NCBI RefSeq assembly: GCF_018141425.1
Contig: NZ_CP058561.1
Location: 1,178,001 to 1,242,000 of the forward strand
Reading direction: 5' to 3'
Length of the DNA: 64,000 nt
Origin: Vallitalea guaymasensis
Lineage (GTDB): Bacteria > Bacillota > Clostridia > Lachnospirales > Vallitaleaceae
Part shown: one piece after another, positions 1 through 64,000 of the stretch
How positions within the stretch are numbered: position 1 is the stretch's first letter
Layout: each line of letters begins with the position of its first letter
Notes under the pieces: generated by a model
Database searches by the model: none
What the model saw: the letters and a program-made list of their open reading frames with translations, nothing else
What the model was told of the DNA's origin: nothing
Program-made: the position numbers and the translations under genes

Positions 1-765
1 TATGAAAGAGAAATCTCAATAGGCGGTGGTTCTTCTAATTATTATCCTTTGAAAGAAGAACTGGATTTCAAGATAGATATTAAAGATTTATTATTAAATA
101 TAACTGATGATATGGATTTACTGGTTATATGTAATCCTAATAACCCTACATCAACATCAATTTATTCTGAAGACATAAAATGCATATTAGAATATTGCCA
201 TGAAAAAAATATATATGTTATGGTAGATGAAACATATATTGAATTTACAAAGGAAATGGATAAAATAACTTCTGTTGGACTTACAAATTCATATGATAAT
301 TTGTTTATAACTAGAGGAGTTTCAAAATTCTATGCTTCACCTGGCTTAAGATTAGGATACGGTATCTGTGGTAATAAAACAATTATGGAGAAGATCAATA
401 ATCTAAAAAATCCTTGGACAATCAACTCTTTAGCAAGTTTTGCTGGTGAGGTTATGTTTGAAGATGAAGAATATATCAAAATGACAAAAGATTTCATTGA
501 ACAAGAACGTAATAGAATATACAAGGAATTGGATAGCTGGAAAGATATTAAAGTATATCCACCAACAGCTAATTTTATTTTAATCAAGATATTAAGAAAC
601 GATATAGATTCACATCAATTATTTGAAACATTGATACAGAAAAAAATTATGATTAGAGATGCTTCTACATTCCCATTTCTTAATTCACAATTTTTCCGCT
701 TTTGTTTTATGAATAAAGAACAAAATGATTTCATATTAGATGAATTATCTAAAATATTCAATTAG
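1..765 (+). CDS. PLP-dependent class I/II aminotransferase (HisC/CobD-like), 5' truncated
   Basis: The reading frame is open from the left edge of the window, so only about 254 C-terminal residues are present and the true start lies upstream. The visible part is the large-domain core and small domain of a fold-type I aminotransferase: CNPNNPT near the start, VDETYIEF (the Asp that contacts the pyridine nitrogen), and SKFYASPGLRLGYG, whose Lys is the expected Schiff-base lysine. This pattern is shared by histidinol-phosphate aminotransferases and threonine-phosphate decarboxylases (CobD). The sequence alone does not separate these two activities. A short inverted repeat after the stop codon separates it from the convergent deoC gene. 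Its operon partners lie outside the window. Confidence 0.85.
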   Translation, partial: YEREISIGGGSSNYYPLKEELDFKIDIKDLLLNITDDMDLLVICNPNNPTSTSIYSEDIKCILEYCHEKNIYVMVDETYIEFTKEMDKITSVGLTNSYDNLFITRGVSKFYASPGLRLGYGICGNKTIMEKINNLKNPWTINSLASFAGEVMFEDEEYIKMTKDFIEQERNRIYKELDSWKDIKVYPPTANFILIKILRNDIDSHQLFETLIQKKIMIRDASTFPFLNSQFFRFCFMNKEQNDFILDELSKIFN

Positions 766-784
766 GCAAGCATAAGGCTTGCCT
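764..784. terminator. Bidirectional hairpin between aminotransferase and deoC
   Basis: AGGCAAGC and GCTTGCCT form an 8-bp stem with a 5-nt loop. The hairpin begins at the aminotransferase stop codon and lies 21 bp from the deoC stop, so it can serve both convergent genes. The following T tract is weak on the plus strand. Confidence 0.6.
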
Positions 785-805
785 ATAATTTACTGATGGT
801 AAGAT

Positions 806-1456
806 CTATTTAGAACCTTCTACAATTGCAATTCCTGCACTTGCTCCTATTCTATCAGCTCCAGCATCTATAACAGCTTTAGCTGTTTCATAATCTCTAA
901 CGCCACCAGAAGCTTTTACTTTTGCATTTTCTTCAACTGTTTTCTTCATCAGTGAAACATCTTCTACAGTTGCTCCACCTTTACTGAATCCAGTTGATGT
1001 CTTAACAAATTCTGCTCCTGCTTTAACAGACAATTCACAAACCTTAACTTTTTCTTCATCTGTCAATAAACAAGTTTCAATAATTACCTTAACCAACGCT
1101 TTATTCTTACAAGCATCAACAACACCTTTGATATCTTCATAGACATAGTCATAATCCTTGTCCTTCAATGCACCAATATTAATAACCATATCTATTTCAT
1201 TAGCTCCATGGTCAATAGCTAATTTAGTTTCAAAAGCCTTAACTTCTGTTGGTACAGCACCAAGTGGAAATCCTACTACTGTACACACTTTTACATTAGA
1301 ACCTTGTAACTGCTCTTTCACTAATTTGGTTCTAAATGCATTTACGCATACTGAAGCAAAATTATATTCTTTTGCCTCTTCACATATTTTAATGACTTGT
1401 TCTTTTGTCGCATCTGGTTTAAGTATTGTGTGGTCTATGTAACTAGCTATATTCAT
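806..1456 (-). CDS. deoC: Deoxyribose-phosphate aldolase
   Basis: This 216-aa protein matches the usual length of class I DeoC, which splits 2-deoxyribose 5-phosphate into acetaldehyde and glyceraldehyde 3-phosphate in deoxynucleoside salvage. The family landmarks are visible: [14 protein letters not shown] at the N-terminus, [20 protein letters not shown] with the Lys of the active-site pair, and [19 protein letters not shown] with the Schiff-base Lys. Further on comes [14 protein letters not shown] good AGGAGG ribosome site precedes the ATG. It stands alone between a convergent aminotransferase and a small RNA region, without the other deo genes nearby. Confidence 0.95.
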
Positions 1457-1691
1457 ATTTGATACCTCCTATAAAAATTGTATTATTCCAAAAAAGTAAA
1501 AGTTTTAATATAATACTGAATTACTTTTTATGGATAAATCATAATTGTTATTATGTCATAAAATTCGAGTTTAATTATAGTTTACCTTTACATATAACTA
1601 TAGTCAATAAATATCTAATTTTAACTAAAATTTGTGATTATTTTAGTTAATAATTTTGGACTATGATTGAATATAAAAAATTATATTTGGA

Positions 1692-1697
1692 TATACT
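1692..1697 (+). promoter_or_regulatory. Putative -10 box (TATACT) of the small RNA
   Basis: TATACT lies about 7 nt before the first base of the long closing stem at 1705. A TTGAAT sequence sits about 19 nt upstream as a possible -35. The exact placement of the -10 relative to the stem start supports an independent transcript beginning there. Confidence 0.4.
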
Positions 1698-1703
1698 TAT
1701 TAC

Positions 1704-1908
1704 TACAGGGATACCAAATAACGATTCATTGTATGGAAGCTTTTTTATGGATAATAAATTAGCCTTTATATAAGGATCAAACAACCTTATTCTGGTCTTT
1801 ATATAAAGGCTAGCTTATAGATTGGTTGTAACAGGTTACTTAGTATCCCTGTTTACAATATGTTCTCCCCCACATAAGAATACTACGCAAGTAGTATTCT
1901 CTTTTTTT
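1704..1908 (+). ncRNA. Structured small RNA, 6S-like architecture
   Basis: The 550 bp between deoC and sleC hold no convincing gene but contain a compact RNA-like unit. ACAGGGATAC (1705-1714) pairs with GTATCCCTGT (1843-1852). The stem continues after one mismatch with AAATAAC (1716-1722) against GTTACTT (835-841 of the same kb). A 28-nt 5' strand and a roughly 14-nt 3' strand then form an open bubble. An apical hairpin follows, pairing TAGCCTTTATATAAGG with CTTTATATAAAGGCTA (1759-1813). A terminator closes the unit. A closing stem, central bubble and long apical hairpin is the layout of 6S RNA, the RNA polymerase decoy. I have not matched it to a family model, so identity as 6S is an inference. 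Another possible explanation is a palindromic repeat that happens to sit before a terminator. Confidence 0.45.
1877..1908 (+). terminator. Intrinsic terminator of the small RNA
   Basis: AGAATACTAC, a GCAA tetraloop, and GTAGTATTCT form a perfect 10-bp stem, followed by C and seven T. It is a textbook plus-strand terminator lying about 100 bp before the sleC start, so it ends the small RNA rather than sleC. Confidence 0.85.
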
Positions 1909-2010
1909 ATTATCATAACTAAAAATATTAGATTTATTTTTTATCAATAATACTTGTCTTCTCATATACTGAAAGTAAGTAAAATCATGCCCAAAATAGT
2001 AAGGAGAATT

Positions 2011-3291
2011 ATGAGAAAAAGGATTTATCCAGCCGAAACGTCTACTCAATCTTTTGGTCAGTTATCAGTGAATACGGTCACTCAATTAGGTTTTAAGCCT
2101 ATCAATTCTGCAAAAGTAACTATTAGAAAAGCTACTCCTGAAAATGAAATCGTTGAAGAATTGACTACCACTAATCTTGGTAGAACAGTAACTATAGACC
2201 TAGATGCTCCACCACTTGAATATAGCCTTGAACCAAATAATCCAAAACCTTATTCAGAATATAATCTTGAAATAACAGCACCAGAATTTGAAACAGTTAA
2301 AATTGCAGGATGTCAGATATTACCAGATCAATTAGCTCTACAAGATGTAAGAATGATTCCTTCTGTAGAGGTTTCTTCAAAGATCAAGCAGCAACAGCAA
2401 GAAATATTAGTTATAGACCCTCATACTCTATATGCAGAATATCCACCAAAAATTCCAGAAAGTGAAGTAAAAGATGATGTTGAAGATAGCTTCATTGTAT
2501 TGAACCAGCCTGTTGTACCTAGCATTATTATTGTTCATGACGGATCACCTGATGATACAAGTGCACCTAATTATTTTGTTCCATTCACTAGTTACATTAA
2601 AAATGTGGCATCATCTGAAATATATTCCACTTGGCCTGAAAGTACTATACAAGCTAATATATTAGCTATACTTTCGTTTACATTAAATAGAATATATACA
2701 GAATGGTATAGAGCAAAAGGCAAAAACTTTAACATTACATCTTCTACAGCATTTGACCATAAATTCGTGTATGGTAGAAACATATATAGAAATATCTCAG
2801 ATATAGTAGATCAATTATTCGTGAATTATCTATCAAGACCTGGAATTGTTCAACCTATACTTACTCAATATTGTGATGGTGTCAGAGTTCAATGTGAGAA
2901 TTGGATGACTCAATGGGGAAGTAAATATAGAGGTGACCTAGGTGACGATGCCATAGAGATCCTTAGATACTTCTATGGAAGTGACATGTATATCAATACT
3001 GCCGAAAAAGTGAGTGGAATACCTTCATCTTTCCCAGGTTATAATTTGCAGCAAGGTTCCACAGGAGAACCTGTCAGAGTTATCCAACGTCAACTGAATG
3101 CTATATCCAAAAATTATCCCGCTATACCTAGATTAAAAGTGGATGGAGTCTATGGTCCAAAAACAAAAGAAGCTGTAGAGATTTTCCAAAAAGCGTTTTT
3201 ACTTCCAGTTACTGGAATAGTTGACTACCCAACATGGTATAAGATTTCTGACATATTTGTAGCTGTTACTAGATTAGCTGAATTAGTATGA
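2011..3291 (+). CDS. sleC: SleC-like spore cortex-lytic enzyme with peptidoglycan-binding domain
   Basis: The N-terminal region (about residues 10-110) has the beta-sandwich pattern of clostridial SleC pre-pro-forms: SVNTVTQLGFKPINSAKVTIRKA, then APPLEYSLEPNNPKPYSEYNLEI. Residues about 200-330 (ANILAILSFTLNRIYTEWYRAKG, then GRNIYRNISDIVDQLF) match the SleC lytic transglycosylase segment. The C-terminus (from about 340) is a PG_binding_1 domain with VRVIQRQLN and VDGVYGPKTKEAVEIFQ. SleC hydrolyses spore cortex during germination in Clostridia. I choose ATG 2011 because AAGGAG lies just upstream at 2001-2006. An in-frame ATG at 1954 lacks a ribosome site. No classical signal peptide is seen, as expected for a protein made in the developing spore. 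Family assignment is good; the exact cleavage role is inferred. Confidence 0.7.
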   Translation: MRKRIYPAETSTQSFGQLSVNTVTQLGFKPINSAKVTIRKATPENEIVEELTTTNLGRTVTIDLDAPPLEYSLEPNNPKPYSEYNLEITAPEFETVKIAGCQILPDQLALQDVRMIPSVEVSSKIKQQQQEILVIDPHTLYAEYPPKIPESEVKDDVEDSFIVLNQPVVPSIIIVHDGSPDDTSAPNYFVPFTSYIKNVASSEIYSTWPESTIQANILAILSFTLNRIYTEWYRAKGKNFNITSSTAFDHKFVYGRNIYRNISDIVDQLFVNYLSRPGIVQPILTQYCDGVRVQCENWMTQWGSKYRGDLGDDAIEILRYFYGSDMYINTAEKVSGIPSSFPGYNLQQGSTGEPVRVIQRQLNAISKNYPAIPRLKVDGVYGPKTKEAVEIFQKAFLLPVTGIVDYPTWYKISDIFVAVTRLAELV

Positions 3292-3305
3292 AAAACTTAA
3301 CCAAT

Positions 3306-3345
3306 AAGGGCTGTATAAAGATATCAAATCTCTAATACAGCCCTT
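3306..3345. terminator. Bidirectional terminator between sleC and the GH4 gene
   Basis: AAGGGCTGTAT (3306-3316) and ATACAGCCCTT (3335-3345) form an 11-bp perfect stem with an 18-nt loop, centred between two convergent stop codons. Confidence 0.75.
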
Positions 3346-3349
3346 GATA

Positions 3350-4708
3350 CTATTTATTATTCTTTTTTATCTGTTCAATGGTCTGAGCATATTGTGGCAA
3401 CCATTTTTCTTCTGCAACTAGCATTTCATCAACCATCTCCCATATTTCAGGTGGGTTACATACTGCGCCTACCAAAGGATCTACCATCATAGCTTGCCTT
3501 AATAACTTATCATCTCCATGAACAGCCGCTTCCACTCCTAATCTTTGAACACTAATACTACTGTTACATACCGCTGCACAACCAAGTGGAAGATCTCCAA
3601 CTTTAGGTATGTTAATACCATTAGCATCCACGTATCCAGGAACTTCAACTATAGCATCATCAGGTAGATTAGTAATTGTACCGTTATTTACTATATTGAA
3701 ATGTCCTCTATATATCCTTCCAGTCTCAAGTCCTTCAATTATATATGAACCATGCTCATTACTCCTATTTTCTTGTTTGTAAACTTTTGCTGGTTCATTA
3801 ATCCATTTTGGAAAATCTGTTTCAAATGAATCTCTTGTACGTATACATTCATTTAAATAACCTGCATAGATACCTTGATTCCATAGTTCATGACCTATCC
3901 AATTTTCTATCTCATTCAAACGTTTACGATACCAAGGTAAATATTCACTTAGATGTCCATTTGATTCTGTACTATAATAACCAAATCTTCTTAACATATC
4001 TATTCTTACTTTTTCTGCCTGGCTAAGTTTTGGATGATTTTCATAAGCTTCTAATAATTTATCTTTCATATCTTCGCCATTATGATTCACTTGTATATAC
4101 CAAGTCTGATGGTTGATTCCTGCACATATGATATCTAGTTCTTCAAAAGGAATACCAAGTGCTTCTCCCATCTGCTCATGTCCATGTTGTACTCCATGGC
4201 ACAGACCAATTGTCTTTACTTTACCATATTTATTACATGCCCATGTTATCATAGCATTAGGATTAGAATAATTCAGCATTATACAATCAGGATGTGCTAC
4301 TTCCCTGATATCCTTACAGAATTCTAGGATTGCAGGTATACCTCTTTGTGCGTACATTATTCCACCAGCACATAAAGTATCACCAACACATTGACTGATT
4401 CCATATTTCATTGGGATTTCCACATCCGGTTTGAATGCCTCAAGCCCTCCTATCCTAACTACGTTTATTACATAATCAGCATCCTTTATAGCTTCTCTAC
4501 GATTGCATGTAGCAAAAATCTTGATATCTAATCCATTTGCATCTATATCCTTTTGGCAAAGTTTTGTAACCATATCAAGATTATTTTCATTTATATCCGT
4601 AAATGCTACCTGGATGTTATTGAATTCTGGTACTGATAATAAATCCTGTAATAATTTTCTTGTGAAACCAATACTTCCTGCTCCAATAAACGTTACTTTA
4701 AAAGCCAT
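3350..4708 (-). CDS. melA: GH4 family alpha-galactosidase (MelA-like)
   Basis: At 452 aa this matches E. coli MelA in length. GH4 enzymes cleave glycosides by an unusual NAD+- and Mn2+-dependent oxidation-elimination route. The NAD-binding GAGSIGFTRKLL is at residues about 8-19. DADYVINVVRIGG and the metal-binding Cys and His in LCHGVQHG (about 172-179) follow NYSNPNAM. The C-terminal half has GYYSTESNGHLSEYLPW and VDANGINIPKVGDLPLG, close to MelA. The enzyme lacks a signal peptide, so it acts on imported sugars. AAGGAGG precedes the start. It is the last gene of a block led by a secreted polysaccharide-active protein and an AraC regulator. Other GH4 specificities (alpha-glucosidase, galacturonidase) are not excluded. 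Confidence 0.82.
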   Translation of the reverse strand: MAFKVTFIGAGSIGFTRKLLQDLLSVPEFNNIQVAFTDINENNLDMVTKLCQKDIDANGLDIKIFATCNRREAIKDADYVINVVRIGGLEAFKPDVEIPMKYGISQCVGDTLCAGGIMYAQRGIPAILEFCKDIREVAHPDCIMLNYSNPNAMITWACNKYGKVKTIGLCHGVQHGHEQMGEALGIPFEELDIICAGINHQTWYIQVNHNGEDMKDKLLEAYENHPKLSQAEKVRIDMLRRFGYYSTESNGHLSEYLPWYRKRLNEIENWIGHELWNQGIYAGYLNECIRTRDSFETDFPKWINEPAKVYKQENRSNEHGSYIIEGLETGRIYRGHFNIVNNGTITNLPDDAIVEVPGYVDANGINIPKVGDLPLGCAAVCNSSISVQRLGVEAAVHGDDKLLRQAMMVDPLVGAVCNPPEIWEMVDEMLVAEEKWLPQYAQTIEQIKKNNK

Positions 4709-4745
4709 ATTACTTCCTCCTTCATAAAAATCAATTTATGATAGG

Positions 4746-4751
4746 ATTATA
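4746..4751 (-). promoter_or_regulatory. Putative -10 (TATAAT) for the GH4 gene
   Basis: TATAAT on the minus strand lies 38 bp upstream of the GH4 start. A TGTGGTGA sequence at about 4782-4790 recurs in front of the AraC start and is a candidate activator site. No strong -35 is seen, which would suit an AraC-activated promoter. Confidence 0.35.
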
Positions 4752-4813
4752 ACAATTATATATTAATTAAGCTTTAAAATTTCTCACCACATAGAATAAA
4801 AAAGAAAAGAATT

Positions 4814-5698
4814 CTATACTCTTTTATTTTTTCTGCTTGTGGTAAAATTATTTCTATAATTACTTGGTGTTAATTTATAATATCTTTTAAAGATATATGT
4901 AAAATATTGTCTGCTGTTAATTCCTATATATTCAGCTATGTCAGTAATAGAAACATCTGTATTCTCTAACATTAATTTTGCTTTATCAAGTCTTATTTCC
5001 ATTAGATAATTCATAATTGTCTTCCCAGTACTTTGTTTAAAAATTCTATACAAATAACCTTCATGTATATTAATACTTTCAGCTATATGAGATACTTTTA
5101 TATCGCAGTCATAATGATGATAAAGATATTCTATAGCCTTTTTTACATATTTATTTTTACTTGATATACTTTGGTCTGTAAAATGTACAAGCTGTCTAGA
5201 AACATCTATCATCAACTGCATCAATAATATCTGTATCATTAGATTTTCCTTATTCTGATTAAGTTCATTGATGATTTTGTGTAAATCATTATAAACTTCA
5301 CCTGTATCTATTAATTGTATATGTGATTTTTTCATCTCCAACATTGTACGTACTGATTTAACTTGTGACACCAATTCTCCAAATGTCAGATACCTGGTTA
5401 CTGATTTTATGAATCTGAATTCAATATTAAGCATTCTACAGGTTTCTTCTTCATCAACTATTAGAGCATGTGGTACGTTTGCATCTAATAAAATGAAATC
5501 TCCCTTTTTCAAGATATATTTTTGTTCTTCTGTTCTTATGGTACATCTGCCTTTAATGACATACATTATTTCTATTTCATCATGTTTATGGAATTTCATG
5601 TTAAACTGCTTCCAATGTCTATAATAATAACTTCTAACTTCCAGCTGATAATTATCTTCTATCCACATAGGATTATATAAACTATGATGTGACCTCAT
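4814..5698 (-). CDS. AraC family regulator with N-terminal cupin domain
   Basis: The N-terminal half is a cupin-like sensor: FHKHDEIEIMYVIKGRC, then YILKKGDFILLDANVPHAL. The C-terminal 100 residues form the double helix-turn-helix: VSHIAESINIHEGYLYRIFKQSTGKTIMNYLMEIRL, then VSITDIAEYIGINSRQYFTYIFKRYYKLTPSNYR. It is 294 aa from ATG 5698, where GGTG lies just upstream. An ATG five codons earlier (5713) has no visible ribosome site. The gene sits between a secreted carbohydrate-active protein and a GH4 glycosidase on the same strand. The likely job is sugar-responsive activation of both. The effector is unknown. Confidence 0.85.
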   Translation of the reverse strand: MRSHHSLYNPMWIEDNYQLEVRSYYYRHWKQFNMKFHKHDEIEIMYVIKGRCTIRTEEQKYILKKGDFILLDANVPHALIVDEEETCRMLNIEFRFIKSVTRYLTFGELVSQVKSVRTMLEMKKSHIQLIDTGEVYNDLHKIINELNQNKENLMIQILLMQLMIDVSRQLVHFTDQSISSKNKYVKKAIEYLYHHYDCDIKVSHIAESINIHEGYLYRIFKQSTGKTIMNYLMEIRLDKAKLMLENTDVSITDIAEYIGINSRQYFTYIFKRYYKLTPSNYRNNFTTSRKNKRV

Positions 5699-5757
5699 TT
5701 TTTCACCACACATTCTAATAAATTATGATTATGTAAATATATTAGCACATAACTAAA

Positions 5758-5780
5758 CAGCTTACCACAAGGGTAAGCTG
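5758..5780 (-). terminator. Hairpin after the beta-helix enzyme gene
   Basis: CAGCTTACC and GGTAAGCTG form a 9-bp perfect stem with a 5-nt loop, followed on the minus strand by TTTAGTT. It lies 15 bp after the stop of the large secreted protein and probably reduces read-through into the AraC gene. Confidence 0.65.
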
Positions 5781-5794
5781 CCTAACTAATTAAT

Positions 5795-8700
5795 CTAATT
5801 ACTGAATTCAAACCAATCGAAGTTACCTACACCATAATAATCTTTGAAAACAACATAGATATCATGTGTGCCGCTAGCCCCTACTATATTTATAGATTGT
5901 TCTTCAAATACATCAAATGCACCTGTAGCCTGAATTGTAAAAGTTCCTATTAATGTACCTGTAGTACTATCAAGTCTTACTTCAGCTCTAGATCCTGCGT
6001 ATTGAGCTGGTACTGCAACATTTGTTTTTAGAAGATTATACCCTGTACTAAGATCTATATTATTGTAACATACCCAATCACCATTATCACAGCTTCCTAT
6101 CATATCGCCACCATTGCTTATACCACTCATACTACTGTAATTTTCTGCTTGTATCATAATAGGTTGAGTAGTAGGTATTCCTCCGTTACCGCCTTCAAGT
6201 CTAGCATTAGCCCAGTTGGCATGATCATAATGGATACCGTCACCTGAATCTGTTACTTCTAATTTTAATTCATTACCACTAGTTACATCAATGTCAATAT
6301 ATTTTGTAGCACTAGAACCAGTCATTTCATTACTATCATATTTCAAAACATCATCAAGATAGACTTTGAATACTATAGTTCCCTTATCGTTAACATCATC
6401 ATCTACACCAATATCACTTAAAAATCTAGTATAATTACCATTTAAGTTGTATATGATAGTAGAATTTGCATGAGTACCGATTCCTTTAGTATAAGTCTGT
6501 CCATTGATATTTAATGAATCTCCATCTCTATCTACATCTTTATTTGGTTCTTGATATCCAGTCCAAGAAGTCCAGTTCATATCACTTAAAAATGTACTTC
6601 CTGATGCTTCACCTGTAGTGAATTGTAAGATACCATTTGTATTCATCTTTTCTACTCCTGATAGACAATTAGCATTGGATGATGCTACTACTTTCCAATA
6701 ATATGTAGTATTAGGAGTTAAACCACCTATTGATCTCTTATTAGTCTCTACATTTTCATCAAATACGATATTAGTAAAATCAGAATCTGTTGCAACTAAA
6801 ACGTTATAATAATCTGCACCTTCACATGGTGTCCATTCTAATTCTACACCTGCTGCGTTTAAGTCAGTATCATTATTTTGTGGAGAAACAGCAGTAAAAT
6901 CGCCGAAAGCAGAATTTAAGTTACTACGGTATGTATCAACTTTTAATCCCATGTTATCAAAATCAATAGCTTGGAAATTAGGTAATTGCTGATAAATCAT
7001 AGAATCTGATCTTAAGGCAAAGTTGTTGTTAGCCTCATCCACAAAGCCTGGATTATCACTAGCACTTAGGGTTAAATTATTATTGATGGTACCATATTGA
7101 GAAGCTTTACTAGCTATACTCATTGCTCCACTTTTATATATAACGTTGTTTGTTATAACATTACCTTTTGGAATTGCTGGACTATCTGACCAAATATTAA
7201 CTAATTCTGGATAGCGACTACTCCAAGGTTCTTGTTGATAAGGCATTGCAATTAATCTTTTATAATGTGTTCCATCTGGAGCTTTAGCTGAATCTGATGC
7301 CCAACCAAGTAATCTGTCATCCAATGATAAAGACATACCACAATCAATCATGATGTTATTACTAATGATATTGTCTCTACCACCACCGATCAAGAATGCT
7401 CTACTACTGATGTTATAGAATACATTACCTGTAATTTCTGCGCTACTCATGGCATCATCTAGATAAACCCCGTGAGAACCATGTCCACCTATAGTTGGTA
7501 TACTATGGATATAATTATCTCTGATAACATTTCCTCTGTATGTCCAATCACGACCTGTATAAATTGCACCTGCATCACTAGTTTCATAAACAACATTATA
7601 CAATTCGTTATTCTCGATTATATGGTCATTACCACCAAATTCAATTGCAAAGTGAGGTGCATTATGAATAAGGTTATGACTTGCTCTATTACCAACTCCC
7701 TTTAATGAGATAGCTGGTGTATAAGTTCTTATAATACGAGCAAAATCATAAAAATGATTATTTTCAACATAATTGTTTCCTGGTGTAAGAGATATCCTGT
7801 CTCCACCTGCTACGAAAACTCCTCCTGCCCCTGTTTCATAGATTTCACAACCTACGATACCATTATTAGTTCCACCATCTGGTATAGTTGCTGGATCATT
7901 AGTTGAATGACCTATTGATGAAGGGTCTCCGATTACAACCGCTCTTTGTCCTAATCTTCTAAATGTACATTTTGCAATTAGGTTGTTATCTGCATTAGTC
8001 ATATGAATTCCATCACTACGTGATAATTCAAATGTAATATCTTCTATTGTTACGTAGGAAGTTCCTGCCATCTTGATTAGTGGAACATTTAGAGTTGAAA
8101 GCTGTATTTTACTACTTGCTAAATCACTCTCTGGATATATGTATAAAATACCACTTGTCCTGTCAAGATACCATTCACCTGGCATGTCAATCTCTGATAA
8201 TAGATTATACGCAAAATAGCGTTTGCCACTAATAATACCATAGAAACTTGGATGATCAGCTTCTATCTGCTTAGAAGAAGTATTAAGATTTTTTATTTTT
8301 AGGTTATCATCTGCCCAATCCCATTTCCAATAACCGAATAACCATATTTCATCTTCATCAGTCCATCTTGAAGCTCTAGTATCAGAATACGAAAAAATAG
8401 GTCCTTGTTGATTAATATACTCATCAGGTGATACATAACCTGGATCAGAAGGATCATCATCAACGTGATTTCTTGGAATGAAACCTTGGTTATTTATACT
8501 TCCTGTAGTCATATAACCTTGGTTAGGATATCTAGCCAATGTCATAGTCTTATTGTTAATGAATAACTCTGGTGCTGGTGGTAACTTAGGCCATCCAAAA
8601 CCAGCTTTGGATATTTCTCCATATTGACTAATACCTTGTGTGTTTAAATCAATCTGTAATACCTTATCCCTTGATTCTGCTGGTAGTCTATTAAGAATAG

Positions 8701-9121
8701 TCTGATCTGTAACCCCTACAAACCCAGTAGAATCAATATCGTATCCCCCCATAATCCTTACATCTTCACCATTATATGCTTTGTAAATAATAGGAGAACT
8801 TTCAGTTCCTGAATCCTCAGCTGTCAATTCAAAAGAACTGCTCATATTATAGGTACCTTCTCTCAAATAAACAGTTACACCACTTGCTGGTAATGAAGAA
8901 CTGCTCTTAAGAGTACGAATAGCATTTCTTGCTCCTTCTAGTGTACCAAAGGGTTCTTGCTGTGTCCCTGAATTCTGATCATTTCCCTCTGGTGATACAT
9001 AGTAACTAATTGAAGTGTTAGCAAATACATTACTGCTAGTTAAAACTGGTGCTGCAAATACACTTAATAACGTAATAATACATAATAATGACATCAATTT
9101 GTTAATGCTTTTGTTACCCAT
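5795..9121 (-). CDS. Secreted right-handed beta-helix enzyme (GH141-like) with FN3, NPCBM and CBM6 domains
   Basis: This is an 1108-aa exported protein. Residues 1-34 form a signal peptide ending VFA. YYVSPEGNDQNSGTQQEPF starts a pectate-lyase-like right-handed beta-helix that runs to about residue 720, with repeated NNLI and GNVI turns and the segment DEIWLFGYWKWDWAD typical of GH141-like proteins. A fibronectin type III-like domain lies at about 740-838, an NPCBM/NEW2 domain at about 842-975 (GIGTHANSTIIYNL), and a CBM6 at about 985-1108 (IQAENYSSMSG ... NFDWFEFSN). It should degrade a plant or algal polysaccharide outside the cell and pass oligomers to the GH4 enzyme. GH141 includes fucosidase and xylanase activities; the substrate here cannot be read from sequence. 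Confidence 0.75.
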   Translation of the reverse strand: MGNKSINKLMSLLCIITLLSVFAAPVLTSSNVFANTSISYYVSPEGNDQNSGTQQEPFGTLEGARNAIRTLKSSSSLPASGVTVYLREGTYNMSSSFELTAEDSGTESSPIIYKAYNGEDVRIMGGYDIDSTGFVGVTDQTILNRLPAESRDKVLQIDLNTQGISQYGEISKAGFGWPKLPPAPELFINNKTMTLARYPNQGYMTTGSINNQGFIPRNHVDDDPSDPGYVSPDEYINQQGPIFSYSDTRASRWTDEDEIWLFGYWKWDWADDNLKIKNLNTSSKQIEADHPSFYGIISGKRYFAYNLLSEIDMPGEWYLDRTSGILYIYPESDLASSKIQLSTLNVPLIKMAGTSYVTIEDITFELSRSDGIHMTNADNNLIAKCTFRRLGQRAVVIGDPSSIGHSTNDPATIPDGGTNNGIVGCEIYETGAGGVFVAGGDRISLTPGNNYVENNHFYDFARIIRTYTPAISLKGVGNRASHNLIHNAPHFAIEFGGNDHIIENNELYNVVYETSDAGAIYTGRDWTYRGNVIRDNYIHSIPTIGGHGSHGVYLDDAMSSAEITGNVFYNISSRAFLIGGGRDNIISNNIMIDCGMSLSLDDRLLGWASDSAKAPDGTHYKRLIAMPYQQEPWSSRYPELVNIWSDSPAIPKGNVITNNVIYKSGAMSIASKASQYGTINNNLTLSASDNPGFVDEANNNFALRSDSMIYQQLPNFQAIDFDNMGLKVDTYRSNLNSAFGDFTAVSPQNNDTDLNAAGVELEWTPCEGADYYNVLVATDSDFTNIVFDENVETNKRSIGGLTPNTTYYWKVVASSNANCLSGVEKMNTNGILQFTTGEASGSTFLSDMNWTSWTGYQEPNKDVDRDGDSLNINGQTYTKGIGTHANSTIIYNLNGNYTRFLSDIGVDDDVNDKGTIVFKVYLDDVLKYDSNEMTGSSATKYIDIDVTSGNELKLEVTDSGDGIHYDHANWANARLEGGNGGIPTTQPIMIQAENYSSMSGISNGGDMIGSCDNGDWVCYNNIDLSTGYNLLKTNVAVPAQYAGSRAEVRLDSTTGTLIGTFTIQATGAFDVFEEQSINIVGASGTHDIYVVFKDYYGVGNFDWFEFSN

Positions 9122-9432
9122 ATAAACTCCTCCAACTCTAATATTTTATTATTGATAAGTGTTATTACTTATCAAAGGTAAACATTTATTAAGTAATACT
9201 TAAAGCATGTTTACCTAATTTTATTATAAAATATTTGGAATAATATGGAAGTCTAAATAATTGATATCAGGTGTATAAAATTTACTTCCTTATAAATTTT
9301 TCCATTTTTCAAATTAATACTATTTACCTATAATAATAGGCCATCCAATAGGATAGCCCAATACAAAATATATATTCTCATATAACATCAAGGTGTCTTA
9401 TATTATCTTTATTATATTAAATTTACTCTTTT
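9122..9432. promoter_or_regulatory. Non-coding gap with two palindromes upstream of the beta-helix gene
   Basis: No gene is seen in these 311 bp. Two inverted repeats lie 30-95 bp upstream of the beta-helix protein start: TTGATAAGT/ACTTATCAA (9152-9175) and AGGTAAACAT/ATGTTTACCT (9176-9216). They could be operators or leader hairpins. The right part holds a hairpin that probably ends pyrE (listed separately). Confidence 0.4.
9339..9358 (-). terminator. Probable terminator of the pyrimidine operon
   Basis: GGCTATCC and GGATGGCC on the minus strand form an 8-bp stem with one mismatch and a 4-nt loop. It is followed by TATTATTATA about 75 bp after the pyrE stop. The T tract is broken, so this is a modest call. 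Confidence 0.4.
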
Positions 9433-10107
9433 CTAATTTCCTCTATAAATACTATAATAAGAATCTATCATGCCTTTCATCTTATCATCTATCAATACTT
9501 TACCATTAATCTCTTTATTATATAAATGCTCTACAACCTCATCCATAGTTACAATAGCACAAGTTTTCATGTTAAACTTCTTGGATAATTCATTAAGAGC
9601 ACTTTCATCTCCCTGCCCTTTTTCCATTCTATCTACAGATATGATCAATCCTTTTACATCCACATCACCATTAGCTTTAATTATTGGCATAGTCTCATAG
9701 ATTGATGTCCCCGCAGTTGTAACATCCTCAATAATAATAACCTTATCACCATCACGCAACTTACTTCCAAGCAAAATTCCTTTATCACCATGATCTTTTA
9801 TTTCTTTTCTATTAGAGCAATAAGCCACTTCTTTATCATAATTATTGCTAAGTGCCACTGCTGTAGTTACACTAAGAGGTATTCCCTTATAAGCTGGTCC
9901 AAACAACACATCAAAATCAGTATCAAAATTATCCATAATAGCTTTAGCATAAAACTCACTAAGTCTACTTAACTGACTCCCAGTCCTATAATTCCCCGTA
10001 TTCACAAAAAATGGAGTCTTTCTACCACTCTTAGTAGTAAAATCTCCAAAAGTCAATACTCCACACTCAACCATAAACTCAATAAACTCTTTCTTGTATT
10101 GTTCCAT
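9433..10107 (-). CDS. pyrE: Orotate phosphoribosyltransferase
   Basis: This enzyme converts orotate and PRPP to orotidine 5'-phosphate, the fifth step of UMP synthesis. The 224-aa protein carries the PRPP-binding loop VIIIEDVTTAGTS (about residues 116-128), the FFVNTGNYRTG segment and FGPAYKGIPL. The start at 10107 is set by AGGAGG at 10115-10120; the longer reading frame upstream has no ribosome site. It is the last gene of the pyr operon but is separated from pyrD by 424 bp that contain two large inverted-repeat elements. It may therefore be expressed at a different level from the rest of the operon. Confidence 0.95.
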   Translation of the reverse strand: MEQYKKEFIEFMVECGVLTFGDFTTKSGRKTPFFVNTGNYRTGSQLSRLSEFYAKAIMDNFDTDFDVLFGPAYKGIPLSVTTAVALSNNYDKEVAYCSNRKEIKDHGDKGILLGSKLRDGDKVIIIEDVTTAGTSIYETMPIIKANGDVDVKGLIISVDRMEKGQGDESALNELSKKFNMKTCAIVTMDEVVEHLYNKEINGKVLIDDKMKGMIDSYYSIYRGN

Positions 10108-10206
10108 TTTTAATCCTCCTAAAAGTATATTTTTTAATTTCAATACTTTATTTAGTTTCTATTTTGTTGTATAGGCAATTTTATAATAGTGCCTAACAGT
10201 CACTCC

Positions 10207-10306
10207 GATAGTATAGGGGAATATTCCGTCAGCCAATTAAACGTCCATGTTTAAAAGGCTGAGTTCGCCATCCATGGCTCACTGCTCCATATTCCCCTAT
10301 ACTATC
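10207..10306 (-). repeat. Long-stem inverted-repeat element E1 (pyrD-pyrE gap)
   Basis: Two perfect 18-bp arms, GATAGTATAGGGGAATAT at 10207-10224 and its complement at 10289-10306, enclose a 64-nt loop. Read on the minus strand, the loop begins with a box containing GAGCCATGGATGGCGA (within 10263-10288). A second hairpin follows, CAGCC-TTAAAC-loop-GTTTAA-GGCTG (10230-10261). The same box and layout occur in E2 in the opposite orientation. It carries no reading frame. Confidence 0.8.
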
Positions 10307-10402
10307 TCCACTCTATATTTTAATCATATCTTAGTACGGATATATGTTAATACCCCGACTATAGGGTTTATAAATCACTCTCTCAGTCTCCCCACCAAAC
10401 TT

Positions 10403-10533
10403 AATAAGTCAAGACCGAGGGGAGTAAAGGGGTATGTGGAGTAGCGAGCCATGGACGGCGAGCCCGGCAATTTATACAGGACGTATAACCTGCCGGCGAA
10501 ACATACCCCTTTACTCCCCGACCGTTACTTATT
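10403..10533 (+). repeat. Long-stem inverted-repeat element E2 (pyrD-pyrE gap)
   Basis: Perfect 19-bp arms GGGGAGTAAAGGGGTATGT (10419-10437) and its complement (10501-10519) enclose a 63-nt loop. An outer AATAAGT/ACTTATT pair (10403-10409 and 10527-10533) extends the structure. The loop contains GAGCCATGGACGGCGA (within 10438-10463), nearly identical to E1, then a hairpin CCGGCA-TATAC-loop-GTATA-TGCCGG (10464-10496). Its right end overlaps the pyrD stop codon. Stem bases differ from E1 but remain perfectly paired. Confidence 0.8.
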
Positions 10534-11434
10534 ACTCAACCCCACCAATCAACTCCCCAACATCCTTAACTCCCATACTCTCCATATATCTCTCAATTCC
10601 CTCAATGACATCAACCGTTGCCCTAGGATTCATAAAATTAGCAGTCCCTACAGCAACTCCCGTAGCACCAGCCAACATGAACTCAATAGCATCTTCCCCA
10701 TTACATATCCCTCCAAGACCTATAATAGGCAATTTAATGCTGTTATATACCTGATTCACCATTCTTACTGCAACAGGTTTTATAGCAGGTCCTGAAAATC
10801 CTCCAACCCTATTAGCAAGTACAGGTTTCCTCTTATAAATATCTATCTTCATACCTAGCAAAGTGTTAATTAATGAAACACAATCCGCTCCACCTGCTTC
10901 TACTGCTCTAGCTATTTCTGTAATATCTGTCACATTAGGACTCAATTTAACTATCAATGGTTGTTTAGCATGTTTCTTGACCTGAGATGTAACATACTCA
11001 GCCATTTTAGGGTCAGTCCCAAATGCTACACCACCCTCTTTAACATTAGGACAAGATATATTAAGTTCTATCATATCTATATCTGCATCTTGAAGTTTCT
11101 TAGCAACACCTACATATTCATCCACTGTTTTTCCAGCTATGTTAACAATAATTTTGGTATCATATTTTCTAAGAAAAGGAATATCTTCCTCTATAAAAAC
11201 ATCTACCCCAGGATTCTGCAAACCAACTGCATTAAGCATTCCACCATAAGTCTCTGCAATTCTAGGCACTGGATTGCCTAACCATTCCTTACTTGCAACT
11301 CCCTTAACAACTACTCCCCCAAGTCTATTGAGGTCTACGAATTCCGAGTATTCTTTCCCAGACCCAAAAGTTCCAGAAGCAGTCATTACAGGATTCTTAA
11401 AATCAATCCCTGCTATATTTACTGAAGTATTCAT
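10532..11434 (-). CDS. pyrD: Dihydroorotate dehydrogenase B, catalytic subunit
   Basis: This 300-aa class 1B enzyme oxidises dihydroorotate to orotate with FMN. It passes electrons through PyrK to NAD+, which suits an anaerobe. Visible motifs are [13 protein letters not shown] near the N-terminus, [13 protein letters not shown] with the catalytic Cys, [10 protein letters not shown] with the FMN-contacting Lys, and [21 protein letters not shown] near the C-terminus. Its ATG shares one base with the pyrK stop codon (TAATG), so the two subunits are translationally coupled. The stop codon lies at the edge of element E2. Confidence 0.95.
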
Positions 11435-12210
11435 TAAAACATTACCTCCTTAGCATCAAAAACAGGTCCATCCTTACATACTTTCTTATGAATATATCCT
11501 AGTTCATTATCTGCTTTAATCTTACATATACATCCTACACAAGCCCCTATACCACAGCCCATTCTTTCTTCTAATGATATCTGAGCATCTACTTCTAATC
11601 TCTCAGCCATATCTTTTACAGCAGCCAACATAGGTTTTGGTCCACATGAATATATCATACTTCCTTTGGCTCCAACTTTTTCCATTAACTCAACTACATT
11701 TCCTTTTTCTCCAATCGAACCATCATCAGTCGCAACATGAACTTCTGCATATTTCTCAAATTCCTTCGTCAAAAACTCCCCACTTTTGAATCCAAGAAAA
11801 ACTTTTTTCTTACCAGGCAGATTCTTCACAAGCTCAAGAAGAGGTGGTGCACCAACTCCACCACCGACAATAATACTCTCATCACAATCTTTAATCTTGA
11901 ACCCATTACCTAATGGACCTAACACTTCAATTCTATCCCCTGAATCAAGGTCAGAAAACTCCTTAGTTCCCATACCAACAATCATATAAACAATCGTAAC
12001 TAATCCTTTATCTCTATCCACTTCACAAATACTTATAGGTCTAGGCAATATCCTACTTTCAGCCTTACAATAAACATTAATAAATTGTCCTGCCTTAGCA
12101 TTAACAGCAATCTCTTCCTGCCTAATAACCATCCTATATACATTATCCGCTATTTCCACATTAGATATTATCTCTGCCCCTTGCTTATCTCTAAAATTAT
12201 CTTGACACAT
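11434..12210 (-). CDS. pyrK: Dihydroorotate dehydrogenase B, electron-transfer subunit
   Basis: This FAD- and 2Fe-2S-containing subunit shuttles electrons from PyrD to NAD+. The 258-aa protein shows RPISICEV for FAD binding, GPLGNGF, a [12 protein letters not shown] nucleotide-binding loop, and the C-terminal iron-sulfur cysteines in [13 protein letters not shown] followed by [11 protein letters not shown] 12210 is preceded by AAGGAGA. An apparent longer N-terminus up to 12249 has no ribosome site. It follows carB after a 140-bp gap holding element E3 and overlaps pyrD by one base. Confidence 0.95.
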
Positions 12211-12290
12211 AATATCTCCTTTCCAGCTGTTATTAATTTCTATAAACACAACTTACTTTAAATCAATTACCGGTTTCTGTCTTTAACGAC

Positions 12291-12370
12291 CGAAGGGTAA
12301 AGTATTAGAATCACGCAGACCGATCGCTTCTCAGAGTAAGGCAAGTGATTCTAACACTTTACCCTGACCC
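12291..12370. repeat. Long-stem inverted-repeat element E3 overlapping the carB stop
   Basis: Arms GGGTAAAGTATTAGAATCAC (12295-12314) and GTGATTCTAACACTTTACCC (12345-12364) pair over 20 bp with one non-Watson-Crick position, which is a G-U pair on the minus-strand RNA. The loop is 30 nt. Its flank GACCGAAGGG resembles the GACCGAGGGG flank of E2. The right arm encodes the last residues of CarB and contains its stop codon. Confidence 0.75.
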
Positions 12371-15300
12371 CTAAATTGTACACATCCGTATCCTCATGTT
12401 TCAGATCTGTACACAAGATATCTAACAACCCTCTAGCTGTATCAAGAGAAGTCAAAACTGGTACCGAAGCTTCTATTGCCGCTCTCCTAATCCTGAATCC
12501 GTCTCTTGTTGAATCATTTGCTTTAGTAGGTGTATTTATTACTAAGTCTAACATACCACTTCTAATTAAGTCTAGAATATTTGGTACGCCTTCACTGATT
12601 TTCTTTACAATACTTACATCTATATCATGTTCTTTTAGAATTTTTGCAGTACCCTCTGTTGCAAGGAATCTATATCCCTTATCAGCAAATCCTTTTGCTA
12701 TAGGTATGAATTCTTCCTGGTCATAAGGTTTTATCGTAGCTAGGATTGTTCCACCTTCTTTTGGCATATTCATACCAGAAGCTATGAATCCTTTGAACAA
12801 TGCTTCTTCAAAAGTCTTTCCAACTCCTAGAACCTCACCTGTTGACCTCATCTCTGGTCCTAAGCTGACTTCTACATCAGGCAGTTTTTGAGTAGAGAAT
12901 ACTGGAACTTTAATAGCTATTGTATCTGCCTCTTTATATAAACCTGTTCCAAATCCTAACTCACTAAGCTTGCTTCCTAACATTACTTTCGTAGCTAAGT
13001 CAATCATTGGAACTCCAGTTACTTTACTTATATATGGAACTGTTCTTGAAGACCTAGGATTTACTTCTATGATGTATAATTCATTCTTATATTCAATGTA
13101 TTGAATATTAATCATACCAATTACTTTTAACGCTTTAGCTATCTGTCTTGTATGATGAAGAATCTTGTCTTTTATTTCCTGCTGGATATTCTTGGATGGA
13201 TATATTGATATACTATCTCCCGAATGGACTCCAGCTCTTTCAAGATGTTCCATGATTCCAGGGATTAAGATATCTTCTCCATCACATATTGCATCTACTT
13301 CAATCTCTCTACCTATCAAGTATCTATCAATCAATACTGGGTTTTTGCTGTCTCTCTCAAAGGCTTGTACAAGGTATCTTTCCAATTCTATCTTGTCGTA
13401 AGTTATCTCCATACCTTGTCCACCAAGTACGTAGGATGGTCTTACAAGTACTGGATATCCTAATACATCTGCTTCTTCCAAGCCTTCCTGTAGATTCCAA
13501 ACAGCTTTACCCTTAGGTCTTTCTATTCCAAGTGACTCCATTAATTCATCGAATTTTTCTCTATCTTCTGCTTCATCTATTTGCTTAGGCTTAGTTCCCA
13601 ACACATTTACGTTCATTTCATCTAGGAATCCAGCTAGCTTAATGGCTGTTTGTCCTCCAAATTGTAGAATGACCCCATCTGGGTTTTCTTTTTCAATGAT
13701 ATTCAGTACATCTTCTTCTGTAAGCGGTTCAAAATACAGTTTATCAGCTGTATCAAAATCTGTACTAACCGTTTCTGGATTGTTATTGGCTATTATTGTT
13801 TCTATCCCTGCTTTTTTAAGAGCTAATATACTGTGTACACTACAATAATCAAATTCTATCCCCTGTCCTATCCTAATAGGTCCTGAGCCTATAACCATAA
13901 CTTTTTTCTTATCAGACACTTCAACCTCATCGTATTCATCATAAGTTGAGTAATAATATGGTGATAAAGCTTCAAATTCACCACCACATGTATCAACCAT
14001 CTTGAACACTGCTTTTATATGGTAGGCTTTTCTAAGGTTGTATACCTCTACTGGCTTACATTTCACAAAATCAGCTATGGCTTTGTCAGAGAATCCTTTT
14101 TTCTTGAGATATAACATCCATTCTCTATCTACATCATCTATTGTCTTAGTTCTTAGTTTCTCTTCTTCATTAACAATTCCTTTTATTTTATTAACAAAAA
14201 ACTCATCTATTCCAGTTATTCTACATACTTTATCTATTCTATAATTTCTTCTTAGAAGCTCTGCCAAGTCAAATAATCTTTCATCATCAGGTATCTGTAC
14301 CCTTCTTTTCAGCTCTTCCAAACTTCTTGTAGCGGCTTTTTTATGATATAGTGAGTATTCTCCTATCTCAAGGGAACGAATTGCCTTTAATAGTGCCGAT
14401 TCAAAGTTATTTCCTATTGCCATAACTTCTCCAGTCGCCATCATCTTAGTTCCCAATGTCTTTTTAGCTCTTCTGAATTTGTCAAAAGGCCATTTTGGTA
14501 TTTTTATTACACAATAATCAAGTGTTGGTTCAAAACATGCTTTTGTCTTCTTAGTTACTGCATTACTGATTTCATCTAGTCCATAGCCTAACGCTATCTT
14601 GGTACTTACTTTGGCTATTGGATATCCTGTCGCTTTTGATGCTAGGGCTGATGAACGGCTAACTCTTGGATTAATCTCAATTACTGCATATTCATAGCTA
14701 TCTGGATGAAGTGCTAACTGGACATTACATCCTCCTTCAATCCCTATGGCATTTATTATGTCTATAGATGCTTTTCTCAACATTTGATATTCTACATCTG
14801 ATAAAGTCTGTGATGGTGCTACAACAATACTATCACCTGTATGTACTCCAACAGGGTCAATGTTTTCCATATTACATACAGTTATGCAGTTACCAAAAGA
14901 GTCTCTCATAACTTCATATTCTATTTCTTTCCAACCTTTAATTGATTTTTCTAATAGAACTTGCCCAACTCTACTTAATTGCAGACCTTTAGCTAATATT
15001 TGTTTTAATTCTTCTCTGTCTTCGGCGATACCGCCGCCACTTCCACCAAGTGTATAAGCTGGTCTTACTACAACAGGGTAACCAATCTTAGCAGCAAAAT
15101 CTACACCCTCTTCCATACTGGTTACAATCTTACTCTCTATAACAGGCTGGTCAATTCTCTCCATCAATTTCTTAAAATCTTCCCTGTCTTCTCCTTCTTT
15201 TATTGCCTCAATGGATGTTCCTATAACTCTAACATTATACTTGTCCAATATTCCACTATCATAGAGCTCAACAGCTATATTAAGTCCTGTCTGTCCACCC

Positions 15301-15569
15301 ATACCAGCAATCAAACTGTCAGGTCTTTCAATATCAATTACTTTTTCTAGATACTCTATAGTAAGTGGTTCTATATATACTTTATCAGCTACTTCTTTAT
15401 CAGTCATGATTGTAGCTGGATTACTATTAACTAATATAGTCTCGATTCCTTCTTCTCTTAACGCTTGACAAGCTTGTGTCCCTGAATAATCAAACTCTGC
15501 AGCCTGCCCAATAACTATAGGTCCTGATCCTATTACCAATACTTTTTTTATGCTCATATCTTTAGGCAT
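12351..15569 (-). CDS. carB: Carbamoyl-phosphate synthase, large subunit
   Basis: At 1072 aa this is a full-length CarB, which uses two ATP, bicarbonate and ammonia from CarA to make carbamoyl phosphate. The two homologous halves are clear. The first ATP-grasp has [17 protein letters not shown] and [12 protein letters not shown]. The second has [19 protein letters not shown] (about residue 560) and [11 protein letters not shown]. The C-terminal MGS-like allosteric domain (about 930-1072) includes ATEGTAK and [20 protein letters not shown]. The start overlaps the carA end by 8 bp. The final residues, GVRVKC, are encoded by an arm of element E3, so the natural C-terminus may have been altered by that element. 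Confidence 0.97.
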
Positions 15570-16641
15570 CTAATTTACCTCCTTGGTCATTCATTGTGTC
15601 AATAAATTCATCAAATATCCCATCTGTATCATATGGTCCCGGACAAGCTTCCGGATGAAACTGTATACTATAGATCTTATACTTATTATGCCTCATACCT
15701 TCAATAGTATTATCATTCATATTTATATGGGTCACACTAACATCCTTTGGCAGACCCTCATCAGTAACCACATAACCATGATTCTGGGATGTTATCATGA
15801 TTTTGCCAGTTTTCATGTCCTTCACTGGGTGATTAGCACCTCTATGTCCAAATTTCAGTTTCTCAGTATTACCACCAAGAGCTAAAGCTAAAAGTTGATG
15901 TCCCAAACATATACCAGTTATAGGCTTTTTCCCAACTATCTTTTTAATCTCCTCTATAGACCCTGGTATATCCTTTGGATCTCCCGGTCCATTACTAAGG
16001 AATACTCCATCAGGCTCTACCGCCAATACCTCTTCTGCTTTGGCATCAGCTGGAAAAATAGTCAATTTACATCCTCTACTCTTGAACGAATCAATAATAT
16101 TCTGCTTAATCCCAAAATCCATCATGGCGATATGCAACCCATCACCATCTTCAACCTGTACTTCCTTAGTAGTAACTTCTTTTACCGCACTATTATTGTT
16201 AAATCCATCCAACTGTAATTTTATCTGACTATCAGTTAAATCCCTTAATGTGATAATACCTTTCATGGTACCATAATTTCTAATTATCTTAGTCAATGCC
16301 CTAGTATCTATATCTTCCAAACCTAATATTCTATTCTCTTTCAAATAAGTATCAAGCTCAAACTCACATCTCCAGTTACTAGGATCATCACATTTTTCCC
16401 TAACAATGAATCCTCTGACCTTAGCTCCCTTAGACTGCATATCATCCAAATTGATACCATAATTACCAATCAAAGGATAAGTCATAGTAACAATCTGTCC
16501 ATAATAAGACGGATCAGTCAACACTTCCTGATATCCTGTCATTCCAGTATTAAAAACAACCTCTCCAACCGTCTCCTTAAGATACCCAAAAGCTCTCCCA
16601 TGAAATACAGTCCCATTCTCAAGAATCAATCTAGCTCTCAT
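15562..16641 (-). CDS. carA: Carbamoyl-phosphate synthase, small (glutaminase) subunit
   Basis: CarA hydrolyses glutamine and channels ammonia to CarB. The 359-aa protein has the N-terminal CPSase_sm_chain domain ([21 protein letters not shown]) and a class I glutamine amidotransferase domain from about residue 170. The amidotransferase carries SNGPGDP, the nucleophile Cys in [15 protein letters not shown], and the catalytic His-Glu in [10 protein letters not shown]. It overlaps carB by 8 bp and lies 124 bp after pyrF, a gap that contains a remnant of the long-stem element family. Confidence 0.97.
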
Positions 16642-16727
16642 ATAGTAAACTCCTTCTAAGTCATCAATTATCTATCATCATAAACTTTATCTTTAATTTA
16701 TTATTTTAATTATCCATACGTTAGTCC

Positions 16728-16746
16728 ACCCTTTACTACCTGACCG
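16728..16746 (-). repeat. Possible remnant of an E-family arm after pyrF
   Basis: ACCCTTTACTACCTGACCGT matches the right arm and flank of E2 (10505-10525) at nearly every position. No complementary left arm is seen. It lies 20-40 bp after the pyrF stop codon, the same relative position as E3 after carB and E2 after pyrD. Confidence 0.4.
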
Positions 16747-16765
16747 TCCTGCACCACTTAAATCT

Positions 16766-17689
16766 CTATCTCACCCTATTCAAATCATCCCTCATACTAA
16801 TCACAGCTTCTCTAGCAGCCTTACCAAATTCCTCATCCTTGAACTTCTTCCTATAAACTTCCTTAGTATAAGCCGCAATAATTCCTCTAGAAGAATTAAC
16901 TATTGCTCCCAATCCATCTTTGTTAAAACATCCAGCCAAATCTTCTGCTGTAGCCCCTTGTGCACCATAACCTGGCACCAAGAAGAAAGTCTTAGGCATA
17001 ATTTTTCTAAGCTCAGTACTCTGCTTTGGATAAGTTGCTCCAACAACTGCTCCAACTCTGCTATAGCCAAGCTCACCCATTGATTTCTCTCCCCAACCAG
17101 CTACTAGCTTTCCTACTCTCTCATATATCTTTTCACCTTCTACAATAAGGTCCTGTATCTCTCCACTATTTGGATTGGATGTCTTTACTAGCACAAACAA
17201 TCCTTTATCATACTCATTACAATTCCCTATATAAGGCTCTATGGAATCATATCCTAGATAAGGGTTTAGAGTTATGAAATCCTCTTTATATACTTCGAAT
17301 GCTTCTTCCTCGACTTCTACTCTACCAATATGTCCATTGGAATATGCTAAAGCTGTTGAAGCTATATCACTTCTTTTGATATCTCCTATTACTATAAGAC
17401 CTTTTTCTTTTGCATAATCTATTGTATCTATATAAGCTTTCAGTCCATCAACACCAAATTGCTCATACATGGCAACCTGTGGTTTCACAGCAGGTATTAG
17501 GTCATATACATTATCTATTATTTCTTTGTTAAAATTATAAAATGCATCAGCTGCTCCCTTAAGAGTCTTTCCATATTTCTCATATGAACTTTCTTTTATA
17601 TATTCTGGTACAAAATTCAACCTAGGGTCTAATCCTACAACAGTTGCATTATCCATCTCTTTAATCTTTCTTATTAATTGATCTACCAT
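16766..17689 (-). CDS. pyrF: Orotidine 5'-phosphate decarboxylase (type 2)
   Basis: This enzyme decarboxylates OMP to UMP. The 307-aa length and VVGLDPRLNFVPEYI opening mark the longer subfamily 2 found in Clostridia and mycobacteria. The catalytic Lys-Asp network is in IVIGDIKRSDIAST (about residues 95-108), and the phosphate-binding region lies in FLVPGYGAQGATAEDL with a later NSSRGIIAA. It follows pyrC by 24 bp, so the two are co-transcribed. Confidence 0.96.
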   Translation of the reverse strand: MVDQLIRKIKEMDNATVVGLDPRLNFVPEYIKESSYEKYGKTLKGAADAFYNFNKEIIDNVYDLIPAVKPQVAMYEQFGVDGLKAYIDTIDYAKEKGLIVIGDIKRSDIASTALAYSNGHIGRVEVEEEAFEVYKEDFITLNPYLGYDSIEPYIGNCNEYDKGLFVLVKTSNPNSGEIQDLIVEGEKIYERVGKLVAGWGEKSMGELGYSRVGAVVGATYPKQSTELRKIMPKTFFLVPGYGAQGATAEDLAGCFNKDGLGAIVNSSRGIIAAYTKEVYRKKFKDEEFGKAAREAVISMRDDLNRVR

Positions 17690-17713
17690 TTCTATCTTCC
17701 TCCTTATAAATCT

Positions 17714-18982
17714 TTATTTGAAAACTACTTTTCCATTTACAATTGTATATTTAACCTTTCCTTTTACATGTTTTCCATGGAAAGGACTATTTTTACTTTT
17801 TGAATGAAATCTGTTTACATCTATTTCATATTCTTCTGTAGGATTAATAATTGTTATATCAGCGATTTTTCCATTCTCCAATGTTCCTTTATCAATTCCT
17901 AGCATTTTAGCTGGGTTATAACTCATTTTCCTGATAAGTTGTAGAGGCGTTAATATCTCTGTTTCAACTAATTCAGTTATTCCTAATGCCACAGCTGTTT
18001 CAAGTCCAACTATACCGTTTGGTGCTTTTTCGTATCCTTGATTTTTTTCATCAATGTGATGAGGAGCGTGGTCAGTGGCTATTATCTCTATTACTCCATC
18101 TCTTAATGCTTCTTTTACCGCTTCAACATCTTTCTTACTTCTTAATGGCGGATTCATTTTAGTATTCGTATTTTCTATTGTTACATCTTCTTCTGTCAAC
18201 GTATAATGGTGTGGACATACTTCTGCAGACACATTCAAACCACTTTCCTTAGCATTTCTTAGAAAGTCTATACTCTCTTTCGTACTAATATGACAGATAT
18301 GAAGTCTAGCTCCTGTTCTTCCTGCAAGGATTATATCTCTTGATACAATTATGTCTTCTGATTCTGGTGGTATTCCTTCTACACCTAATTTATTGGCAAT
18401 GCCTTCATTCATAATTCCTGTTTTAGCTAAATTGGCATCTTCGCAATGTGATAATACAGGTATATTTAATTTTTCAGCTTGTATCATAGCATCATTCAGT
18501 ATCTTTGCATCCATTACTGATTTACCATCTTCACTTATAGCACAGATACCTGCCTTTGACATAGCTTCAATATCTACCAGCTGCTCTCCATTCTGTCCTA
18601 ATGTTATTGCTCCTATTGGCAGAACATTCACTACAGCTTCCTTTTCTGCTTTTTGTTTTACCATTTCAACTAGTTCTTTTGTATCTATAGCTGGGTTAGT
18701 GTTAGGCATAGCACATATTGTTGTAAATCCTCCAGCCGCTGCACTTTTACTTCCTGTTGCTATAGTCTCCTTATGTTCATATCCTGGTTCTCTTAGATGT
18801 ACATGAACATCAATAAGTCCCGGTGTAACCCATAATCCTTCTGCATCTATAATTTCATCTGCCTCACAAGTAATATCTTCTTGTATCTTTACTATTACAT
18901 CATCTTCAATAAGCAAGTCTAGTTTTTTGACTAAGTCTTCTTTTGGATTAATTATTGTTCCATTCTTAATTAATAATTTCAT
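17714..18982 (-). CDS. pyrC: Dihydroorotase
   Basis: This is the first structural gene of the operon. The 422-aa class I dihydroorotase cyclises carbamoyl aspartate. It has the metal-binding VDVHVHLREPG near residue 57, CAMPNTNP, LSHCED, LHICHIS and the active-site Asp in IIATDHAPHH. AGGAGGG precedes the ATG. The upstream 300 bp form a regulatory leader with promoter, PyrR-like hairpin, leader ORF and terminator. No pyrB or pyrR gene is in this operon segment, so aspartate carbamoyltransferase and the regulator must be encoded elsewhere. Confidence 0.97.
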   Translation of the reverse strand: MKLLIKNGTIINPKEDLVKKLDLLIEDDVIVKIQEDITCEADEIIDAEGLWVTPGLIDVHVHLREPGYEHKETIATGSKSAAAGGFTTICAMPNTNPAIDTKELVEMVKQKAEKEAVVNVLPIGAITLGQNGEQLVDIEAMSKAGICAISEDGKSVMDAKILNDAMIQAEKLNIPVLSHCEDANLAKTGIMNEGIANKLGVEGIPPESEDIIVSRDIILAGRTGARLHICHISTKESIDFLRNAKESGLNVSAEVCPHHYTLTEEDVTIENTNTKMNPPLRSKKDVEAVKEALRDGVIEIIATDHAPHHIDEKNQGYEKAPNGIVGLETAVALGITELVETEILTPLQLIRKMSYNPAKMLGIDKGTLENGKIADITIINPTEEYEIDVNRFHSKSKNSPFHGKHVKGKVKYTIVNGKVVFK

Positions 18983-19017
18983 TAATTCAACCCTCCTGAG
19001 TTTATTTGTAAATAATG

Positions 19018-19064
19018 AAAAAGGGAATACACATGGTAATAATCAATCACCATGTATATTCCCT
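19018..19064 (-). terminator. Intrinsic terminator (attenuator) upstream of pyrC
   Basis: AGGGAATATACATGGT (19064 down to 19049) pairs with ACCATGTGTATTCCCT (19037 down to 19022) over 16 bp with one G-U pair, followed by TTTTT. It lies 36 bp upstream of the pyrC start, so it must be prevented from forming for the operon to be expressed. The leader ORF stop codon is inside its 5' arm and loop. Confidence 0.85.
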
Positions 19065-19202
19065 AATATTACAAAATTTATTTTTTTCAATTACAAATGA
19101 GGACAGAATTGCCATAATAATATTATCTGTCTTCATATTATCCATTATGCAGTTTGTATATTTTTTTATACAATAAAAGAACGCACCGATGTCTCGCATC
19201 AT
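19047..19202 (-). CDS. 51-aa leader peptide of the pyr operon
   Basis: Two tandem ATG codons at 19202 follow a strong AAGGGAGG ribosome site (19208-19215) at a 5-nt spacing. The frame encodes 51 residues beginning MMRDIGAFFYC and ending NIREYTW. It stops with TGA at 19047-19049, inside the terminator hairpin. A weak hairpin (ACAGA/TCTGT, about 19103-19130) and T- and A-rich runs lie within the ORF. I recognise no protein domain. The arrangement resembles the E. coli pyrBI leader, where a ribosome close behind the polymerase prevents terminator formation. The ribosome site is also part of the PyrR-like hairpin, so translation of this ORF may itself be controlled. That it is translated is inferred from the ribosome site and position only. 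Confidence 0.55.
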   Translation of the reverse strand: MMRDIGAFFYCIKKYTNCIMDNMKTDNIIMAILSSFVIEKNKFCNIREYTW

Positions 19203-19211
19203 AATTTCCTC

Positions 19212-19242
19212 CCTTGCTGGTCTCTCTGTACCAAATTAAAGG
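19212..19242 (-). promoter_or_regulatory. PyrR-binding-loop-like hairpin in the pyr leader
   Basis: On the minus strand CCTTTAATTT, then GGTACAGAGAGACC, then AGCAAGG can fold with a lower CCTT/AAGG stem, an upper GGT(A)C/GACC stem and an AGAGA loop. The known PyrR binding loop has the consensus ARUCCNGNGAGGYU; 10 of 14 positions match a typical example, and the CCTTTAA and CAAGG flanks are also usual. Its 3' arm AAGG is the start of the leader ORF ribosome site AAGGGAGG. Confidence 0.6.
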
Positions 19243-19284
19243 TCGACTTGCGTACTGTCGAATTAGTTTTATATATTTTTATAA

Positions 19285-19313
19285 ATAATATCATAGTCTA
19301 ATATAAAAGTCAA
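19285..19313 (-). promoter_or_regulatory. Promoter of the pyr operon
   Basis: TTGACT (19308-19313) and TATTAT (19285-19290) are separated by exactly 17 bp on the minus strand. Transcription should start near 19278, giving a leader of about 295 nt before pyrC. Confidence 0.75.
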
Positions 19314-19367
19314 TATTTTTTATTGGAGTTTATCGGGTTTCAAACCATATCATCTATTGTATTAAAA

Positions 19368-19416
19368 AAGGGAGAGAAAGATTAACAGTAAGTATACGCA
19401 ACCCTTTAACTCCCTT
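19368..19416 (-). terminator. Terminator of the CBS-protein gene
   Basis: On the minus strand AAGGGAG-tt-AAAG pairs with CTTT-ct-CTCCCTT across a 2x2 internal loop, with a 23-nt loop, and is followed by TTTTTT. It lies about 55 bp after the CBS gene stop. Its right arm AACCCTTTAACTCCCTTACC resembles the arms of the E-family elements in the pyr operon. Confidence 0.7.
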
Positions 19417-19472
19417 ACCTCTAATAGTACAAGAAAAATTTTCAATTCATTATTCAGTATGAGTACTTTCTA

Positions 19473-19904
19473 TTATCTAAAAGTATTGTGATCATCTTCT
19501 GTAATATCATTCAATACTTCTCCAGCTTCATCTTCAAACGCTCTAGCCTGAGATAGATCTTTTAAAGAAATTATACCAACTACGTTCTTATCTTCTACAA
19601 CAGGAATTCTTTTTACTTGGTTATGTGACATTAGATCAGCTACATCTTTTACATTCATATCAGGTGTTGCAGTTATAACGTCTTTTGACATGATATCTTT
19701 ACACTTTGCATCTTGGGCATCAAGATCTTCTGCAATAGTTTTTAAGACGATATCTCTATCGGTTATTATTCCGACTAGCTCATCATTATCTTCTACTGGT
19801 ATTGACCCTACATCTTCATCTCTCATTTTTCTTGCAGCTTCTTTGATAGATGTATCTTCATTAACGGAAACTATATCAGATGTCATTATTTCTTTAGCTT
19901 TCAT
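19473..19904 (-). CDS. Tandem CBS-domain protein
   Basis: The 143-aa protein consists of two CBS domains and little else: MTSDIVSVNEDTSIKEAARKMRDEDVGSIPVEDNDELVGIITDRDIV, then MSKDVITATPDMNVKDVADLMSHNQVKRIPVVEDKNVVGIISLKDL. Such pairs bind adenosine nucleotides and usually sense energy state or regulate a partner protein. It follows two PII-like genes and an antiporter on the same strand but has a terminator between, so it probably has its own promoter. Function beyond ligand sensing is unknown. Confidence 0.88.
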   Translation of the reverse strand: MKAKEIMTSDIVSVNEDTSIKEAARKMRDEDVGSIPVEDNDELVGIITDRDIVLKTIAEDLDAQDAKCKDIMSKDVITATPDMNVKDVADLMSHNQVKRIPVVEDKNVVGIISLKDLSQARAFEDEAGEVLNDITEDDHNTFR

Positions 19905-19970
19905 ATATCTACACTCTCCTTCTTATAATCTACACATTTATTATTAGAAGAAAAGTAATATAATATACAC

Positions 19971-20013
19971 AAAAATCTCCAACTAAGCATGAATTACTTA
20001 ATCAGAGATTTTT
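19971..20013 (-). terminator. Terminator after the second PII-like gene
   Basis: AAAAATCTC (19971-19979) and GAGATTTTT (20005-20013) pair over 9 bp with an inner partly paired loop. The minus-strand T run follows directly after the stop codon at 20017. Confidence 0.65.
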
Positions 20014-20016
20014 CAA

Positions 20017-20370
20017 CTATATCCTTATACCATGACTCTTATAGATTGGAACAGTAAACATTATTCCTTTTCCTGTTTTATCACTATTCAAGTCAAGAAT
20101 TATTTCAATTTCATCCATTACACTTATTGCAGCTTCTTCAGTAGGAAGTGCAACAAATATAGTTTTATTATATTTTTTGTTATCAGGATTATTCATGTAA
20201 TTAAACATCTTAGACGATATTTTTGCATTACATCCTTCTATCGCTGATAATCCAAATGTATCTATAACGGTATATCTTGATATACCTAAGTCAGCCAACT
20301 TTTTCTTGACACTCTTGGATTTTTTCACATCATTAATAACTATAAAAAGAATATACTTACAGTTTAGCAT
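20017..20370 (-). CDS. PII-like protein, second copy
   Basis: This 117-aa protein shares its pattern with the adjacent upstream gene: a short beta strand YILFIVINDVKKS, a helix, LGISRYTVIDTFG, then NKTIFVALPTEEAAISVMDEIE and a final GIMFTVPIYKSHG. The beta-alpha-beta repeat with a central variable loop is the ferredoxin-like layout of PII-family signalling proteins, although the classical GlnB signature is absent. It lies 30 bp after its paralogue and downstream of a cation/proton antiporter. PII-like proteins often bind adenine nucleotides and gate neighbouring transporters, so control of that antiporter is a reasonable inference. Confidence 0.65.
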   Translation of the reverse strand: MLNCKYILFIVINDVKKSKSVKKKLADLGISRYTVIDTFGLSAIEGCNAKISSKMFNYMNNPDNKKYNKTIFVALPTEEAAISVMDEIEIILDLNSDKTGKGIMFTVPIYKSHGIRI

Positions 20371-20400
20371 ATATCATCCTCTTTTCTTAAATAGGATTTT

Positions 20401-20808
20401 TTAATAATATTCACTTTCGAATTCCTTAGCCATAACTTTTTTGTTCTCTCTACTTTCAATATGACGTTGTAATTCTCCGCCTCGCATATGAGTAACAGGT
20501 AATACAAACATAATACCTTTATTAGGTTTTTTCATATCTCCACCTATCACTCTTTCTATATGGTTCATCACTAGTTCTACCTGTTCTTCACGTTCAATAA
20601 CAGAAAAAACCGTTTTGTTATAATGAGTATCACCATCGATAGATTTCATGAAACCACCAATTACAGGTATATTATAGATATCTTTACTTATTGCTGTAGC
20701 ACCCATACTATCAATGACAGTCGCCCCTCTAATACCTAATTGCTTCATTTTAAATAAAACTTCAGGTAAATACTCAGGTTCATTTAATACAATAAACAAT
20801 ACGTACAC
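20401..20808 (-). CDS. PII-like protein, first copy
   Basis: This 135-aa protein opens MYVLFIVLNEPEYLPEVLFKMKQLGIRGATVIDSMG, continues with a loop region and NKTVFSVIEREEQVELVMNHIERVIG, and ends with a strand GIMFVLPVTHMRGG. The order of strands and helices and the GxxG(AT)xxDS segment fit the PII superfamily. A charged tail follows. It is paralogous to the next gene and lies 123 bp downstream of the antiporter, with a small hairpin in the gap. A heteromeric pair of PII-like sensors is possible. No enzymatic role is expected. Confidence 0.65.
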   Translation of the reverse strand: MYVLFIVLNEPEYLPEVLFKMKQLGIRGATVIDSMGATAISKDIYNIPVIGGFMKSIDGDTHYNKTVFSVIEREEQVELVMNHIERVIGGDMKKPNKGIMFVLPVTHMRGGELQRHIESRENKKVMAKEFESEYY

Positions 20809-20838
20809 ACTATCACTCCTTTATGTTTTATTATACAA

Positions 20839-20857
20839 AGTCCTTATTTTAAGGACT
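20839..20857 (-). terminator. Hairpin between antiporter and PII-like genes
   Basis: AGTCCTT and AAGGACT form a 7-bp perfect stem with a 5-nt loop, followed by TTTG on the minus strand. It is probably a partial terminator that lowers expression of the PII-like genes relative to the antiporter. Confidence 0.4.
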
Positions 20858-20931
20858 GTTACTAGTCAACGATTAGTTTAAATAATATTTATTTCTATTA
20901 TATGACATTCCCTATTTAAAATATCATTATA

Positions 20932-22167
20932 CTATTCACACTGTGATACTTCAACTGGTTTTTCACTTTTAAATAACATTTTTAGGAGAGGTGGTGTAAC
21001 GATTGTTGATATAACCACCAATAAAACTATACTTGTAAAAGTCTTATTCGTTATTATATTACTTCTCAGCCCTTGATTAGCAACAATCAACGCTACTTCT
21101 GCCCGGGCTATCATACCCACACCAATCTGTAATGATTGTCTTCCTTTAAATCCGGATAATCTTGCACCAAGACCACAACCTACTATTTTACCAAATATAG
21201 CGATTACTACTATCACTAGTGCATAACCTATATAATTAACAATATCACTTTTTATAACTGCACTCAGTCCAATACTTACAAAAAATATTGGTGTAAATAA
21301 TGCATAAGCAAATGATTGTATCTTACTGACAACACGATGTCTATATGGTGTTGTAGCAAGTGCTACACCTGCAAAATATGCTCCTGTAATTGCTGCTACA
21401 CTAAACATCTCAGCTAAATACGCAAAGACAAAACATAATATTATAGCAAATGTTACAATTCTATCTCTCCATACTGAGCCTTGAGCAAATTTGGTGATAC
21501 CCTTTGAGATGATTATACCTCCAATAACAGCTATAACAAAGAATGATATGATCTTTATCATTAGTTGTGTTACATTTGTATCTGCTGAAGGATTAACCAT
21601 ACCTGATACTACAGCTAATAAAATGATTCCTACAACGTCATCTATTATAGCAGCACCCAAGATAGAAATCCCTTGTTTACTTGCTAATTGTTTCATATCT
21701 CTAAGAACTGAAACAGAAATACTAACAGAAGTTGCTGTTAATATCGTACCTATATATAATGCAAACATTAATTGATGATGTGCATCTCCGTCTGGTAAAA
21801 AACCTTTGAAGAATAATAATGGAACCAGCGTTCCTAGACCCAACGGCAACAGTACACCACCCATTGCAATAATTGAAGCACCTTTTCCTGATGCCTTAAG
21901 TTCCTTTAAATCAGTTTCTAAACCAGCTAGAAACATTAAAAATACCACACCTATTTGTGATATGTCACGTATTAGTATATCTTCACCATCTACCAAATCA
22001 AAAACTGTCGGACCTATAATAATTCCTACTAGTATTTGTCCAAGAACTGGTGGCATTGATACTTTTGAAGCCAACCATCCGCCAACTGCAGCGGCTACTA
22101 ATAATATTGCCAGTTGTAATAAAAAATGATACTCTTGTGCATGTTGCATCATTGCTGAAAAATCCAT
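20932..22167 (-). CDS. CPA-type cation/proton antiporter (membrane domain only)
   Basis: The 411-aa protein has about twelve hydrophobic segments and the Na_H_Exchanger fold of the CPA2/KefB-NapA group. VSMPPVLGQILVGIIIGPTVF lies near the N-terminus. ISQIGVVFLMFLAGLETDL follows, then SVSVSVLRDM and ILGAAIIDDVVGIILLAVV, where the paired aspartates mark an electrogenic antiporter. It lacks the cytoplasmic RCK/TrkA-N domain present in KefB. AGGGGG precedes the ATG. Two PII-like genes follow on the same strand and may replace the missing regulatory domain. Transported ion (Na+ or K+) cannot be decided. Confidence 0.88.
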   Translation of the reverse strand: MDFSAMMQHAQEYHFLLQLAILLVAAAVGGWLASKVSMPPVLGQILVGIIIGPTVFDLVDGEDILIRDISQIGVVFLMFLAGLETDLKELKASGKGASIIAMGGVLLPLGLGTLVPLLFFKGFLPDGDAHHQLMFALYIGTILTATSVSISVSVLRDMKQLASKQGISILGAAIIDDVVGIILLAVVSGMVNPSADTNVTQLMIKIISFFVIAVIGGIIISKGITKFAQGSVWRDRIVTFAIILCFVFAYLAEMFSVAAITGAYFAGVALATTPYRHRVVSKIQSFAYALFTPIFFVSIGLSAVIKSDIVNYIGYALVIVVIAIFGKIVGCGLGARLSGFKGRQSLQIGVGMIARAEVALIVANQGLRSNIITNKTFTSIVLLVVISTIVTPPLLKMLFKSEKPVEVSQCE

Positions 22168-22547
22168 TTTTTATGCCCCCTAATATAAATTTAAAATAGC
22201 ACAAATTAGATTCTACTACTATTATGTGCAATATGCAATGGTAATAATGTCGAATATCACAATGTTTTTATCATATTTTTAGTAAAATATATCTATATTT
22301 CGGCTAATCTTATAACATGCATCATTATATGTAGTAAATGTGCATAATAAAATGAGTGTTTTAATACTCTAACAAATATATATCTAAATTATGTTATATA
22401 TAAACAAAACTGTCTCATAATATATTTTACAATTTCATCTTAGTAAAATAAATCCCTATGAGACAGTTCACATCATATAAAATCAGTCAAAGCAATACCT
22501 TATTTGATTCTACAAAAATCTCTATTTCGTTTTAAATACCAATCATA
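22168..22547. other. Non-coding gap between antiporter and prfA
   Basis: No gene is supported in these 380 bp. The left part should hold the antiporter promoter. The right part holds the prfA terminator listed separately. The rest is AT-rich without recognisable structure. Confidence 0.5.
22408..22468 (-). terminator. Nested-hairpin terminator of prfA
   Basis: AACTGTCTCATA and TATGAGACAGTT form a 12-bp outer stem. TATTTTAC and GTAAAATA form an inner stem. TTTTGTTT follows on the minus strand. The outer CTCATA/TATGAG and inner TTTAC/GTAAA parts recur in the hairpin at 36110-36182. Confidence 0.7.
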
Positions 22548-23621
22548 TTATACACTTGCAATATCTTTTAATTTCTGAGCTTGATCTGCTGTTATTAGAC
22601 TATCAACTACTTCTTCTATATCTCCATCAAGTATACTGTCCAGTCTATGCAATGTTAATTTGATTCTGTGATCAGTCACTCTACCTTGTGGGAAGTTGTA
22701 AGTACGTATTTTTTCACTTCTATCTCCTGTACCTACTTGACTTTTTCTGTTCTCAGCTAATTCTTTTTGCTGTTTTGCTTGTTCCATATCAAATAATCTG
22801 GAACGAAGTACTTTTAAAGCCTTATCTTTATTTTTCAGCTGAGATTTTTCATCTTGGCAACTAACTACTAAACCAGTTGGCAAGTGAGTAATTCTAACAG
22901 CAGAGTCAGTAGTATTGACACATTGCCCACCATTACCAGAGGCTCTGAATACATCTACTCTAATATCATTCATATTAATCTCAACAGCTACATCTTCAAC
23001 TTCAGGTAATACAGCTACCGTAACTGTAGAAGTATGGATTCTTCCTCCTGACTCAGTAACAGGAACTCTCTGAACACGATGCACTCCACTTTCATATTTT
23101 AATTTTGAATAGGCACCGTTACCAGTAATCATGCATACTACTTCTTTGAAACCACCAACGCCACATTCGTTGAAACTTATTAATTCAACTTTCCACCTAT
23201 TTCTTTCAGCATACCTTGAATACATACGAAATAGACTTCCAGCAAATAGAGCTGCTTCATCTCCACCAGCTCCACCTCTAATTTCAACAAAAACGTTTTT
23301 ATCGTCATTAGGATCTTTTGGCAATAATAAAATCTTTAGTTCTTCTTCTATCTGAACTAGTCTTTCCTTACTCTCGTTTAGTTCTTCTTTAGCCATTTCT
23401 TTCATTTCTGGATCTTCTTCCTCTTCCAGAATAGCTAAACTATCTTCTAAATTAATCTTAGTGTTTTTGTATTCTTTATACTTATCAACTATTGGTAATA
23501 GATCACTATGCTCTTTCATAAGCTTACGCCATCTATCTTGTTGACTAATAATATCTGGATCATTTATCATCTCAGATATCTCTTCAAATTTACTTACAAT
23601 ACCGTCTAATTTACCAAACAT
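22548..23621 (-). CDS. prfA: Peptide chain release factor 1
   Basis: RF1 releases the nascent chain at UAA and UAG stop codons. The 357-aa protein has the usual length, a PVT tripeptide in [16 protein letters not shown] for stop-codon reading (PxT is typical of RF1), and the peptidyl-hydrolysis GGQ motif in GNGGQCVN near residue 230. The Gln in GGQ is methylated by PrmC, encoded directly upstream on the same strand. A 98-bp gap separates the two. Confidence 0.97.
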
Positions 23622-23719
23622 AACTACACCTCTCTATATTGTTAGGGAATTTATAATTATGAAATTACCTCAATAAAAGCGACTAAGCCGCTTCATTCTC
23701 ACAGAGAATATCTTATCCC

Positions 23720-24577
23720 TTATTTATTATATGCACCAGCTACAACTCTATCAATTCCAGCTAGATCTTTGTAGATTTTGATATCCGTGTATCCTAATGC
23801 ATTTAGAATCTTCTTAACGTCATCACTTTGGTCATGTCCTACTTCATATAAAATATAGCTCCTTTTTTTTGTTCTGTTTTTAACCTCTTTGGAGATTTCC
23901 CTATAAAAATATAGTCCGTCTTCTCCTCCATCTAAGGCTCCTATAGGTTCATGTTCTTTCACCTCAATCATCAATTCATCTATATCGTTACTTCTAATAT
24001 AAGGTGGATTGGATATAAAAAGTTGAAAGTCATGATTTTCTTCTATATCTTCAAATAAGTTGCTTCTGACAAATTGTATCTTGTCAGCAACATTATTAAT
24101 GATTGCATTTTCTTTAGCAATTTTAAGGGCTTCCTCTGATATATCCACAGTAGTAGCTTTTACATCATTACAATTATAACATATGCTTATTGGAATACAA
24201 CCAGTACCTGTACCAATCTCTAGTATATTGGTTATATTGTTTTCCTTGATGTATTTGATTGCTTCTAATACAAGTATTTCAGTATCTTGTCTTGGAATCA
24301 GCACATTCTCGTTTACTTTAAATGTCAACCCCATAAATTCTTGGTATCCAATTATATATTGAAGGGGTTTACCCTTAGCTCTCTCTGCTATAAGATTAAT
24401 ATACATATTATATTTTTCTTCTGCCATTAATTCATTACCGTTAATAATAATATATACTTTATCAACTCCAAGTACATGTTCCAGTAATAAATCAGCGTCT
24501 AATCTAGCATCAGTAATGTTATTACTTGATAAAGTCTTAATTCCATCATCCAATGCGTTCCTTATGGTCTTCTTCAT
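23720..24577 (-). CDS. prmC: Release factor glutamine methyltransferase
   Basis: PrmC methylates the GGQ glutamine of release factors using S-adenosylmethionine. The 285-aa protein has the N-terminal RF-binding domain (DADLLLEHVLGVDKV), the SAM motif ILEIGTGTGCIPISI, and the catalytic NPPY in FISNPPYIRSND near residue 190. The gene overlaps the preceding DUF1385 gene by 32 bp and lacks a strong ribosome site of its own, so it is probably translated by coupling. Downstream is prfA, its substrate. Confidence 0.95.
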   Translation of the reverse strand: MKKTIRNALDDGIKTLSSNNITDARLDADLLLEHVLGVDKVYIIINGNELMAEEKYNMYINLIAERAKGKPLQYIIGYQEFMGLTFKVNENVLIPRQDTEILVLEAIKYIKENNITNILEIGTGTGCIPISICYNCNDVKATTVDISEEALKIAKENAIINNVADKIQFVRSNLFEDIEENHDFQLFISNPPYIRSNDIDELMIEVKEHEPIGALDGGEDGLYFYREISKEVKNRTKKRSYILYEVGHDQSDDVKKILNALGYTDIKIYKDLAGIDRVVAGAYNK

Positions 24578-25484
24578 CGTTAACTAAGACCCCTTTCAAT
24601 GAAGCAATTGCAACTTCTATCTGTGAACCATCTGGTTCTCTTGTTGTTAATCTTTGTAACCATAATCCAGGTTTTGCAATAACAGCTGCAAGTTTTGATT
24701 CTGATCTGCCTAACCATTTTATAATTTCATATGACAATCCAGCTATTAATGGTAAGCATAATAATCTTACAGCGAACCTCAACCAAAATGTCCTAACATC
24801 AATAATCATTAATACTAGTATACTCATAAGAACTACAATAAGCAAGAAGTTTGTCCCGCATCTCTTATGGTATCTTGAATGTTTCTTGATATTTTCAACA
24901 GTAAGTTCTTCTTCGTGTTCTAGACAATTTATAGATTTATGTTCTGCTCCGTGATATTGAAAAACTCTTTGTATATCTTTCATCAATGAAATTATTTTAA
25001 GATATACAAGGAATATAACAACTCTTATTACTCCGTCCACCAAATTGATTAAACTCTCATTTGGTAATTTATCCTTGACTAATTGAGAAAGTCCTAAAGG
25101 TAATAACACAAATAATCCTATTGCCAATATAATTGACAATACAACAGAAAAACCTACTACAACTTTATCTAATTTGTCTCCAAATACTTTAGTCAAAAAT
25201 CTGTCGAATTTACCTGGTTCTTTTTCTTTCTCGTCTTCTACTTCAAAAAACTCAGCTGAATAAGTAAGAATCTTCATACCTATAATTAATGATTCCACAA
25301 ATGCTAACATACCTCTGAATATGGGTAGCTTAAAAAGTTTTACCTTCTCGGAAAAACTTGTATATTCTCTTTTATCAATTATTATCTCTTTATCTGGTTT
25401 TCTGACAGCAACCGCATAGGTGTTTTTGTTTTTCATCATAACACCTTCGATAACAGCTTGACCTCCTATATCTACTGGTTTCAA
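24546..25484 (-). CDS. DUF1385 family membrane protein
   Basis: The 312-aa protein starts with the family signature VDIGGQAVIEGVMMKNKNTYAVAVRKPD. It has several membrane segments (about residues 100-175 and 205-250) and the conserved FQYHGAEHKSINCLEHEEELTVENIKKHSRYHKRCGTNFL. The clustered His and Cys residues suggest metal binding. Genes of this family sit between rpmE and prmC in many Firmicutes, as here. The molecular role is unknown. It overlaps prmC by 32 bp. Confidence 0.9.
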   Translation of the reverse strand: MKPVDIGGQAVIEGVMMKNKNTYAVAVRKPDKEIIIDKREYTSFSEKVKLFKLPIFRGMLAFVESLIIGMKILTYSAEFFEVEDEKEKEPGKFDRFLTKVFGDKLDKVVVGFSVVLSIILAIGLFVLLPLGLSQLVKDKLPNESLINLVDGVIRVVIFLVYLKIISLMKDIQRVFQYHGAEHKSINCLEHEEELTVENIKKHSRYHKRCGTNFLLIVVLMSILVLMIIDVRTFWLRFAVRLLCLPLIAGLSYEIIKWLGRSESKLAAVIAKPGLWLQRLTTREPDGSQIEVAIASLKGVLVNDEEDHKERIG

Positions 25485-25598
25485 TTATATCACTTCCATA
25501 TTATATTATTTTTTAAACTTATTAAATTATAACATGTTATCTTTTTTTTATCTACCTATTTAATTTTGTGAAAAATTGTATATAGTATAAGATAAAAA

Positions 25599-25621
25599 AA
25601 GTTGAGGATAATCCTCAACTT
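25599..25621 (-). terminator. Terminator of rpmE
   Basis: AAGTTGAGGAT and ATCCTCAACTT form an 11-bp perfect stem with a single-base loop, followed by a run of T on the minus strand, 10 bp after the rpmE stop. DUF1385 therefore probably has its own promoter. Confidence 0.8.
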
Positions 25622-25630
25622 CTTAGCTAA

Positions 25631-25843
25631 TTAGTTATTTTCTTGGTTCATACCATATTTACGGTTGAACTTATCTATACGTCCACGAGCAGAAACTGCT
25701 TTTTGAGTTCCAGTATAAAATGGGTGACACTTTGAACAAATTTCAACGTGAATGCTTTCTTCTGTTGAACCTGTAACAAACTCGTTACCGCAGTTACATT
25801 TTACTTTAGCTTGATGATATTTTGGATGAATTGCTTCCTTCAT
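25631..25843 (-). CDS. rpmE: 50S ribosomal protein L31
   Basis: The protein is 70 aa from ATG 25843, where GAGGTG lies upstream; a longer TTG-initiated frame is unlikely. [33 protein letters not shown] and [10 protein letters not shown] are diagnostic of bL31. Four cysteines (CNC and CSKC) make it the zinc-binding form. It lies 143 bp downstream of rho, the usual Firmicute order. Confidence 0.96.
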
Positions 25844-25986
25844 TTGTTTCACCTCTTTCAAATATTAAACTTAATATTATATGCCGACATAGGTCGAACT
25901 TATATTTTAAAACAGCTTTTATATTATAACACATGAAATAACACTATGCAATACTTTTCATGGACTGAATTAAATAGTTTTATTAT

Positions 25987-27624
25987 TTATCTATATTTAT
26001 CTAGTAGATTATTGTTGATTGTATTAAAGAAATCCGTGTTATTCTTAGATTTAACAAAAACTTTTAGTATACTCTCAGTAACCTCGTCTGAACGCATATT
26101 ACTGCTTGCTTTCCTTAATCTATAAATAGCTTCCATCTCTTCTTTTGTATATAGTAGATCATCTCTTCTTGTACCAGATTTGGCAATATCAATAGCTGGG
26201 AATATTCTTTTTTCAGATAGTTTTCTATCAAGAACCAACTCCATATTACCTGTTCCTTTAAACTCTTCAAATACTACTTCGTCCATCTTACTTCCTGTTT
26301 CAACAAGTGCTGTAGCAAGTATTGTAAGACTTCCTCCTTCTTCGATATTTCTAGCTGCACCAAAGAATTTTTTAGGCATATGAAGCGCTGCTGGATCAAG
26401 ACCTCCAGATAAAGTTCTTCCACTAGGTGGAATAGTTAAGTTATAAGCTCTTGCCAATCTTGTTATACTGTCAAGCAATATATATAGATCTTTCTTCTGC
26501 TCAACCATTCTCTTGGCTCTTGCCAACACCATTTCAGAAACTCTTTTATGATGTTCAGGCAGTTCATCAAAAGTAGAATATATAACCTCTACATTGTCAC
26601 CATTGATAGAACGTCTTATATCTGTTACTTCTTCGGGTCTTTCATCAATTAATAAAACTATAAGATGAGAATCAGGATGATTTTTTGTTATGGCATTGGC
26701 AATTTTTTTAAGCAATGTTGTCTTACCTGCTTTTGGAGGTGCCACAATCATACCCCTTTGCCCTTTACCAATAGGCGCAACAAAATCAATTAGTCTGGTT
26801 GAATATTCTGAAGAGATTGTTTCAAGACGAACCCTTTCATCAGGGAAAATAGGTGTTAAGTCTTCAAAATTAGGTCTTTTAGCCGCATTGGCAGGTGAAT
26901 CGCCATTTACAGACTGGACATATAGTAATGCTCTAAATTTCTCATTTTCTTTTGGTACTCTTATATTACCAATTATTAAATCTCCAGTCTTTAAATTAAA
27001 TCTTCTAATTTGTGATGGTGACACATAAACATCATCTTCACCTGGTAGATAATTAGCACATCTAATAAAACCGAATCCATCTGGTAATACTTCCAATACT
27101 CCGTAAGCTATTTCTCCGCTATTTAAATCTTGGAAATCTGAAGGTACAGTTTTAGCTGGTTTATCTCTATGTACTTCTTTTTTGATTTCCTTGTTATTTT
27201 CATTAGATTCTTTATTTATAACTTTTTGAACTTCTTTTCTATCTTCTATTTTATATTGCTGTTTTTTATAATCTGTTTTCTTAGGAACAATTTTCTCTTT
27301 ATTAATGGTTTTTTCTGCTTTTTGTTCTATCTTCGGCTCTTCTTTTTGTTCCACTTTTTCGAGTTTTGGCTGCGGTTTCTTTACTAGTTTCTTTTTTGTT
27401 TTAGGTTGTGATTTTTCTTTTTGTTCTGGTTCTGTTTTTTGTGGCTTTTCTTGTTCCATATTTTGTTCTAGTTTTTCTTCTTCTTTCCCTTGTTGTTTAG
27501 CTTCAACTTCCGTAAGAATTTGCACAAGCTCTGCTTTCTTGAATGTTGTAACACTTCTAATGCCAATTTCTTTTGCTTTCTTGCGAAGCTCAGCTAAAGT
27601 GAATTTTTTGAAATCTGTACTCAT
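25987..27624 (-). CDS. rho: Transcription termination factor Rho with low-complexity insert
   Basis: Rho is a hexameric RNA-DNA helicase that ends transcription. The 545-aa protein has an N-terminal Rho_N helix bundle ([18 protein letters not shown]). A Lys/Glu/Gln-rich disordered insert at about 45-155 follows, then the RNA-binding cold-shock-like domain ([14 protein letters not shown]), then the RecA-type ATPase with Walker [14 protein letters not shown] near residue 296 and the Q/R-loop region. The insert makes it about 120 residues longer than E. coli Rho. GGGGTG precedes the ATG. It begins the rho-rpmE-DUF1385-prmC-prfA series. Confidence 0.97.
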
Positions 27625-28092
27625 TAGAGCACCCCTTTCGTTTTTAATTAATTATTACTCCAACCGAAACTATGTAAATATTATATCAAATATGTTATAT
27701 TAGTTAGACTTAATTTATTAATAAAAATTTTCCAATATAAATATATACCAAAGTTTGTCCCATGATGATTATTAACAATATAATAATAAACCATCTATTA
27801 ATTAAATCAGTTACTATCTAATTATTTAATATATAAAACACATTTTATATTGGGATTAATAATGATAAGTCATATGAAATATAAATTGGATATGCTTATA
27901 TTGAACTTATTTTATATAAATAATGTAATTCAATATAATGTCTTAGTCTTAGCAATGTTAATAGTCTATATACCCTTTATTAGTATATCTGTTGTTTTCT
28001 TATATTTTATTAAGCAATTTAATACATTATATATATTATACCATAAAAAAGTGAATTAACACTTTTTTATGGTAAATTTTTTATTTTTTTTA
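27625..28092. other. Non-coding gap upstream of rho
   Basis: Very AT-rich DNA that should contain the rho promoter. A 69-codon hydrophobic reading frame on the plus strand (27850-28059) has no convincing ribosome site, and its end runs into a terminator stem. I do not call it a gene. Confidence 0.4.
28039..28074. terminator. Bidirectional terminator next to fba
   Basis: TACCATAAAAAAGTG and CACTTTTTTATGGTA form a 15-bp perfect stem with a 6-nt loop, 19 bp after the fba stop. T-rich sequence follows on the plus strand as well. Confidence 0.75.
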
Positions 28093-28944
28093 TTATGCTC
28101 TGTTGTTACTACCGAACATTCTTATTTTAGTCTTTACAACTTCTTTGATAGCATCTGAAGTTGGTGCTAACATTTTTCTTGGGTCATATACGTCTGGTTG
28201 CTCTTTAACAACTTTATGCATAGCTTTTTTAAATGCCTGACGTAAATCAGTATCAATATTGATTTTGTTAACGCCTAATGATACTGCTTTTTTAATATCT
28301 TCTTCTGGTACACCTGATGCACCATGAAGTACTATAGGCATATTTAATCTAGCTTTTATATCTTTTAATCTATCAAAATCAAGTTCTGGATCACCTTTGT
28401 ATACTCCGTGAGCTGTTCCAATAGCTATTGCTAAATAATCAACACCTGTTTTTTCTACAAATTCAACTGCTTCATCAGGATCTGTCATAGTTGCATCTTT
28501 TGCATCTACTTTAACATGGTCTTCTACTCCACCAATTTTACCTAATTCAGCTTCTACTGAAACATCCATTGGATGAGCTATGCTTATTACTTGCTTAGTA
28601 ATTTCGATATTTTTATCAAATTCATATTTTGAACCATCGAACATTACTGAAGTCCATCCGTCTCTAAGACACTTCATAACTACATCCCAATCAGTTCCAT
28701 GATCAAGGTGTAATGCTACAGGTACAGAAGCTTCTTCTGCTAATAATCTAACGATCATAGCTATTTCTGTACTACCAGCATAAGTAATAGCACTTTGGCT
28801 TGTTTGAATGATTACTGGTGATTTTTCTTCTTCTGCAGCTTCAATTACTGCTCTAGTCATTTCTAGATTACTTGTATTGAAAGCACCTACTGCGTATCCT
28901 TCTTCATGAGCTTTTTGTAATATTTCTTTTCCTGTTACTAACAT
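28093..28944 (-). CDS. fba: Class II fructose-bisphosphate aldolase
   Basis: This Zn-dependent glycolytic enzyme cleaves fructose 1,6-bisphosphate. The 283-aa protein shows VGAFNTSNLEM, the catalytic Asp and zinc His in PVALHLDHGTDWDVV, VEAELGKIGGVEDHV, IAIGTAHGVYKGDPELDF and VLHGASGVPEEDI. AAGGAGG precedes the ATG. Members of this subfamily can also act on tagatose bisphosphate, but the lack of lac or gat genes nearby favours the glycolytic role. Confidence 0.95.
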   Translation of the reverse strand: MLVTGKEILQKAHEEGYAVGAFNTSNLEMTRAVIEAAEEEKSPVIIQTSQSAITYAGSTEIAMIVRLLAEEASVPVALHLDHGTDWDVVMKCLRDGWTSVMFDGSKYEFDKNIEITKQVISIAHPMDVSVEAELGKIGGVEDHVKVDAKDATMTDPDEAVEFVEKTGVDYLAIAIGTAHGVYKGDPELDFDRLKDIKARLNMPIVLHGASGVPEEDIKKAVSLGVNKINIDTDLRQAFKKAMHKVVKEQPDVYDPRKMLAPTSDAIKEVVKTKIRMFGSNNRA

Positions 28945-29058
28945 TTAATTTCCTCCTTGTTTGTCTTACGTTATTTATTATTAATAATTATTTCTACCTT
29001 AGCAATATTTGATATTCAAGTTATTTTATCATAAACACATATAATAATGCAAATAATT

Positions 29059-30387
29059 CTATGCCAAAATAAGTGATGCAACTCTAAAAAATATTAGTAA
29101 TGTTGTCACATCTACAATAGTAGTAATCATTGGACTTGCCATTATTGCTGGGTCAAGTCTTAATTTCTTGGCTACTATTGGAAGTGTTCCACCAATTATA
29201 GCTGCAAACGTAGTAGTACATATTAATGTTAAACCTACCATTATTGCTTTTGATACTTCACCATCAGTAAGATATATTCTAATACAATTAAGTATACCAA
29301 GTGTAGTACCAACCATTAATCCTACTCTTATCTCTTTCCATAATACACGAAAGAAATCCATGAATTTTATTTCTCCCAAAGTTATACTACGTATCACTAA
29401 TGTTGCTGATTGAGCTCCTGCATTACCTCCTGTTGACATAAGCATAGGAGTATATATAGCTAATGCAAACTGTATAATCAGACCATTGTTATGGTTCATT
29501 ACCATTTCAGTCAAATAGGCTGAAAACATAAGAATTATCAACCAAGGTAATCTCTTCTTTGCTAATACTAATACTGATGCATCAAGATATTCTATTTCAG
29601 TAGGCTCAATCGCTGCCATACGTTGAAAATCCTCAGTTGTTTCTTCTTCAATAACATCCACGATATCATCAATGGTGATAATACCAACTAATCTATTTTC
29701 ATTATCAACTACTGGTAATGATAAGAAATTATATTTCTTGAATACTTCTGCAATATCCTCTTGGTCATCATGGGTATTAACAGATATGACACCAGTCTCC
29801 ATAATATTGGATATAACTGTTTCTTTGTCACTGAGTACCAAATCTTTTAGGGATATTATTCCTTCTAGAGTTCGTTTTGAACCTGTTACATAACTTGTAT
29901 AAATAGTCTCTTTGTCAAGACCGATACGTCTTATTTTATCCATAGCATCATTAACTGTCATTTCTTTTTTCAGACCCACAAATTCTATAGTCATCAGACT
30001 ACCAGCTGAATCTTCCGGATAATTTAAGAATTCATTAATAAGTCTACGTTCAACAACTGTAGAGTGTTGTAATATCCTGTTAACCAAGTTAGCAGGCACT
30101 TCTTCAATTAAATCTATCTTATCATCAAAATCCAATTCATTAATTATATCTGCAAGTTCCTTATCACTAACTAAAGAGGAAATTTCTGATTGTCTCTCAA
30201 CATCAAAAAAAGAAAAGACTTCTGCTGCAACTTCTTTGGGAAGCAAGCGAAAAATTAATAATGATTCCTTTATCTCTATATCTTCAAGCAATTCAGCTAT
30301 GTCAGCCTCTTGGAGGACTGATAACTCATTTCTAATCTTAGTTAATTGTTTATCCTTTAATAGCTCTCTTAGTGTTTTTAAATCCAT
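29059..30387 (-). CDS. mgtE: Magnesium transporter MgtE
   Basis: MgtE is a Mg2+ channel gated by cytosolic Mg2+. The 442-aa protein has the N-terminal helical superhelix domain (residues about 5-125), tandem CBS domains (about 130-250, with AGSLMTIEFV and VGIITIDDIVDVIEEE), a plug helix (TTEDFQRMAA), and five membrane helices from about 280, including MLMSTGGNAGAQSATLVIR. ATG 30387 is set by GGGAGG; the longer frame to 30429 has no ribosome site. A structured leader RNA lies upstream and may sense a ligand. Confidence 0.95.
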   Translation of the reverse strand: MDLKTLRELLKDKQLTKIRNELSVLQEADIAELLEDIEIKESLLIFRLLPKEVAAEVFSFFDVERQSEISSLVSDKELADIINELDFDDKIDLIEEVPANLVNRILQHSTVVERRLINEFLNYPEDSAGSLMTIEFVGLKKEMTVNDAMDKIRRIGLDKETIYTSYVTGSKRTLEGIISLKDLVLSDKETVISNIMETGVISVNTHDDQEDIAEVFKKYNFLSLPVVDNENRLVGIITIDDIVDVIEEETTEDFQRMAAIEPTEIEYLDASVLVLAKKRLPWLIILMFSAYLTEMVMNHNNGLIIQFALAIYTPMLMSTGGNAGAQSATLVIRSITLGEIKFMDFFRVLWKEIRVGLMVGTTLGILNCIRIYLTDGEVSKAIMVGLTLICTTTFAAIIGGTLPIVAKKLRLDPAIMASPMITTIVDVTTLLIFFRVASLILA

Positions 30388-30451
30388 ATAGATCCTCCCT
30401 TTATGTATTCTACCATAAACGAAACACAAAGAGCTAAATGCTATTAATACT

Positions 30452-30538
30452 CTTGGTTTTGAGATGGTAGATAATATTTAGTTTTTTTATGATAACTGCA
30501 CCCAGGCCCTGCGTCCATGCTACCATCTCCTTTCCAAG
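30452..30538 (-). promoter_or_regulatory. Structured leader RNA of mgtE (candidate riboswitch)
   Basis: On the minus strand CTTGG (30534-30538) pairs with CCAAG (30452-30456). Across a 4x4 internal loop GAGATGGTAG (30520-30529) pairs with CTACCATCTC (30461-30470). The enclosed 49 nt contain GCATGGACGCAGGGCCTGGG and a GTTATC segment. The 3' strand of the outer stem overlaps an alternative hairpin, AAGAG with CTCTT (30429-30454), so two exclusive folds are possible. I do not see the conserved segments of the M-box Mg2+ riboswitch. Confidence 0.45.
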
Positions 30539-30711
30539 TTAAGTTTATTTTTTCCTTTTTATCATTCACTTAATTTAATTAGTTAATTTATATTTTTACC
30601 TTTTCATTAGTACTTTACTACACTCTTTACATATTGTCTAGTTTTTTTAATATATTCATTTAATAAACTATTGGTGACAAATTATTTTTTTCTACCCATC
30701 AACTCATTTTA

Positions 30712-30720
30712 TGGTATAAT
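30712..30720 (+). promoter_or_regulatory. Extended -10 promoter of the ExbB/ExbD-like operon
   Basis: TGGTATAAT is an extended -10 element 47 bp upstream of the first gene. No good -35 is seen, which is typical of extended -10 promoters. Confidence 0.5.
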
Positions 30721-30766
30721 TTGGTTAGCAACAATATTGAGTAAACATAATTTTAGGGGGTAACCT

Positions 30767-31303
30767 ATGCAGTTTTTTGTAATAATCTTTAAAAACTTAC
30801 TTGGCTATGATGGTTTAATTATTATTTTAGCCCTTGTTAATCTATTTTATATTTTACCTAGGTTAAAGAAATATAATGCTGAGTTAGAACATTCTTTGCA
30901 ACCAACTATCTATCTTCCCATAGAAAAGATAATCAATTCAATTAGACAGAATAATAATTCTGAATTGGATCTGCACTTATTACGCAAACTAAAAGAAAAA
31001 GAAACAAAGTGCTATCACGTATTTGTTTCAATAACAACTATCTTCCCACTTATGGGTATACTTGGAACCATAATCTCTTTACTTAGGCTTGTTTCTTTTA
31101 ATAGTGATACAATAATGCTGAATTTCACTACGGCTTTAACTTCTACTTTCTGGGGATTAGTATGTGCTATAATTTTTAAAGCAATTGATGGAACAGTTTC
31201 ACCTAAGATAGCTTTTAATGATGATAATTTCAATCTATTGATAAGCAGAATTGATAGATATACAAGTAAAGGTGATGATTATGAAACAAAAAATATTTCT
31301 TGA
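30767..31303 (+). CDS. MotA/TolQ/ExbB-family proton channel protein
   Basis: The 178-aa protein has three membrane segments (about 4-30, 82-110 and 116-141), the TolQ/ExbB topology. The pore region reads FPLMGILGTIISLLRLV then FTTALTSTFWGLVCAIIF, matching the conserved PxxGxxGTVxG(M/L)...A(L)xTTxxGLxxAI pattern of the family. A GGGGGTAA ribosome site precedes the ATG. It overlaps the next gene, an ExbD-like protein. In Gram-negatives these partners energise outer-membrane work; no outer membrane is expected here, so the driven process is unknown. Confidence 0.8.
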   Translation: MQFFVIIFKNLLGYDGLIIILALVNLFYILPRLKKYNAELEHSLQPTIYLPIEKIINSIRQNNNSELDLHLLRKLKEKETKCYHVFVSITTIFPLMGILGTIISLLRLVSFNSDTIMLNFTTALTSTFWGLVCAIIFKAIDGTVSPKIAFNDDNFNLLISRIDRYTSKGDDYETKNIS

Positions 31304-32030
31304 TCTGACGCCATTGCTTGATGTTGTACTAATATTGCTTTTCGCATTTATGTTAAATGTAAATGCAGCTAGTTCAGAGAAAGATACCAAGATTAATGGT
31401 GAAGAAAAGTTAAATAATGAATTGCAATCTACAATCAACGAAAAAGACAAACATATAACAGACCTGAAAAATACTATTATAGATCTGCAAAAAGAAGTTG
31501 ATAATCTTAATGATAACATTGATGAGATGTCTTTTGATATAGCTAATGAAAGGGATACATTACTTAATGTGTCAGAGAACCTAACAAAATGGTTTTCTGA
31601 TAATGAAAAAACTCTAGAAGATATTGCTGATAGTAAAGATATAGATAAGTTGATTGATGATGATTCAATCTTAAATCAACTCCACAAATATGAAACTATA
31701 TCTAAAAAGTATTTTTTTATTGATATCAAGTTGAAATCGACACAAAATGAATTGTTTATCAACGAGCAAGATATGAATACTTATATTACCTTGGAAGAAA
31801 TAGATTCCAAAGATGGTAGAAATAATAAAAAAGAACAGCTAAAAGATATTATTGAGAAAGTTATTGATGATAGAGAAGGTGGTTATACTTTCATATTGAT
31901 TACATTAAGTGAAGAGGATCACGTTTATAGATATGCCTTTAACCTTGTATGGGATGCTATAAAAGATATCCAACAGAAACACGGAACAGATAAGATTTTC
32001 AAAACAAAATATGTCTTACCGATAGGTTAG
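31281..32030 (+). CDS. ExbD/TolR-like protein with coiled coil
   Basis: From ATG 31281 (GGTG upstream) the protein is 249 aa and overlaps the ExbB-like gene by 23 bp. Residues 1-27 contain the single membrane helix LDLTPLLDVVLILLFAFML, where Asp14 in TPLLDV corresponds to the proton-carrying Asp of ExbD and TolR. A long Lys/Glu/Asn-rich coiled coil (about 40-110) follows, then a mixed alpha/beta extracytoplasmic domain ending KYVLPIG. The coiled coil is unusual for ExbD. It probably forms the stator-rotor unit with the preceding gene. Confidence 0.75.
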   Translation: MKQKIFLDLTPLLDVVLILLFAFMLNVNAASSEKDTKINGEEKLNNELQSTINEKDKHITDLKNTIIDLQKEVDNLNDNIDEMSFDIANERDTLLNVSENLTKWFSDNEKTLEDIADSKDIDKLIDDDSILNQLHKYETISKKYFFIDIKLKSTQNELFINEQDMNTYITLEEIDSKDGRNNKKEQLKDIIEKVIDDREGGYTFILITLSEEDHVYRYAFNLVWDAIKDIQQKHGTDKIFKTKYVLPIG

Positions 32031-32048
32031 ATAAAAGGAGAAATGAAG

Positions 32049-32450
32049 ATGTCAAGATATAGAAAAAAAAGTAGGAAGGGTAAAGTTTCTTTAACAATCA
32101 TCGTTCTTGGGTTACTTGTATTTCTAGGAGCTGATAATTTTGGTTTTGATTGGTTTAATTTTAAAATAGATTTGAATAAATCTTCTAATTCTGCACAATC
32201 AAATAAGGCTAGCAAAGATAAGGATGGTAAATATTATAATATTGTAGTTAAGGATGATGAGATTACTTTAAATGACAAATCTATGAGTATACAGAATCTA
32301 GAGTCTGAGTTATCTAAGTTGGATTCTGATAAGTGTACAATTAATTTGATGGATAATGGAGCTTATAATGAGACTTTTACTAGGATAGAGAATTATTTGA
32401 ATGAGGGAAGTTTTAAGGTTATTACTTCTAGTGTTATAAATGATAATTAG
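32049..32450 (+). CDS. Small membrane-anchored ExbD-like protein
   Basis: The 133-aa product begins MSRYRKKSRKGKV, then has one membrane helix (SLTIIVLGLLVFLGA). The extracytoplasmic domain YYNIVVKDDEITLNDKSMSIQNLESELSKL ... FTRIENYLNEGSFKVIT follows the strand order of the ExbD periplasmic domain (short beta strand, a designated-residue turn, helix, strand, helix, strand). ATG 32049 has AAGGAG at an 8-nt spacing and is preferred over ATG 32043. It is third in the operon, 18 bp after the ExbD-like gene. The membrane-proximal proton Asp is absent, so it may be an accessory subunit. Confidence 0.55.
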   Translation: MSRYRKKSRKGKVSLTIIVLGLLVFLGADNFGFDWFNFKIDLNKSSNSAQSNKASKDKDGKYYNIVVKDDEITLNDKSMSIQNLESELSKLDSDKCTINLMDNGAYNETFTRIENYLNEGSFKVITSSVINDN

Positions 32451-32482
32451 TTTGTGTAGCATAAGACAACGGTAGTATGTTG

Positions 32483-32585
32483 ATACCATATATAATGATA
32501 ATCACTTCTGTTACATTTGTTGCTATTATCTAATTTAGATGTAGTAACAACCTGTAAAAGGCGTTCTTATCATTATATATGGTAT
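32483..32585. repeat. Long-stem inverted-repeat element E4
   Basis: Perfect 19-bp arms ATACCATATATAATGATAA (32483-32501) and its complement (32567-32585) enclose a 65-nt loop, almost the same size as E1 and E2. The loop contains a 33-nt hairpin, GTTGCTATTATCTAA against TTAGATGTAGTAACAAC (32519-32551). The E1/E2 loop box is absent, so it is a separate family or a diverged member. It lies 33 bp after an ExbD-like gene and 115 bp before degV. Confidence 0.7.
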
Positions 32586-32700
32586 TTTCGTGTATTAGGA
32601 CTCTGTTGTGAGTATATACCTAAAAAATCAGTAAAAATGATAGTATAAAATTAGAAATTAGTGTACAATATAGTTATAACTATCTAAGGAGGGATACTAA

Positions 32701-33558
32701 ATGAATGTAAAAATAATAACAGACAGCGCCTGTGATTTACCTGATGATATAATTAGCAAATATGATATAGACGTTTTACCATTGATTGTTTATATGAATG
32801 ATAAAGAGTATAAAGATAATGTAGATGTTAAACCAGCAGAACTATTTAAATATATGCGTGAGGGCGGCATAGCAAAAACTGCTCAGGCAACATATGAAAG
32901 TATTGATATAATGTTCAGGAAATATGTGGATTGTGGCAAGCCATGTATTTATATCGCTTTCTCTTCAGAATTATCAGGTACATATCAAACAGCTAAGATT
33001 GTTGAGCAAGATATCAAAGAGGAATATCCAGATTTTGATTTAACTGTTATTGATTCAAAAGCTGCTTCTCTTGGTTTTGGTCTAATAGTTTATTTGAGTG
33101 CTTTAACTGCTGAAGGTGGTGCTTCAAAAGAAGAAGTTATAGATAGAATACTTTACTGCAAGAATCATATGGAACACATATTTACTGTTGATGATTTAGA
33201 ATATCTATATAGAGGTGGACGTGTTTCTAAAACTGCTGCAGTAATAGGATCAGTTCTTCATATCAAACCTATTTTAGATGTAGAAGATGGAAAACTGATA
33301 CCTGTTGAAAAAGTTAGAGGTAGAAAGAAATCCATTAACAGAATGATTGGTATTGTTGAAGAACGTGGTGACAGATTAGGAGAACAGATCGTTGCTATTA
33401 ATCATGCTGATGATATGGAAACAGCTTTGAAAGTAAAAGCTAAATTGGAAGAAAAGTTTGGAATCAAGGAATTTGTAATTAGAGATGTTGGTTGTGCTAT
33501 TGGTGCTCATTCAGGTCCAGGTACTTTGTCTATATTCTTTTTAAATAAATTGAATTAA
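32701..33558 (+). CDS. DegV family fatty acid-binding protein
   Basis: The 285-aa protein starts VKIITDSACDLPDDIISKYDIDVLPLIVYM, the DegV signature, and continues with TAQATYESIDIMF, SSELSGTYQTAKI, DSKAASLGFGLIVYLSA, YLYRGGRVSKTAAVIGSVLHIKPIL and a C-terminal GPGTLSIFFL. Family members bind a fatty acid and act as the FakB subunit that presents it to the kinase FakA. A FakA gene is not visible nearby. AAGGAGG lies upstream of the ATG. Confidence 0.92.
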   Translation: MNVKIITDSACDLPDDIISKYDIDVLPLIVYMNDKEYKDNVDVKPAELFKYMREGGIAKTAQATYESIDIMFRKYVDCGKPCIYIAFSSELSGTYQTAKIVEQDIKEEYPDFDLTVIDSKAASLGFGLIVYLSALTAEGGASKEEVIDRILYCKNHMEHIFTVDDLEYLYRGGRVSKTAAVIGSVLHIKPILDVEDGKLIPVEKVRGRKKSINRMIGIVEERGDRLGEQIVAINHADDMETALKVKAKLEEKFGIKEFVIRDVGCAIGAHSGPGTLSIFFLNKLN

Positions 33559-33607
33559 TATACATATATATGCCTTTAGTTGTAAGTAGCTAGGGGCTTT
33601 TATTTTT

Positions 33608-33662
33608 ATGGGCTAAATATATTACAGTATGATTTTACTTGTATGTAATATATTTAGCCCAT
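33608..33662. terminator. 19-bp-stem bidirectional terminator
   Basis: ATGGGCTAAATATATTACA and its perfect complement (33644-33662) flank a 17-nt loop between the convergent degV and beta-propeller genes. The arm length equals that of the E elements, though the loop is much shorter. Confidence 0.7.
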
Positions 33663-33667
33663 TCGTT

Positions 33668-35647
33668 TTAATATAATTTGACTTCTCCTATTTTCTTCAA
33701 GTTATTTACATCATGTATAAAGACAGCATTTTCTGATATTGTATATAGATATTTATCTATAAATAATATTCTAGTGATATTCTTATCTGGATAATAGACT
33801 TTGAATTCGCTTGGGCTATCAAATTGAGTTAATGTGCCTTTCAATTCTAGTGAGTGATTATTTATATTATAGACATAAGCACCTTTGAAGGTGTGTTGAT
33901 GATCTTCTACAATCTGTATAGGGAAAGCCATCATGTTATCTTTATTCAGATACATTAGTGCCTTATGATTATATAATAATTCTGAACTGGTACCAGCTTC
34001 TCCTATTACAGTTTTGTCTTTTTCTATTGGATTATTAACATCAGTTACATCAAATAGAGATATTTTGAATCCATCTGTTCTAGCACCATATTTTCCTTCA
34101 TGTGTCTCTTGCCCAAAGCCTAATACATGGTTATCATCTATCATATGGAGATATTTGCTATAACCTGGTATTTTTAGATATCCAAGTACTTCTGGTTTGG
34201 TTACATCCGATGTATCTATTACAAAAAATGGGTCAATTTGTTTAAATGTAACCATGTATAATTTATCTCCCATAAATCTTGTACTGTATATTTTCTCTCC
34301 TTTAGCTATATTTTCTAACTTACCTACAGTATTCATATTATTATCTAGTATATAAACATTGTTTCCTGACTTACTACTACTCCAATCATTACTTGTTGTA
34401 GCGATTCTGAAGTGGTTGTTATGTTCATCCATGGAAAATTGATTTAATATACTTCCATTAACTTTACCTTTGCCTGATTCGGTTATTTTTCCATCTTCAA
34501 GCTTAAATTGGTAGATAATTGTTTCTCTGTCTTTATAGAATGAAGTATACAAGTAATTTTCTGATACATAAATATTCCTAGTTTTACCTAAGTAAGCATT
34601 AACATCTGGTATCTCTTCTATGTCTGTTAAATCTATCCCTATAGTAACTATATAGTTTGGTTCTAAATTACCTGGGAAATATTTGATTTGGTTATAGTTT
34701 ATAGTAGTTTTTTCCATGGTTTCATTGTCAATAAAGCATGGTAAAATATTATTGTCAAAACCACTTTTATCCTTGTAATCATAATATATGTAATTTCCTA
34801 TTGTCTTGGATGTTACCATATAAAAATTATCTTCTATGGTTCTTCCAGAAATGTAGTATCCATCAAAAGTATAATCTTTAATTATTTTAGGTGCGTTGAT
34901 ATTTTCCAGATCATATATTTTAACAAAACTTGTTTCTACATTAATATCATAGGTATGACGAAAATGGGTAGTATTATCTTTCTTCTTAGAATACATTGGT
35001 TTTTTATCTACATAGAAACCGTATTTGTTGCCGACTACTATTAATTTATTATCTGCCAAAAATATTTCTGCAATATCTTTTTCATCTTCACCTAATGTTA
35101 TTTCACTTATTATTTTCCCTTCTTCTGGATTAGGATTTATTATAGATATTTTATTATTATTTATTATATATATAAATTTACCATCGGTTTTTACACTGTC
35201 TCCTTCTTCTACTCCTTCAACTTGATTATTGGTGTCAGAATTAGATTTAGCAGATGATTTACTTTCTGTAGATGCTTCATTTTTAGAATTCATTGTAATT
35301 TGTATTTCACCTTTAATTTCATTACAATAATCGTACATATGCTCATTTACAAGTTTTATCAGCTCATCTTTAGATTTTATAGTAGGCAATTCAAAAATAT
35401 TTTTGCTGTCAGTTGAAGTTGTAATTTTTTTTATGAAATTGATATCGAATTTTGATTGAATTTTATTGTATATGTTAATAGATGAATCAAATATTTCTTT
35501 GATGTTAGCTTCCTCTTGTTGTTTATTTACTGTAATAGACTGGTTATTTTCTGCATTCACGTAGTTATTATCAATGAGTAAACAGCTACCTGTTATCATT
35601 AAGCTCAGCATACATATCATAATACCAAAACTTAAATTTTTCTTCAT
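33668..35647 (-). CDS. Secreted beta-propeller domain protein
   Basis: The 659-aa protein has an N-terminal signal peptide (ISMLSLMITGSCLL-type hydrophobic core, residues about 5-26, with a possible lipobox at SCLL). The linker is followed by NNQVEGVEEGDSVKTDGKFIYIINNNKISIIN, the hallmark of the Beta_propel family of secreted proteins distantly related to WD40 repeats. Repeated blades such as FLADNKLIVVGNKYG and FMGDKLYMVTF continue to the C-terminus. Its function is unknown; extracellular binding is likely. It is transcribed alone, with a terminator shared with degV. Confidence 0.82.
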   Translation of the reverse strand: MKKNLSFGIMICMLSLMITGSCLLIDNNYVNAENNQSITVNKQQEEANIKEIFDSSINIYNKIQSKFDINFIKKITTSTDSKNIFELPTIKSKDELIKLVNEHMYDYCNEIKGEIQITMNSKNEASTESKSSAKSNSDTNNQVEGVEEGDSVKTDGKFIYIINNNKISIINPNPEEGKIISEITLGEDEKDIAEIFLADNKLIVVGNKYGFYVDKKPMYSKKKDNTTHFRHTYDINVETSFVKIYDLENINAPKIIKDYTFDGYYISGRTIEDNFYMVTSKTIGNYIYYDYKDKSGFDNNILPCFIDNETMEKTTINYNQIKYFPGNLEPNYIVTIGIDLTDIEEIPDVNAYLGKTRNIYVSENYLYTSFYKDRETIIYQFKLEDGKITESGKGKVNGSILNQFSMDEHNNHFRIATTSNDWSSSKSGNNVYILDNNMNTVGKLENIAKGEKIYSTRFMGDKLYMVTFKQIDPFFVIDTSDVTKPEVLGYLKIPGYSKYLHMIDDNHVLGFGQETHEGKYGARTDGFKISLFDVTDVNNPIEKDKTVIGEAGTSSELLYNHKALMYLNKDNMMAFPIQIVEDHQHTFKGAYVYNINNHSLELKGTLTQFDSPSEFKVYYPDKNITRILFIDKYLYTISENAVFIHDVNNLKKIGEVKLY

Positions 35648-35772
35648 TATTAACCTCTCCTTTTTAACTTATATATTTATGACGGTTATTATAGCCATTT
35701 TGTTCCAATATTACTTTATCTTTTCATTATAGCTTTATGCATAATACATTATTTTTAGGAGAAATTAATATT

Positions 35773-35845
35773 ATGGTTAATACATAAGATGATAAATAGT
35801 TAAAATGTATATGATAGTCATTATAGATATTTGTGTATTAACCAT
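35773..35845. repeat. 12-bp inverted repeat upstream of the DUF1540 gene
   Basis: ATGGTTAATACA (35773-35784) and TGTATTAACCAT (35834-35845) are perfect arms around a 49-nt AT-rich loop. TTTTTTC follows on the plus strand after a 4-nt gap, so it may act as a terminator or leader structure for the gene starting at 35898. Confidence 0.5.
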
Positions 35846-35897
35846 TAGTTTTTTCTATTGATTACTATATTAATGTAACATGAGAGGAGTCTTTTTG

Positions 35898-36086
35898 ATG
35901 CAATCAGGAAATTATAATGCTAGCATAGGGTGTACAGTAAGTGAATGTAAATATCATACAGATAATGATTATTGTTCACTTGATCACATCAAAGTAGTTA
36001 ATTCCAGCGTTTCTAATTTGGATAATTTGACTAATTCAGTAAAGACACAAGAAATTACAGATTGTGGTAGTTTTGAAGCTAGATAA
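35898..36086 (+). CDS. DUF1540 small cysteine protein
   Basis: The 62-aa product has four conserved cysteines: IGCTVSECKYHTDNDYCSLDHIKV and a later ITDCGSF. This is the DUF1540 pattern found in one or two copies in small proteins of spore-forming Clostridia, probably metal-binding. I choose ATG 35898 with AGAGGAG upstream; the longer frame from 35880 contains that ribosome site. No function is established. Confidence 0.8.
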   Translation: MQSGNYNASIGCTVSECKYHTDNDYCSLDHIKVVNSSVSNLDNLTNSVKTQEITDCGSFEAR

Positions 36087-36109
36087 TTTCATCAGTTAAA
36101 ACAAAAAGC

Positions 36110-36182
36110 AAAAGCGGCTTTCTCATAATACATTTTAGTAAATCTTCTAGCAAGATTTACATTTTATGAGTCAGCCACTTTT
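36110..36182. terminator. Long imperfect bidirectional terminator
   Basis: AAAAG-c-GGCT ... CTCATAA ... GTAAATCTT pair in order with AAGATTTAC ... TTATGAG ... AGCC-a-CTTTT. It lies between the plus-strand DUF1540 gene and a minus-strand small gene. It shares the CTCATA and TTTAC modules with the prfA terminator at 22408-22468. Confidence 0.7.
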
Positions 36183-36189
36183 AAATTAC

Positions 36190-36351
36190 TTATTCAAAAT
36201 CATCTGGATTCAACTCTTTTGCAAATTCATCATAATCATCTTGAGGATTTGGATAAGGTGTGTTGGAATTATCTAATTTAGAACTATAATCAGGGATATC
36301 AGTATTATAATTATTGTTCTTATTCTTTTTGTTTTCTTCATTCTTATGCAT
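36190..36351 (-). CDS. 53-aa acidic hypothetical protein
   Basis: ATG 36351 has AGGAG at a 7-nt spacing, and the frame ends just before the shared terminator. The product starts MHKNEENKKNKNNNYN and ends DDYDEFAKELNPDDFE, with a basic Asn-rich front and an acidic tail. No domain is recognised. Small Asn-rich acidic proteins with this look are common in sporulating Clostridia, but a sporulation role is only a guess. Confidence 0.6.
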   Translation of the reverse strand: MHKNEENKKNKNNNYNTDIPDYSSKLDNSNTPYPNPQDDYDEFAKELNPDDFE

Positions 36352-36523
36352 GATATTACTCCTATTCATAAACTTATTCTTTGTTGAATTAAATAGTTAC
36401 ATAAGTATTTTAACCATTAATTTTTACATTATTACATAAATCATTTCATTTATTCTTGTATATTTCAATTACTTATCCCAAAATAATTAGCTTTTCCATA
36501 ATATAATATAGGAGGTGATTTAT

Positions 36524-37060
36524 GTGAGTCCTTATATCAAGACAGAAGAGAAAAAACATTACAATTTAGATAAAAATCCTAATCAACAACAATTTAACCC
36601 TTGGAGTGTTTTCCCTAATTATATGGAAAGTTATTACGAAAGTAATCCTCAACAACCAAATAATTATAATAATGCTCCTCCAACTCAAGAACCATCTGAC
36701 TATAATAATTATAACTATCAACCTGAGGAACAGATGCCTGATGATTATGGGTATGATCCATGGTCAGTATTACCAGCATATAAGTCTTATCCACCAAGAG
36801 AAAGGGAACGTAATAGAAAAAGACCTAAAAAGGGCGGTAAAAAAGATCCTTCATTAAAGTATATTCCTGCTCCAGTTATTAAAGATAATATTGGAAAGGT
36901 TATCAACACTTATATTCCTGGTTATGGTAGAGTAAATGTCTATATTAAAGGAATTACTCGAGATGGAATGGTACATTTAGTGATTCTTGATCCACAACCA
37001 AATGACTATATCTATATTCATAATTCCGACATGGTAGGTATTTACCCACCAACATTATAA
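36524..37060 (+). CDS. Pro/Asn/Tyr-rich hypothetical protein
   Basis: The start is GTG 36524, because GGAGGTG sits 6 nt upstream; the GTG at 36515 is inside that ribosome site. The 178-aa product has a low-complexity front with repeated NPWSVFPNY and DPWSVLPAY units and many Asn, Tyr, Gln and Pro. A basic linker (RKRPKKGGKKDP) follows, then a compact C-terminal domain of about 70 residues (YIPGYGRVNVYIKGITRDGMVHLVILDPQPNDYIYIH). The composition resembles spore-surface proteins. It has no signal peptide. Function unknown. Confidence 0.75.
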   Translation: MSPYIKTEEKKHYNLDKNPNQQQFNPWSVFPNYMESYYESNPQQPNNYNNAPPTQEPSDYNNYNYQPEEQMPDDYGYDPWSVLPAYKSYPPRERERNRKRPKKGGKKDPSLKYIPAPVIKDNIGKVINTYIPGYGRVNVYIKGITRDGMVHLVILDPQPNDYIYIHNSDMVGIYPPTL

Positions 37061-37082
37061 CGAACATTACCATATAAGTTAA

Positions 37083-37109
37083 AATGGCTGTATATTATGT
37101 ACAGCCATT
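37083..37109. terminator. Bidirectional terminator
   Basis: AATGGCTGTA and TACAGCCATT form a 10-bp perfect stem with a 7-nt loop, between the Asn-rich gene (plus) and the ABC permease gene (minus). Confidence 0.7.
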
Positions 37110-37151
37110 CCTATGTTCCAATGAATATTCATTTTTCAAATATTATTGATC

Positions 37152-38837
37152 CTATTGATTTATTTCAACGAACCTGACTTGAATTTTATTTTTCAGTATC
37201 TTGTATAAAATAATTGTAAGTAATAAGATTATAACCAAATCAATACCAAAAATTATCATGCTATCAACCATTAATCTCAGTAGCAACCATGTTAATCCAC
37301 CTAAACCTAAAACTATAATACTTCCCAATAACATTGTAACTATGACATTCATGTTTTGTTTTACAGCCCTCTGAGGATTACTCCAATTTAATAATGGTCG
37401 TTGTATATCAACTATCATTCCTAGTAATATTATAGGTACTGAACTTAATAATCCTAATCCACACCCAATGATATATGTGCCTATTTGAACATCCAATACT
37501 GAATTTAATCCTATTATGAGAACTATTACCAAGAAAATCTGTGGCAACAAAGCGCTTATGCTTCTTCCAATAATCTGATCTCTAGATTTCACTGGTATCA
37601 TCCTGCTTATCCAAAAATATTTACCTTCCCTAGAAAAAGTAGTAGCTGAAGTAGGATTAAACAAGCATGTTAAAATTAGAGCACCTGCAATAATAAAATT
37701 AGCAAAGTCTGTATTAACATAATACAAATCTAATATTGAATCAATTGATATGGAACTGATCTCTCCTCCAAACATTAATGGTAAAATAATTATTATAGGC
37801 ACTATAATAGCCGCTCCATAACAATTAAATAAATAAATTGGTGTTTTTAATATAGTAATAAAATCTATTTTAAATATTGCTAAATAAGGACTGCTTTTCT
37901 TGTTAATCTCTCTATTGAATTCTTTATCAGTTAGTTCTTTTTTCTTGGACCTAACTTCATTACCACCAATTATTCCATCTAAATAAACCTTATCTCCTAC
38001 AACAACAAACAAACCAAAAAACATTAAATTCACTATAATAAATATGAGTAAGTTCATAATACTTCTTATAGTTAAAGTAGATACTAGGGATGTTCCTAGA
38101 CATTTTGCTAAAGGATTAATATTACCTAACATATTTATCAAAGTTTCATTATTAGTCAATAGATTCTGGTAGAACTCCCCTTGTTCTATTAATACAGCAT
38201 TGTTTTGTAGATATATCTGAATACCTATTGCCAAAAATGTTATCAAGAATAAAAATATACCCCTGATTAAATTCCTTTTACTACTGAAATTAGTTACCCT
38301 AGCCACTAACATCAATATAATACTACATAGTGCTAAGGGTACCATTGGTATAATGAGTAGTAAAATTACTGAAATTACATAATACACTAAACCAGCATTT
38401 TGATGAATTCCGTTAATTATAAATGCAGGTGTCACAGCTAAGAATACTATTATATATTCATATATCATAAGCAATAAGAATTTTGATACCAATATATTTT
38501 TAGGCTTGATAGGTAAGGCTAATAACATCTCAGTTTCTTTTGAAAAATAGAAATAAGCCATTATATAAGGTATCCCAAATATAAATATAAGGAGACTCAT
38601 TATATTATATAATAAGGCATTAAAATAATAACTTTGATTCATTTGTATAAAAGTTAAGCTCAGTTTATCAATAAATTTAAAATAACCTATATACATAACA
38701 GCAAAGGTTATAATAATAGCTATTGCTAATAGTAATTTCCATAGCTGTTTGTTTATTCTTATATTTTTTATATTGAAACTATGCAGATTGAAGCCACTAA
38801 TTAAACTTACTTTGGTTAGTCTTATTATATCTCTCAT
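37152..38837 (-). CDS. ABC-2 type exporter permease
   Basis: The 561-aa protein has about twelve membrane segments in two halves, separated by a cytoplasmic stretch (DKVYLDGIIGGNEVRSKKKELTDKEFNREINKKSS, about residues 280-315). The motif IAYFYFSKETEMLLALPIKPKNILVSKFLLL is typical of large clostridial ABC-2 permeases. It overlaps its ATPase gene by 4 bp, so the two form one exporter. The substrate is unknown; similar systems move peptides or confer resistance. Confidence 0.82.
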   Translation of the reverse strand: MRDIIRLTKVSLISGFNLHSFNIKNIRINKQLWKLLLAIAIIITFAVMYIGYFKFIDKLSLTFIQMNQSYYFNALLYNIMSLLIFIFGIPYIMAYFYFSKETEMLLALPIKPKNILVSKFLLLMIYEYIIVFLAVTPAFIINGIHQNAGLVYYVISVILLLIIPMVPLALCSIILMLVARVTNFSSKRNLIRGIFLFLITFLAIGIQIYLQNNAVLIEQGEFYQNLLTNNETLINMLGNINPLAKCLGTSLVSTLTIRSIMNLLIFIIVNLMFFGLFVVVGDKVYLDGIIGGNEVRSKKKELTDKEFNREINKKSSPYLAIFKIDFITILKTPIYLFNCYGAAIIVPIIIILPLMFGGEISSISIDSILDLYYVNTDFANFIIAGALILTCLFNPTSATTFSREGKYFWISRMIPVKSRDQIIGRSISALLPQIFLVIVLIIGLNSVLDVQIGTYIIGCGLGLLSSVPIILLGMIVDIQRPLLNWSNPQRAVKQNMNVIVTMLLGSIIVLGLGGLTWLLLRLMVDSMIIFGIDLVIILLLTIILYKILKNKIQVRFVEINQ

Positions 38838-39559
38838 TTTTCTGTCAACTCCAAGAATATTTTTTCCAAAGAATTTTCTTCTCCCTCTAGAGCTCTCAAT
38901 TCTTCCATTGTGCCTTGAGCTATAATTTTTCCTTTATTTATAATAGCTATTCTATCGCATAATTTCTCTGCTACTTCTAAAACATGGGTTGAAAAGAATA
39001 CTGACTTACCCTTTTCACATCTACTTCTCATAACCTCTTTTAAGTTATATGAAGACTTTGGATCTAGCCCAACCATTGGTTCATCTAATATAAAAAGGTC
39101 AGGTTCATGTAAAAGTGCACCTATTAAAGCAATCTTTTGCTTCATACCATGAGAATAACTGCTTATTACATCATTTACTGCATCTTTCATGGAAAATAAT
39201 TCTAGATAATATTCCATTCTTTTTCTTTTATCTTCCTGTTTAACTCCATATACGTCAGCAATGAAGTTAAGATAACTTATACCTTTTAACTTATCAAATA
39301 CCTCGGGTTTATCAGGTACATAACTGATGTGTCTCTTAGCTTGTAATACATTCTTCTGATTATCTATATTATTGATTATAACCTTACCATTTGTTGGTTT
39401 CAAAAGTCCAACAATCATTTTGATAGTAGTTGTTTTTCCTGCTCCATTGGGTCCTAAAAATCCAAATATCTCCCCTTTCTTAACTGAAAAATTAAGATTA
39501 TCTACTGCCTTGGTGTTTCCTTTTGAATATGTTTTTGATAAATTATTAACTTTTAACAT
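38834..39559 (-). CDS. ABC transporter ATP-binding protein
   Basis: The 241-aa ATPase has Walker A GPNGAGKTTTIKMIVGLL (residues about 35-52), a Q-loop, the signature SYSHGMKQKIALIGALL, Walker B LFILDEPMVGLDP and switch His in FFSTHVL. It is a single-domain ABC-2 exporter ATPase, with the partner permease encoded by the overlapping next gene. AAGGAG lies upstream of the ATG. Confidence 0.92.
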   Translation of the reverse strand: MLKVNNLSKTYSKGNTKAVDNLNFSVKKGEIFGFLGPNGAGKTTTIKMIVGLLKPTNGKVIINNIDNQKNVLQAKRHISYVPDKPEVFDKLKGISYLNFIADVYGVKQEDKRKRMEYYLELFSMKDAVNDVISSYSHGMKQKIALIGALLHEPDLFILDEPMVGLDPKSSYNLKEVMRSRCEKGKSVFFSTHVLEVAEKLCDRIAIINKGKIIAQGTMEELRALEGEENSLEKIFLELTEK

Positions 39560-39761
39560 TCTATTCTCCTTTTTACAGTTTTAGTTAGTTCATATTTCGA
39601 TTTTCTGTGACTTAAAATAAAAATATATATGGTCTTTACATATTTAGATAATATTCTAAATATCTAATTCCATAATATCATGGATTTCAATTTTTGTAAA
39701 TAACAAACTTACTAGTATTCTATTTCTTTGTTTTTTCATTCATTATATGTCTTTAATTTTA

Positions 39762-39788
39762 AAAAAATGTGCTGTCCGCACATTTTTT
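39762..39788. terminator. Terminator after the YeiH-like gene
   Basis: AAAAAATGTGC and GCACATTTTTT form an 11-bp perfect stem with a 5-nt loop and T runs on both strands, 32 bp after the stop of the transporter gene. Confidence 0.8.
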
Positions 39789-39819
39789 AAGTCATTTTTT
39801 TTAACTAATAGATTTAAAA

Positions 39820-40806
39820 TTATAAGATATTCATAATTACTAACAAGCTACCTGTAGATAATATTATGAATAAGATGGTACCAGTAATTAAAGCCTTTAC
39901 ACCCTTATTTAGTATACTTTTCAAATTGACTGATAATCCCATAGCTGTCATTGCCATCAATATAAATATTGAACTTGCTTTCGTTAACATATTAGTGATA
40001 CCAGTTGGAATTATGCCTAATGAATTTATAACTCCTGCTAAAATGAAATATAGTACATACATAGGAAATTTAGTCTTCTTGCTACTAGTATTTCCTTTAT
40101 TGAATATGAGACTTAAAACAATTGATACAGGTACAAGCATCAACACTCTTGTCATCTTGACAATGGTCCCTATCTCCCCTGCTTCATTACCTCCAGCAAA
40201 TGCAGCAGCAAGAGCATGAGCAACACCATGAAGAGAAAGACCTGACCATGCGCCATATTGAACTGGTGACAGATCCATTTGACTAGCTGCTACTCCTGAA
40301 TATATCAGCACTCCAATAGCACCTAAAAAACTTACTATTGATACAGATATTACTGAATCATCATCATCTGCACCTATACATGGAGCCATTGCAACTACAG
40401 CAGATGCACCACATATACATGACCCAACACCTATAAGAGCAGATAATTTCTTGTTGACTTTTAATACTTTACCTAACATCATTGATAAAATTAGGGCTAC
40501 AGGGACATAAATCATAACCATTATCAATATTTTAGGTCCCAATTGTAATAAGGAATTAATGTTCAACTTGAATCCAAGTAAAACTATTCCCACTTTAAGG
40601 AGTTTTTTTAGAGAAAACTTGACACCCTCATTAAATACTTTTTGTGTTCCTACAGTATTGTTATAAATGATACCTATTATGATGGCTATAGTAAGTGCTT
40701 CAAGGTTAATATATACCTTTAGCAAATCATTTAGAAACATTGATGCAATAGATATAGCTAGTACAAAAACAATACCCGGTACATACTTCTTAATAGTTTT
40801 ATTCAT
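39820..40806 (-). CDS. YeiH family (UPF0324) putative sulfate exporter
   Basis: The 328-aa protein has about ten membrane helices and the family landmarks ALTIAIIIGIIYNNT, GIVLLGFKLNINSLLQLGP, GVGSCICGASAVVAMAP and GAWSGLSLHGVAHALAAAFAGG. ATG 40806 is preferred, since the longer frame starts at a TTG and covers the ribosome site AAGGA. Members of UPF0324 are proposed to export sulfate or sulfonate-derived anions. A LysR regulator lies 130 bp upstream on the same strand and probably controls it. Confidence 0.85.
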   Translation of the reverse strand: MNKTIKKYVPGIVFVLAISIASMFLNDLLKVYINLEALTIAIIIGIIYNNTVGTQKVFNEGVKFSLKKLLKVGIVLLGFKLNINSLLQLGPKILIMVMIYVPVALILSMMLGKVLKVNKKLSALIGVGSCICGASAVVAMAPCIGADDDDSVISVSIVSFLGAIGVLIYSGVAASQMDLSPVQYGAWSGLSLHGVAHALAAAFAGGNEAGEIGTIVKMTRVLMLVPVSIVLSLIFNKGNTSSKKTKFPMYVLYFILAGVINSLGIIPTGITNMLTKASSIFILMAMTAMGLSVNLKSILNKGVKALITGTILFIILSTGSLLVIMNIL

Positions 40807-40935
40807 AAATAATCCGTCCTTCTTATTCTTTTTCAAGAGTAATTATACCAGCCCACACCTATAAGGTAAAATTATAATAAATTATATTATCATAAGAAAT
40901 ATTTATGCAAAGTCTATTCATTCAACTATCAGGAG

Positions 40936-41820
40936 TTACTTAGGATTTTTACAAAACTCAATAAAATCTTTAATAAAACCATATTGGGACTGGTCTAGAT
41001 AGACAAAATTAAACTCCCTCATAATATTAAAATTCTTAATGGGAACTATTTTAAGTTTATCAGCTTTTACAGATGCTTTTACAGCCTCTTTTGATATGAT
41101 AGTACATCCCAAATTAGATTCCACCAAAGAAATTAATGCTGTTATATTTCCTATCTCCATATAAACGTTCATATCTTCTAATCTATAACCAGATGCTATA
41201 AGTTTATTTTCAAATACTTTTCTTGTTCCTGAGCCTTTTTCTCTTAGAATCAGCTTGTTCTGTAGTACTTCCTCAATTGCTACTGATTTTTTTTCAGCAA
41301 ATGGATGTGATTTAGATACTGCCAATACCAATTCATCATCTCGAAATTTCTCGTATTTGACTTTTGCTTTATTGAAAGGTCCTTCTATTACACCTAAATA
41401 AATATCTCCACTATATAATCTTTTAATTATAGCTTCTGTATTTTCTACGTAAAGAATAATATCTGTATTTTCGTATTTTTTGCGATATTCACCGATAATC
41501 TTAGGTAATACATAACCTCCTATTGTTAATGTTGCACCTACATAGTATTTATTGATTATAGATGATTTATTGATTAATTCATGTTTAATCATTTCGCTCA
41601 TCCTATTAACTTCTATTGCATAAGAAAAGAGTAACCTACCTTCGCTGGTCAATTCCATTTGTTTTCCGTGTTTGTAAAAAAGTTTTACATTATAATAATC
41701 TTCCAACGCTTTTATATGCTGGGAGACTCCAGGTTGAGTTATATTCAGAATATCTGCAGCCCTAGTATAATTCTTGGTCTTAGCTACAGTTATAAATGTT
41801 AAGAGTTTCAGATCTATCAT
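40936..41820 (-). CDS. LysR family regulator (CysL/YeiE-like)
   Basis: The 294-aa protein has the N-terminal winged helix (LLTFITVAKTKNYTRAADILNITQPGVSQHIKALEDYYNVKLF, residues 4-46) and a periplasmic-binding-like effector domain (about 90-290). LysR proteins next to UPF0324 transporters are often related to CysL or YeiE and respond to sulfur compounds. Here it is upstream of the transporter in the same direction rather than divergent. The effector is not known. Confidence 0.88.
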   Translation of the reverse strand: MIDLKLLTFITVAKTKNYTRAADILNITQPGVSQHIKALEDYYNVKLFYKHGKQMELTSEGRLLFSYAIEVNRMSEMIKHELINKSSIINKYYVGATLTIGGYVLPKIIGEYRKKYENTDIILYVENTEAIIKRLYSGDIYLGVIEGPFNKAKVKYEKFRDDELVLAVSKSHPFAEKKSVAIEEVLQNKLILREKGSGTRKVFENKLIASGYRLEDMNVYMEIGNITALISLVESNLGCTIISKEAVKASVKADKLKIVPIKNFNIMREFNFVYLDQSQYGFIKDFIEFCKNPK

Positions 41821-42009
41821 GGGCTCTACCTCTATCTTTAAAAGTTAATTCTTATTTTATCAATAAAATACGGATTATGAAAGGAGTAAAATAAAATAGA
41901 TGATAATAAATATGGATATATCGTATTTTTTATAATCCAGTGTACTAATTAGATTAATAAATAGATATATCCACGTTATATTATTATTAGACATATATGT
42001 CAATTACTT

Positions 42010-43122
42010 TTAAACATTAAGTTCTTCAGCATATTTAAGTATTCTCTTCAGCGTCTTATCTTCACTTTGTTTTACTTTGTCAAAATCCATATGTGGAATA
42101 TAAAGAGTTTCAAGATAATCATGAGATTTCTTTGCATCATGAATAGTAGTTATTGCAGTTTCCACTAGTTCTCTAAATACTCTATAATCATATTGTAATA
42201 CGTCAAAATACTGATTTAATATAGTATAATCAATATATTTGTTCATATCTATTATCTGGGAATTAACAACTTTCAAGTCATGGAAATCATTAGTTGTTAT
42301 AAATGCCACACCAAGTTTTTTTATTACTAAATGCTCAATTTTGTTTTCAGGATCTATAGGACAATAAAAAGCTTCAACGTCTATTCCTTTTTTTATGGCA
42401 TCTTCCATAATCAACTCAAGCAATTTTGATGTATTGGTACCTGGTTCGCCTATTATTCTATATATTTTATCATTACAGCCAATAACTGAATCCAGATGAT
42501 TAACAAATCCTTTTGGTGTAATGGCACTGGCGAATAATTTTCTTACTCTGCCAATTTTCTTTGATACATTAATATTCCCTAATATCTTAGAAATAATTTT
42601 TTGTGCTTCAATATAAACTCCTGCTTTATTAACTGCGTCTTGGTGTATCAGCTCAATATCAGTATATAGATTCTTAGCAGCTGCTAAATATCTATAGGCA
42701 CGTTTAAATAATTTACCTACAGCAGCATTGACATCTAAAATTTGTTTTTTATTTTTTACTATGCCTTCTTCATTCCAGAAATCTCCTAGATGGATAATCT
42801 CATCTACTGCTCCCGGATTTTTAGGGTCAACTACATGGGGTGATGTTCCATCAATTATTGCAAATTTTATAGCTGGTATAAAAACTCCATCTAATGAGTC
42901 AGGGTCTGAGGAACAGTGTAGATATTCTATGTCGTAGTTTTTCTCTTCCATAGCTTTGCCTATTCTCTTCATATAGGTGGATTTACCTACTCCTGGTCCC
43001 CCTTTTAGACAAATAATTCTAGTTGCTTCATCTTGTCTTAAAATATTGTCATAGTATGAAAAAAATCCTTGTGTGGTATTCCCCCCAGGAAACAAATGTC
43101 TGATTTTACTTGTTTTCTTCAT
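42010..43122 (-). CDS. Tandem P-loop ATPase of unknown function (PRK06851-like)
   Basis: The 370-aa protein begins KIRHLFPGGNTTQGFFSYYDNILRQ, followed by a clear Walker A CLKGGPGVGKSTYMKRIG near residue 40. A second, degenerate P-loop-like segment RIIGEPGTNTSKLLELI occurs near residue 215. The HVVDPKNPGAVDEIIHLGDFW segment is typical of this clostridial family of unknown function. ATG 43122 has AGAGAGG upstream; a TTG six bases earlier is less likely. It is transcribed alone. The role is unknown. Confidence 0.8.
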   Translation of the reverse strand: MKKTSKIRHLFPGGNTTQGFFSYYDNILRQDEATRIICLKGGPGVGKSTYMKRIGKAMEEKNYDIEYLHCSSDPDSLDGVFIPAIKFAIIDGTSPHVVDPKNPGAVDEIIHLGDFWNEEGIVKNKKQILDVNAAVGKLFKRAYRYLAAAKNLYTDIELIHQDAVNKAGVYIEAQKIISKILGNINVSKKIGRVRKLFASAITPKGFVNHLDSVIGCNDKIYRIIGEPGTNTSKLLELIMEDAIKKGIDVEAFYCPIDPENKIEHLVIKKLGVAFITTNDFHDLKVVNSQIIDMNKYIDYTILNQYFDVLQYDYRVFRELVETAITTIHDAKKSHDYLETLYIPHMDFDKVKQSEDKTLKRILKYAEELNV

Positions 43123-43248
43123 AAACAAATAACCTCTCTAAATAATTATTTATATATTAATAATATTATTAGAGTGGTTAGAAATATGTGATAAAATTGT
43201 AATGGTTAATATAATGTATTTTATATATTAGTAGAAATCATTAAATAA

Positions 43249-44634
43249 CTATTTGTTATTATCAAATAAAATCAAATCATTACGTGTATTATTTATATTC
43301 ATAATCCTATCCTCAAAACCATTTAGAGAAAACAATACATAAACCTTGTCATAATCATCATAACCTTTTATGCTATCAGCTTTTTCAATCAAGTTATAAA
43401 ATACACTATCCTTCATTGGTTTATTCAAATACTTACATTCACCGACGATAAGTTTCTTATTATCATTATCTATAGCAACAATATCAATCTCCACTTTGGA
43501 ATCCCAATAACTTCCTATCTTGCTAATTATAAATCCCAATTCACTTGATTGATTAACAAACTGTTCCCTACAAATATCTTCATATACAAAACTTACATGA
43601 TTATCTATAAGATTATTCTTGATTTTATCAACAACATACTGTATGTTTTCCATCTCTAGCTCACTTTTATAAGGATAAACGAATCTAAACCAAAATTCTA
43701 TAAAGTTATCCTCTATATAATATAATCCCTTCTTACTTTTACTTGGATTTTTTTCTGTTACTGGTATACGTTTTTCCACTAGGCTCAAGTCCATTAGCGT
43801 TTTTATATAGGGCGTAAGCTTTGTAGCTGGAACTTCTAGTGCTGATGCTATCTTAGATAGCTTATGATTGTTATCAGCAATAGTCTGTATCATAGAGAAG
43901 TATGTCATAGTCTCTCTAACTTCTTTTTGCAATAAAAATGTTGGTTCTTCGTATAAGAATCCATTCTTATCCAATATCTCATTTTTTATATTTTCAAAAA
44001 AACCTAAATTATTATCAAAGAACTCTAGATATTTAGGCACACCACCTGTTACTGCATATAGACTTACCAGTTCATTAAATCGTAAATTCCTAAAACCTTC
44101 TTTTATTTCAGTAAATTTAAGAGGCTTAAGCTTCATTTGACATGTTCTTCTACCATATAACGGACTGGAATAATGAAGAACCTGGGTTGTCATCATACTA
44201 ATATAAGAGCCACATAATATAACCATAATATTATTATCTTTTAATATATCGTCCCATATTCTTTGGAATATAGAAGTAAAAGATGGATTAGCGTTAACAA
44301 GATATTGAAATTCATCTATGACAATTATCTTTTTTTCTTCTGGTTGATAATTAACGATTATTTCAAAAATATCATACCAATTATCAAAGTTACTATTTTT
44401 GAGATAAGGCATACCAGTAAAATCAGCTATGGATTTTATGAATCTATTCCTATTATTTATTTCAAGTTCAGATGTAGATAGAAAATATAGTGCTTTCTTA
44501 TCCTTGATAAATTCTTTGATGAGTGTGGTTTTACCAACTCTACACCTACCGTACATAACAACGAAACTGCTCTCTCTCTTATACTCACTACTTAACTTTT
44601 GTAATTCTGTTTTCCTACCTAAAAAGCTCTTCAT
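43249..44634 (-). CDS. Archaeal-type AAA ATPase with DUF234/nuclease-like C-terminus
   Basis: The 461-aa protein has Walker A GRCRVGKTTLIKEF near residue 28, Walker B IIVIDEFQYL, and sensor LCGSYISMM. A winged-helix segment comes next (LSKIASALEVPATKLTPYIKTLMDLSLVEKRIPV). The C-terminal DUF234 region has a PD-(D/E)xK-like IDIVAIDNDNKKLIVGECKY. It is 461 aa from ATG 44634 with GAGGTGG upstream. These ATPases are widespread in archaea and anaerobes and often travel as solitary genes; the E-x-K-like motif suggests nuclease activity, untested. Confidence 0.85.
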   Translation of the reverse strand: MKSFLGRKTELQKLSSEYKRESSFVVMYGRCRVGKTTLIKEFIKDKKALYFLSTSELEINNRNRFIKSIADFTGMPYLKNSNFDNWYDIFEIIVNYQPEEKKIIVIDEFQYLVNANPSFTSIFQRIWDDILKDNNIMVILCGSYISMMTTQVLHYSSPLYGRRTCQMKLKPLKFTEIKEGFRNLRFNELVSLYAVTGGVPKYLEFFDNNLGFFENIKNEILDKNGFLYEEPTFLLQKEVRETMTYFSMIQTIADNNHKLSKIASALEVPATKLTPYIKTLMDLSLVEKRIPVTEKNPSKSKKGLYYIEDNFIEFWFRFVYPYKSELEMENIQYVVDKIKNNLIDNHVSFVYEDICREQFVNQSSELGFIISKIGSYWDSKVEIDIVAIDNDNKKLIVGECKYLNKPMKDSVFYNLIEKADSIKGYDDYDKVYVLFSLNGFEDRIMNINNTRNDLILFDNNK

Positions 44635-44745
44635 AATTTCCACCTCAATATAATTACAATTATTATAATCTTAATTATATTATACCACTATAAAAGTGTT
44701 TTTTATACCTGTTTATAATAAAAAGCCTAATAAAATTATTCATAT

Positions 44746-45285
44746 CTATTCATGGGTAATATAATTATTGGGTATTAAATCTGATAACCAAATGGTATCA
44801 TTACCTAAGTAAAAGGCTACTCCATTATTCCATGCATCTTTAGCCATTACTTTCAACACTACAGGTTTGCTATCTCTACGTTTGCCTACTTCATAAGCTG
44901 TCTCCTTATCTTCTGATAAATGAACGTATTGTCTTTTCATTGGAGTCAACCCATTCTTCTTTATTGAGTCAAGAAATCTTCTAGCAGTACCATGATATAG
45001 AAATTCGGGCGGTTCAATCTTTTCCTTTATAATTGTTTTATTAGTTGAATGCCCATATAGTGCTCTTATTTTATTATCAATAATTTCATGTCTCTTTTTA
45101 TTTGATTCATCAATTATTTTTATTAAATCATTTACATCTACTTTGTTCCATTTTTTCTTTTTTCTTAATGCCTCTAATAAATCTTCTGTATCTACCCATC
45201 CATCGTCATCAAGTACTAAGCCATACTCCTGTGGATTATGTCTTAGGGCATAAGATACTTCTTTGCTTAATTCTGTATAGTTCAT
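44746..45285 (-). CDS. kptA: RNA 2'-phosphotransferase (Tpt1/KptA family)
   Basis: The 179-aa protein matches KptA in length and motifs. LSKEVSYALRHNPQEYGLVLDDDGWV opens the N-terminal winged helix. FLYHGTARRFLDSIKKNGLTPMKRQYVHLSEDKETAYEVGKRR carries the catalytic Arg-His-Arg-Arg set, and the end reads NDTIWLSDLIPNNYI. Tpt1 removes a splice-junction 2'-phosphate with NAD+ in eukaryotes; bacterial KptA works in vitro but its physiological substrate is unclear. ATG 45285 has GAGGTGG upstream. It is a single gene here, with no RNA ligase nearby. Confidence 0.9.
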   Translation of the reverse strand: MNYTELSKEVSYALRHNPQEYGLVLDDDGWVDTEDLLEALRKKKKWNKVDVNDLIKIIDESNKKRHEIIDNKIRALYGHSTNKTIIKEKIEPPEFLYHGTARRFLDSIKKNGLTPMKRQYVHLSEDKETAYEVGKRRDSKPVVLKVMAKDAWNNGVAFYLGNDTIWLSDLIPNNYITHE

Positions 45286-45363
45286 GTTAGTTTCCACCTC
45301 TATATCTTCTCTTATTAATCATTACATTGATATTATGAAATTCTCATCTTCAGATGCTATTGC

Positions 45364-45510
45364 TCATTCTGTCATACCTATTAATTCTGTATATATTAGA
45401 TAATTCTCTTTATCAAAACAAACAAAAATAATTTGCCTAAAATTCTCATTCCTCTTTAGAAAGTCTTTTATCCAATATAACTCCACCTCATATTCTGTTA
45501 ATTTAAACAT
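45364..45510 (-). CDS. 48-aa hypothetical ORF overlapping a degraded gene
   Basis: The frame starts MFKLTEYEVELYWIKDFLKRNENF and ends ELIGMTE. It overlaps the end of the upstream fragment by 8 bp in ATGTTTAA. No ribosome site is obvious. It may be the third piece of one broken gene or a small coupled gene. No domain is recognised. Confidence 0.3.
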   Translation of the reverse strand: MFKLTEYEVELYWIKDFLKRNENFRQIIFVCFDKENYLIYTELIGMTE

Positions 45511-45770
45511 CAATAAGTAATTTCTTCAAATGATTTATCATATTATTAGCATATTTCAAATTAAATCTTGCAAGGTAATCAAAGCATGGACCTTCTATAA
45601 ACGAGATTAAATCACTTTTCATCTCACTCAAAGCTACAAGCAATTCTGTATATGTACAACTAATATAAAAAGCATCGATCAATATCCACTTCTGATTCAA
45701 ACCAATTAGGTTTATCATAGTATGGGTTCATTATTGTAGGCTTAATAATTAATTTATTTCTTTTCTCCAT
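45503..45770 (-). pseudogene. Frameshifted small hypothetical gene
   Basis: A start at 45770 reads MEKRNKLIIKPTIMNPYYDKPNWFE and meets TAG at 45660. A second frame that is open from 45718 gives the continuation FYISCTYTELLVALSEMKSDLISFIEGPCFDYLARFN and ends at 45503. A single frameshift near 45670-45690 would join them into a protein of about 90 residues. Neither half has a clear ribosome site. I recognise no family. Confidence 0.4.
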
Positions 45771-46195
45771 TATATCAATCTCTTTCTTAAATACTATGTT
45801 TATTTAAATAGTTGTAAATTTTTTATCATATAATACAACTCCTAATTTACCAATAGTATACCATATTCCACAAAAAACTAATAGTAATACAATTCTTAAC
45901 TAATTAATTATTATTAATAATTTAGATATGTTGTTTTTTTAGCATATATCATAGAAATATATATGAATGTTGCAAATAATAAGTACCATTAATGAACATT
46001 ATTTCCATCAAACACTCATACATATATTAATTATAGTCAAATATTATTGACACAATCACACATTGCTGATACAATCAAATAATATTATAAATATTAGCAA
46101 CATTCTAAGTTACTTGTATTAATCAAAATATAAACACTCATATATTAATACAAGCTATTTCTAAATTAATTTAATCAAGGAGGATTAAAATAAAA
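45771..46195. other. Non-coding gap with direct repeats before the BtrH-like gene
   Basis: This 425-bp AT-rich stretch has no gene. It holds a strong plus-strand promoter (listed separately). The motif ACACTCATAYATATTAAT occurs twice (about 46012-46030 and 46133-46149), flanking the promoter, which could be an operator pair. Confidence 0.45.
46047..46075 (+). promoter_or_regulatory. Consensus sigma-A promoter for the BtrH-like gene
   Basis: TTGACA (46047-46052) and TACAAT (46070-46075) are separated by 17 bp. AAGGAGG follows at 46177-46183, 12 bp before the ATG. The spacing to the ATG is long, giving a leader of about 110 nt. Confidence 0.75.
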
Positions 46196-47236
46196 ATGAA
46201 TAGCAAAAAACTACCCATTAGTAGTACTCCAATTATTGGCTATGTAGTCCATGCATTCCCATTATCAATAATTTTTAATTACGATAAGTGTATGCCCTGG
46301 TTTTCTTGTAACTATATTCAATTGATATGTCGTACTACCCTAAGAAATAATTTTTTTGACTTTTTCACATTATGTACTGCAACTGAAATCCCTTGGGTTG
46401 GTTCTATATATCCTGGTATACCGTGGCTTAATACTCATTCAATAGATAATTACACATTAATTGATTGTAATATAAATATAAACCGATCAATTATTAATTC
46501 ATTAATGCGAGATAACTATATAGTTTGTCATCTTGATGAATACTATGTTCCAAACAGACCTACATACCAAAAAGAACACTTTTTCCATGAAAATATGATT
46601 TATGGTTTTGATAATGATAAAAAGGAATATGATATATTAGGTTTTGATAGTAAGGGTATTTTCAACAGTACCAAAATAAGTTATGATGAATTTGAACAAG
46701 CTTCAAGTGACCTAGCTACACATAATCATGATATAAAACTTTTACATATAAAAGATGATTTTACATATGATTTAGATTTGAATTGCATAAAAAATTCATT
46801 ACTTGATTACCTTAATGGTGAAAACTCTAGCAGTAAGTATACTATACTAAGAAACCCTACTACAGACTTTGCATATGGAATTGATATATATGAGCAACTA
46901 ATTAAATATCTCAAATTATTGCACAATAATGTAGGGGTAAATGATATTAGACCTTTCCATTTATTATGGGAACATAAAAAATGTATGGTAATAAGAATAG
47001 AATATCTCATGAAAAAATATACTGGAACTGTATGTGATTTAGAAGCAATTAAAGATGAATATATCACTATTCAGCAAATCTGCTTTTCAATACGTAACTT
47101 ATTCTTGAAATTTAATATGACAAAACGCGTTGAAATAATAGAAAAAATCATACCTTTATTAGAAGATGTTTGTGATAGAGAACAGAGTATCATACCTAGA
47201 TTTATTACAGAAATAGAACGTTTAGAAAAAGCCTGA
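46196..47236 (+). CDS. BtrH-like N-terminal domain protein of the biosynthetic cluster
   Basis: The 346-aa protein carries a papain-like, peptidase-C39-like fold with VCHLDEYYVPNRPTYQKEHFFHENMIYGFDNDKKEYDILGFD (residues about 105-150). This His-rich D(E)YY...P...H..H..(I)(Y)G segment is the pattern of BtrH N-terminal domains. In butirosin synthesis BtrH transfers an acyl group from an acyl carrier protein to the sugar product. An N-terminal region rich in aromatics and a helical C-terminus complete it. It is transcribed toward the minus-strand cluster from its own promoter. Acyl transfer or release of the polyketide product is a reasonable but unproven role. Confidence 0.6.
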   Translation: MNSKKLPISSTPIIGYVVHAFPLSIIFNYDKCMPWFSCNYIQLICRTTLRNNFFDFFTLCTATEIPWVGSIYPGIPWLNTHSIDNYTLIDCNININRSIINSLMRDNYIVCHLDEYYVPNRPTYQKEHFFHENMIYGFDNDKKEYDILGFDSKGIFNSTKISYDEFEQASSDLATHNHDIKLLHIKDDFTYDLDLNCIKNSLLDYLNGENSSSKYTILRNPTTDFAYGIDIYEQLIKYLKLLHNNVGVNDIRPFHLLWEHKKCMVIRIEYLMKKYTGTVCDLEAIKDEYITIQQICFSIRNLFLKFNMTKRVEIIEKIIPLLEDVCDREQSIIPRFITEIERLEKA

Positions 47237-47246
47237 TACTATAATA

Positions 47247-47304
47247 AGGGACTGTGGATATTATAATACCTCTTCCATAATGGATATATTATATAACAGT
47301 CCCT
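47247..47304. terminator. Shared terminator of the two BtrH-like genes
   Basis: AGGGACTGT (47247-47255) and ACAGTCCCT (47296-47304) form a 9-bp outer stem, with a partly paired AT-rich interior (TATTATAAT against ATATTATA). It lies between convergent stop codons. Confidence 0.6.
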
Positions 47305-47345
47305 CTACTTCCAATCTCTTTGTAATAATTATTGTTATTACCATA

Positions 47346-48911
47346 TCACTCGTTCTTTTTTGCCATTGTGATAGAAAAAATATGCATATTGGGACAATAA
47401 GGCAACTCAATGCTTTTGATGATTTTACTGGAATCAACTGCTATACTAGTACCATATATGTGAACATCAAAATCATAACATTTTATTTTATTATCTTTAA
47501 TTACAGCACCCTCTCCTACCCAAGCTATCAAATCATTAAATCTAGGTGATTCACTTAGCCAAGAAGTCAAGTATAATACCTTCTTCTCCTTAGTACCATC
47601 ATTGTAATTAATTATAATATCGTTTGAATGACTACCAATATCACAACACCCTAGTATAAAAATACTATCATAGCTGGTTTCATCTATTTGATCTATATCT
47701 AGCACTTGTGAATAACATTCAATATTGTCACATGTTTCATTTACATACTTAGGCAATCTAAATTTCATATTTTCTATTTCTAATACATCTATTTCTAGAT
47801 TCTCATTCACCACTAAAAATCTATCATCTCCTATCACATTAGGATAATACGTTTGATTCTCAATATATCCAATAGCATTATTATTAAAATGTGAGGTAAT
47901 ATCTAAATATTGATACTTACTGAATTCATATTTCTTATAATGGGTATATGGAACAAATGGTTTTATAGGCTCATCATCTAAAATCTTATATAACTCATCA
48001 ATGATTTCTTTTTCAAAACTAGCTACTTCCTCTATCTTCTTGGCAACTTTATCAATGTAATCTGATGAATTCTCAATATAGTTAGATTTAATAAGCATCC
48101 CATAGACCATACTCCATACATTAGATACATATATTAACCTATCTATTATGAATTTTAGATCATTAATTTCATATTGTTCCATCAAACACATTAGTGAGAG
48201 TGCGAATCGCCGTCTATTACGGTATACTTCTCCAAGTTTTGAGATTATTGGTGAAACAGATATCATATCTTTATATGGTTCAATCTCTTTTTTAACATCA
48301 AAACTCTTTTTAACGTCCCTAGAAAATTCAATAATACAATGAATCATATTATATTTATTTATACACTTCAATTCTTTTTTTATTAAAGATTTCCAATCTA
48401 GTTTCTTGACTTGTTGTTTTTGCTCAAATGTCAGAAATAATGAATTCCCTTCTGCAAAATCTTTATAAGGCAAAGCTACTTTTTTATTTATAACATATGA
48501 ATCTATACAATAAATATTCTCATCATCCATATCAGTTACAATACAAAAATGATCTGAATGTCTTACTTTGTAGCTTCTAATAATCCAGTGGCAATAATAT
48601 ATATCCATTTTTATAACAACTGGTTTATCTTGTTTGATTTGATCCCGTATAAAATCTATCTTTTCAGATAATGTATTTTTAACAACAATATTAGTATCTA
48701 ATCCATGATATTTATGTAAATATGCCCATTTTAGAGAGTATAATGCAATCTTATCTCCAAGACTTTCCCATTCTTGATTATTATTATAAAGAAAGCGCCA
48801 TGCGTCTATAAACATTAACCTATATTCACACTTTATATATTTAGATATTGCAGCTATCAACATATCCAAACAATCATATGCTGGATTCTCCTCAATCACA
48901 ATATTCATCAT
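47346..48911 (-). CDS. Second BtrH-like protein of the cluster (521 aa)
   Basis: Residues about 1-175 contain the BtrH_N-like core: NPAYDCLDMLIAAISKYIKC, then KPVVIKMDIYYCHWIIRSYKVRHSDHFCIVTDMDDENIYCIDSYV, where the YY and HxDH-type residues align with the plus-strand gene. A helical middle and a C-terminal beta-rich region (about 340-521, NNAIGYIENQTYYPNVIG onward) are extra. AAGGA precedes the ATG. It is the last minus-strand gene of the cluster, 82 bp after the amino acid:carrier ligase. Possible roles are chain release or amide/ester transfer. The C-terminal half is unrecognised. Confidence 0.55.
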   Translation of the reverse strand: MMNIVIEENPAYDCLDMLIAAISKYIKCEYRLMFIDAWRFLYNNNQEWESLGDKIALYSLKWAYLHKYHGLDTNIVVKNTLSEKIDFIRDQIKQDKPVVIKMDIYYCHWIIRSYKVRHSDHFCIVTDMDDENIYCIDSYVINKKVALPYKDFAEGNSLFLTFEQKQQVKKLDWKSLIKKELKCINKYNMIHCIIEFSRDVKKSFDVKKEIEPYKDMISVSPIISKLGEVYRNRRRFALSLMCLMEQYEINDLKFIIDRLIYVSNVWSMVYGMLIKSNYIENSSDYIDKVAKKIEEVASFEKEIIDELYKILDDEPIKPFVPYTHYKKYEFSKYQYLDITSHFNNNAIGYIENQTYYPNVIGDDRFLVVNENLEIDVLEIENMKFRLPKYVNETCDNIECYSQVLDIDQIDETSYDSIFILGCCDIGSHSNDIIINYNDGTKEKKVLYLTSWLSESPRFNDLIAWVGEGAVIKDNKIKCYDFDVHIYGTSIAVDSSKIIKSIELPYCPNMHIFSITMAKKNE

Positions 48912-48993
48912 TTGTATCCTTCCTCTCTGGTATTATATCTAATAATTCCATCATTATCTTGAGTTCTTCTCTCTTCAATTCCTCTACCAGAAA

Positions 48994-49797
48994 TTACTTC
49001 TCATTTATCCACTTAATTAATCTTAACCATCTTTCATGTCCAACACCTACACAACCTGTAACAATCTCATTACTATTATCAAAATTATATGTCTTACTGA
49101 ACTTTGTACCATGATAATTAAATGAAGCAAGAGCAATTTCCCTTTCATCAATATGAACAATCAATTCTCGTTTCATTTGATTCATTAACTGAAATTTTTT
49201 CCATGCTTTCAACTGGTTGGATGAACCAAAGAAATGATCAAAGGCTGGTTGTACAACTGCATCTTCATCTATAGTCAATACATACTGATACAACCACTTT
49301 TCAAATTGTTCTAAGGATTCCCTGACATATGACTCTGATCCAATAAAAATACACTCTCTTACATTGAATTCCCAAAAATGCTGTAATCCATCATGCTTTC
49401 CCCCTTCATATCGATACACTTTTCCTTTTCCTGTAAGGCACATTGATTCTGATATGACTTGGTTTTCAAACATTGGGTAAACATGAAGACAGGCGGCAGG
49501 AGTCAAATATAGCCCACTTAGTTGTGACGTTTCATCTGTAATTTCTCTCTCTGCTTCAATTTGTTCATAGTGGTCTGGATGAGCAACTGCGACTGCAGTT
49601 AATTGATGTCTATTTTTACCAAAATATCCGCTTTTCTCCAATATATCTCTTCTTATAAAAGAGGGTATTATAATATTCTTTGCCTTGAATATCTTTAAGA
49701 ATTCACAGATTTTGTTATCTAACTCTTCAATATAACTGCAATCCTTCTCATCCAAGCAAAAGTATTCATTGTATAATATACTACGATTGTTATTCAT
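48994..49797 (-). CDS. Amino acid:[carrier protein] ligase (class II aaRS-like)
   Basis: This 267-aa protein keeps the class II synthetase core without a tRNA-binding domain. Motif 2 is KVYRYEGGKHDGLQHFWEFNVREC (Arg129, Glu131) and motif 3 is GVGHERWLRLI (Arg256). LTPAACLHVYP near Cys103, an acidic residue in motif 2 and Cys249 before motif 3 correspond to the Cys-Glu-Cys zinc site of SerRS-like amino acid:carrier protein ligases, which load Gly, Ala or similar onto a phosphopantetheine arm. The cluster also encodes a stand-alone carrier and a terminal condensation domain with no adenylation domain, which fits this role. The amino acid used is not readable with confidence. Confidence 0.7.
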   Translation of the reverse strand: MNNNRSILYNEYFCLDEKDCSYIEELDNKICEFLKIFKAKNIIIPSFIRRDILEKSGYFGKNRHQLTAVAVAHPDHYEQIEAEREITDETSQLSGLYLTPAACLHVYPMFENQVISESMCLTGKGKVYRYEGGKHDGLQHFWEFNVRECIFIGSESYVRESLEQFEKWLYQYVLTIDEDAVVQPAFDHFFGSSNQLKAWKKFQLMNQMKRELIVHIDEREIALASFNYHGTKFSKTYNFDNSNEIVTGCVGVGHERWLRLIKWINEK

Positions 49798-49832
49798 GTA
49801 AAAACCTCTCTTTCTCTCTACAGCTTTTAGGC

Positions 49833-51446
49833 TTATATGTTTATAATTCGATCAGCAATAGCCAATGTAGATTCTCTATGTGTAATGGCAATAACACATT
49901 TCCCTTGATTCTTGAGCTCTTTTAATGTCTCCAGGATAATCTTTTCTGATACACTGTCCAAGGCAGCAGTAGGTTCATCCAAAACAATGACAGACGCTTC
50001 TTTTAATAGACTTCTGGCTATGGCAACTCTCTGCTTCTGCCCACCTGATAGATTCATCCCTTCTGTCCCAACTTCATAATCAATATCCAGCTCTTTATGG
50101 ATAGCAGCCTTAGATAAAGCATCAACTATTTGCTCCCTTGTTGCATCAAAATCTCCATACAGGATATTATCAAGTACTGTCCCTTCAAACATATCAGCCC
50201 TTTCTGGTACATATGCAACTTCTTTTCTCAATTCTTGAATGGAGAAATCTTTTATATTAACACCTTTATATAATATCCTACCATTATAATCTACAAACCC
50301 AAGCAATGCTTTGATGAGGCTTGACTTACCACAGCCACTTTGCCCTGAAAACATAACTATTTCACCTTTAGAGAATTCTAGAGAGATGTTATCTAATACA
50401 CATTTTTCCCCATAGAGTAATCTCACATTTTCATACTTTAACAAAGGCTCATTTTCATTATGTAAAGAAGGCTTAATTCCATTATTCTCATCTTCAATAT
50501 CCATAATGTCTAAGACACGGTCTAATGATATTTCATGGGATTTGAAGTTGGAAACAGCCCAACCAAATCCTGATATATGAATTACGATATCCTTACATAA
50601 TTGAGTTATTAAAATTACTTCTGGAATAGATATATAACCCCATGCACTAAACAGGCATGCCACAGGTATCATAAGAGTTGAACATATATAAGAAAATAAA
50701 TCTAATGTAATTATTTTATAAGATTCCATTCTCCCCATCTTATCCTCAACTGATTTTAAGTGCTCTGCTTTATCTTGTAACTTGGAACTTATTTTTTTCT
50801 CAGCATTGATTAGGCGGATACTCATTTTACCTCGCACTGTGTTCTGATATAGATTCATGAAATCGGCCTCACCGTCTAAGTGCATTCGATTCAGTTTTTT
50901 ATGGTACTTTACAAAATACTTGTTGAAGAAAATAATTAAAATACCTATTATTAAGACCATTATCCCAATATAGATATTAACTAGAATGATGGATGCTATA
51001 TATCCTAAACCAACGATAATGGGGTAAATGGATAGTACAACATCATCTGTCACCATAGCTGCTGCTAGATCTGAGTCTGTGTTATATCTTGTCAACGCTT
51101 CTCCATTATCATAGATGGATGTTTTTGATATAGGTCCATTCTGTAGTTTATTATAGATTTCTTGTTGTATGTTGGTTCGTGCAGATAAACGAAATTGTTT
51201 TATTAAAAACGCTGTTATGTATTCAAGTAGATTGGCTATTAATAAACCTACAAAGACAAACCCTAAGAGTAATGCAATATGTTTTATAGTAATACTTTTA
51301 TCTTCAAGTTTTTCCACATATAATTCAAATCCATAGGCATAAATTAAGCGAGCAACCAAAGTCGTCACTGGATAACCCAATATACCAACAATCCATAATA
51401 TTGGATGTTGTTTAATAATTCTTATCATTTTTTTAATAGCTTTCAT
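49833..51446 (-). CDS. ABC exporter half-transporter (membrane plus ATPase)
   Basis: The 537-aa protein has six membrane helices in an ABC_membrane domain (residues about 15-300) and a C-terminal ATPase: Walker A FSGQSGCGKSSLIKALLGF, signature NLSGGQKQRVAIARSLL, Walker B VIVLDEPTAALD and ITHRESTLA. ATG 51446 has AGAGG at a better spacing than ATG 51452. It follows a second half-transporter by 35 bp, so the two probably form a heterodimer that exports the product of the upstream PKS. Confidence 0.9.
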   Translation of the reverse strand: MKAIKKMIRIIKQHPILWIVGILGYPVTTLVARLIYAYGFELYVEKLEDKSITIKHIALLLGFVFVGLLIANLLEYITAFLIKQFRLSARTNIQQEIYNKLQNGPISKTSIYDNGEALTRYNTDSDLAAAMVTDDVVLSIYPIIVGLGYIASIILVNIYIGIMVLIIGILIIFFNKYFVKYHKKLNRMHLDGEADFMNLYQNTVRGKMSIRLINAEKKISSKLQDKAEHLKSVEDKMGRMESYKIITLDLFSYICSTLMIPVACLFSAWGYISIPEVILITQLCKDIVIHISGFGWAVSNFKSHEISLDRVLDIMDIEDENNGIKPSLHNENEPLLKYENVRLLYGEKCVLDNISLEFSKGEIVMFSGQSGCGKSSLIKALLGFVDYNGRILYKGVNIKDFSIQELRKEVAYVPERADMFEGTVLDNILYGDFDATREQIVDALSKAAIHKELDIDYEVGTEGMNLSGGQKQRVAIARSLLKEASVIVLDEPTAALDSVSEKIILETLKELKNQGKCVIAITHRESTLAIADRIINI

Positions 51447-51487
51447 ATACATGTACCTCTCTTATTATTCATGTTTAGAACTATATG

Positions 51488-53218
51488 TTACATTTCTGCA
51501 AACATCATTCCATACTCTTCATTCTTTTCCATAAGTTCCATATGTGGCGCATATCCAGCTATTCTAGCATCTTTTATAAATAAAACCCGGTCAAATCGCT
51601 CAAAATCAATTCCACTATGACAAATTACAATAAAGGTCTTATCTTTTAAATCATCTAAAAATATATCCATAATCCTATTGGTATTATCTTCGTCCAAAGC
51701 TGATGTGGGCTCATCGCAAATATAAACCTGGCTATCTTTCAAAAATGCCCTTGCTATATTAACCCTCTGGTCTTGACCATTAGATAGCATATGGCTTCCA
51801 GTACCAATAACCGTATCTAGTCCATTTTCCAAAGTAGCTATGTATTCATTTAACTGTGCCTTAGTTACAGCCCTTTTCACATCAGTTGTTTTCTTATTTT
51901 CATCAACTATACGGACATTATTACCAATAGTATCATCTAGTATAAAACTCTCTTGAGTAACTACAGCTATATTCTCATAATATCTCTTCTTACTCATATT
52001 ATTAATAGGCTGCCCCATGAATTCTATGGAACCTTCCTGTGGTTCATAGAGATTACACAACAGCTTTAATAAAGTGGATTTACCACAACCGCTTTTTCCA
52101 ACAATAGCTATCTTTTCACCTTTATTTATACTAAAACTAATATTTTTTAATATATAACTATCAGTATAGCAAAAAGATAGATTTTTTATTTCATATGCAA
52201 TATTGCTAGGATTATTGTTATTAATATTTTCTTTCGACTCTTCTTGCTCCTCTTTATTATCCTTTAAGTCTAATATGCTATTTACTCGATCTATGGATGC
52301 TCTAACATTTTGATAATTAGCAGGTATTGATTGAAGAATAGTTATTCCTTGTCCAACTATATCCATTAAAAAAAGCATAGATACCAATTGTCCTAATTGC
52401 AATGTACCATTAATGATATTTTTAGCTCCAATGCCCAACACTAATAAAAATCCAAAATAACCATTCATAGCAGCATAATAATTCATCATTCTGTTAAATA
52501 AGTAAGTTTTGCGCTCTGATTTTTTTAAGTTACTCAGCTTGATTTTATTATCATCCATGAATTTTTTTTCCATATTATATGCCTTGATCATCATTCTGAA
52601 ATTCAAAGAATTTATGAAATAGTTGATTACTTGTCCTTTGTTATCTCTTTCCTTCATGGTAAGAGGATATATTCTTTTTGCCCAAATATTATTCAATAAT
52701 AGGGTAATAAGCAACAAGCCTATAATTGCTACTAAATCAATAAGAGTCCAACTTGTATAAAACATATAGAATATATATATAATACATAATCCCAATTTTA
52801 TAGGCAATTCTCCTAACAGAAATAGGGTATCAAACCATTTTATAAATCCATCAACATCTGTAGACATGATAGATAATATTTTCTTATCATCCTTTGCTTC
52901 AAGTTCTTTATAATCAGAGTAGCATATTTTCTCGGCTACCATTTTCCTTAATCGATACAAAAATCTGTTCTTTACTCTAAAAGATATCCTTTTTTTTATG
53001 AAGCTTGTTAGAACTCTAATGATAACTGCTGCACCAATGATAATAGTATTTCTGACAATTTCTTCATGACTTGCTACATCAATAACAACACCTATCTCAT
53101 AGGTATAAAAAAGCTGTGACAAAGCTGCAATAAATGCTCCTATAAAAACCACTACCAGCATTCTTTTATAGCTTTTACCGTATATTCTCGCTATATTACG
53201 ATTTACTCTTTTTTTCAT
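51488..53218 (-). CDS. ABC exporter half-transporter, partner
   Basis: The 576-aa protein has the same plan: six membrane helices (about 20-300) and ATPase motifs GKSGCGKSTLLKLLCNL, then LSNGQDQRVNIARAFL and VYICDEPTSALDEDN. The signature is LSNGQ rather than LSGGQ, so one of the two composite ATP sites of the heterodimer may be weak, as in many asymmetric exporters. ATG 53218 follows GAGGGG. It lies just downstream of the carrier protein gene with a hairpin between. Confidence 0.88.
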   Translation of the reverse strand: MKKRVNRNIARIYGKSYKRMLVVVFIGAFIAALSQLFYTYEIGVVIDVASHEEIVRNTIIIGAAVIIRVLTSFIKKRISFRVKNRFLYRLRKMVAEKICYSDYKELEAKDDKKILSIMSTDVDGFIKWFDTLFLLGELPIKLGLCIIYIFYMFYTSWTLIDLVAIIGLLLITLLLNNIWAKRIYPLTMKERDNKGQVINYFINSLNFRMMIKAYNMEKKFMDDNKIKLSNLKKSERKTYLFNRMMNYYAAMNGYFGFLLVLGIGAKNIINGTLQLGQLVSMLFLMDIVGQGITILQSIPANYQNVRASIDRVNSILDLKDNKEEQEESKENINNNNPSNIAYEIKNLSFCYTDSYILKNISFSINKGEKIAIVGKSGCGKSTLLKLLCNLYEPQEGSIEFMGQPINNMSKKRYYENIAVVTQESFILDDTIGNNVRIVDENKKTTDVKRAVTKAQLNEYIATLENGLDTVIGTGSHMLSNGQDQRVNIARAFLKDSQVYICDEPTSALDEDNTNRIMDIFLDDLKDKTFIVICHSGIDFERFDRVLFIKDARIAGYAPHMELMEKNEEYGMMFAEM

Positions 53219-53247
53219 ATACACCCCTCTTACCTATCATTGTTAGT

Positions 53248-53300
53248 AAGCTGTGTTCCTTAGTTGAATATCTATCCAATGTTATTAAAGAACACAGCTT
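53248..53300 (-). other. Hairpin between carrier and exporter genes
   Basis: AAGCTGTGTTC and GAACACAGCTT are perfect 11-bp arms with a 31-nt loop. No T tract follows on the minus strand, so it is more likely an RNA-processing or stability element than a terminator. Confidence 0.5.
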
Positions 53301-53313
53301 GGGATACAATTAT

Positions 53314-53562
53314 TTAACTTTTTTCTTTATTCCTTATAACTAAATCGATAATACTTGTTACGTCTGAATAATTTTCCATATTATAGTCTTCGTAAGATAC
53401 CTCTAGGTCAAAATTTTCTTCTATGAATAATATGAGCTCAACAACAAAAATGGAACTAAATTCATTAATGGATTCTAGCTGAGTTGTTTCTGTAATCTCT
53501 TCTGATTGAAGCTTCTCTCTAACATACTCTAATAGTTTATCTTTAATTTCATCTCTATTCAT
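53314..53562 (-). CDS. Stand-alone acyl/peptidyl carrier protein
   Basis: The 82-aa protein has the four-helix carrier fold: DEIKDKLLEYVREKL, then INEFSSIFVVELILFIEENFDLEVSYEDY, then a last helix DVTSIIDLVIRNKE. Ser37 in EFSSIFVVEL aligns with the phosphopantetheine Ser of the G-x-DSL-x-x-VEL motif; the usual preceding Asp is Ser here. ATG 53562 is chosen because AGGAG lies 7 nt upstream. It starts just after the megasynthase stop. It is the natural partner of the amino acid:carrier ligase, supplying an aminoacyl thioester to the terminal condensation domain. Confidence 0.8.
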   Translation of the reverse strand: MNRDEIKDKLLEYVREKLQSEEITETTQLESINEFSSIFVVELILFIEENFDLEVSYEDYNMENYSDVTSIIDLVIRNKEKS

Positions 53563-53576
53563 ATTCATTCTCCTCA

Positions 53577-56500
53577 CTAAGCGGTGATAATATTTTTACC
53601 TTCTAATACATCAGTCACAATATCACCTATTTTCTCTTCTCCTTTTATTTTGGTAATATGACCTAATAGTGCTAGATACTTATCAATGAAATCATGAACC
53701 TTTTCTTCACTAAATTCATTGGAATAATCAACTTTCATGACTAAGAAAGAATTCTTATTGGTGATTTGTATATCAATATCGTATTTAGCAAAGCTAACTG
53801 GAAGGATTATATCCCCAGAACCTTTTCTTTCTCCTTCTACAATATCCATATTAGGGCTCTCATAATCAAACATGATATTAAATAGGTTGGAACTACCATC
53901 CTTATGGGTTTTTCTGTATTTTTCCACCATCCTATCATATGGATAGCATTGATTGGCTAAATCATTATTAATATTCTTTTTCATCTCAAGAATGAAATCA
54001 CTTAACAGCTTATCTGCCACTGGATAATTTCTCATTGGAAGAGTATTAGTAAACATTCCCACGATATTCATGACATCCTCATGTACTCGCCCTATACATG
54101 GAACACCTACAATTACGTCTTCACTGGAATCAAACATATGTATTACCAGATTAATACCCATTAGGAACATGGCAAATAACGAAGCATTATTCGTTTTAGC
54201 TACTTTTTCAAGGCTATTTATCAGTTCTTGATCCAAGGTCAGGCTAAAACTTCCAGATTGGTCTTGTTTATCCTGGGACTCAAAATCTTGAAGATAGTTT
54301 TCTCGTACATAACCCTTCAAACGTTCATCCCAATATCCTTCCATCTTGTTATATTCTGTTGATTGTACGAAATCTTTCTCATATTCAATATAGTGTTTAT
54401 ATTGATATGTAGCTTCAGCTAATGGTGATTCAGTTATGATATCATTAAGCTCTCTATTAATAATACTAGATGAGTAACCATCAATAATAATATGATGCAT
54501 ATCAAAAAATAGCACACAACCACCATTCCCCAGTTCAATGACCGACACCTTAAAGAGCGGAGCTTTACCTAAATTAAATTCTGTTAGTAATTCATTATAG
54601 TCAATATCATTTATATCCTCTTGATAATAATAAGATATATCCGGTTCAATATCTTCTTCAACCCTTTGACATATGGATTTACCATTAAAATAGAAACTTG
54701 TTCTAAGGACATCATGTCGATCCATTAGAGTCTTAATACAATGGTATGCATTTTCTTTTGATTCCATTTTATCCAGCTTGAATGCGAATGGATTATTGTA
54801 TATCTTTTTATTTTTACTTCTCTTATAAACCACATACATTCTCTTTTGAGCGTAGCTTAATTCGCCTGTCCACTGGGAATCTAAATATTTACTTAGGATA
54901 CCTGTTTCCTCTTTTTCTTCTTTCCCAACTGTCTTCTTCATTAACTCATCATGAATAAACTCTGACAAAGTATATATTGATGTATATTCAAAGAGATTTG
55001 CCACATTGACAATATCTGAATATAGGTTGTCAATATACCCATGCATCCTAGTTAATAGAATAGAATCTCCGCCCATTTCAAAGAAGTTATCATAAATATC
55101 AATATCATCATATCCTAGTATTTTTGAATATATCTTACATAAGTTATCCTGTATATCTTCTATTTCGTTAGAAATCACTTTATTATCAATATTTAATTCA
55201 TCTATCATATCTAGATGGCTAGTTTTTTCGCTATGTGGAAGAATTAGCAATTTCCCTTTTTTAACTTGGGCTACTTCAAATCCATCTTCAGTCAGTATAC
55301 GATCACCTTTATGTCTATTCATATAGATTTTCTTTAGATGATCCATCTTCTCTTGAATATCCTCTGAAATCCTATTTCGGCTATAATCACTTATAACTAA
55401 TAAATTCTCATTGATATTATACTGTCCAATAATTACTTTTCTCACCGGACTCTGTAACAGTCTGTCAAGATAATAGATGGCTTGGGAAGTAGTGATGGCT
55501 TTTGTAATGGTATCCACATTAATACCATATCTCACGGACATACCCGTTTCCTTCCATGAAACCCAATTAATAACATAAGTTCTGTCACCTCTAGCATTTC
55601 GATAATCAACAAAGGCATCTAAATAAGAGTTAGCACCTACATAATCACTTTGACCTGCTTCTCCTGAAAAAGTAACTGCCGAAGAATAAAGCATTATAAA
55701 ATCTAATTTCTCATCCTTAGTTAATTGATCAATTATCCAAGTTCCTCTCACCTTAGGAGCTAATACCTGTGCAAATTCCTCTTTTTCCTTTCTTAGTATA
55801 TAACCAGCACCAGCAATTCCAGCTGAGTGGAAAATACCATGAACCCTACCTACTTCTTCCTTTATCTGTTGATAGACCTGTTTCATGCCTTCATAATCCG
55901 AAATATCTACAGCATAAATGAGTACTCTAACACCATTTTCTTCGATTTCTCTTAGAATAGCAGTTTTCTTTTTATGCTCATCACTTAGGTCAGGGGAATT
56001 CCACTCTTCTCTAGGAAGAAAACCACTCCGTCCTAGTAAGGTAACACTACTACATCCTTTTACCGACAGATATTTTGCGGTTTCAATACCTATATCTCCT
56101 AATCCACCTGTGACTATATAGTTACCATCTTCTCTAATGATATCACCCTGTGGCATGACTGTTTCTTCTGTAAAGCATTCCACATATCTAATACCTTCTC
56201 TAAATCCAACAAGATAAAGTTTTCTATCCTTCGTAAGAATTTCATCTACTGCCAATGGCATATCCTGAGCATCTTGTATGTCTATTGCTCTACATTCAAT
56301 ATTAGGATATTCTTGTTCAATGACCTTACCAATACTTAGCACTACAGCATTTTCAGGATATAATACCTTTTCCTTCTTAGATATACTATAAGCACATTGT
56401 GACAGAATGATTAATTCAAGATTCTTGCTATAATGTGTATTTATCATGGCTTTGATTAGATTAATAATATGATAAAAACCATTATCTAAACTCTCTTCAA

Positions 56501-59500
56501 TCTGCTCATATTCTGTATTATCCATTATGTTGGCATTTTCTCTCTTATTATTCTCCTCACTTATGGAAGCAAGGTGAATTATTTTATCAATATCATAAGA
56601 GTTGATTGCTTCAAATAATTGTACACAGGATTCTATAGAATTATTGATTCTATAGATTGAATCATCAACCTTCTCATAGGTTTCACCAAGGAATACCTGA
56701 ATCACATTGATTCCTCGTTCAGTTAGAAGCTCTGCCATATGATGCATAGCAAAGTAACTGCTATGGAAAAGCAAATAGGTTTTTCCTGTTTGGCTACCAT
56801 CAAGATTACTTTCCCCATAATCTTCTCTCATCCACTTCATGGTGTAATAGAAACTATCAAAATTAACACTCTCTATCTCATCTGGATCAGAAGGAGGTGG
56901 GAACCAACAATACTCTTTCTTATAAGGATAAGTTGGAAGATGGAGGTGGTATCCTTCCTTATTGTAAAGTTGAAGCCAATCAATATCAGCACCTTTTGTA
57001 TATGCTTCCAACAATTTTTCCATACTCTTTTTATCTCTATTATGTATAACATCTTCTAACAGTTTTTCAGCCTTATGATTCAATACCTTATGTTCTTCCA
57101 CTGTCAATTCAAAATCTTGTCGTACCTTTTTGTTTTCAGAAACAATTGCGTATTTACCTTGATGAATTCTATAATTGTCATCATCACCATTAAGGTAAGC
57201 TTCTAATGAAGAAATAAGTTCATTAATGCTATTGACCCTAAATCCTACTCTATAATTATAGTGACCTCTTCCTGTAGCAAGGGTATATAGTACATCATAA
57301 AGATTCTTTTCTTCATTACTGCAAAGCCATTGTATTAGATTCTGTGCTAGTATTTTCAAACCCTCTTGATATTTCGCAGAAATTACAAATACAGTAGGAG
57401 TATCTTCTATCATTTCTTCATATTCAATCTTTGGTGGTTCCTCAAGAACAATATGACAATTGGTTCCACTCATTCCTAACCCTGTAATTCCAGCTCGTCT
57501 AGGAGTATCTTCTCTCTTCCACTCTCTTTTCAAAGCACTCATATATACAGGTGAATTAATAAAATCAATGTTCTGATTAGGCTCTTGGAAAAATACTGTA
57601 GGAGGCAACTCCCTATACTTCATCATTAACAGTACTTTAATGATACCGCTGATACCAGATGCTTCATTGAGATGTCCTATATTGGGCTTAATTGTTCCTA
57701 ATGCACAGAACTGTTTTTTGTCTGTGAAAGCTTGAAAAGCATGGGTAATACCTTTAACTTCAATTGGGTCACCTAACGCTGTCCCCGTACCATGGGCTTC
57801 AATATAACTAATTGTTTCCGGTTCTATTCCCGATTGAAGCCAAGCCTTTTGTATAACCTCTGATTGAGCAAGGTAATTAGGAGCAGCTATACCAAATGAA
57901 CTTCCATCCTGATTGGAAGAACTTCCTTTAATAACGCCATATACACTATCCTTATCCTCCAAAGCTTTTGATAGAGGTTTTAATAAGATAGCTCCAACTC
58001 CTTCTCCAACGGCAGTCCCCATAGCTCCTTCTGAAAAAGATCTTGTCTTTTCTTCACTGGATTCAAATCCAACTGTAAATCCACCAGCTAAAGGAGACAT
58101 GGTTATGGATGCTCCTCCAACCAATGCCATATCGCATTCTCCACTTCGTATTTGTTGACATGCTGTATGCATGGCTACTAACGAAGATGAACAAGCTGTA
58201 TCAATAACCATAGTTGGTCCTTTCAAATCATTTACATAAGCAATTCGGCTTGCTGCCATACTTACTTGATTCACTGGTAATGACTCTCCGAATAATTCTG
58301 CATCCAATTCATACAAGATACGGCTATACAAATTACCTAGATTGGCTGTATAACCTAGAAAAACACCTGTGTTGCTTCCTCTTATTTTCAATCCTCCATA
58401 TCCTGCATCTTCTATAGCACTGTTACAACACTGTAAGAAGAGTCTATTGATAGGATCAATTAATTTGGCTTCTCTTGGTGACATATTAAAGAGTTCATAA
58501 TCAAACTTATTTATTTCATCTAAGTAAGCACATTTGTTAAATCTAATATTATCTTTCTCCATACCCAAATAACGAAAATGTTTTCTTAGATCCTTAGCTC
58601 TTTCTTCTGGTATTTCCCTGACTACACTTACTCCATTAATAATCATTTCCCAATATTCATCTATATTTTTCGCACAAGGTAGATCAATTCCTATACCAAT
58701 GATAGCAACGTCCTTTTCACCGTAGTGTTTTGGTACATTATTAACTCTCTCTTTTGATTCCTTATCTCTTTTAGAGGTTATATCTTGTTTGGAATCTAGA
58801 TACTCTGATAATTGCCTTACGCTAGGATAAGCAAATAAATCTGTTAATTGTAACCTTTCTGGATAATACTCATTTATGATATTGAAAATATGCCCCATTA
58901 GAATAGAATCTGCACCCATTTCAAAAAAGTTGTCATTGATATCAATTTCTTCATATCCCAATACTTCTTGACAGGCATGAGCAATCTTAACTTCGATATC
59001 ACTATACTGGGAATCACCAGTACCTGATATCATCTTTGGCCTATCCGTAACATTTTTTTTCTTATTCTTATCCTTCAATGCAGCCAATTGATCCATAATA
59101 TACTCTGAATACTTAATAGGATAATTGTTCATCATCAAAGCTATTGGACTATCAAAATTCAACTCTCCAATAATTATATTCGTATAATCTGATCCTAAAA
59201 CATCTAGAAAGCCTTTTATTCCGTCTTTAGTTTTAATTGTCTTGAATAATGTATCAACAGTAAAATTATGCTCTACTGACATACCTATTTCAGACCATGT
59301 TGCCCAATTTATAGTATATGTCTTACCACATCTGTTAGCCTTCCTATATTGACAAAAGTAATCAAGATAGGTATTTGCCGCAGTATAAGCAGATAATTCA
59401 ATACTACTGAAAACAGTGGCAATAGATGAATATAGAACAAAAAAGTCCAGGTTATCTTCTTTAGTTAATTGATCCAGATTCCAGGTACCATATACTTTTG

Positions 59501-62390
59501 GCTTAAGCATTGCATCAATATCTTCTACGGTGGTACTTTCAATTAATCTTCCCCCACCTATTCCAGCTGCATGAATGACACCGTTTATTTTTCCATATTT
59601 CTTTCTGACTGTAGTTAATATTTCTTCCATTCTATCATATTTAGATATGTCAGCTTTGTAATATTCTATGTTTTTAGACAAGTGAGCCAATGTAGTATAT
59701 CTATTATATTTCTCTAGCATTTTTTCCTGACCTGGATCAATATCCCCACTAGTAACAAGCTCACTTCGACCTATAACTATGAGTGTAGTGTCTTTTGTTG
59801 TTTCACAGATTTTCTTGGCTGTCTCATAACCGATTCCACCTAATCCTCCAGTAACAATATAAACACCTGAATCAATTAATAATTCACTACTATCTTGACC
59901 TGATGGTATGATTTCTTTTAACCTTTCAACATACCTTATATTGTTTCGATAGACTACAACCTCTTCTTTGTTCTTGGAATTTATTTCTTGAATAATATAA
60001 TCAAGTGTTGTCTCATAATCATAATCAACAAAGCAAAACTTGATTTTCTTCAATTCTTTACTTATACATTTACCTAATCCTAAAGCTGTCGTATTTTGAG
60101 GATTGATTACTTCTTCGTCGCCAGTAATACTAATACCATTTTTTGATAAAACCACTAATTTAACATTTTCCTGATTTTCATTATTACTAATTAATTTAGC
60201 CAACCATAATAATGTATGCAGATTATTCTCCTGCATAATCATAAGCTTATCCATATCTTCTGTATTACACTCATATAATGAATATATGATGTGAGAAACT
60301 TTCTTCATCTTCTCCAGAATTTCTTCCTTTTGTTGTTCTAGTGCATGGACATTTTTTAATAAAACAGTGTCTCCATTGCTTTTTTTCTTCAATACCCCTT
60401 GTTTTAGGTCTTCTATCTGACTTTCGTCCCAGCCAATAATCAATATATTTTCTGGAGCATTGTTTACATTCATAATATGTTCCATTTGGAAATCTTTGGT
60501 ATAGTATAATTTTTTCTTATTTTTGTAGACTTTCTTAGGCAACCATAAGCTTGTTGGTTGGAATGGGTATACTGGCAAATGAATATGCATACCTTTATAT
60601 TCTCCATACATTTTTTCCCATTGTGGAGTAGCTCCCAAAACGAAATACTCACATACTTCTTCCAAGTCTTTCCTTTCCAAGGTCTCAGCCTCTAATAATC
60701 CATTAAGCTTACCTGTTAATTCATCCATTTGTTTTAACATAGCTTTTCGGCTCTTATAATCACTATTATCTCTTACTATCATGTGATAATATATCTCTTG
60801 GTCTGGGTATTCAATTAATCCATTGTTATCAATATGTTTTAATTTCCTTAACAAGTCTTCCTTGCTGGTTACGACAAAGGCTATTCTCCTATCATAGATA
60901 TCATTATATAGATTGACATTGTAACAAAAATTATAATAATCAACTTCTTCATAGTTTTCTCTTATATACTCCAAATACTGCCTGATCTTAGCCTTAAGAC
61001 TATACTCTGATTTTGCAGCTATACTTATGAGTGTTGGTTTGTCAACCGTCTTCCTATTCTCTTCTTCACAGTTGTTATAGGCTTCCAATACAACATGGCA
61101 ATTGGTTCCGCTTAAACCAAAAGCACTAACTCCTGCAATGTATTTTTTCCCATTATCTATGTAACTTCTTGCTTCCGTATTTACATAGACAGGTGAGTTG
61201 ATAAAATCAATGTTCGTGTTAGGTGACATAAAATTGATTGTAGGAGGAATTGTTTTATGTCTCATAGATGCTACCACTTTTAATAATGCAGCTAATCCTG
61301 AGCATTCATACATATGTCCTAAATTACTTTTTGATGACCCAATAGCACAAAACTGTTTTTTATCAGTAAATCTGCAAAAAGCTTTATTGATGCCTTGTAT
61401 CTCAATGGGATCACCTAATCCTGTAGCTGTTCCATGTGCTTCAATGTACTGTATATCTTCTGGATTAATATTCGCTTTGTTCCAAGCATCCACCATTACA
61501 TCAGATTGAGCTGTTGGATTAGGTGCTGTTAATCCTGAAGCTGTTCCATCGTGATTAATGGAACTTGATTTGATAACTGCATATATAAGGTCTCCATCTT
61601 TTTCTGCCAAATCTAGTGGCTTCACAAGAACGGTACAACACCCTTCACCCATAGAAGAGCCATCTGCTCCTGAATCAAAGGTTCTTGTCTTACCATCTAG
61701 TGCCTCTATCCCTATTTTCATGTTATCCAAAATCAGAGGCAAGACATTAAGCTTAAGACCTCCTGCTACAGCCATTTCACAATTACCTGATAAGATATGC
61801 TCACAAGCCTCATGAAGAGCAACAAGAGCTGAAGAACATGCTGTATCCATAACCATAGTAGGGCCTTTCAAATCCAGCAGATGTGCAATTCTTGATGGTA
61901 TAAGCGGTGCCATATTACCAGTCATTGAATAAGGTAATAAATCTGGATGATTCAATGCTATATCGACAATATAATTATCCTTTAAGGACGATGAGGTATA
62001 ACCTAGAAATACCCCTGTTTTTGATTGCTTGAGTCTCTCAGCCGTATAGCCTGCATCATCAAATGTATTTCGTATGGTTTCTAAAAAAATACGTTGAGCT
62101 GGGTCCATTAATGAAGCCTCTCGTGGTGAGAGCTGAAAAAATTCATTATCAAATTCATCAATTCTTCCGATATAAGAACCTTGATAGAATTTTGGTTCTT
62201 CGCCACTATCATTAAAAATGTTGACTAACCCCTCCACACCTTTGGCTCTATATTTTGGAAAGTCCTCAGTACAGCCTATTTTGTTCTTGATAATTTCCCA
62301 ATATTCTTCTAAATCCCTAGCACAAGATATTTTTAATCCGATACCAATAATAGCAATATCTTTTCTTGGTTCTTTCCTCTTATTTTCCAT
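53577..62390 (-). CDS. Trans-AT PKS-NRPS megasynthase KS-KR-ACP-KS-KR-ACP-C
   Basis: The protein is 2937 aa from ATG 62390, which has AGGAGAG upstream. Domains in order: KS1 (about 10-440; Cys185 in DTACSSALV, EAHGTATGLGDP, NLGHMYE), an inter-domain region, KR1 (about 840-1030; GGLGGIG, active Tyr in SAYTAANTY near 1002), ACP1 (Ser near 1161 in GADSIL), KS2 (about 1223-1650; Cys near 1398, EAHGTGTALGDP, NIGHLNE), KR2 (about 2090-2280; GGLGDIG, SDYVGANSY near 2249), ACP2 (Ser near 2441 in GGDSIL) and a condensation domain (about 2505-2937; HHIIIDG near 2630). No GHSxG acyltransferase, dehydratase or thioesterase is present. Each module should add a beta-hydroxy ketide unit from a trans-acting AT; the final C domain joins an amine. 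Confidence 0.9.
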   Translation of the reverse strand: MENKRKEPRKDIAIIGIGLKISCARDLEEYWEIIKNKIGCTEDFPKYRAKGVEGLVNIFNDSGEEPKFYQGSYIGRIDEFDNEFFQLSPREASLMDPAQRIFLETIRNTFDDAGYTAERLKQSKTGVFLGYTSSSLKDNYIVDIALNHPDLLPYSMTGNMAPLIPSRIAHLLDLKGPTMVMDTACSSALVALHEACEHILSGNCEMAVAGGLKLNVLPLILDNMKIGIEALDGKTRTFDSGADGSSMGEGCCTVLVKPLDLAEKDGDLIYAVIKSSSINHDGTASGLTAPNPTAQSDVMVDAWNKANINPEDIQYIEAHGTATGLGDPIEIQGINKAFCRFTDKKQFCAIGSSKSNLGHMYECSGLAALLKVVASMRHKTIPPTINFMSPNTNIDFINSPVYVNTEARSYIDNGKKYIAGVSAFGLSGTNCHVVLEAYNNCEEENRKTVDKPTLISIAAKSEYSLKAKIRQYLEYIRENYEEVDYYNFCYNVNLYNDIYDRRIAFVVTSKEDLLRKLKHIDNNGLIEYPDQEIYYHMIVRDNSDYKSRKAMLKQMDELTGKLNGLLEAETLERKDLEEVCEYFVLGATPQWEKMYGEYKGMHIHLPVYPFQPTSLWLPKKVYKNKKKLYYTKDFQMEHIMNVNNAPENILIIGWDESQIEDLKQGVLKKKSNGDTVLLKNVHALEQQKEEILEKMKKVSHIIYSLYECNTEDMDKLMIMQENNLHTLLWLAKLISNNENQENVKLVVLSKNGISITGDEEVINPQNTTALGLGKCISKELKKIKFCFVDYDYETTLDYIIQEINSKNKEEVVVYRNNIRYVERLKEIIPSGQDSSELLIDSGVYIVTGGLGGIGYETAKKICETTKDTTLIVIGRSELVTSGDIDPGQEKMLEKYNRYTTLAHLSKNIEYYKADISKYDRMEEILTTVRKKYGKINGVIHAAGIGGGRLIESTTVEDIDAMLKPKVYGTWNLDQLTKEDNLDFFVLYSSIATVFSSIELSAYTAANTYLDYFCQYRKANRCGKTYTINWATWSEIGMSVEHNFTVDTLFKTIKTKDGIKGFLDVLGSDYTNIIIGELNFDSPIALMMNNYPIKYSEYIMDQLAALKDKNKKKNVTDRPKMISGTGDSQYSDIEVKIAHACQEVLGYEEIDINDNFFEMGADSILMGHIFNIINEYYPERLQLTDLFAYPSVRQLSEYLDSKQDITSKRDKESKERVNNVPKHYGEKDVAIIGIGIDLPCAKNIDEYWEMIINGVSVVREIPEERAKDLRKHFRYLGMEKDNIRFNKCAYLDEINKFDYELFNMSPREAKLIDPINRLFLQCCNSAIEDAGYGGLKIRGSNTGVFLGYTANLGNLYSRILYELDAELFGESLPVNQVSMAASRIAYVNDLKGPTMVIDTACSSSLVAMHTACQQIRSGECDMALVGGASITMSPLAGGFTVGFESSEEKTRSFSEGAMGTAVGEGVGAILLKPLSKALEDKDSVYGVIKGSSSNQDGSSFGIAAPNYLAQSEVIQKAWLQSGIEPETISYIEAHGTGTALGDPIEVKGITHAFQAFTDKKQFCALGTIKPNIGHLNEASGISGIIKVLLMMKYRELPPTVFFQEPNQNIDFINSPVYMSALKREWKREDTPRRAGITGLGMSGTNCHIVLEEPPKIEYEEMIEDTPTVFVISAKYQEGLKILAQNLIQWLCSNEEKNLYDVLYTLATGRGHYNYRVGFRVNSINELISSLEAYLNGDDDNYRIHQGKYAIVSENKKVRQDFELTVEEHKVLNHKAEKLLEDVIHNRDKKSMEKLLEAYTKGADIDWLQLYNKEGYHLHLPTYPYKKEYCWFPPPSDPDEIESVNFDSFYYTMKWMREDYGESNLDGSQTGKTYLLFHSSYFAMHHMAELLTERGINVIQVFLGETYEKVDDSIYRINNSIESCVQLFEAINSYDIDKIIHLASISEENNKRENANIMDNTEYEQIEESLDNGFYHIINLIKAMINTHYSKNLELIILSQCAYSISKKEKVLYPENAVVLSIGKVIEQEYPNIECRAIDIQDAQDMPLAVDEILTKDRKLYLVGFREGIRYVECFTEETVMPQGDIIREDGNYIVTGGLGDIGIETAKYLSVKGCSSVTLLGRSGFLPREEWNSPDLSDEHKKKTAILREIEENGVRVLIYAVDISDYEGMKQVYQQIKEEVGRVHGIFHSAGIAGAGYILRKEKEEFAQVLAPKVRGTWIIDQLTKDEKLDFIMLYSSAVTFSGEAGQSDYVGANSYLDAFVDYRNARGDRTYVINWVSWKETGMSVRYGINVDTITKAITTSQAIYYLDRLLQSPVRKVIIGQYNINENLLVISDYSRNRISEDIQEKMDHLKKIYMNRHKGDRILTEDGFEVAQVKKGKLLILPHSEKTSHLDMIDELNIDNKVISNEIEDIQDNLCKIYSKILGYDDIDIYDNFFEMGGDSILLTRMHGYIDNLYSDIVNVANLFEYTSIYTLSEFIHDELMKKTVGKEEKEETGILSKYLDSQWTGELSYAQKRMYVVYKRSKNKKIYNNPFAFKLDKMESKENAYHCIKTLMDRHDVLRTSFYFNGKSICQRVEEDIEPDISYYYQEDINDIDYNELLTEFNLGKAPLFKVSVIELGNGGCVLFFDMHHIIIDGYSSSIINRELNDIITESPLAEATYQYKHYIEYEKDFVQSTEYNKMEGYWDERLKGYVRENYLQDFESQDKQDQSGSFSLTLDQELINSLEKVAKTNNASLFAMFLMGINLVIHMFDSSEDVIVGVPCIGRVHEDVMNIVGMFTNTLPMRNYPVADKLLSDFILEMKKNINNDLANQCYPYDRMVEKYRKTHKDGSSNLFNIMFDYESPNMDIVEGERKGSGDIILPVSFAKYDIDIQITNKNSFLVMKVDYSNEFSEEKVHDFIDKYLALLGHITKIKGEEKIGDIVTDVLEGKNIITA

Positions 62391-62403
62391 AATTCTCTCT
62401 CCT

Positions 62404-64000
62404 CTAGCCAATTAGAGTTTCCATTTCTCTTCTAACATTTACTCTCTCCATTATATACTCAGCCAATGTCTCAATGGTGGTATATTCAAAAAGCTCTGCA
62501 ATGGCTATACAATCACCATATTTTATATTAATCGCCATATGTAATTTGGCTATTTGAAGAGAGTTTAGTCCCATAGACATAAATGACCCACTATAATCGA
62601 TTTGGTTATCTACAATATCTTCTAGAGTGTCTGCAATAAAATCCTCAATAGAAGATACATCGCATTCTATAATATTATTAGCCTTATCCATTTCACAAGT
62701 TAATGCAGCTATTTGCTCATCGTAATCACCTTTTATATAATTATTTATCAGCTTATACCGCTGCACTTTTCCACTAACTGTGGTGGGGATATTATCTACC
62801 AAGACAAAATCGTTAATATATATTCCTAAAACATTATTCATATGTGACAATACATTTTTAATTTTACTGACTAGTGTTTCCATAGGAGTGTTCCCTTTGA
62901 TGAAACAAATCACATTATCATTAACATCATCTACATTTTTACGATATCCATGAATAACTATTCTCTCCTCAGTGAATATATTTAGCTTCTGAATGTAACG
63001 TTCAATATCATTATCATAATAATTCTTACCATTATATATAAACATCTCTTTATAACGGGCTGTAATATGTAAATTTCCATCATAGATAAAGCCAATATCA
63101 CCTGTATTGAACCACTCATCAATAAAATTTTCATCCCGTTTACGATTATAATAATTATTTAGTACACACTTTCCTGCAATAAAGATTAAGCCAACACGCC
63201 CATCCTCCAATGTATTACCTTCTAGATCAACTATCTTCAACTTGAAGGCAGGAAGAGGCTTTCCTACACTAATTATTTCTGAAGCCATGGGATCATCATC
63301 CGAAACTATCTCTAAGGTATGACCAATACTCATACTCTCTTTATTAACGGATATTTTCTTTATAAAATCATCATCTGTAGTAACAGAAACACCCAAAGTA
63401 CCTTCTGTTAATCCATATGATGGAGATAATACTTTACGCTGGAAATTACATTCTTTCATGTACTTGGCAAATTCATTACATAAATTGATGGATATAGGTT
63501 CTGCTCCTAAGAACATTGAATGTATACTAGAGAAATCCCACTCATCTTTAACTCCTTTTTCTTGTAATAGTTTAATAATAAAATTAAGATAGAAATTAGT
63601 GCCAGATGTAACGGTTCCTCTTACTTTATTACAGTAATCCAAATAGAATGCTGGATCTTTTACCACATATTGCGTGTCAATGATATGGGCATCACAATTA
63701 TGCCTGATAGGTAGAAATATATTAAAAAATAATCCAAAATTGTGGTATGAAGGAATCCATGTAACGAATACTTCTTCTCCATAAATATGTCGAGATGATA
63801 GAATATCATCAACATTTGTTATAATTCCTTGATTTGTTATCCCCACTCCTTTTAGGTCTTTAGTTGAACCTGATGAAAATTGAATATAAGCTATATCCAA
63901 ACCACTCTCTTCTTTAGATAGAACTAAATCATCTATTTCTGTGACTGGTTCTAAAAACATTTCATCCAGACTTATTGTCATTTCTTCATTCCAGAATACA
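62404..64000 (-). CDS. FAAL-type AMP ligase fused to a carrier domain, 5' truncated
   Basis: The frame is open to the right edge, so the N-terminal part is missing. The visible 530 residues start in the ligase: YIQFSSGSTKDLKGVGITNQGI, FVTWIPSYHNFGLFFNIFLPI, MFLGAEPI and SPSYGLTEGTLGVSV, the pattern of fatty acyl-AMP ligases. The loop has SGSTKDLKG where SGSTGDPKG is usual. A C-terminal carrier domain has GLNSLQIAKLH with the phosphopantetheine Ser. The gene ends 13 bp before the megasynthase start. It most likely activates a carboxylic acid starter and hands it to KS1. The free chain length is unknown. Confidence 0.82.
   Translation of the reverse strand, partial: VFWNEEMTISLDEMFLEPVTEIDDLVLSKEESGLDIAYIQFSSGSTKDLKGVGITNQGIITNVDDILSSRHIYGEEVFVTWIPSYHNFGLFFNIFLPIRHNCDAHIIDTQYVVKDPAFYLDYCNKVRGTVTSGTNFYLNFIIKLLQEKGVKDEWDFSSIHSMFLGAEPISINLCNEFAKYMKECNFQRKVLSPSYGLTEGTLGVSVTTDDDFIKKISVNKESMSIGHTLEIVSDDDPMASEIISVGKPLPAFKLKIVDLEGNTLEDGRVGLIFIAGKCVLNNYYNRKRDENFIDEWFNTGDIGFIYDGNLHITARYKEMFIYNGKNYYDNDIERYIQKLNIFTEERIVIHGYRKNVDDVNDNVICFIKGNTPMETLVSKIKNVLSHMNNVLGIYINDFVLVDNIPTTVSGKVQRYKLINNYIKGDYDEQIAALTCEMDKANNIIECDVSSIEDFIADTLEDIVDNQIDYSGSFMSMGLNSLQIAKLHMAINIKYGDCIAIAELFEYTTIETLAEYIMERVNVRREMETLIG

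Follow-up and report, generated by a model that had tools for sequence, protein, structure and literature searches.

A class II aminoacyl-tRNA synthetase-like ligase appears to stand in for an adenylation domain in a hybrid polyketide operon of Vallitalea guaymasensis

Which enzyme supplies the amino acid to a polyketide synthase (PKS) that closes with a condensation (C) domain, when no amino-acid adenylation (A) domain accompanies it? This question is raised by an AT-less PKS gene on the reverse strand (53577-62411) of the window, the whole stretch of 64,000 nucleotides analyzed here. Pfam and motif searches gave the domain order KS-KR-ACP-KS-KR-ACP-C, in which the C domain occupies residues 2517-2921 of 2944 (Pfam, 3.9e-75). 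Its HHIIIDG, encoded at 54477-54497, conforms to HHxxxDG, and the intact terminal C domain reported in the preliminary description was recovered. The nearest solved relative is tyrocidine synthetase 3 (TycC; 5e-52), a canonical NRPS C domain. The PKS gene belongs to an operon of 18 co-directional genes spanning window position 47346 to about 77751, with gaps of 89 bp or less. The operon extends about 13.8 kb beyond the right window edge, where a second carrier (ACP1), a trans-AT, FkbH, dehydrogenases and carbamoyltransferases are encoded, and its synteny is kept in three of six congeners. Two ABC transporter genes, each with membrane and ATPase domains in Pfam, lie on the reverse strand at 51488-53224 and 49833-51452.

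The visible cluster had been described as free of any adenylation domain, a claim that did not survive in this wording. The reverse-strand gene at 62404-64000, which continues to 64383 and had been overlooked at the right edge, encodes a protein of 659 aa (531 aa inside the window) with a PF00501 match (1.9e-33 for the visible part, 3.4e-43 for the whole) and a C-terminal carrier domain. Its top-ranked match was to fatty acyl-AMP ligases (FAALs; PRK09192, 237.9 bits, below the cut-off), while the amino-acid adenylation model TIGR01733 ranked lower at 82.4 bits, also below its cut-off. On the basis of this ranking, the FAAL-like protein probably activates a starter acid, and we rejected it as the missing amino-acid A domain. 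Thus, the proposed search past the right edge did retrieve an AMP-binding domain with a carrier domain, but one of the FAAL type; it is the sole AMP-binding match in the operon, in which no amino-acid adenylation domain for the C-domain module was found. Genome-wide, there were 22 AMP-binding matches, and another cluster's A domain might act in trans.

Amino acid:[carrier protein] ligases (AaCPLs) have earlier been described biochemically. Gene 17 of the operon (48994-49797, reverse strand) encodes a protein of 267 aa, a short form, in which LTPAACLHVYP, R129-Y-E131 and GVGHER are present and no tRNA-binding domain was found by Pfam, as the preliminary description had read them; the only Pfam match was PF00587, under its cut-off. 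Among solved proteins, the closest to this AaCPL in phmmer was Bll0957 (6.1e-14), the best SerRS being weaker (1.2e-6). All of the top ten Foldseek ranks obtained with the AlphaFold2 model (pLDDT 83.3) were Bll0957 entries, and PRK07080 ranked first in NCBIfam with 82.4 bits, albeit against a far higher cut-off of 357 bits. The zinc set C103, E148 and C249, as well as R129 and E131 of motif 2 and R256 of motif 3, were unchanged in 26 of 26 aligned relatives. Bradyrhizobium Bll0957 (PDB 3mey, 3mf1, 3mf2, 3pzc, 4h2s, 4h2w) has the same fold, and both proteins possess the zinc set, motifs 2 and 3 and a nearby carrier but no tRNA-binding part. The identity in the Foldseek alignment is 25%, the N-terminus of AaCPL is shorter and, unlike Bll0957, AaCPL is encoded in a PKS operon whose synthase closes with a C domain. 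The AaCPL gene is under purifying selection (dN/dS of 0.079). Altogether, sequence, predicted fold and invariant active-site residues support the assignment as an amino acid:[carrier protein] ligase, and the structure and zinc-site comparisons suggested earlier bear out the ligase type. A 2010 note states that the describers of AaCPLs proposed a role in non-ribosomal peptide synthesis, whereas the note itself predicts aminoacyl transfer to a cell-surface sugar instead (PMC2922099). Among the matches listed in the open-access literature, none described an AaCPL as part of a PKS cluster or an aminomalonyl cluster.

The candidate partner of AaCPL is the stand-alone carrier ACP2, encoded on the reverse strand directly after the PKS gene (53314-53562 from ATG, leaving a gap of 14 bp, or 53314-53577 from an upstream GTG). 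ACP2 had no Pfam match and its acyl-carrier matches in NCBIfam (up to 2.6e-6) were all under the cut-offs, but the phosphopantetheine Ser column is filled in the carrier alignment, in agreement with the carrier proposed earlier. In all three congeneric clusters, the ACP2 gene lies directly 3' of the C domain of the PKS. ACP2 was also considered as the FkbH carrier and rejected, as ACP1 fits better. The latter (L002:7505-7756) lies between HBDH and FkbH, resembles FkbH-linked carriers (33-47%) and has the motif [FY]..S[LM]FA.Q in common with seven FkbH-linked carriers and two Streptomyces cassette carriers; the motif is absent from ACP2 and Alkalihalophilus ACPa in the same alignment. A carrier was found in 12 of 15 AaCPL loci, searched with a profile built from eight carriers over the ORFs of each locus and with Pfam for part of the ORFs, and the two proteins are fused in G866. 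We infer that ACP2 is the partner, and it is likely that AaCPL charges it.

We propose a hybrid assembly line of the trans-AT type, where the class II aaRS-like ligase would stand in for an A domain, with a rough probability of 0.45 for the chain from AaCPL through ACP2 to the C domain. The FAAL-like protein would put a carboxylic acid onto its own carrier, and the AT-less PKS would carry out two extensions with units from the stand-alone AT, at least one of them probably hydroxymalonyl-ACP1 made by FkbH and HBDH. AaCPL would form an aminoacyl-AMP and then charge free ACP2, and at the terminal C domain the amine of aminoacyl-ACP2 would be joined to the polyketide chain. Release from ACP2 would go through a BtrH-like acyltransferase or a thioesterase, followed by carbamoylation, for which there are three carbamoyltransferases, and by export through the ABC pair. 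Such wiring, with an aaRS-like ligase in place of an A domain in a hybrid polyketide line, appears unusual. The position of ACP2 within a single run of 18 genes, the likeness of the catalytically intact C domain to TycC and the AaCPL-carrier pairing across loci argue for this scheme, as does genome G015, of which the cluster keeps AaCPL, ACP2 and the C domain despite the loss of a 521-aa BtrH-like gene (see below).

Only one of 72,556 plasmid records (PLSDB) covered at least 80% of the PKS, namely NZ_CP117836 of Alkalihalophilus pseudofirmus DSM 8715, with 40.6% over 2575 aa and likewise a terminal C domain. Its cluster also has FkbH, HBDH, AT, TE, two ABC genes, an AaCPL, carriers (two of them free) and BtrH_N, and no A domain is annotated there, in gene tables that can be incomplete. 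It differs in a FkbH-type acyl-CoA dehydrogenase-like protein (ACAD) and an extra AT and PPTase, and the stretch has no annotated ETF or carbamoyltransferase. Its AaCPL belongs to another clade (28.5%), as though a PKS built in this way required a ligase of this kind irrespective of subfamily. The carrier beside that AaCPL is non-FkbH but does not adjoin the C domain, which counts against our scheme. Accordingly, the earlier claim that the C domain uses the charged carrier holds in part: it is favored by the congeneric clusters and NZ_CP117836, while AaCPLs elsewhere adjoin BtrH-type or ACAD genes, in several loci without a C domain (e.g., L036 and L037, with BtrH-type or oxidase genes), so that the carrier, once charged, may serve a different purpose or a further one.

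One such use is known from butirosin. For its side chain, BtrI is the carrier and BtrJ the ligase. BtrH is presented as the ACP:aminoglycoside acyltransferase of this system in PMC10318531. The operon likewise has a free carrier, a dedicated amino acid ligase and a putative BtrH-type gene, although the butirosin ligase is from another superfamily and the operon here adds a PKS and a C domain. The BtrH-like protein (47346-48911, reverse strand, 521 aa) has a seemingly papain-like N-terminal half retaining C14 and H121 (five of five covering rows) and D137 (six of six), and its C-terminal part resembles AziU2/Azi28. If AaCPL charges ACP2 and this putative papain-fold protein transfers the aminoacyl group from ACP2 to the finished product, at an amine or a hydroxyl, the C domain would have another acceptor, e.g., a free amine. 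Of 13 genomes with an AaCPL that were searched, eight had a PF14399 match within 8.4 kb of it (10 of the 37 PF14399 matches in the genomes searched, six of the 10 over the cut-off), three orthologous clusters being counted separately here but once in the 15-locus tally. AaCPL, ACP and BtrH genes are neighbors without a C domain in G629, a BtrH-type gene adjoins AaCPL and carriers in the Alkalihalophilus and Priestia koreensis plasmids, and in G498 one occurs with PLP decarboxylase and ATP-grasp genes. Nevertheless, we regard this route as rather unlikely: it offers no known acceptor for the C domain, the 521-aa gene is absent from the G015 cluster (where AaCPL does have a weak PF14399 match at a distance of 3.7 kb) and evolves faster than AaCPL (dN/dS of 0.22 versus 0.08), and the PF14399 match of the protein itself (4.1e-6) had 27.5 bits, under the cut-off of 29.7, although in the genome search it passed this value with 30.1 bits. 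The family profile matched solved BtrH_N proteins at 2e-7, the single sequence did not, and the structure model (pLDDT 37.6) is the basis for no claim. Closthioamide CtaC was rejected as a lead, being an adenine nucleotide alpha-hydrolase (PMC6772006) and not BtrH-like. A divergent BtrH-like relative that lacks the N-terminal Cys is encoded outside the operon (46196-47236, forward strand) and adjoins the cluster in all three congeners; it had no Pfam match, and the best E of a profile of its relatives against solved structures was 0.33.

The charged ACP2 may instead be an oxidation platform, as the operon ACAD groups with AaCPL-linked ACADs, those of L036 (57%) and two Streptomyces plasmids (42 and 40%). 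The glutamate of EWER has a role in carrier-bound aminoacyl dehydrogenases. The operon ACAD shares EWER and YSGT, not DYGR/DLGR, with its best solved match, prolyl-ACP dehydrogenase (4irn, 4e-91), and is of that type by sequence, although its PigA match (361 bits) is below the 500-bit cut-off in NCBIfam. In this route, ACAD and EtfAB would oxidize aminoacyl-ACP2, with or without a preceding HBDH step. The product would be a dehydroaminoacyl thioester or, in the case of serine, aminomalonyl-ACP as an extender unit that the trans-AT would load, with AaCPL replacing the adenylation enzyme. In zwittermicin logic, an adenylation enzyme is the loader and serine gives aminomalonyl-ACP. The operon resembles such hydroxymalonyl-/aminomalonyl-ACP pathways in FkbH, HBDH, stand-alone carriers and AT, and holds every gene type of an aminomalonyl-ACP cassette (a loading enzyme, which would have to act on Ser, carrier, HBDH, ACAD, AT), but its ACAD is not of the FkbH-linked type, the loading enzyme is an aaRS-like ligase and not an adenylation enzyme, and ACP2 lacks the extender-carrier motif, as does Alkalihalophilus ACPa. 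The order is HBDH-ACP-ACAD-FkbH in all six plasmid FkbH loci opened and HBDH-ACP1-FkbH here. Seven FkbH-linked ACADs fell on one side of a branch supported at 99/98, whereas the six-ACAD group received 91/91 only, with long branches flagged. L036 reads ABC-ABC-AaCPL-ACAD-EtfB-EtfA-ACP-TE but has no HBDH; Streptomyces NBC_00984 and NBC_00557 carry KS-TE-HBDH-ACP-ACAD-AaCPL-AT with no FkbH in the stretch seen, but their records also contain AMP-binding genes. Mycetohabitans and Priestia megaterium also have ACP-ACAD-AaCPL, their ACADs being distant ones, and the Alkalihalophilus ACAD is FkbH-type. As no second ACAD was found in the operon, the one present may serve hydroxymalonyl-ACP1, and we consider oxidation on ACP2 rather unlikely. 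Quite improbable is that AaCPL charges ACP1 or a PKS carrier, the C domain being supplied by another cluster's A domain or a free amine. The 22 AMP-binding matches and the ACP1-like motif of the carrier beside AaCPL in both Streptomyces cassettes speak for it, but the nearest such matches outside the operon are about 377 and 489 kb away, ACP1 has the position and likeness of an FkbH carrier, and AaCPL adjoins its own non-FkbH carrier in G629 and Alkalihalophilus.

Tentatively, class II aaRS-derived ligases may, like A domains and ATP-grasp ligases, be a general amino acid feed for thiotemplated lines, where the free carrier would determine what becomes of the amino acid: a source of the C-domain acceptor here (Clostridia and Bacilli, two ligase subfamilies), of oxidized or aminomalonyl extenders in Streptomyces, and a donor for BtrH-type enzymes. 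If the PKS line proposed above depends on AaCPL, the ligase family would be tied to natural product assembly, the amino acid of such pathways would escape mining rules based on A domains, and engineering would gain a convenient part in this small, soluble pair of ligase and carrier. A pattern scan of genome contigs gave 10 matches, none of which was confirmed. In several plasmids, the relatives of AaCPL are annotated as 'hypothetical protein'.

The 267-aa ORF at 48994-49797 (reverse strand) contains LTPAACLHVYP, R129-Y-E131 and GVGHER, as stated in the preliminary description. Among solved structures, its best relative was Bll0957 (6.1e-14; SerRS reached 1.2e-6 at best), and the AlphaFold2 model, built from six sequences with a mean pLDDT of 83.3, retrieved solely Bll0957 entries at Foldseek ranks 1-10, some of them in complex with the Bll0957 carrier (TM-scores by query of 0.71-0.79, rmsd of 4.7-5.0, identity of 22-25%). 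C103, E148 and C249 align with the residues that we take to be the zinc ligands of Bll0957, and these three, together with R129, E131 and R256, were conserved without exception across the 26 relatives aligned, three of which are orthologues. Thus, the proposal that this protein is a class II aaRS-like amino acid:[carrier protein] ligase (AaCPL) was correct, and both the structure prediction and the zinc-site alignment suggested at that stage match it to Bll0957 in fold and zinc positions. Compared with G014 (dS of 0.8-1.0), dN/dS was 0.079 for AaCPL, which indicates purifying selection on the ligase, 0.11 for the condensation (C) domain, 0.18 for the stand-alone carrier ACP2 and 0.22 for the BtrH-like gene.

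The genome is a single contig of 5.63 Mb (window address G000:C1:1178001-1242000), and AaCPL lies among 18 co-directional genes with intergenic gaps of -35 to 89 bp (window 47346 to ~77751). Their order is acyl-CoA-dehydrogenase-like (ACAD), EtfB, EtfA, three carbamoyltransferases, 3-hydroxyacyl-CoA-dehydrogenase-like (HBDH), ACP1, FkbH, stand-alone AT, thioesterase (TE), fatty acyl-AMP ligase (FAAL)-ACP, PKS, ACP2, two ABC transporters, AaCPL and the BtrH-like gene. The layout is syntenic in the three congeners that have AaCPL, the one departure being G015, whose cluster has no 521-aa BtrH gene (best match in that genome, 23% identity, ~85 kb distant). The tandem carbamoyltransferases (L002:8614-14690, past the right edge; PF16861 2e-51 to 4e-54) are retained in all three clusters; they would match three hydroxyls, two KR-derived and one hydroxymalonyl-derived, albeit as arithmetic and not as evidence.

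The 2944-aa PKS does end in a C domain (HHIIIDG at 54477-54497), the closest relative of which in the solved-structure search was a canonical domain of tyrocidine synthetase 3 (5e-52); the Pfam search of the PKS gave no AT match. The free carrier ACP2 was likewise found at 53314-53562 from ATG, or 53314-53577 if the upstream GTG is used. On the other hand, the statement that the visible cluster lacks an adenylation domain has to be corrected, as the gene directly upstream of the PKS (62404-64383, mostly in the window) has AMP-binding and carrier domains. Its top-ranked class is FAAL (237.9 bits), far ahead of the amino-acid adenylation domain (82.4 bits), both scores being under the model cut-offs. 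Of 22 AMP-binding matches genome-wide, the next closest to the operon lie ~377 kb (in a 507-aa frame) and ~489 kb away. We propose that AaCPL would charge ACP2, that the terminal C domain would link the polyketide to the amine of the charged carrier, and that the product would be released through the BtrH-like enzyme or the thioesterase. This scheme, built around the main inference of the preliminary description, is the best single one, using shared parts, and we give it a probability of about 0.45. The ligase is a member of a known family. A note (PMC2922099) relays that the authors who described the first members proposed them to act in peptide synthesis, and itself predicts that a linked ligase makes the transfer to a cell-surface sugar. 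Among the open-access papers listed in the literature searches, none described AaCPL in a PKS cluster, the setting seen here, or in an aminomalonyl cluster.

With the PKS as query at 1e-50, 691 of 72,556 plasmid records matched, and only Alkalihalophilus pseudofirmus NZ_CP117836 covered at least 80% of the PKS in one place (40.6% identity across 2575 residues). That PKS has two KS, two KR and three carrier domains and a C domain at its end, and the cluster comprises BtrH_N, AaCPL, ACP, HBDH, ACP, ACAD, FkbH, AT, TE, two ABC transporters, a second AT and PPTase; its annotation, of a kind that can be incomplete, shows no A domain. Its AaCPL is 28.5% identical to ours and forms a clade with those of G866, Priestia koreensis and Streptomyces decoyicus. 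PKSs of this architecture thus occur together with predicted carrier-charging aaRS-like ligases, of different subfamilies, in both Clostridia and Bacilli. We regard this pairing, albeit from one record, as the strongest sign that the ligase serves the line itself.

The C-domain scheme has to be weighed against the link of AaCPL to oxidases, as aminoacyl-ACP2 may be oxidised on the carrier, as another or an added use. The closest AaCPL outside the genus (54% identity) lies in a compact operon, L036:2576-10871 (ABC-ABC-AaCPL-ACAD-EtfB-EtfA-ACP-TE), which has no PKS or C domain, has the look of an operon for producing and exporting an oxidised amino acid, and encodes an ACAD 57% identical to ours. 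Two Streptomyces plasmids (NBC_00984, L043:5800-14174; NBC_00557, L047:1548-9718) carry KS-TE-HBDH-ACP-ACAD-AaCPL-AT with AMP-binding genes close by; their AaCPLs are annotated 'hypothetical protein', and the cassettes look like aminomalonyl-type extender cassettes in which an aaRS-like ligase replaces the adenylation enzyme. ACP-ACAD-AaCPL is also present in Mycetohabitans and Priestia megaterium, where the ACADs share just 18-19% identity with ours. In the ACAD tree (n=15; long branches flagged by the program), ours grouped with that of L036 (99/98), the Streptomyces pair joined next (91/91), and all seven FkbH-linked ACADs lay on one side of a 99/98 branch. The operon ACAD thus groups with AaCPL-linked ACADs, apart from FkbH-linked ones; the HBDH tree was indecisive. 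All 6 plasmid FkbH loci inspected had the order HBDH-ACP-ACAD-FkbH. The operon ACAD shares EWER and YSGT with the prolyl-ACP dehydrogenase 4irn (4e-91); of its 73 matches, the 60 listed did not include FkbI. The FkbH-linked ACADs have DYGR or DLGR plus IEG (or VEG), and the one tested matched FkbI 1r2j (1.8e-62). Hydroxymalonyl-ACP with FAD-dependent oxidation by ZmaE is described in PMC4207774. The Alkalihalophilus cluster does not share the oxidase link. ACP1, past the right edge, is 33-47% identical to the seven FkbH-linked carriers and 25% to ACP2, and shares [FY]..S[LM]FA.Q with these seven and the two Streptomyces cassette carriers; ACP2 and the Alkalihalophilus ACPa lack this motif, which disfavours an extender-unit role. 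The routes are not mutually exclusive: oxidation might take place on ACP2 either before or after condensation.

The charged carrier may alternatively be used via a BtrH-type enzyme instead of the C domain, BtrH being an ACP:aminoglycoside acyltransferase according to PMC10318531. BtrH-type genes adjoin AaCPL in loci without C domains, which argues against the C-domain scheme. In 16 genomes searched with PF14399, 13 of them AaCPL-bearing, a match lay within 8.4 kb of AaCPL in 8 of the 13. Of the 37 matches in these 13 genomes, 10 lie within that distance, six of them scoring above the cut-off, against ~0.2 expected from genome sizes by our own arithmetic, the three orthologous clusters being non-independent. 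Oxidation and BtrH-type transfer may both stand beside the C-domain use. A further BtrH-like relative lies at 46196-47236, on the strand opposite to the operon, and G015 has ten PF14399 (BtrH_N) matches in 6.3 Mb, several of them paired. Residues ~393-516, in the C-terminal part of the BtrH-like protein (47346-48911), resemble the azinomycin-biosynthesis proteins AziU2/Azi28 (2e-11 with the family profile, 9e-4 with the single sequence).

Genomes with an AaCPL match, own genome counted, numbered 3 of 22 in the family (all in one genus, 3 of 6 congeners), 7 of 392 in the order, 6 of 391 in the class and, when a profile was used under a stricter limit, 2 of 398 in the phylum. A first scan of genome contigs gave zero confirmed loci and a second gave five, two of them previously found. 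Among 15 loci, with the three orthologous clusters counted as one, a carrier was found in 12, either as a gene of its own or as a fused domain, the latter at the C-terminus of the ligase in G866; none was found at the loci of G101 (closest carrier-like ORF ~19 kb off), G500 and G321. AaCPL of L042:8788-10278 has a fused C-terminal carrier domain (PF00550 1.4e-6); around it, no further biosynthetic gene was recognised. L032:1987-8673 encodes BtrH_N, carrier, ATP-grasp, PLP decarboxylase, ABC, AaCPL and carrier, resembling butirosin-like side-chain genes plus an aaRS-like ligase. Near our cluster, 44746-45297 encodes a Tpt1/KptA-family RNA 2'-phosphotransferase (PF01885 6.3e-42).
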